Shown here: positions 1 through 26,196 of the stretch, piece by piece | How the letters are laid out: each line of letters begins with the position of its first letter | Position numbering within the stretch: the stretch's first letter is position 1 | Notes under the pieces: model-generated | What the model saw: only the letters and a program-made list of their open reading frames with translations | Told to the model about the DNA's origin: nothing | The model's database searches: none | DNA from: Terramyces sp. JEL0728 | Taxonomy: Eukaryota; Chytridiomycota; Chytridiomycetes; Rhizophydiales; Terramycetaceae | Direction: 5' to 3' | DNA: 26,196 bases | Assembly: GCA_027603945.1 (NCBI GenBank) | Contig: JADIIU010000160.1 | Location: 1 to 26,196, forward strand | Made by a program: the position numbers and the translations under genes

Positions 1-865
1 ACCAATCATCACACAACGAGGTCCTAGCCCGTTCAAGCAGAGACGACGGAACCCGGTTTCCTTGGCCAAGTTCCATAATCTGGAAGTGATAGATCCGCTA
101 CCGCCAGCACCTTCCTTGTTAATCATGGACAAGAGAGTATCAGCTGGGTGAGAAATAATAGCGGCTGCAACACCAGCAATAACACCAGATGCCATGTTAA
201 CCACAAAGTTGGTTGAAGACTTTGCAGTTTTTTGATTGATTCCAGTGAATTTGTAAATATTTTCAGCTGTATATCCTTGGACAGCAAATTTAGCCATAGT
301 ATACGGAATTTGCTTGAACAAAATTGGACCAAATCCAGAGTAGAAGCCTTTGATAACACCGTCTTGAGCAATGATTTTAGGGAAAGCACTGGCTAATCCA
401 GAAGCAAATCCAGGGTTGGACACCAAACGAATACGAGTAGCTTCAAGCGGACACAGGAAAATATCTGCAATAAATTCTGCACAAGCAGCTGCACCCAAGT
501 ATATTGGCAAACGCATTTGCCATGCCTTTTCATCTCCCAAAGACTGAGCAGCTTTTACCTTAAAGAATTCGACACCGCCAAATTTGAACCATCCTTGTAC
601 AAAGTAGCCAACAGCGGTTGGACCAAAACCAGTTGCTAAAGCAGCAACACCTTCCTTTGCGATAATTTGGCGGAATCCAGTAATCATACCTTTGTTGTAT
701 ACAGTAGGTTCTAATTGAATACGGGTTTTAACAACATCAACCGGGGTCAATGCACCGTGGGTTACACCACAGCAGATACCTCCAGCTAAAGCCCCTTTAG
801 TGAAATAAGCGAGGGTGAATGGTCCTTGTTCCTAACTTTAAATATATGATTACGTGCTTGCCCAT
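1..865 (-). CDS. MIR1: Mitochondrial phosphate carrier (MIR1/PiC type), 3' end beyond the window
   Basis: SLC25-family carrier that imports phosphate across the mitochondrial inner membrane. Exon 1 is 865-854, encoding only MGKH; a 22-nt intron at 832-853 (gt..ag) joins it in frame to EQGPFTLAYF; exon 2 runs from 831 off the left edge. Three carrier signatures are visible: PVDVVKTRIQ in repeat 1 followed by the MIR1-type block LEPTVYNKGM, PLEATRIRL in repeat 2, and PADTLLSMI in repeat 3. The short N-terminus before the first membrane helix resembles yeast Mir1. An in-frame ATG at 952 with a strong context (ACCATGG) would add 29 residues; I prefer 865 because the extra stretch crosses a T-rich run and has no family resemblance. 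The C-terminus lies outside the window. Divergent from BMT2. Confidence 0.93.
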
Positions 866-1023
866 TTCAATGTTAAGATGAGAAAAAAAAATCTTTTTAT
901 ACCCGTCAAGAACGTGGAGTTGTGGAGGTGGAATTACTGGTAACAAACCCATGGTGCCATTGAACGTGGATAAAAGCAATAAAGAATTTGGACATTAACA
1001 CGAATGAGGAGAGTGATTTTTTT

Positions 1024-1814
1024 ATGAAAAAAAAAGTAAAGCAACCCATCACCCAGAGAAAACCCATTAAAGATACACAGAAATTGATTTCGAAATTTCA
1101 TACGCTGAACAAGCAGCTATCGCAGTCAAAGAAGCAGGGAGATGCCGAGTCAACTGAGAAAATCAACAAAGAAATTCACGAATTGGGTGGATTGGATACA
1201 TACCAGCGAGCATCGTTGAAAGGCGGGAGTATGGATAAAGGGTATTTTAAGCTTGATTTAGATGGGGCTCGGCTGGAAAGTGGCTAGTGGATAAATTGAA
1301 GCAATTTAAACTGGTCAAAGCAAACTTACGGATGCTGGATGTTGGAGCGATATCCGGAGAGGTATACGTAAAGTACAACTTTATCAAAGCAACTTCAATT
1401 GATTTGAATTCCCAATCGCCACTGGTAATTAAACAGGATTTCTTTCTGCGACCAGTACCAACGACTGACCAGGACAAATTTGATATTGTTTGTTTATCAC
1501 TGGTGATAAATTTTGTTCCAGAAGCCGCGGATAGGGGAAGAATGTTAAAATTGGTAGCGCAGCATCTGGTGGAAAACGGATTGTTTTATCTGGTGCTACC
1601 TCTTCCATGCGTGGTAAATTCGCGTTATTGCACCAACGATCACTTGAAGGAAATGCTCTTTTCCCTAGGATACACGCTGGTCGTTGAACACCATTCAAAG
1701 AAGCTCGCATACTATTTATTCAGACTAAATGGAGAGCCTACTGAACAAACATTTAAAAAGGTAGAGCTTGCTCCTGGTCCAGCTCGAAATAATTTCTGCA
1801 TAACAATGACATAA
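1024..1814 (+). CDS. BMT2: 25S rRNA adenine-N(1) methyltransferase Bmt2
   Basis: Rossmann-fold SAM-dependent methyltransferase; the yeast family member makes m1A in helix 65 of 25S rRNA in the nucleolus. Exons are 1024-1241 and 1262-1814, separated by a 20-nt intron at 1242-1261; the product is 256 aa. Family blocks in order: basic N-terminus MKKKVKQPITQRK, LGGLDTYQRASLKGG, KWLVDKL, the SAM-binding segment MLDVGAISG, IDLNSQSP, QDFFLRPVP, FDIVCLSLVINFVP, LVLPLPCVVNSRY, SLGYTLV and the terminal FKK..APGPARNNF. Without splicing the reading frame stops shortly after SMDKG; splicing restores WGSAGKWLVDKL. Start chosen as the first in-frame ATG before the basic tail. Its stop codon lies 15 bp from the convergent carrier gene. 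Confidence 0.93.
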
Positions 1815-1829
1815 TATAATGTATTTGCA

Positions 1830-2735
1830 CTAGCCCACCACCATCTTTTGATGAGAATATTCTTTGGCAAAGACAGATCCCAAGGTAGATTTACCAGCTT
1901 CATACATAGGAAAGAACATTGAGCAAACACAGAACCTAAAATTAACGAAATTTACCACCACACGCTTCTAGCACCTCCTCCGACAAAGAATCCTCGTGTC
2001 CCGCTTTTCTTTAGCAATTCCTTGCCGACTACAAAGATGGACGCACTGGAACTTTTTGTCATGATGTTGGTTTTTATCACGTCAAAAGGTGTTGTTAAAA
2101 ATCCAGCAAGCCCTCCAGAAATACCGCCAAAAATTGTGGATTTAAACGTAGTAATATCATCAGGCTCTTGTCCAATATACGCCTGGTGTTTCTGTTTAAA
2201 AGAGTCGTATGTGGTAAATAGGATAACCATAAAAGGCCAGTCTCTGGCTGTAGTGCTCCAGAAACCTCTAAACAAGCCTTTGAGCCCTTGCTCTCTAACA
2301 ATCATTTTCACCGTCTCCAGTGCTGGGTTTCCATTTCCTATCGATTTTAAATCAACGCCAGACTGCAAACGAGCAGTGACAACTTCTCGTGGGACTTTGA
2401 CTATTGAAGATACTGTGTCGCCAGCGCACGCAGACATTGCAGACGCCAGAGTACTATCAATATTTTTCGTTGAAAGAAACGATTTGCTATATTCGTAAGT
2501 TGACAGCCGTAGTCCACCTTGTGGTGCTGCCAAGAGAAAACTAATCGTGAATCCACGTCCCAGATTTTTCAAGACTATCGGCTGGTGAGTTTGTAGTTGT
2601 GTCTTTAGGGTATCTAAGGGATGCATAATTGCGAACGCAGTTGCTAGTGCGAAGCCGCCCTGCAATTAATATTTTAGATACTGAAACGAAATTTATTCCT
2701 GTTTGTCTCTGCCAATCTGTCTTTTTGAAATCCAT
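1830..2735 (-). CDS. Mitochondrial carrier, S-adenosylmethionine-carrier-like
   Basis: SLC25 mitochondrial carrier of 287 aa. Exons: 2735-2682, 2659-1956, 1935-1830, with introns 2660-2681 (22 nt) and 1936-1955 (20 nt). The spliced protein begins MDFKKTDWQRQTGINFVS, then shows three carrier signatures: HPLDTLKTQLQ, VPREVVTARLQ and TPFDVIKTNIM. Internal blocks GLKGLFRGFWSTTARDWPF and GGISGGLAGFLTTPFDV match the layout of the SAM carrier (Pet8/SAMC) and plant SAMTL-like proteins. The last intron restores the sixth helix, WWFCVCSMFFPMYEAGKS; unspliced, the frame would stop right after WW. The exact substrate is uncertain: SAM transport is an inference from spacing and motif similarity, and another SLC25 substrate is possible. 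The gene is divergent from LEU2 and convergent with BMT2. Confidence 0.85.
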
Positions 2736-2841
2736 ATTGAGAATCAAAACTGAGAAAGTTTATATTTTTTTCATCTCTTGTTCATCCTTTTATCCCAACC
2801 AATCAAAGTCACCTACTGGCTGTGACACACGGAGCCGAAAG

Positions 2842-2855
2842 ATATAAAAGACCGC
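2842..2855 (+). promoter_or_regulatory. TATA element of LEU2
   Basis: The 14-mer atataaaagaccgc contains TATAAAA starting at 2843, 34 nt before the LEU2 ATG. The identical 14-mer occurs at 14820-14833 before the fifth P450 gene, also about 30 nt from its ATG. A CCAAT sequence lies upstream at 2799-2803. The role as a core promoter is inferred from position and motif. Confidence 0.6.
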
Positions 2856-2876
2856 ATGTGAAATATTAGTCTTGCA

Positions 2877-3999
2877 ATGACAAACCAAAAAAATATTATT
2901 CTGCTACCTGGCGATGGCGTTGGACCAGAGGTTGTTGCTGAAGCACAAAAAGTGCTGAATTTGATTCCTGGACTGGTATTTACCACACATTTAATTGGAG
3001 GATCAGCAATTGATGCTTCTGGTGATCCACTGCCAGACACCACTCTTGAAGCCTGCAGAAAAGCAGATGCGATACTATTGGGTGCTGTAGGTGGTCCGCA
3101 ATGGCCTAGACCTGCTACAAAAGAAAATCCAACTCCTGCCCGACCAGAGCAAGGGTTGCTCAAAATTCGCAAAGAACTAGATCTATTTGCAAATATTAGA
3201 CCTTGTTTCTTCCCTGGAACAACCCTGATTGATCACTCTCCCCTTCGTCCTGAAGTTGTTAAAGATGTAAAGTTTACAGTTGTCCGGGAATTGACCAGTG
3301 GTATTTATTTCGGAGACCGTACTGAAGAAAAGGATGGAATTGGTAAGCTGTGTCCTAATTTTAGCTCACGATGTAATGACTTATACCGTAGAAGAAGTCC
3401 AAAGAATTACCAGGGTTGCTGCCAACCTTGCCATGTTGCAAACCCCGCCATCACCAATCACTTCAATTGATAAGGCAAATGTGTTGGCAACATCAAGATT
3501 ATGGAGACGTGTAGTCACCGAAACTCTTGAAAAAGAATTCCCTCAAATCCCATTGTACCATAATCTAGTGGATTCGGCTGCTATGCACATGGTAATGAAT
3601 CCTCGCAAACTCAACGGAATTGTACTGACTGAAAATATGTTTGGTGATATCTTGTCTGATGAATCATCTGTGATTCCTGGCAGTTTGGGGCTGCTTCCAA
3701 GTGCGAGCTTGAACGGTTGGGGTGAAGCCAGTTTGGGATTGTACGAACCAATTCACGGCTCAGCACCAGATATTGCAGGACAGGGAATTGCAAACCCTAT
3801 CGGGACTATACTTAGTGCGGCGATGCTTCTTGAATGCTCACTTAACATGAAGAAGGAAGCTAGAGCTTTGGAAGAAGCTGTTGCCCATGTAATTGATGTA
3901 CAAAAGCTACGAACTAAAGACCTTGGCGGTGCTGCTACCACTTCGCAAGTCGGAGATGCAGTTGTTGCAGTGTTCAAACAAAAACTATCTCAAATATAA
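2877..3999 (+). CDS. LEU2: 3-isopropylmalate dehydrogenase
   Basis: NAD-dependent oxidative decarboxylation of 3-isopropylmalate, the third committed step of leucine synthesis. Exons 2877-3342 and 3365-3999 flank a 22-nt intron at 3343-3364; the protein is 366 aa, the usual family length. Recognisable blocks: [11 protein letters not shown] at the N-terminus, [41 protein letters not shown], then after the splice [40 protein letters not shown], the metal-binding region [20 protein letters not shown] and the cofactor loop [17 protein letters not shown]. Without splicing the frame runs into a wrong reading after [11 protein letters not shown]. The stop codon is 21 bp from the convergent VPS9 stop. 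Confidence 0.97.
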
Positions 4000-4020
4000 T
4001 CATCTACTATTCAAAACATT

Positions 4021-5223
4021 TTATTTCTTTTTTTGCAATTCAATTTCTTCATCAAACGATTCTTCAAACATTGGCGGTTTCTGTTGATTTTCAGATAGCG
4101 ACATTGCGATTGCCAAATCCAACTCGTATCTTTCACGATCAACATATTCGCGCTCCCTTCTCTCTGTTTCCTTGGCAGTAGGAGAGGGAAGATCCGGAGC
4201 GCCAAAGCTATTTGGAGTAAACACTTGCTCTTTTGGTGAAGTTGGATTCGAATTCATTAAATCGTCTGCGGTGCTCTTTACTTCCTTTATAAATGACCCA
4301 AAAAAATCCGTTACTTGAGAAGAAAATTGAGCAAATTCTTCCTTTGCGGATGCTGCAAATTTGTTTAGATTTGGTTCGCTCTCTTTTGTTTCTCCAGACC
4401 TATCGTTAGGATTTTTCAACCACTCAGATCGCTCTTGTTCAGAAAGAGTTAGAGACTTGTGAGACATGTTGTAAATAAATGACAGCGCACCCATCATATT
4501 CGTCATGCAATATTGGTTGTTTCCTTTTTCCATTTCTTGCGCGTTACGATATCTTGTAATATATTTAATATTGCTAATCAAATTTGGTGGATTTGCTCGA
4601 ACGATAACCAAAATCAGTGTCGGTAGGAGGGAATCGTTGTTGGACGTTTCGTTGTTTCCCCATTTCTTGATCAAATCTACATCAGAGCTGAATTACCAAC
4701 AATAATTTGCATTACGTTATGCAGAACAATCAGCTTGTCTCTTGGTGCTTTGTATCCGTTGATCCTCAAAAGCTCTGCTTGTGCAACCTCTAATGAAAGC
4801 GAAAAGTTGATTTTCAAGTCCAAGTGTCGTTCATCAATCCATGAAAAATTCTTGATTTGCTTTGATAGCAAAGCATTGGAACGATGTTCATCGGTGGTTG
4901 GAGCGCCAAACACCAAATCAAACACCTTTGCCATCACCAACTGGATTAATCATTTGTAACCTTTTCCCACCCTTCCCTTACATTTTCCTCATCAAAAGCC
5001 TGGTCTCCTTTGTCAATGAATGCCAAGTGATCCTGAGAATCCCCAAGTATTCCAGCCAAGAACTTTGCAATCAACTTTCTTTGCAACTGTAGCGTCTTTG
5101 CTTCCCGTTCAAACTGCACCAGAAAACTATATTAGTTCCACTATACTTTTTTAACTTTAGTTTCAACGGAGCTCCTTCTTTGCTCCTGAGCTGTGTGATA
5201 AACTTTTCATAATCAACCGGCAT
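4021..5223 (-). CDS. VPS9: VPS9-domain Rab5 (Vps21) guanine nucleotide exchange factor with C-terminal UIM
   Basis: Exchange factor for Rab5/Vps21 in endosomal and vacuolar sorting. Four exons (5223-5147, 5126-4961, 4940-4697, 4676-4021) are separated by three 20-nt introns at 5127-5146, 4941-4960 and 4677-4696; the product is 380 aa. The helical bundle preceding the domain starts DYEKFITQLRSKEG; then REGWEKLVMAKVFDLVFG, FSWIDERHLDL and KAPRDKLIVLHNVM lead into the catalytic core DSLLPTLILVIVRANPPNL (Asp about residue 177) and QYCMTNMMGALSFI (Tyr about 218), the positions equivalent to the Rabex-5 catalytic Asp and Tyr. Residues about 343-359 (ERYELDLAIAMSLSENQ) fit a ubiquitin-interacting motif; yeast Vps9 instead carries a CUE domain there. 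The final 20 residues are acidic then lysine-rich. Confidence 0.9.
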
Positions 5224-5251
5224 GATTCGCGGAAACAACTTTGCCTCAAAA

Positions 5252-6328
5252 ATGCAACTCGCACTCGTAACTGGCGCAAACGGATCGGTAGGCAAAGGAA
5301 TTTGCCAGCAACTCATCGAGACTTTTTCAGATATCCATTTGATCCTTGCATGCAGATCCCTCAAGAATGCTGAATTGGTAATTATTTCTAAACCAGACCA
5401 AACAGCAGTTATTGGACGAATTTGAAATCTACCCGAATCAAATCACTTGCATGCAATGCGATCTTTCCGATACAAATAGTGTATTCAATTTGGTCCAGAA
5501 AGTTAAAGATCGATTCGTGGTGTTGGATTATTTGTTCCTAAACGCAGGGATCCTTCCTGTCGAACGAATTGATTTATTTGAAGGAGTAAAAACACTTATC
5601 ACAGACCCTGGATACGTTGCAAGAACTGGTGGGGATATTATTGTTCAAGAAGTTGGACAGACAACTGCCCAAGGCTTGGGCCAAGTATTTGCTGCCAATG
5701 TCTTTGGTCATTATATCCTTGTCAAGGAATTTACCGACTTGCTAGCTGCCTCCGGCGCTGGCAAAATCATTTGGTGCTCTTCAACTACAGCCTCGGAAAC
5801 TTCATTCTTTAGTCCAGAGGATTTTCAATGTCTCGAAGGGTGCGTAATTTAAGTGTAATATTAGTCAAAAGCCATACGAATCATCAAAACGGCTGTGCGA
5901 ATTGATTAGTATTGGCATCAATGCCGAACTAAGAGAACGAAATGTCTATTCTTTCATTACATCGCCTGGAAATGTTTTATCAGGAATTACAAGGGGAGCC
6001 ATCAACGAATTTATGTTTCTTATTGCGTTAATGATCGTAACAGAATTTAATTTAGATGCGCATCTTGTTCTGCTCTGGAATAAATATAACTGGATATAAC
6101 GCAGCAACATCTGCCCTATGGATCGCCAAATCTGAGCCTGAAAGAATCAATCCAAACGTTTTGTATCACAGTGAAATCAATATCCTTGCTCAGCGCTGGG
6201 TCCGTTCAATTGAATTGAAATATGATAAAGTGGACGATGTCTCAACCAAAAAAGTCCTCCGCAAGATGAATTTGCTGTACGGCACTTACAAGCAGGAATG
6301 GATAAACAAAAAACACATTGTTCAATAA
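5252..6328 (+). CDS. ERG27: 3-keto-steroid reductase (sterol C-4 demethylation)
   Basis: Short-chain dehydrogenase that reduces the 3-keto group during removal of the sterol C-4 methyls (Erg25/Erg26/Erg27 complex at the ER). Exons: 5252-5377, 5397-5839, 5865-6036, 6056-6328; introns are 19, 25 and 19 nt; the protein is 337 aa. Motifs: TGANGSVGKG (residues 7-16) for NADPH, LACRSLKNAE, DYLFLNAGILPV, QVFAANVFGHYIL, IIWCSSTTA with the active-site Ser, and YESSK (194-198). Later blocks SPGNVLSGITRG and TGYNAATSALW match Erg27/HSD17B7. The second intron can also be read as 5844-5871 (28 nt), which stays in frame and replaces GQK with GC; the 25-nt form keeps the family spacing before PYESSK. An upstream in-frame ATG at 5222 would overlap the VPS9 start codon. 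Confidence 0.92.
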
Positions 6329-6330
6329 AT

Positions 6331-7539
6331 TTATGCATATTTTGGCTTCAACATCTTTGCAATAGTTTGGAGTTGGATATTAGAAGTCCCTTCATAGATC
6401 TGTCCAACCATTACATCTCTATAATACTTTTCAAGAATCAGGTCTCTGGTAAATCCAACACCACCGGTCCATTCTATTGCCAACGCAGCAGCTTTCTTTG
6501 CAACTTGTGCAGCAAATAATTTACACATGGCAGCTTCCATAACAAACGGCTTTCCTTCTTCCTTTAGCCTGGCTGCATTGTAAGTCATTAGTCTAGCTGC
6601 TTCAATTTCAGTCTGAACTTGAGCAAGCTGGAATTGCATTCCTTGAAAGTCACCAATAAATTGTCCAAACTGTTTCCTTTGGAAAGTATATGGGATGGCA
6701 GCATCTACTGCACCTTGCGCTAGACCAGTCATCAACGCACCAATTCCGATTCTTCCCTCATTCAAAATACCAATTGCGTACTTGTAGCCCTTACCAATTT
6801 CGCCCAAAACGTTTTCTTCAGGAACTTCAACATTGTCAAATGATAAAACGCACGTCGATGAGCTCCTAATTCCAAGTTTTTGTTCTTTCTTGGCGACTTG
6901 GACTCCCCAATCCTTTTCAACAATGAAACAAGTGATTCCTTTGTATCCCAAAGAAGGATCTACGGTCGCAAACACCAAGAATATATCTGCTTCAAACGAA
7001 TTGCTAATCCACATTTTGGTACCGTTCAAAATCCATTTGTTTCCGCTTTTGGTTGCTTTAGTCTGAAGGGCAAAAGCATCAGATCCTGCTCCAGCTTCTG
7101 ATAAGCAGAAGGAACCAACTTTTTCAGTTGCCAATGGAGCCAAGTATTTTTCCTTTTGTGCTTCTGTTCCGTATAAGCGTACTACGGTATTCACTACAGT
7201 ATTGTGGACGTCGCAGAGTGTAGCAACGGCTGGATCCACTTTTGCAAGCTGTTCAATTACCAAAATCGCAGACATGAACGAAGCTTCCGACCCGCCATAT
7301 TGAGAAGGTACTTCCAAGCCCATCAATCCATTGTCAAATAACCCTTGTAAAACTGTCTTGTCAAGCACTTCTTTTTCATCCATTTCACGCACTCTTGGAG
7401 CAATTACTTCATTGGAGAATTTAGCTACGGCTTCCTTGAACATTGTTTCTTCGGGGGTTAGATGGTGTAGCGATACAGTTCTGGCGACACTGCTGGATGA
7501 AAATAATCTTCCACGCAGGGTTTTGGCGATTCTAAACAT
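6331..7539 (-). CDS. ACADSB: Short/branched-chain acyl-CoA dehydrogenase, mitochondrial
   Basis: FAD-dependent dehydrogenase for 2-methyl-branched and short acyl-CoA, part of isoleucine catabolism and beta-oxidation in the mitochondrial matrix. Single exon, 402 aa. The first 26 residues ([20 protein letters not shown]...) are basic, Ser-rich and lack acidic residues, as expected for a matrix presequence. Family blocks: [126 protein letters not shown]-like [13 protein letters not shown], and [15 protein letters not shown], whose Glu (about residue 383) is the predicted catalytic base. Close in sequence to animal ACADSB. It is one of only three complete intronless genes here. Its stop lies 2 bp from the ERG27 stop. 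Confidence 0.95.
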
Positions 7540-8039
7540 TTTTGAAAAAGTAAAAAATCCCCACTTTTAATTAATGGTCATCTGACGGAAATAATTAGGA
7601 GAATGTGTATCCTCGCACTGGGACATAGTCCCTCAGGCATAGTTTGAATCGCACTGCGTTCGTTGCTAGCTCCTGTTTCAAATAGGATAGTTACATGCCT
7701 GGTGCATTCGCAAAGCATCAATGCTGCCACTCAAGTAAGGTAGCCAACAACATTGTATGTATCTCAAAGAGCCCTTCACCGAACCCCTTAAAGATCCGTT
7801 GTACATTTTAGGTTACTTGAAACATTCCATAATTTTTCATCGACACTATGCAAGTACAGCTCAAGCATTTGCACAAATAACATGGTTCCAATCTGCAGAT
7901 GGTCGCTATAGCTCTGTGGAGATCTGCAACAAAGTGGGTTAAAGGCTGCGACCATTTGAATTTGCGGATGCCGGGCCATCTAAGATAATGGCTTGTGCAG
8001 CATGAGGCACACGACGGCTTTAGCAATTCTCGCCAATTA
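7540..8039. other. 500-bp divergent intergenic region upstream of the P450 array
   Basis: This is one of the longest non-coding stretches in the window and separates the acyl-CoA dehydrogenase (-) from the first P450 (+). No convincing gene or RNA is visible. It contains TCCTCGC near 7611 followed by GACATAGTCCCT near 7622; a similar pair (TCCTCGC, GACATAGCCCCT) occurs about 11320-11347 upstream of the third P450, so these may be shared control sites or relics of duplication. The region ends with a 12-codon upstream ORF described separately. Confidence 0.5.
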
Positions 8040-8040
8040 A
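8002..8040 (+). promoter_or_regulatory. Upstream ORF overlapping the start of the first P450
   Basis: ATG at 8002 opens a 12-codon frame (MRHTTALAILAN) whose TAA stop at 8038-8040 shares its last base with the P450 ATG at 8040 (TAATG). If the transcript includes it, termination and reinitiation could govern P450 translation. The transcript start is unknown, so its use is inferred. The flanking gcttgtgca just upstream also occurs directly before the second P450 ATG. Confidence 0.4.
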
Positions 8041-9583
8041 TGTCAATAAAGAGTGAAAGAATGAAAGATTACTACCGTGCTGCCGCAGGTGCGGTGGGGT
8101 TGGTCAGTGCAATTTGTTGGTACTTTAGAAACGATGCCGTAGGAACAAAAAGGATTGATTCCAAAGTTCAAAGGTTGCTCAGAATTAATAATAGGGCCAA
8201 ATCGCACTTGCCGGTTGTTGGAACTACCTTTTCCTTTTTGTCAAATATAGGCAGAATGTCTGAATACGTAACCGAAGAAGTTTTGGATCCTGATTACTCT
8301 GGTGCCAAAGTGTTCAGCAACCTGTTCATGGAACCCCTCATCATTATCAACGACCCGGAAAGCTTGGAATACGTAATGAACTCGAATTTTGACAATTATG
8401 TCAAAGGGCCATTGTGGGGCAAACGAGTATCTGAATTCCTGGGACATGGAATCTTCAATTCTGATGGACAAGATTGGTACATGCAGCGAAAGCTGGCTTC
8501 AAAGATTTTCACTGCCAGGGCATTCAAATCCAATATTGAAACTGTATTCGCTGATAATATCCAAACCTTTTTGCAAGTTATCAAAGACAGGGACGGACAA
8601 GCTGTGGATCTGCACGATTTGTTCCATAGATTCTTTATGGACTCGTTTGGAGAAATCGCATTCGGCGTAATACTTTACTTATGGTAGATTGAAATCCAGA
8701 GCTTGACCAAAGACAAAGTTCCGTTTGCCCAAGCATTTGACCGCATCCAAAAAGTAACCAGCGAAAGATTCTTTAATCCATTCTTCAATTTGACTGACAA
8801 GTTCATTTATCCCAATTTCAACGAGGACATTAAATTAATTCGTGAATTTGGATTGCAAGTTATCAATGACAGGAGAAAGGAAGAGAATTTACAGAGGAAT
8901 GATTTATTATCCTTGTTTATGAACTATGAAAACGAAGATGGAAGTAAGCTTACCGACGATCAATTGATTGACCATGTGCTGAATTTCTTGATTGCTGGAA
9001 GAGACACTACTGCACAAGGACTAAGTTGGACATTTTATTCCTTGTTTACTAATCCGCAAACGTTAGAATCATTGCAAAATGAAATTAATGCCAGTCTTCA
9101 GGATGAAATGGTGCCTAATTACGATACTGTAAAAAAGATGAAGTATGCGAATGCAGTTTTCAAAGAATGTAATATCTTTTTAATGCAGCCCTTCGTTTGT
9201 ATCCGTCTGTATCTCGAGAGGCAAAGTTAGCAGTCAGTAACGATACACTACCAAACGGGACACCGGTACCAGCGGGAACAGCGATTGGGTTCTTGCCCTA
9301 CGCTTTTGGTAGGAACAGTAAGATCTGGAGTGATCCATTGGAATTCCAACCAGAAAGATGGCTAACTGGCAAGCAACCAACGCAATATGAATATCCATCA
9401 TTCAACTGCGGGCCACGCATTTGTTTGGGAAAGACATTGGCAGAGATCCAAGGTGTTTTTGTTTTAGTCTGCATTCTCAAACGCTTCCACTTTACCATTG
9501 AAAATTTAGACAAGATTGTACCTGGCTGTAGTCTGACTTTTCCAATGAAACACGGGATGCAAGTCCGATTCCATGATAAATAA
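8040..9583 (+). CDS. Cytochrome P450, array copy 1
   Basis: Microsomal heme monooxygenase, 500 aa. Exons: 8040-8666, 8688-9168, 9189-9583; introns are 21 and 20 nt. An N-terminal membrane anchor (AAAGAVGLVSAICWYF) precedes a globular P450. I-helix AGRDTTAQ, K-helix ESLR (ExxR) formed across the second intron, PERW motif in FQPERW, and heme loop FNCGPRICLGK with the thiolate Cys about residue 448. The segment RLYPSVSRE and overall blocks resemble the CYP52/CYP86/CYP704 fatty-acid and alkane omega-hydroxylases; substrate is inferred only. The first intron, after MDSFGEIAFG, is at the site shared by all five copies; the second is private to this copy. This copy is the most divergent of the array. 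ATG 8040 was preferred to ATG 8061. The stop codon overlaps an AATAAA at 9579-9584. Confidence 0.93.
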
Positions 9584-9720
9584 ACATCTCTTGATAAGCA
9601 ACCAGGTTTCAGGCTTTCATTCTTATCATGTGAGCAAAATCTGTGTATAGCTCCAGCCACTATGCAGGCCCGTCCCCCGCACATTGTATTTAAGCTTTTA
9701 CACATAAAACAGCTTGTGCA

Positions 9721-11277
9721 ATGACCTCAAACTGGAAAGAAAAGATGAAAGATTACTATATGGTTGGCGCGGCTGCTGTTGGAGTGGCATCGGCGTTATA
9801 TTGGTACTACAAAGATGATGCGATTGGTTCAACTGTAAAAGTAGATAAAAGCGTCAAAAGGTAATACTATTTTGATGGTAGAACTAGTTTTCATCGTCCT
9901 ATTGTCGGGGTACTATTTGGGATCTTGAAAGATATGGATCAGTAAAACCACGTTTATCTTAGATCAACTCCAAGAATTGCAAATGAATTATTGGCGCCAG
10001 ATTTTGAAAATGCCAAAACCATATCAATACCATTTAGCGAGCCTTATATTTTCGTCAATGATCCTGAAAGCGTAGAGTACGTAACTAGCACAAATTTCGA
10101 CAATTATGTAAAGGGAAGGTTTACGAAATGCAGGATGACTGATGTATTGGGTAATGGTATTTTCAACACTGATGGACACGATTGGTATGTACAGCGAAAG
10201 CTGGCTTCAAAAGTGTTCACCAACAAGAATTTCAAGACAAATATCGATACCGTATTCACCGACAATATCAATATCCTGCTTAAAGTTTTGAATGAATATG
10301 GGACTGAGAGTAAATCCATTGATATGCACAATATTTTCCACAGATATTTTATGGACTCTTTTGGAAAGATTGCCTATGGGGTACACTGATTTTAATCTTA
10401 GATTGACTTGCAAAGTTTGGAAAAAGGAAGTGCAGCCTTTGTAGCTTCATTCGATCGTGCTCAAAATGCAATGGGAGACCGGTTTGTTGGTGCGTTTTGG
10501 GTAATTAGCGATAGATTCAATTCTCAACTGCAAAGAGATATCAAATTAATAAGGGGGTTTGGCCGCAAAGTTGTTGAAGATCGTCAGAAACAGGAGACAG
10601 CGAATAATCACGACTTGCTTTCATTATTCATGGAGTATCGAAATGAAGATGGAACTGGTTTGACAAACGACGAATTAGCGGACCATGTCATCAACTTTAT
10701 CCTGGCTGGAAGGGATACGACCGCTCAAGCCTTATCTTGGTGTTTATTCTGTCTGCATCAAAATCCTAAAGTAAAAGAACAAGTATTCAAGGAAATTGAC
10801 GAGTCGCTTGGAGACGATTTGATTCCAAAATACGAGCAAATCAAGAAAATGAAATATATCAATGCCGTCTTTAAGGAAACTCTTCGTTTATATCCATCAG
10901 TTCCAAGGGAAGGCAAAAGCGCAATCAATGACGATATTCTTCCAAATGGAACCAAAATTCCTAAAGGTGCAATAGTTTCCTGGCTACCTTATGCAATGGG
11001 CAGATCGAGCAATATCTGGGAATCTCCAGAAGAATTCAAGCCTGAAAGATGGTTATCTGGAAAACATCCAACCCAGTACGAATTCCCTTCGTTTAATTGC
11101 GGACCAAGAATATGCTTGGGCAAGTCGCTAGCAGAAATTCAGGGTGTGTTTGCTTTGGTTTCCATTTTGCGCCAGTTTGATTTCAATGTTGAAAACCCTG
11201 GCCAGGTGACAATGAAGCAAAGTTTAACTCTTCCAATGAAGTATGGATTAACTTGTAGTATTGCTCACAGGTGCTAA
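9721..11277 (+). CDS. Cytochrome P450, array copy 2
   Basis: Paralogue of its neighbours, 497 aa. Four exons (9721-9860, 9882-9941, 9963-10380, 10402-11277) are separated by three 21-nt introns at 9861-9881, 9942-9962 and 10381-10401. Each intron contains an in-frame stop, so the gene looks truncated unless spliced. Two introns near the N-terminus are private to this copy and enclose a 60-nt exon encoding TSFHRPIVGVLFGILKDMD; the third is at the shared site after MDSFGKIAYG. N-terminal anchor MVGAAAVGVASALYWYY, I-helix AGRDTTAQ, KETLRLYPSVPREGK, PERW, and heme loop FNCGPRICLGK with the Cys about residue 444. Likely an ER-bound fatty-acid-hydroxylase-like enzyme. AATAAA begins 3 nt after the stop. 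Confidence 0.93.
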
Positions 11278-11471
11278 TCAATAAATTCAATCATTGTCTG
11301 GTTTATTGTACAGTTGTTCCTCGCGCGTAGTTGAGACATAGCCCCTAAAGGAGAGTGACTTGAAATGGATTTCAGAAGCAACTAACACTACGTCAATGGC
11401 GCATTGGAGATTTCACATGTGCCAGCCACTCTTTTTGCGCTTTTTAAGCGAAAAAATGGTTGCAAAAACAA

Positions 11472-12997
11472 ATGAAGTCGTTGTTTGAAGATGCAAAGGA
11501 GACCTACATTCTCGGAGCCGCAGCTGTTGGGATAGTTTCCACGCTATATTGGTACTACAAGGATGATGCGATTGGGGCTACGGTCAGAGTTGACAAAAGT
11601 GTCCCGAGATTCAAGATCCATTCTCCGATTTTTGGAGGAGTGCTTGCGATGATTAAGGATATCGACAACTCTGGAATCCTCATTGAACAGGAATTAAATG
11701 ATCCCGAATTCGACAGGGCAAAAGTGCTCACAATTCCATTTGTCGAACCAACTATTTTTGTCAACGATCCTGAAAGCGTGGAATACATCACCAACACCAA
11801 TTTCGAAAACTACATTAAAGGTACGTTTACGAGATGGAGACTGACTGACGTGTTGGGAAATGGAATTTTCAATGTTGATGGCCATCAATGGTTTGTCCAG
11901 CGCAAGCTGACTTCCAAGATTATGACAAACAAAAATTTCAAGATGAACATTGAAACGGTGTTTACAGAAAACATTAATATGTTTGTCAGAGTATTGAAAT
12001 CTGCAGTAGCAAGCGGCGACAAAATAGACGTGCACAGTCTATTCCATGGATATTTCATGGATTCATTTGGGAAAATAGCTTATGGGGTAAACATTGCTAA
12101 TTCTAGATTGATTTGAACAGCTTATCTCAAGGTATCCCGTCATATGTTACTTCCTTTGACAGAACACAGAATACGATGGGTGACAGACTTGTCAACCCAT
12201 TCTTCCCAATTGCTGATTTCTTCAATCCATATTTGAAAAAGGATATCAAAATTATTCGAGAGTTTGGCGAGAAAATCGTGAACGACCGAAAGAACCAGCC
12301 TGATGTAGCTAGAAATGATTTGTTGTCTTTGTTTATGGAGCACAGAAATGAAGACGGTAGTGAATTGTCCACTGCAGATCTTGCAGACCACGTTATCAGT
12401 TTCATCTTGGCTGGACGAGATACAACCGCCCAGGCATTGTCATGGACTCTCTATTGCCTGTCAAAGAATCCCGGTGCCAAAAAAGCGCTATTTGAAGAGA
12501 TTGATCAAGTGCTAGGCGACAAAATGATTCCCGAATACGAGCAAATCAAGAAAATGAAGTACGCAAATGCCGTGTTCAAAGAAACCTTAAGACTACACCC
12601 TTCTGTGCCTAGGGAAGGCAAAGTAGCCGTTGAAGACGATGTGTTGCCAAACGGCGTAAAGATTACAAAAGGTGCTATTGTTGGATTTTGTCCATATGCG
12701 ATGGGAAGATCTGAAAAGATTTGGGAAAATGCTTCTGAATACAGGCCTGAAAGATGGCTCAACTCAAAACAGCCGTCGCAGTATGCCTTTACCGCCTTCA
12801 TGTGCGGACCTCGAATCTGTCTTGGTAAGAACCTGGCAGAACTCCAAGGTGTTTTCACATTGGTTGCGCTTCTAAAGAATTTCGACTTTTCTATTGTCGA
12901 TCCATCATCTGTGAAGCAAAAAATGTCGCTCACTCTTCCAATGAAAAATGGTCTCTTTTGTACTGTTACTCAAAGAAATAAAAATCTCGTGCTTTAA
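11472..12997 (+). CDS. Cytochrome P450, array copy 3
   Basis: 501-aa P450. Exons 11472-12086 and 12107-12997; a single 20-nt intron (12087-12106) at the shared site after MDSFGKIAYG, followed by IDLNSLSQG. Anchor YILGAAAVGIVSTLYWYY; the sequence KDDAIG after the anchor recurs in most copies. I-helix AGRDTTAQ, KETLRLHPSVPREGK, PERW, heme loop FMCGPRICLGK with the Cys about residue 443, and a C-terminal SLTLPMKNGL shared with copies 4 and 5. A closer upstream ATG (11456) is in another frame and stops after 10 codons, so the transcript must start after it or ribosomes must bypass it. Very similar to copy 4 by eye, suggesting recent duplication. The tail QRNKNLVL is longer than in copies 4 and 5. 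Confidence 0.93.
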
Positions 12998-13069
12998 GAA
13001 TGATTGTGAAATTCTAAACTCGCGGCTGCCATCTGGCGAGTCGTTATGCGTGTACCCTTCCAATTGGTG

Positions 13070-13189
13070 ATTCATATGAATTCCAGTACTTACCAGACTC
13101 AGGGATATGAAAAATGCTTTAAACAGAACATAAAGACCTAATAAGACAGCTAGTTTAGGAAAGTGGTTGGAAGATCGGCCGTAACGGCC
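13070..13189. promoter_or_regulatory. Inverted repeats upstream of P450 copy 4
   Basis: Two perfect palindromes lie in the 243-bp spacer before copy 4: ATTCATATGAAT at 13070-13081, and GGCCGT-A-ACGGCC at 13177-13189, 52 bp before the ATG. The second, GC-rich in an AT-rich spacer and with CGG half-sites, could bind a dimeric factor such as a zinc-cluster protein. This is positional inference. Confidence 0.35.
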
Positions 13190-13240
13190 CTTGCACCGCC
13201 ACTTGTTTAAATCCGTGTGCTTTGGTAAAAAGTAGTCAAA

Positions 13241-14745
13241 ATGGAGAATAGCAAGTGGGTCAGTAATGCAAAGCTGGGTGCGACTGTAGCAAGTGCAGCA
13301 TTCGCTTTCTATCTGTACTTTAAGGACGATGCTGTTGGTTCAGTTAGAGTAGACAAGTCAGTAACCAGAGCTTCTTTCCACTTTCCAATCATTGGATCCT
13401 TGTATGAAATGGTAAAGGATATTGATAGTTCGCTCTTGAAAATTACCGATGAAGTAAACTCGCCAAACTTTGATAAAGCAGTCGTTCTTTCAATGCCATT
13501 CGCAGAGCCTACAATTGTCGTTAACGATCCAGAAAGTGTAGAGTACATAACAAACACAAATTTTGAAAACTACATCAAGGGCAGTTTCACCAAATCTCGT
13601 ATGACTGATGTGCTTGGGAACGGAATCTTCAACACTGATGGCCACGATTGGTTTATCCAACGTAAACTTGCTGCAAGGATTCTAACAAACAGAAACTTCA
13701 AGATCAATATCGAAACTGTTTTCACTGACAATATCAAAATCTTTATCAATGTGTTGAATGACGGTGTAGCGAAAGGAGAAAACGTGGATGTGCATAATTT
13801 GCTGCACAGGTATTTCATGGATTCGTTCGGAAAGATTGCTTACGGGGTACGGGATTGCTGATATAGATTGATTTGAATAGTTTGTCAGAAGGAGCCCTGA
13901 ACTATGTATCCTCATTTGATCGATGTCAAAACGCAATGGGCGATCGATTTATCAATCCTTTCTGGCCAATCACTGAGAGATTCAACCCCCAATTGAAAAA
14001 GGATGTGGAAATTGTTCGAGGATTTGGAAACAAAGTTGTTGAAGATCGCAAATTGAATGGAAATAACGGCAGTGGGAGTGATTTGCTGTCTTTGTTTATG
14101 GACCATAGGAACGAAGATGGAAGTGCGTTATCATCTAATGAGCTTGCAGACCATGTCATCAACTTTATTTTGGCTGGAAGGGACACTACTTCTCAAGCTT
14201 TATCATGGACTATTTACTGTCTGGACCAAAACCCAACTGTTAAAGCCAAGTTGATTGAAGAAATCGATGCAGTTTTAGGAGATCAGATTATCCCAGAGTA
14301 TGACCAAATCAAAAAGATGAAATATGCCAATGCAGTCTTTAAGGAAACTCTTAGGCTGTACCCATCCGTTCCAAGAGAAGGAAAGATTGCTGTAAACGCA
14401 GATATATTGCCAAACGGAACAAAGATTCCAAAGGGGGCTAACTTGGCGTTCAGTCCTTATGCGATGGGTAGATCTGAAAAAATATGGGAGAATGCGTCAG
14501 AATATAAGCCAGAAAGGTGGTTTGACGGCAAGAATCCCTCCAACTATGCATATGTCGCATTCATGTGTGGGCCTCGTATCTGTTTGGGCAAGAACTTGGC
14601 AGAGTTGCAAGGCGTCTTTACTTTGGTGGCTCTGTACAAGAACTTTGGTTTTTCCGTGATTGATCCGTCTTCTGTTCAATTGAAAATGTCTCTTACTCTT
14701 CCAATGAAGAATGGGTTAGTATGCCAATTATCCAAACGAAAATAA
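13241..14745 (+). CDS. Cytochrome P450, array copy 4
   Basis: 494-aa P450. Exons 13241-13846 and 13867-14745, with one 20-nt intron (13847-13866) at the shared array position after MDSFGKIAYG. The start ATG at 13241 sits in tcaaaATGG and opens MENSKWVSNAKLGATVASAAF, which forms the membrane anchor. Conserved sites: I-helix AGRDTTSQ (Ser replaces the Ala of copies 1-3), KETLRLYPSVPREGK, SEYKPERW, and heme loop FMCGPRICLGKNLAELQG with the Cys about residue 441. Copies 3 and 4 are nearly identical over the last 150 residues. The stop TAA lies inside AATAAA (14741-14746), implying a very short 3' UTR. Substrate unknown. Confidence 0.94.
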
Positions 14746-14819
14746 AACCTCATATTTCATTAAACGAGTGTCACTGGTTGGCGCCACGGCAGTATCCATC
14801 TCCGCATCATTAAAACTTA

Positions 14820-14833
14820 ATATAAAAGACCGC
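14820..14833 (+). promoter_or_regulatory. TATA element of P450 copy 5
   Basis: atataaaagaccgc is identical over 14 nt to the element before LEU2. TATAAAA starts at 14821, 30 nt before the chosen ATG at 14851, which leaves little or no room for a 5' leader if transcription starts at the usual distance from a TATA box. Confidence 0.55.
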
Positions 14834-14850
14834 TTGTGGTTCCATCTGGT

Positions 14851-16340
14851 ATGCAAGATTCATGGTTTCAAACGGCTAAAGCATGCACGGTGATTGCAGT
14901 CGCAGGAGGGATATTTTATTGGTATTACAAAGATGATGCAATTGGGTCAATAAAAGTGGACCAGAGTATTCCACGAACATCCTTCCATCTCCCGATCGTC
15001 GGAAGCCTATTTGCATTGATTAGGGATATGGACAATTCAATAGATTTGATTTCGCAAGAGTTGAATTCGCCAGATTTCGATAAAGCGGTGGTGGTTTCTG
15101 TTCCGTTCTCAGAGCCGAGGATAATGATTCATGATCCAGCTAGCATAGAATATATCACAAACACCAACTTTGACAACTATGTTAAGGGAAGTTTTACACA
15201 TTCACGAATGGCCGATGTTCTAGGGAGAGGGATTTTCAATTCTGATGGGGTTCACTGGTATATGCAAAGAAAATTGACTGCCAAGATTATGACTAGTAGG
15301 AATTTCAAGTTATTTATCGACACAGTGTTTACAGATAATATTGAAATCTTGCTAGCAGTCCTGAGTTCGTTTGCGTGTAACGGAACCCCAGTGGATATGC
15401 ACGATATGCTTCTACGATATTTTATGGACTCGTTTGGAAAGATTGCTTATGGGGTACATGGTATTGACGATAGGTAGACATCAAAAGCTTGGTTGAACCA
15501 ACTCCAAAATACGTCGCAGCATTTGACAGGACGCAGAATACAATTGGAAATAGATTTATCAATCCTCTTTTTAGGATTACGGATAAATTCAAATCTCACT
15601 TGAAAGAGGACATTCAAATGATTAGGGATTTTGGAAACAAGGTTGTAAGTGAAAGAAAGGATAAGAAAGGCAATAGTGATCTGCTGTCGTTGTTTATGGA
15701 CCACAGAAATGAAGACGGCAGTGAATTGACAACTGAAGAATTGGCAGACCATGTAATCAGCTTCATCTTGGCAGGGAGGGATTCTACAACCCAGGCACTA
15801 TGTTGGACTTTGTACTGTCTCTCAAACAATTCGAATGTTACAAAGAAACTCTTGCAAGAGATTGACGAAATACTGGGTGGCCAATTGCTTCCAACTTATG
15901 AACAAATCAAGCAGATGAAATACGCCAATGCTGTATTCAAAGAAACGTTGCGGTTATATCCATCAGTCCCAAGAGAAGGCAAAGTAGCTGCCAATGACGA
16001 TACACTACCAAATGGCGTCAAGGTCCCTAAAGGAGCTATCGTTACTTTTTATCCATATGCGATGGGAAGATCAGATAAACTCTGGGAACATGCCAACGAA
16101 TATAAACCCGAACGATGGTTGAATACCAAACAGCCTTCTCAGTATAAATATACAGCATTTATGTGTGGCCCTCGGTCTTGTTTGGGGAAGGCTTTGGCAG
16201 AAATTCAAGGAGTTTTCACCTTGGTCTCTATTCTGAAAAGCTTTTCTGTTACGATAATCGATCCTTCTTTGGTGACGAAATTCATGTCGCTTACTTTGCC
16301 AATGAAGAACGGTCTATTGTGTCAATTGAAAAAGAAATAA
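14851..16340 (+). CDS. Cytochrome P450, array copy 5
   Basis: 489-aa P450, last of the array. Exons 14851-15453 and 15474-16340; one 20-nt intron (15454-15473) at the shared site. Here the acceptor is followed by GTAGAC, so the junction reads GVDIKSLV; a second AG 4 nt downstream would shift the frame. Anchor ACTVIAVAGGIFYWYY. The I-helix reads AGRDSTTQ, the K-helix KETLRLYPSVPREGK, then YKPERW and heme loop FMCGPRSCLGKALAE with the Cys about residue 437; the Ser before the heme Cys replaces the Ile of the other copies, a possible active-site difference. The stop codon overlaps AATAAA at 16336-16341. Probably an ER monooxygenase of the same CYP52/86/704-like type; substrate unknown. Confidence 0.93.
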
Positions 16341-16551
16341 ATCTTATTTATCCATTGAAAGATACGTTGATTGTTCATAGGAACGTGAATGCCCACCAAC
16401 TGGCGCGTTGTGACCATCAAAAGTACTCTTGGCTTTAAAACTCGGTTTCAATAAGCTCACTACGAGAGAGTTGAGGCTTCACCATTCTTTCACCCTTCAA
16501 AACCAATTTGAGTGTCGTGGGAAAAAACAAGGAAAAAACGAAAAAGAGAGC

Positions 16552-18208
16552 ATGTCTAAACCACTTTTGAAACCGCCAGCTTTAAACACAGAGCCTATCC
16601 CTCTGGTGCAGACAGAACACCGTTACAAACAATATATCAACGCAGACGAAATCCTGACTCAAAGTCCTGGCCAGCCAATTCCACAACGAGATCAGCCAAT
16701 TCCACCAATTCCCTCATCACACGAACTTTCACTAATACATCAAGAATTGAAGCGGCTGCTTGATGCAACATCTAATAGACAATTAAATTATTCAAAAAAC
16801 CAGGAGGTGATAACAAATTGGATCCACAAACATGACCCTAATGGCACTGTGAATATGGAAAATATCGACAGCAAACAACAGAAATTCAAATTAAAAATTA
16901 AAAAGGATTCGTTTAGAGCCGATACAGGTAATTTAAAAGATAATTTAGACGAGCCAGACTCCAACGAGTAATTTTTATTAACAGAAAGGAAAGACGGATT
17001 ATTGGCAAGCATCGATGATGGAGGAAATAGAGTGTCTATATCAAATAATGGAAATATAAAGTTCACAGCTCCTAGTGAAAAGGGAGGAAAGAACCTTCAA
17101 GGCTTCAAACCAGTCAACAAAGTAATTCTTTTTAACCAAGCTCATAACAAAGAAAGATAACAAAATCAAAAAGAGATCAATGAGCGAGAGGGATCAACTG
17201 AGTATTCGATCTACTCCTGATCCTGAGGCACCTGGTGAAGGTGACTATTCAAAGGCCAAAGTAATACTTTAGTAATACCAGGTTCAACAAAACCAAATAC
17301 CTATTGCTACTTTCTGGACATTTGCGGAGCAGTATTTGAGGCCAATGACCTACGACGACCTAGCACTGCTGGAAAACAATGTAGCTTCACATTAACCAAA
17401 GGGCGATGAGATTACGCCGTTCATGCTGCCACCAACTGGTAAAAATTATACACTCCAATGGCAAGATGAAGATGAACGGCTGCTGGCGCTTTTCGAAGAA
17501 GGTGTGCCGAACCCAAGTTTAGCTTCTAATAGAGAATATGTGGAAATGGAAGATACTGTCTATGAAGGCGATATCCACGTGGGCACACTTTCAGAAAAAC
17601 TGATGTGTTCGTTAGTACGGGAAGGAATCGTTCCAGATAAAATGGATGATGACGAAGAAATGAATGCGATTGTAAAGAGTGTGCCCAGACCGCGCACTAA
17701 AACTGATCTATTTCTGTTTGAAGAGAGGCTGAGAGCAGAGTTGAAACACATTGGCTTGATTCAGGATGAAGAAATACATAAAGATGACAACGAGATCACG
17801 GCATTGCTACAGCGAACACAGACACATCTAAAGGAGCAAATCTCTGTTAATTCTTCACGCAAAAAGCGGCTACTTGAAATTGCCAAGCAATACATGGGCT
17901 ACCAAGAGTACAACACCTTCTTGGACGACATTAACAAGAATGTTGAACAAGCATATATCCGTCGCTTTGTAATTGCCATTAACCTAGAAATCCAATCCAA
18001 AGAAAGGAAAGAAAAAGACAATTAAAGAAATGGGGCCGCTATCCGAAACTGTAATTCAAATGCTAGAAAACCGTAAACGCATGATCCACCAGGTAAGTTG
18101 CCTTAATATTAGGTTGGCAAAAAGTACTTTTCTCCAGAGAAATTTGATTTGCCGACATCTTCAATCTTTTATTCCTATGAAGATTACGATCAAGAAATGG
18201 ACGAATAA
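16552..18208 (+). CDS. NGG1: SAGA/ADA complex subunit Ngg1 (Ada3)
   Basis: Linker subunit of the Gcn5 histone acetyltransferase module in SAGA. Seven exons: 16552-16967, 16989-17121, 17141-17260, 17282-17380, 17402-17968, 17988-18092, 18113-18208; six introns of 19-21 nt; 511 aa. The N-terminus is low complexity, with IPLVQTEHRYKQY and proline repeats. The middle carries the Ada3 block QIPIATFWTFAEQYLRPMT and MLPPTGKNYTLQW. The C-terminal Ada3 domain (about 358-445) shows FLFEERLRAELKHIGLI, DDNEITALL, VNSSRKKRLLEIAKQYMGYQEY and NVEQAYIRR, then a lysine-rich stretch KKGKKKTIKE and a final block LSETVIQMLENRKRMI. Three of the introns are 21 nt and each holds an in-frame stop. Three introns end in AAG, unusual in this window. 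No separate promoter motif was found. Confidence 0.92.
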
Positions 18209-18266
18209 TTGTGAATAAAATGAAAATATCAAGCAATTTGGTTTATTGGGACTGCAAATAATAGTT

Positions 18267-18800
18267 TCAAACGTGGATGTCAAAGATTGGTTTGTATTGG
18301 ATAACCGCAATCGGAGGCAGAGAAGATTCAGAGTTGCATTGTTGTTGACCTTGTCCGAAAGATGGGGTACGCGGTGGTCCTTGTAGATTGGGGATTTGAA
18401 AAGATTGTCCTTGGAATTGCGAATCTTGTCCTGGAATAAGGTGAGAGTTTAGTCCTTGGCCAAGTCCTCCGCCAGAAAGAGGAAGTTGAACACCTGGCAT
18501 TTGACCAAAGATGGATTGAGATGCAAGGGGGCCAAGTCCAGCATTTTGCAGATTTTGAAAACCAAATTGACTGGTTTGCGGGTTCGATTGACAGATTTCA
18601 AAGACCAATTGCCTGTCTTGTTCAGATAGAGCCCCGCCTTGTTGCAACGGTTGTCTGTACACTGGAAGACATTGCCAGTTGTTGTCTCTTTGAGATTCAG
18701 ATGATTGGATGGAGCCAATAATCAACATTGGCTGTGCTTTAGATTCCGACGTTTGGAGTGGAGCTGTGAGAGCAGTTGCAATAAGAACTGCGTGTTTCAT
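18267..18800 (-). CDS. Small secreted Gln/Gly-rich protein, unknown function
   Basis: 177 aa, single exon. MKHAVLIATALTAPLQTSESKA looks like a short signal peptide followed by a mature, low-complexity chain rich in Gln, Gly, Pro and Ser. It has three cysteines (about residues 44, 70 and 155); the segment NWQCLPVYRQPLQQGG..LSEQDRQLVFEIC looks more structured than the Gln-rich remainder. No known family was recognised. TATAAAAA on this strand at 18831-18824 lies about 31 nt before the ATG, supporting real transcription. The ATG at 18800 is the only start giving a signal peptide. A cell-wall or secreted effector-like role is possible but unsupported. The 3' end is 58 bp from NGG1. Confidence 0.65.
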   Translation of the reverse strand: MKHAVLIATALTAPLQTSESKAQPMLIIGSIQSSESQRDNNWQCLPVYRQPLQQGGALSEQDRQLVFEICQSNPQTSQFGFQNLQNAGLGPLASQSIFGQMPGVQLPLSGGGLGQGLNSHLIPGQDSQFQGQSFQIPNLQGPPRTPSFGQGQQQCNSESSLPPIAVIQYKPIFDIHV

Positions 18801-18823
18801 TTGCAAAGCTATTTATCCTCATA

Positions 18824-18831
18824 TTTTTATA
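18824..18831 (-). promoter_or_regulatory. TATA box of the secreted-protein gene
   Basis: TATAAAAA read on the minus strand from 18831, 31 nt upstream of the ATG at 18800. Its spacing agrees with those of LEU2 and P450 copy 5. Confidence 0.5.
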
Positions 18832-19003
18832 GGCTAATCCTAGCTTGGCAATGCAAATAATTTCTCCTATTACTATGCTACTGCAAATCAGCGTGCCGCT
18901 ATTCATGCCAAATTGGTGATTCAATGCAGCATAGAACAAATATTAAATGCGCTGCATGAATAATGCAAAAAGTATTAAAAATAAAATCAAAATATATTAA
19001 TCT

Positions 19004-20586
19004 TTACAAGGTGTTTTCTCTTTGATTCCATCTGTAACTCTCATCCTTGAGTGGTTGTGTGTTTGACTGGGATGCCAAGGAAGCAAGTTCCATCATGTAA
19101 CCGGAACCATTATTAGATTGAATTTGTCCTGGTTGCGCGGTGTACTGATTGCTATTCATATATGGTTGCTGGATTGGGTAGTTCATTCCATATTGAACTT
19201 GGTTGGATTGTATATTACTTGGGATGTTAGATTGGACAGAAGGCTGTTCACCACTAGGAATATACTGCGACGAGTTTCCTCCTTGCATATCAATGTGGGT
19301 TCTTTCGTGCTTCCTTAAAGATCTGGAGTGGAAATATGCTTTTGTGCATGGTGGGAAAGAGCAGACATATGGCTTCACACTTGAGTGGGTCTACATTAGT
19401 TTTTTGTCACCTTTATATGTGTATTCAAGCCATCTTGTCTAGAGAATTTTTTGCCACAGTCAGCAACAGGGCAGGCGAATGGACGTTCACCAGTGTGTAT
19501 ACGAACGTGGTTTTGAATCTTGTGTCTTTTTGTGAATGGCTTCAACTGACGACTACAGCCTCTCCATTCGCAAACATAACTGGCTTTACCAGTACCAACA
19601 TGGTCTTGAAGAATATGCTGGACCAACATGTCCTGAGTATGTAGTTCCATGGTGCAAGTTCCCCAGCTGCACTGAGTTAATACAGCGGCGCCATCTGTAG
19701 GAGACAATTCTGTTGTTAATTGATGTTTACCTTGGCCATAATCTTGATCCCCATAGTACATTTTGTTCAAAGGAGAGACCTGATGTATATGTGAGTTGTA
19801 CCCACCCATTTGATTTCTATCATATGAATCATGTCTCTCATGCGATATTAATGGCTGTCCAACCCGGCTATCGTAGGAATCATGACGTTCATGGCCCATC
19901 ATTCCGGAATCATAGGATTCATGTCTGTCGTGTGAAATTAATTGAGAGCTATCGAATGAATCATGCGAACCAGGCTGTGAATTCATGTCGTAAGAAGGTT
20001 GCCGTTCATGTCCGAGAGGTCGGCTATCATATACCCTTGCTTCTTGCATCAATGGATGCAAGGGTCTGAATCCTGGACGATGTTGTGCCTGGGGAGGCTG
20101 GAGTTTGCTTTGCTCCAACTGCATCCCAACAAATTCATCAAACATTGTAGAAGTTCCAGAATAATTCTTTTTATGTTCAGGGGGATATTGTGTTGGGTAA
20201 GGCATATAAGCTGGGTTGTGTGCATTGTTCACGTATGGCGGTGAGTGCAAATGCGGTGAAGATGGGGTCGAATAACTCTGATAGTGCTGTTGTTGCATTT
20301 GCGGTTGCTGATAATTCCCCATCCCGGTCATCGAATGAAAGCGACGGTGTTTCTGGACGTCCTCAGGGTGCTGCTGTTGAGGCGGGTGGAATTCATCGGG
20401 TTGAGTTAGTGAAGAATTTCTCTTGTGCATTGGTTTTGCTTGCTGAGCTGGCGGTTGTGTGTATGAAATTGAGACTGATTTACGATGTCCCAGTCTCTTT
20501 GTACGCATTACATTGGGCTCTGAAGGCAGCTGTCCGTATAACTGGTCTGAATATAGTTTGTCTAACAAGTCATCTTGGTTGGACAT
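19004..20586 (-). CDS. C2H2 zinc-finger transcription factor with tandem CWCH2 fingers
   Basis: 520 aa; exons 20586-19411 and 19390-19004 with a 20-nt intron at 19391-19410 splitting finger 3 between its two His. Four fingers occupy about 306-424: CSWGTC..HILQDH, CEWRGC..HVRIH, CPVADC..HIKTH and CSFPPC..HERTH. The first two have Trp between the cysteines, the tandem CWCH2 signature of Zic, Gli, Glis, PacC/Rim101 and Zap1; KPFTKRHKIQNHVRIHTGERPF links fingers 2 and 3 as in Gli/Zic. The N-terminal 300 residues are disordered, with Gln, Pro and His runs and a degenerate repeat (about 190-260) built on HERHDSYDS. The C-terminus is Gln/Asn/Ser-rich. Likely a nuclear DNA-binding regulator; its target and exact orthology are unknown. 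The ATG at 20586 is the first in frame. Confidence 0.85.
19830..20025 (-). repeat. Degenerate coding repeat, unit around HERHDSYDS
   Basis: Within the zinc-finger gene, five to six imperfect copies encode variants such as GHERQPSYD, ISHDRHESYDS, GHERHDSYDS and ISHERHDSYDR. On the plus strand the DNA shows recurring tcatgacgttcatg- and gaatcatg-like blocks. This indicates in-frame expansion of a short acidic-basic unit. Confidence 0.7.
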
Positions 20587-21242
20587 CAGTGATAGAGTAG
20601 TCAGGGAACAGGTTGTTCTTTTTAAAAAGGTGGAGAACGCCCCAAACGAGAAGAGGGTGGACAAGCCACATAAGCACAAGAGATGAAACCATCTGGCAAA
20701 ACGCAGAAAAATTAGATAATACCAGCAGATGAAATAATAGATGCTCGCCGCACTAGGGTTGTTTGACTATTACTTTTGCAGGTAGAAAAACCAAGATGAA
20801 TAGAAATAGCGGATTTCAAGGGGCAAATGTGGACGCCCCGATCCACAAAAGTTTGAAACTGCTTCACCTTAGTTTTCTGCCCCATGCAATTGCTTGGATT
20901 TTTGAAAGGGCCCTTAGAAAACCGTCTTTAATTGTTCAATATAGCAATTTAAATGAGACATACAATTATCTGGAATTTCTTGTGTTTACAAAAATGCACT
21001 ATATTTCAAGGGGCCTGGCCAAACATATGATATTGATGTTGGTATAATCCACCGATAGACAATATACACGTTCAAATCTTGATTCCAGTCCGCATTTGAT
21101 GATCCTTGAATAGAGAAATTCATACTAGGTTGAAAGTGCCCAGAGACAGTTGCGCAGGACGTGACTCTTATTTTCGCTGTACATGTGCCCTTGAATCCGC
21201 ACAGTGGAGAAAAGTCAGTTTATTTCTTTATTGCAAATACAA
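20587..21242. other. 656-bp spacer between the zinc-finger gene and RLI1
   Basis: This is the longest gene-free stretch. It should hold the zinc-finger promoter and the RLI1 3' end; on the minus strand two AATAAA-like signals lie just after the RLI1 stop (near 21220-21235). A plus-strand frame at 20796-21047 could encode 83 aa starting MNRNSGFQGANVDAPIH but has no recognisable family or supporting signals. No RNA gene was recognised. Confidence 0.45.
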
Positions 21243-23183
21243 TTAATCATCACCTTCCAAGAAAAAGTAATTTCCACTCAACTTTTGTTCTTTATCTTTG
21301 ACTGACTCAAACTTATTAATACGCGGTCTAAAGTTGGTTGGATCTCTTCTAAAGGTAATCTCTAATTCTTTCAAGAAAGTGTTCATACCAGTCAAGAGAG
21401 ATTCAGGGCTATGGTTAGATGGTATTTACCAGTTTGCTGTGGCTTTCACAGCTGGAGTGCCGTCGTATACAATAACTCTATCTGCCAAGTAAGTAGCCAT
21501 GATGAAATCGTGCTCGACGATGAATGCAGTCTTCTTGGAGTGCATGATAAACTTTTTGATCACCTTGGCAGCAATGATACGCTGCTCAGAGTCCAAATAA
21601 GCAGAAGGCTCATCAATCAAATAAATATCAGCAGGTTTGCCAAGAGCAAGCACAATAGCAACTCTTTGCAATTCACCACCAGACAAGGTTTTTACCGGCT
21701 GATCAATGATGTTTTCAATTTGCAATGGCTTGACGACATCGCTCTGGAATTGCTGGTCCAAGAATGCACCCTTGATATTCTTTAGCAACAACATACGAAC
21801 GGTTCCTTCGAACTTTGGGGCAATCTTTTGTGGTTTGAGCGAAACACGTAATTCAGGAACCTGTGCTTCAGTATCTGCCTGTGTAATGCCAGCCAACAAT
21901 CGAATGAATGTTGTTTTACCAGTACCGTTCTGCCCCAACATGACAATGATTTCAGAGTCAGTGAAGGTGCCAGACTTTACGTCCAGGGTAAAGTTCCCTT
22001 GAGTTTTGGTCATTGCTGGATATTCATATTTTCTGTCCTTGTTGGCAAGGTAATCATCAGCAGTTTCAGCCAGTCTGAAAGTGAGAGATTCATCACGGAA
22101 ACGCAAGTTTTCAGTTGGGATTTTGCCATCCAAGAAGATATTGATGCCTTCCCTAACAGAGAAGGGCAAAGTAACAACACCGTATGCACTAGGCATGCCG
22201 TACAGAACACACACAAAGTCAGAGAGGTAATCCAAGACCGACAAATCGTGTTCTACTACAATAACATAGGCGGTTGCGTGTAATAGGGAACGGATCACCT
22301 TGGCAGCATTCAAACGCTGCTTGACATCCAAATAGGAGGAAGGTTCATCAAACATATAGCTAAAATTATAAAAATTTTACATGTCTGCTTTTTGACAGGC
22401 GGTTAAGCCAATGGCAAATCTCTGCAATTCTCCACCAGAAAGAACGCCGATTTCACGATCCATAACATGTTTAAGTTCTATATTAATTAATTAGCACCCA
22501 AAATATCCAATAAAAAGTCCATATTTCCATTGTCGTATTTGGCATTGAGCAAAGTAGCAACTTCACCCTTTGCGGCTCTGGGAAGGTTATCAACATATTG
22601 TGGTTTGATGATTGCCTTCAAGTTATCCTCGAGGATCTTTGTGAAATAGTTTTGTAATTCAGACCCGCGGAAATATTTCAAGATTTCTTCCCAATCTGGA
22701 GGATCCTAACGAATTAATTCTATTCTATAATAATCGCAATTGCAATCTAGTTACATACCGCAAATCTTCCCAAATTTGGTTTTTGTTTTCCAGCCAAAAT
22801 CTTTAAAGCCGTGGATTTTCCAATACCGTTGGTGCCTACTAAGCCTAGCACTTGTCCTGGTCTAGGGACAGGTAAACGGTGCAGTTTGAAAGAGTTTGCA
22901 GAGTATCTGTGAGTAGTTTCCTTTTCCAAGTTGGTTGGTAAATTGATAATTGAAATGGCTTCGAATGGACATTTCTTTACACAGATACCACAACCGATAC
23001 ACAATTCTTCAGAGATATAAGCGATTTTGTCGTTTGGAGACACTTCGATACATAATTTCCCTGATGTCAATACAAAGTACCCATTCGAACGACTGGACAT
23101 CCCTTTTTGCATTCTTGGCGACATTTTTTAGGTTTACATTTGTCTGTGCTGACGATTGCGATACGAGTTAACTTGTCAGACAT
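21243..23183 (-). CDS. RLI1: ABCE1/RLI1 ribosome recycling ATPase
   Basis: Essential Fe-S ABC ATPase that splits post-termination ribosomes. Six exons: 23183-23081, 23060-22759, 22705-22498, 22477-22381, 22359-21430, 21408-21243; introns of 20, 53, 20, 21 and 21 nt; 601 aa, near the yeast length of 608. N-terminal cysteine region: [24 protein letters not shown] and the ferredoxin-type [15 protein letters not shown]1: Walker [10 protein letters not shown] (about 110-118), signature [11 protein letters not shown], Walker [14 protein letters not shown]2: [31 protein letters not shown], then [19 protein letters not shown] and the terminal [23 protein letters not shown]. The intron at 22706-22758 is the only long one in the window and begins GTATGT. 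Divergent from IRC21 with 61 bp between starts. Confidence 0.96.
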
Positions 23184-23244
23184 TCTGCTTGTAATGCGAG
23201 AAAAAAAAGTGGAGGGATTTTTGCAGAAAAGTGCAACAGTCACA

Positions 23245-23853
23245 ATGTTTAATTTTCTCAAGCAGGTATTAATTGGTGAGGACGAACCAGTAGAATCGCA
23301 GCCAGAATCTGAAATGGACGGAGCAACAAACTCAGAAGGTGTTGGAAATGAAACTAAAACTGAAAATACAGAAATTAAGAAGGATTCTATTCCAGATATT
23401 AGAATTGAAGAGGATAAAGTAATGGGTCCGCCAAAACCAGGGAATCCAAAAAAGAGAAGCGACTTGAACGCATTTCCAATGCTTAATGGTCCCCAAAGAG
23501 TAGCAACTGGAAACCCTCGTAAAGTCCCATTGCAACCTAACCATTCTCCGCTGGACTGGGCAAAGTTAAAATCATCTGGTGCGGATTTGAGAGGCGGGCA
23601 ATTACAGTTGAAAAGGTATACGGATACCGACCTAGCTCAGCATAACAAGAGGGATGATATGTGGATGGCATATCAGGGAAAAGTTTATAACGTAACTCCG
23701 TATGTTGCCTTCCATCCTGGCGGTGTACCTCAGCTAATGCGAGGTGCTGGAAAGGAGGCGACAGAATTAATCCAGAAAATACATCCATGGGTTAATATCG
23801 ACATGATGCTTGACAAGTGTATGATCGGATACTACGTCAAAGAATCTCTGTAA
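23245..23853 (+). CDS. IRC21: Cytochrome b5-domain protein, Irc21 type
   Basis: Small heme protein of 202 aa, matching the length of yeast Irc21 (201). Single exon. The N-terminal third is acidic and low complexity; then [16 protein letters not shown] and GADLRGG, the segment that precedes the b5 fold in Irc21 and CYB5R4-type proteins. The b5 domain runs from about residue 120: [24 protein letters not shown] carrying the first heme-ligand His, and HPWVN carrying the second, ending CMIGYYV. Likely an electron-transfer partner; whether it serves the P450s or ERG enzymes nearby is unknown. An in-frame ATG at 23194 would add 17 residues but would leave only 10 bp to the RLI1 start. Its stop overlaps AATAAA at 23852-23857. 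Confidence 0.88.
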
Positions 23854-24218
23854 TAAATCTGCACATTCTAATTATTTATTGTCCGACACTGTCAACCAAT
23901 AAAATATCTTCCAAGCCACAAGAGTATAAAGCGTGAAAACGAGGAGAAAAACCTTGAGTTTTCACAAGCAGCTTTATGAAGTCAAATTACTACTGCCTCA
24001 GTTAATGGGTATGTGGTGCTAGAGTTGTTTAAGACTAAATGGCTATGCTTATAGCGCGAACATGTTAGTAGAATAGGGTGGCCTAATTATTAGTGTGTTC
24101 GGCAACGGCCTACATTTTAGAATATTTCTCTTTGTACTTGAGACAAGTATTGTATCCAATTATGTGATTTCTTGTAAAGCTACTGTCTTTCTAAAGAATT
24201 ACTAGAGATTTATTGAAA
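23854..24218. other. 365-bp convergent spacer, possible non-coding RNA
   Basis: Both flanking genes end here, so no promoter is required, yet the spacer is far longer than the other convergent ones (2, 15, 21 and 58 bp). It contains a TATA-like gtataaag near 23923 and, just downstream, an inverted repeat GTGAAAAC (23933-23940) and GTTTTCAC (23958-23965) with a 17-nt loop. I found no tRNA features, snRNA core sequence or clear snoRNA boxes. Its content is unknown. Confidence 0.35.
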
Positions 24219-26071
24219 TTAATAAGCAGATGCTTGACCATGCTTTCTTTCATCGCCAGCAGCAAGCACCAAGCCAGAGGAGAGTCTCTTTAACGAAGAA
24301 ACGCACGAAGTATACACACCAGGCTCGAGTTTCTTTATCTCATGCCCTCTTTCAATCAATCCGGCTTCGACGTCACCAGGGATGTAGGATTCAATTTCGA
24401 CTTTGTCAGGTAACAGTTGATGGTGCACCCGAGGTGCCATCACAGCATCGTATGGCGAGCTGTCTAAATCAATCATTCTTATAATGGACTGGACAGTTGA
24501 AGTGGTAATGTGTGATCCACCACTGGCACCACTGACTACAAATACTTTTCCATTCTTTTCAATGATTACTGGCGCTGACGAAGATTGAGGTCTCTTTCCT
24601 GGATGCACGTAGTTGTATGGTGATGGTGCTAATCCAAAAGAGTTGCTTACTCCAGGGATAGAAAAATCATCCTGGAATTAAGTTACGAGTACCATTTCAT
24701 CATTCAATACAATGCCAGTTACTGGATCAACAACTTTTGAACCAAACAATAGATTAACGGTGGAGGTCAAAGCAGCAGCATCTCCCTCCTTGCCTAAAAT
24801 AGACATGTGCATCTGTATTAAAAACACTTACTGTGCCGTGATTACCGGTATTCTCAAACTGCGGCTGGTAATATTCAACAGGAAATGTTTTGGACTATGT
24901 TAAAATAAAGTACATCGTCAATCTTTTCGAACAGCTCTTTTCCATTTTGCTTGCTGCTGAAATATTTGGCAATACTTGTAATATTTCGGTAAATGGGCTA
25001 ATATTAACTACTAGTACATCGATAGGGTCGCCATAGAAACCGCGTTCTGCATAGCCATGCTTCAGCGCTTCAACTAGGCGATGAGTATTCAAAGGATCTA
25101 GTTTATCAAACGCGCTGTAATTTTCAATAGTGTTCAAGACAGAGAGCAATACCGCACCGCTAGCAGGCGGCGGTGCACTTATTACCTTTAACCCTCTATA
25201 ACTACCAACCAACGGACGAGTTTCTTTTGCTCGATAGTTTCGTAAATCCTCAAGAGTTAAAATGCCTCCTGTTCTATTAACTGTCTTTATCAATTCATCT
25301 GCAATCCAACCGTTGTAAAACACATCCGCACCTTCTTCAGCAATAGATTCCAATGTTTTCGCATACTCTGGTCTCTTTAGCCAATCGCCGTCCACAAGCA
25401 ACTTTCCATTTGGAGCAAGCAGTTTTTGCAAAATGGGATCTTTTGCAATTTCATCTTTGGTGCTCTTTGTTTTGGCTTCAAACGCTTTGTTTACCCTAAA
25501 TCCATCTCTTGCGATTGTAATTGAAGGCTCAAACAATCGCTTCCAAGGTAATTTACCAAACTTTTTGTGTGCTTGTTCCAATCCACGCAGCTCTCCTGGA
25601 ACTGCTACTGACAACCCTCCCAGTTGAGCAGACATTGGGTCCTTTATAAACATATTTGTGGTTGCTGCTGCTGGTGCTTCTTCTCTGAAATCAAATACAG
25701 TGGTTTCGCCATCAGCACCTCTGTGGACCATAAATCCACCACCTCCAATACCGGAAGCATAAAAGTTGACTGTTCCGATACAAATACATGTCGCTACTGC
25801 TGAATCTACTGCTGATCCACCGTCCTTTAAAACGTTTACTCCGATATCAGAGCACAGCTCGTGCTCAGTTGCAACAGCGCCGTTGTATCCTCTTGCTGCC
25901 TGTTAAATATCTGTACCTTCAGAAGTTTTTTTGTAGGTTGAGAAGCTGGTGAACAGAACTAAGTTAATTGGAATTACCAAAAAAGACTGCTGCGAATGTT
26001 AGAAATTGGATCCGTCTTTTGTTGAATCTTGGCATATGCTGTGTGTGTTTCACTTCCATAGATTTTTCCAT
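24219..26071 (-). CDS. GGT1: Gamma-glutamyltransferase (glutathione hydrolase)
   Basis: Type II membrane ectoenzyme that removes the gamma-glutamyl group of glutathione and self-cleaves into two chains. Seven exons: 26071-25978, 25958-25917, 25895-25018, 24997-24914, 24894-24832, 24812-24693, 24671-24219; six introns of 19-21 nt; 577 aa. Basic N-terminus then a signal anchor IQFLTFAAVFFVLFTSFSTY (21-40). Blocks: ARGYNGAVATEHELCSDIG, GGSAVDSAVAT, SGIGGGGFMV, LGGLSVAVPGELRGLE, SAPPPASGAVLL, HRLVEALKHGYAERGFYGDP, the processing site HGT-MHMS with catalytic Thr about residue 387, LTSTVNLLFGSKV, LNDEMDDFSIPGV, HPGKRPQSSSAP and VSGASGGSHITT. The intron at 24813-24831 falls exactly after the catalytic Thr codon. 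Two introns of 21 nt contain in-frame stops. AATAAA follows the stop closely. Confidence 0.95.
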
Positions 26072-26196
26072 CGTTTGGGCAAGGACAATTTCAGTAAGTT
26101 TAAATGACTTGCCGCAAATTATCACGCAAGAAATTGATTTATTTTTAATTTAGAAAAGCAAGGATGAAATCAAAATAAAAAGAGATGGTGCGATGA
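26072..26196. other. Right-edge upstream region of the gamma-glutamyltransferase gene
   Basis: 125 bp, presumed GGT promoter and perhaps the start of a further gene. Plus-strand ATGs near 26164 and 26185 open frames that stop almost at once (unless a micro-intron follows), so no gene is called. Confidence 0.3.

Follow-up and report, generated by a model that had tools for sequence, protein, structure and literature searches.

Probable U2-type spliceosomal introns, nearly all of 19–22 nt, in the chytrid Terramyces sp. JEL0728

Introduction

Typical fungal introns are GT-AG, U2-type and far longer than 20 nt (mean 63 bp in Cryptococcus neoformans and 397 bp in S. cerevisiae, according to excerpts of PMC8476143). 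In a 26,196-nt stretch of the Terramyces sp. JEL0728 genome (the window), however, genes appear to be interrupted almost exclusively by GT-AG segments of about 20 nt. Are these spliceosomal introns, and does their removal call for an unusual spliceosome? Judged from the sequence, they are probably (about 0.88) true spliceosomal introns of the U2 type in the nuclear genome, nearly all 19–22 nt long and removed by a largely standard spliceosome.

Introns of the window

Scripted re-derivation, in which the script asserted the intron ends, reproduced exactly the tally of the original prediction: 37 introns, seven of 19 nt, fourteen of 20, eleven of 21, three of 22, one of 25 and one of 53 nt, with GT-AG ends in 37/37 and a GTA start in 33/37. 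An automatic gene finder also predicted 30 of them. The remaining seven belong to genes, or to a first exon, that the finder missed, and all seven are in the list of frame-joining introns. The introns and the evidence for each are as follows.

832..853, minus: 22 nt, mitochondrial carrier (frame joining, gene finder)
1242..1261, plus: 20 nt, Bmt2-like methyltransferase (frame joining, Pfam)
1936..1955, minus: 20 nt, mitochondrial carrier (frame joining, family search)
2660..2681, minus: 22 nt, mitochondrial carrier (frame joining, family search)
3343..3364, plus: 22 nt, LEU2-like 3-isopropylmalate dehydrogenase (gene finder)
4677..4696, minus: 20 nt, VPS9-domain gene (gene finder)
4941..4960, minus: 20 nt, GTT donor, VPS9-domain gene (gene finder)
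5127..5146, minus: 20 nt, VPS9-domain gene (gene finder)
5378..5396, plus: 19 nt, short-chain dehydrogenase (frame joining, Pfam)
5840..5864 (or 28 nt, 5844-5871), plus: 25 nt, GTG donor, short-chain dehydrogenase (frame joining)
6037..6055, plus: 19 nt, short-chain dehydrogenase (frame joining)
8667..8687, plus: 21 nt, P450 copy a, shared site (gene finder)
9169..9188, plus: 20 nt, P450 copy a (gene finder)
9861..9881, plus: 21 nt, P450 copy b (gene finder)
9942..9962, plus: 21 nt, P450 copy b (frame joining, gene finder)
10381..10401, plus: 21 nt, P450 copy b, shared site (gene finder)
12087..12106, plus: 20 nt, P450 copy c, shared site (gene finder)
13847..13866, plus: 20 nt, P450 copy d, shared site (gene finder, homologs ungapped 73/118)
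15454..15473, plus: 20 nt, P450 copy e, shared site (gene finder)
16968..16988, plus: 21 nt, Ada3-like gene (gene finder)
17122..17140, plus: 19 nt, Ada3-like gene (gene finder)
17261..17281, plus: 21 nt, Ada3-like gene (gene finder)
17381..17401, plus: 21 nt, Ada3-like gene (gene finder)
17969..17987, plus: 19 nt, Ada3-like gene (gene finder)
18093..18112, plus: 20 nt, Ada3-like gene (gene finder)
19391..19410, minus: 20 nt, GTG donor, C2H2 zinc-finger gene (gene finder, family search)
21409..21429, minus: 21 nt, RLI1/ABCE1 (gene finder, homologs ungapped 120/120)
22360..22380, minus: 21 nt, RLI1/ABCE1 (gene finder, homologs ungapped 119/120)
22478..22497, minus: 20 nt, GTG donor, RLI1/ABCE1 (gene finder, homologs ungapped 119/120)
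22706..22758, minus: 53 nt, donor GTATGT, RLI1/ABCE1, the only long one (gene finder, homologs 120/120)
23061..23080, minus: 20 nt, RLI1/ABCE1, absent from deposited model P0003 (frame joining, homologs 119/119)
24672..24692, minus: 21 nt, gamma-glutamyltransferase (GGT; gene finder, homologs ungapped 119/119)
24813..24831, minus: 19 nt, GGT (gene finder, homologs ungapped 112/119)
24895..24913, minus: 19 nt, GGT (gene finder, homologs ungapped 112/119)
24998..25017, minus: 20 nt, GGT (gene finder, homologs ungapped 34/119)
25896..25916, minus: 21 nt, GGT N-terminus, ends uncertain (gene finder; homology unsupportive, 1/35)
25959..25977, minus: 19 nt, GGT N-terminus (gene finder; weak homology, 15/24, mean identity 0.22)

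The 25-nt intron is ambiguous, its 28-nt alternative being likewise in frame. Two long introns called by the finder in the window (114 and 185 nt) are false and fuse neighbouring P450 genes. One intron site is common to all five tandem P450 copies; at this site intron nt 3–12 have a mean identity of 35% and the flanks 65%, and the length is still 20–21 nt.

Homolog alignments cover 12 of the 37 junctions (best 120 listed homologs per gene; criterion, ungapped within ±6 aa), and support for the other 25 consists of frame joining, splice signals and family matches. Among these best 120 listed homologs, the five RLI1 junctions are ungapped in 119/119, 120/120, 119/120, 119/120 and 120/120, the six GGT junctions in 15/24, 1/35, 34/119, 112/119, 112/119 and 119/119, and that of P450 copy d in 73/118. 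The claim that every junction joins conserved blocks in frame therefore stands for all five RLI1 junctions, for three of six in GGT and for the P450 junction; a fourth in GGT is partial, and homology does not support the two N-terminal ones. After splicing, GGT matches its Pfam family in full (2–512 of 512) at 560.9 bits, against 325.5 bits for the longest open frame. Pfam scores of the spliced Bmt2 and SDR genes are 227.7 versus 196.3 bits and 70.9 versus 48.4 bits, respectively.

The RLI1 protein deposited at NCBI for the same strain (P0003), from a 26,196-nt contig, splices three of the four short RLI1 introns plus the 53-nt intron. The RLI1 matches, at 99% to Terramyces and 97% to Boothiomyces, displaced a yeast identity that LEU2 and the P450 cluster had at first suggested. 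In three deposited proteins of this strain, short exons were dropped, genes fused or an intron read into. In Boothiomyces, the GGT protein (P0242) is gapped at the 24998–25017 junction and has lost the short exon after it, which suggests mis-modelling of these same tiny introns in that species; its RLI1 is 97% identical. We lean towards the view that the pattern is ordinary in this chytrid family and has gone unreported, being common to Boothiomyces and perhaps other Rhizophydiales by ancestry, the fungal DNA examined being that of the Terramyces assembly and Boothiomyces being compared through its proteins. Such a shared origin is compatible with genuine U2-type introns in Terramyces.

Intron lengths beyond the window

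We extended the analysis to 226 kb (the window and the first 100 kb of two contigs; ∼1.5% of the 15 Mb assembly), using gene-finder variants with a flat length prior and a length-weighted catalogue that favours 16–25 nt by design. A coding model of order 4, with 40 training ORFs, was too sparse (only 21 introns), and order 2 was used instead. With the flat prior, the first round, trained on unspliced ORFs, placed 36 of 85 introns at 19–22 nt, and 86 of 140 fell in this class once the signals had been learned.

As a control, terminal dinucleotides were exchanged under the flat prior in the 226 kb. At 18–23 nt, GT-AG gave 51 introns, and each of 13 other pairs 2–12, with a mild circularity in that the coding model was trained on the spliced genes of an earlier finder round. 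At 30–100 nt there was no GT-AG excess (17 versus 39–58 for the 13 control pairs). The short-intron excess is confined to GT-AG ends and to lengths of 18–23 nt.

The length-weighted catalogue holds 227 introns in 88 gene models, 65 of which have introns; 211 are of 19–22 nt (47, 94, 47 and 23 in the 19-, 20-, 21- and 22-nt classes). The dominance of this class in the window extends to the ∼1.5% sample, in which no substantial longer class was found. The picture of nucleomorph-sized introns in a fungal gene set that includes metabolic genes was borne out in the 200 kb outside the window as well. The exceptions to the short class are the homolog-supported 53-nt intron in RLI1 and a 62-nt intron in Isy1 that is predicted only. 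The flat-length model had called eight window introns longer than 25 nt, of which five became short under length weighting and three joined neighbouring P450 genes, two of these three persisting as the false long calls named above; two further long calls, one of 54 nt in Slu7 and one of 70 nt in Isy1, likewise gave way to short introns. As the length-weighted model prefers short introns, its removal of long calls alone proves nothing, and the dinucleotide control is the unbiased test. In-frame stops were present in 45 of the 47 gene-finder introns of 21 nt; we set this enrichment aside, since the finder would more readily overlook a 21-nt intron that lacks a stop.

Splice signals and splicing components

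The layout of the introns is near-fixed, with a GTAATT-like donor, a YTAAY branch motif and a terminal AG. Branch points were scored in 200 of the 216 short introns of the length-weighted catalogue, 16 being dropped for a weak motif. The branch A lies at nt 14–15 in 161 of the 200, and it is followed by 5–6 nt in 173/200 (88 introns with 5 nt, 85 with 6 nt). The donor-branch distance is thus ∼13–14 nt. We found GT-AG ends, a U2-complementary branch near the 3′ end and in-frame coding joins, as expected of U2-type introns. A G at +5 is mostly absent from the donors, so U1 would contact mainly GTA(A).

Seven of the nine splicing components sought were found: U2 snRNA (140 bits, carrying GTAGTA), U2AF65, SF1, Prp18, Slu7, Cwc25 and Isy1. 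U2AF and SF1 had been proposed for a check of possible loss, and U2AF65 and SF1 were both found, as was U2 snRNA; the U2AF65 match (TIGR01642, unspliced search) reaches 251.7 bits, below the model cut-off of 310.3, in a search that also gave weak matches in 2 of 14 prokaryote controls. In six splicing-factor gene models, 16 of 17 introns are of 19–21 nt. Alignments to relatives of solved structure cover Cwc25 and Isy1, and the other components were identified by detection alone. The first 14 residues of Cwc25 equal those of PDB 5yzg chain X, which we take to be the human homolog, starting MGGGDLNLKKSWHP with MGGG kept. The glycine-rich plug lost in Stentor is therefore retained in Terramyces.

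These observations bear on the possibility that the introns are real but that their removal needs a specially altered spliceosome, for example one with changed branching factors or other lineage-specific changes that avoid a clash with a very tight lariat, as conjectured for Stentor. Splicing in HeLa extract is abolished at a donor-branch distance of 46 nt, and here the distance is ∼13–14 nt. The best alignments of Isy1 to 8/8 PDB matches begin only at residue 29–38, and excerpts of PMC9505925 describe a non-conserved Isy1 N-terminus in Stentor; the 5′ gene model of the Terramyces Isy1 is, however, uncertain. RED, which is tied to human short-intron splicing (PMC6692369), gave no RED_N match in the genome, but this search matched no control either, and absence of RED is thus not established. 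U6 was not found by three genome searches (a covariance model and two pattern searches): the covariance matches, at ∼27 bits, sit in a repeat, and the pattern candidates are coding-like sequence. Against such an alteration stand the seven components present, the conventional Cwc25 tip and the supported 53-nt intron in RLI1. We consider it doubtful, and the adapted spliceosome of the original prediction found no clear support. As the components compared look conventional, there is no need to postulate a thoroughly rebuilt machine.

Removal by a non-spliceosomal route (elimination from the DNA at a different life stage, ribosomal bypassing or other RNA processing) would accommodate a donor-branch distance under the in vitro tolerance of the human extract, but we judge it very improbable given the canonical GT-AG ends, the YTAAY motif at near-constant distance, and the presence in the genome of U2 snRNA and of factors for the branch point and the 3′ splice site. 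The assembly is a draft of 231 contigs with at least one locus present twice, but there is hardly any chance that the frame breaks are sequencing or assembly errors or pseudogenes and the introns artefactual, given the control pairs at 2–12 against 51 for GT-AG, the consensus signals of donor, branch point and acceptor at almost constant intervals, introns in 65/88 gene models and spliced products that match conserved families across their length. The dinucleotide controls and the signal geometry led us to reject the error, pseudogene and non-spliceosomal readings.

Comparison with known systems

Introns of comparable size have already been described in nucleomorphs, in heterotrich ciliates and in mikrocytids. 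The Bigelowiella nucleomorph has more than 800 introns of 18–21 bp in ∼300 genes (PMC10245619, in part), and the chlorarachniophyte likeness lies in similar size and narrow length range; a nucleomorph, however, is a remnant endosymbiont nucleus with few genes, whereas the introns described here belong to a fungus' own 15 Mb genome. Stentor introns, in the sections of PMC9505925 consulted, are of 15–16 nt with the branch A at nt 10–11, occur in 18% of genes and go with a missing Cwc25 plug. They resemble those of Terramyces in being uniform, AT-rich and GT-AG, with ∼5 nt after the branch A and conserved snRNA recognition. Terramyces differs in its 19–22 nt, a branch A mostly at nt 14–15, introns in 65/88 models and the plug kept. 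The 224 predicted introns of Mikrocytos mackini (16–17 nt) are likewise extremely short and highly uniform, but this is an obligate parasite with a spliceosome reduced to 17–19 proteins (PMC10245619, same excerpts).

Paramecium and Nyctotherus have ultra-short introns of ∼25 bp as their sole class, according to parts of PMC5014332. These are ciliates, and their introns are somewhat longer than those of Terramyces. Some microsporidian introns are of 23 nt and more. Microsporidia offer short introns in a fungus-related lineage, but they are reduced parasites with few introns, several lineages being intronless (PMC10245619, as excerpted), and Terramyces is intron-rich.

Proposed mechanism and significance

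In the proposed explanation, U2-type splicing of ∼20-nt introns, the branch motif would be read by SF1 and U2, and there would be no space for a polypyrimidine tract downstream of the branch point. The product would be a lariat of ∼14 nt with a 5–6 nt tail. The length floor would reflect minimal, sterically set donor-to-branch and branch-to-acceptor distances, and the ceiling may be set by deletion pressure, the genome being compact at 15 Mb.

The standard factors found and the unaltered Cwc25 tip suggest that a near-normal spliceosome can work at about a quarter of the human-extract donor-branch distance. Among the open-access matches listed, none reported ∼20-nt introns in chytrids, and other papers, such as the original genome description, may say more. 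On slightly better than even grounds, Terramyces would be the first case, among fungi other than Microsporidia and among free-living organisms other than ciliates, of an intron-rich nuclear genome in which essentially all introns are ∼20 nt, the branch A lies at nt 14–15 followed by 5–6 nt, and a near-normal spliceosome suffices.

Automatic gene models of tiny-intron genomes go wrong. The size floor of spliceosomal introns, and the changes of the machine that it needs, have so far been studied in difficult ciliates, nucleomorphs and parasites. Chytrid transformation exists in Spizellomyces (PMC7213984, in extract). Terramyces is a fungus with many ∼20-nt introns and, as far as compared, conventional splicing factors.

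The 37 introns of the window and their host

The window is contig C160 of the Terramyces assembly, apparently whole (assembly size, 15.0 Mb in 231 contigs). A search of NCBI proteins with the RLI1/ABCE1 (RLI1) sequence spliced from it gave matches in both Terramyces sp. JEL0728 (99%, covering 96% of the query) and Boothiomyces (97%, along the full length). Terramyces belongs to the chytrids (Chytridiomycota, Rhizophydiales, Terramycetaceae), so these matches confirm the earlier assignment to the fungi and place the host among the early-diverging, zoosporic ones.

GT-AG candidates that join reading frames were listed, and gene models were made both by hand and with a gene finder written for the purpose; a script asserted both ends of each of the 37 introns. 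The lengths (seven of 19 nt, fourteen of 20, eleven of 21, three of 22, one of 25 and one of 53) and the termini (GT-AG in 37/37, GTA at the start of 33/37) were identical to those of the original prediction, which had also counted 37. Two features are referred to by position:

8040-16340: five P450 genes in tandem
22706-22758, minus strand: the 53-nt intron of RLI1

Unaided, the gene finder predicted 30 of the 37 introns; the remaining seven lie in genes, or in a first exon, that it missed, and all seven were among the frame-joining candidates.

Homolog alignment across junctions covered 12 of the 37 introns (five in RLI1, six in gamma-glutamyltransferase (GGT) and one in P450 copy d). At all five RLI1 junctions, 119 or 120 homologs were gap-free within six residues, with at most one exception each. 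Three of the six GGT junctions were strong (ungapped in 112/119, 112/119 and 119/119 homologs) and one was partial (34/119), while the two N-terminal ones were unsupported by homologs (ungapped in 15/24, at an identity of 0.22, and in 1/35). The P450 junction was ungapped in 73/118 homologs. Upon splicing, the Pfam match of GGT went from 325.5 bits, partial, to 560.9 bits, full-length; scores rose from 196.3 to 227.7 bits for the Bmt2-like methyltransferase and from 48.4 to 70.9 bits for the short-chain dehydrogenase.

One intron site is common to all five P450 genes, which we take to be of the yeast CYP52 type. The length of this intron is constant at 20-21 nt in every copy despite a diverged interior (mean identity of 35% over nt 3-12 versus 65% over 120 nt of flanks).

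The annotation deposited for this strain contains several of these short introns and misses others. Among the deposited proteins P0003, P0121 and P0241, short exons are dropped, adjoining genes fused or the first exon absent: P0003 (RLI1) lacks the first intron and has the other four spliced, P0241 (GGT) omits a stretch containing two short exons, and P0121 is a fusion of two P450 genes. P0244, a second GGT copy, runs into an intron and then terminates. The deposited P450s of the window carry the name 'Protein kinase alk2'.

Intron lengths in a 226-kb sample

Contigs C1 and C2 each contributed their first 100 kb to the sample, to which the window was added, making 226 kb in all (1.5% of the assembly; not random). 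The first finder run was motif-free, with a three-periodic coding model and a flat intron-length prior of 10-200 nt; its first round gave a length peak at 19-22 nt (36 of 85 introns). With learned signals and the prior still flat, 86 of 140 introns were of 19-22 nt. The motif-free run was redone over 10-100 nt with 13 other terminal dinucleotide pairs as controls, the coding model being trained on the genes of the learned-signal run. GT-AG yielded 51 introns of 18-23 nt, compared to 2 to 12 for the control pairs. At 30-100 nt it yielded 17 and the controls 39 to 58; with GT-AG below every control, nothing points to an ordinary class of long introns. A length distribution had been proposed as a check on the original prediction, and the flat-prior peak together with the dinucleotide controls shows that the short class recurs across the sample.

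A length-weighted model served for catalogue building only. The catalogue covers 88 gene models, of which 65 bear introns, 227 in total (one intron of 17 nt, 47 of 19, 94 of 20, 47 of 21, 23 of 22, four of 23 and 11 of 25-185 nt). Among the last 11 are the 53-nt intron, which has support, and two that plainly come from fusing genes. Extrapolation to the assembly would give about 15,000 introns, an order of magnitude only, as the sample is non-random.

In-frame stops occur in 45 of the 47 predicted 21-nt introns of the sample, compared to a mean of 24.5 in the other frames. This excess could be due to NMD surveillance or detection bias; in Paramecium, in-frame stops in introns are tied to NMD surveillance.

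Anatomy of the short introns

Smoothed donor frequencies were A 89% at +3, A 62% at +4, T 53% at +5 and T 57% at +6, with G at +5 in only 18%. The best branch motif was TTAAC, TTAAT, CTAAT or CTAAC in 151 of 216 short introns. Branch position was scored in the 200 with a clear motif, allowing a branch-to-end spacing of 5 to 13. The branch adenosine fell on nt 14 in 85 of them, on nt 15 in 76 and on nt 16 in 16; between it and the intron end there remained 5 nt in 88 introns and 6 nt in 85. Its position shifted with intron length: nt 14 for the majority of 19-mers, nt 14 or 15 for 20-mers, nt 15 for the majority of 21-mers and chiefly nt 16 for 22-mers. There is no room downstream of the branch point for a polypyrimidine tract of normal length. 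T precedes the terminal AG in 63% and C does so in 25%, the 4-6 nt spacer upstream of the branch motif is 39% T, and intron AT content is 70%. The two longer introns that the models retain, the 53-nt one of RLI1 and a predicted 62-nt one of Isy1 (locus L043), have the donor GTATGT, not GTAATT (n = 2).

Splicing machinery

Seven of the nine splicing components sought were found in the genome. U2 snRNA scored 140 bits and contains GTAGTA. U2AF65 matched TIGR01642 at 251.7 bits, under the cut-off of 310.3 (next match, 57.7), in a search that gave sub-cut-off matches in 2 of 14 prokaryote controls; the match spans four internal stops, and the finder predicts that the gene has four introns, each 19-20 nt long. 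SF1 is present with its helix-hairpin and KH domains, as are Prp18, Slu7, Cwc25 and Isy1. U2AF65 and SF1, for which a check for loss or change had been proposed, were thus both found (U2AF65 below the family cut-off). Of the 17 introns predicted in the six splicing-factor protein genes, 16 are of 19-21 nt, so these factors seem to rely on short-intron splicing for their own expression.

The N-terminus of Cwc25, MGGGDLNLKKSWHP, is identical to PDB 5yzg chain X, presumably the human protein. Stentor Cwc25 is described as having no glycine plug (PMC9505925). Cwc25 was detected twice with the same scores, on contigs C30 and C33, and the second GGT copy (P0244, on a 69448-nt contig) matches at 94% over 60%, which suggests that some contigs of the assembly are duplicates or haplotypes.

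Alignments of Isy1 to PDB Isy1 sequences begin only at residue 29-38. The 5' gene model (L043, contig C35, minus strand) is uncertain because three intron-like units of 20-21 nt stand head to tail directly after the start codon, 1 and 3 nt apart, implying extreme microexons or alternative joins.

Three genome searches found no U6 snRNA, perhaps owing to limitations of the searches or of the assembly; two near-identical low-score matches (L026 and L027) belong to repeated sequence and are not plausible U6. A genome search for RED_N, run with no positive control, gave no match.

Minimal introns and a possible mechanism

Short introns also occur in Microsporidia, relatives of fungi, where some measure twenty-odd nucleotides. 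Introns of 18-21 bp are on record for chlorarachniophyte nucleomorphs; those of heterotrich ciliates measure 15-16 and those of mikrocytids 16-17 (PMC10245619), and those of Paramecium and Nyctotherus about 25 (PMC5014332). The accessible part of a survey of 644 fungal genomes (PMC8476143) does not mention fungal introns of such size, and our literature search for chytrids gave no report of introns this short among the matches listed. Minimal introns are thus of a known kind from the nucleomorph, heterotrich and mikrocytid cases; as far as the literature searched reaches, what is new in Terramyces is that the host is a chytrid, that the setting is free-living and intron-rich, and that standard factors are retained.

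We observed the intron signals, their spacing, the joining of frames and the presence of seven components. Recognition may proceed by intron definition within one 20-nt unit, with U1 at GTA(A) and SF1/U2 at YTAAY; branching would then span about 13-14 nt, and the AG 5-6 nt downstream of the branch would be chosen as acceptor. In HeLa extract, shortening the donor-branch distance to 46 nt abolishes splicing (PMC6692369); therefore, Terramyces would splice across a distance about one quarter to one third as long. A specially adapted splicing machine, as originally suggested, is a serious rival, which we consider possible, though rather unlikely. We favour the reading that these are ordinary introns at a steric floor, to which deletion in a compact genome would have driven them.
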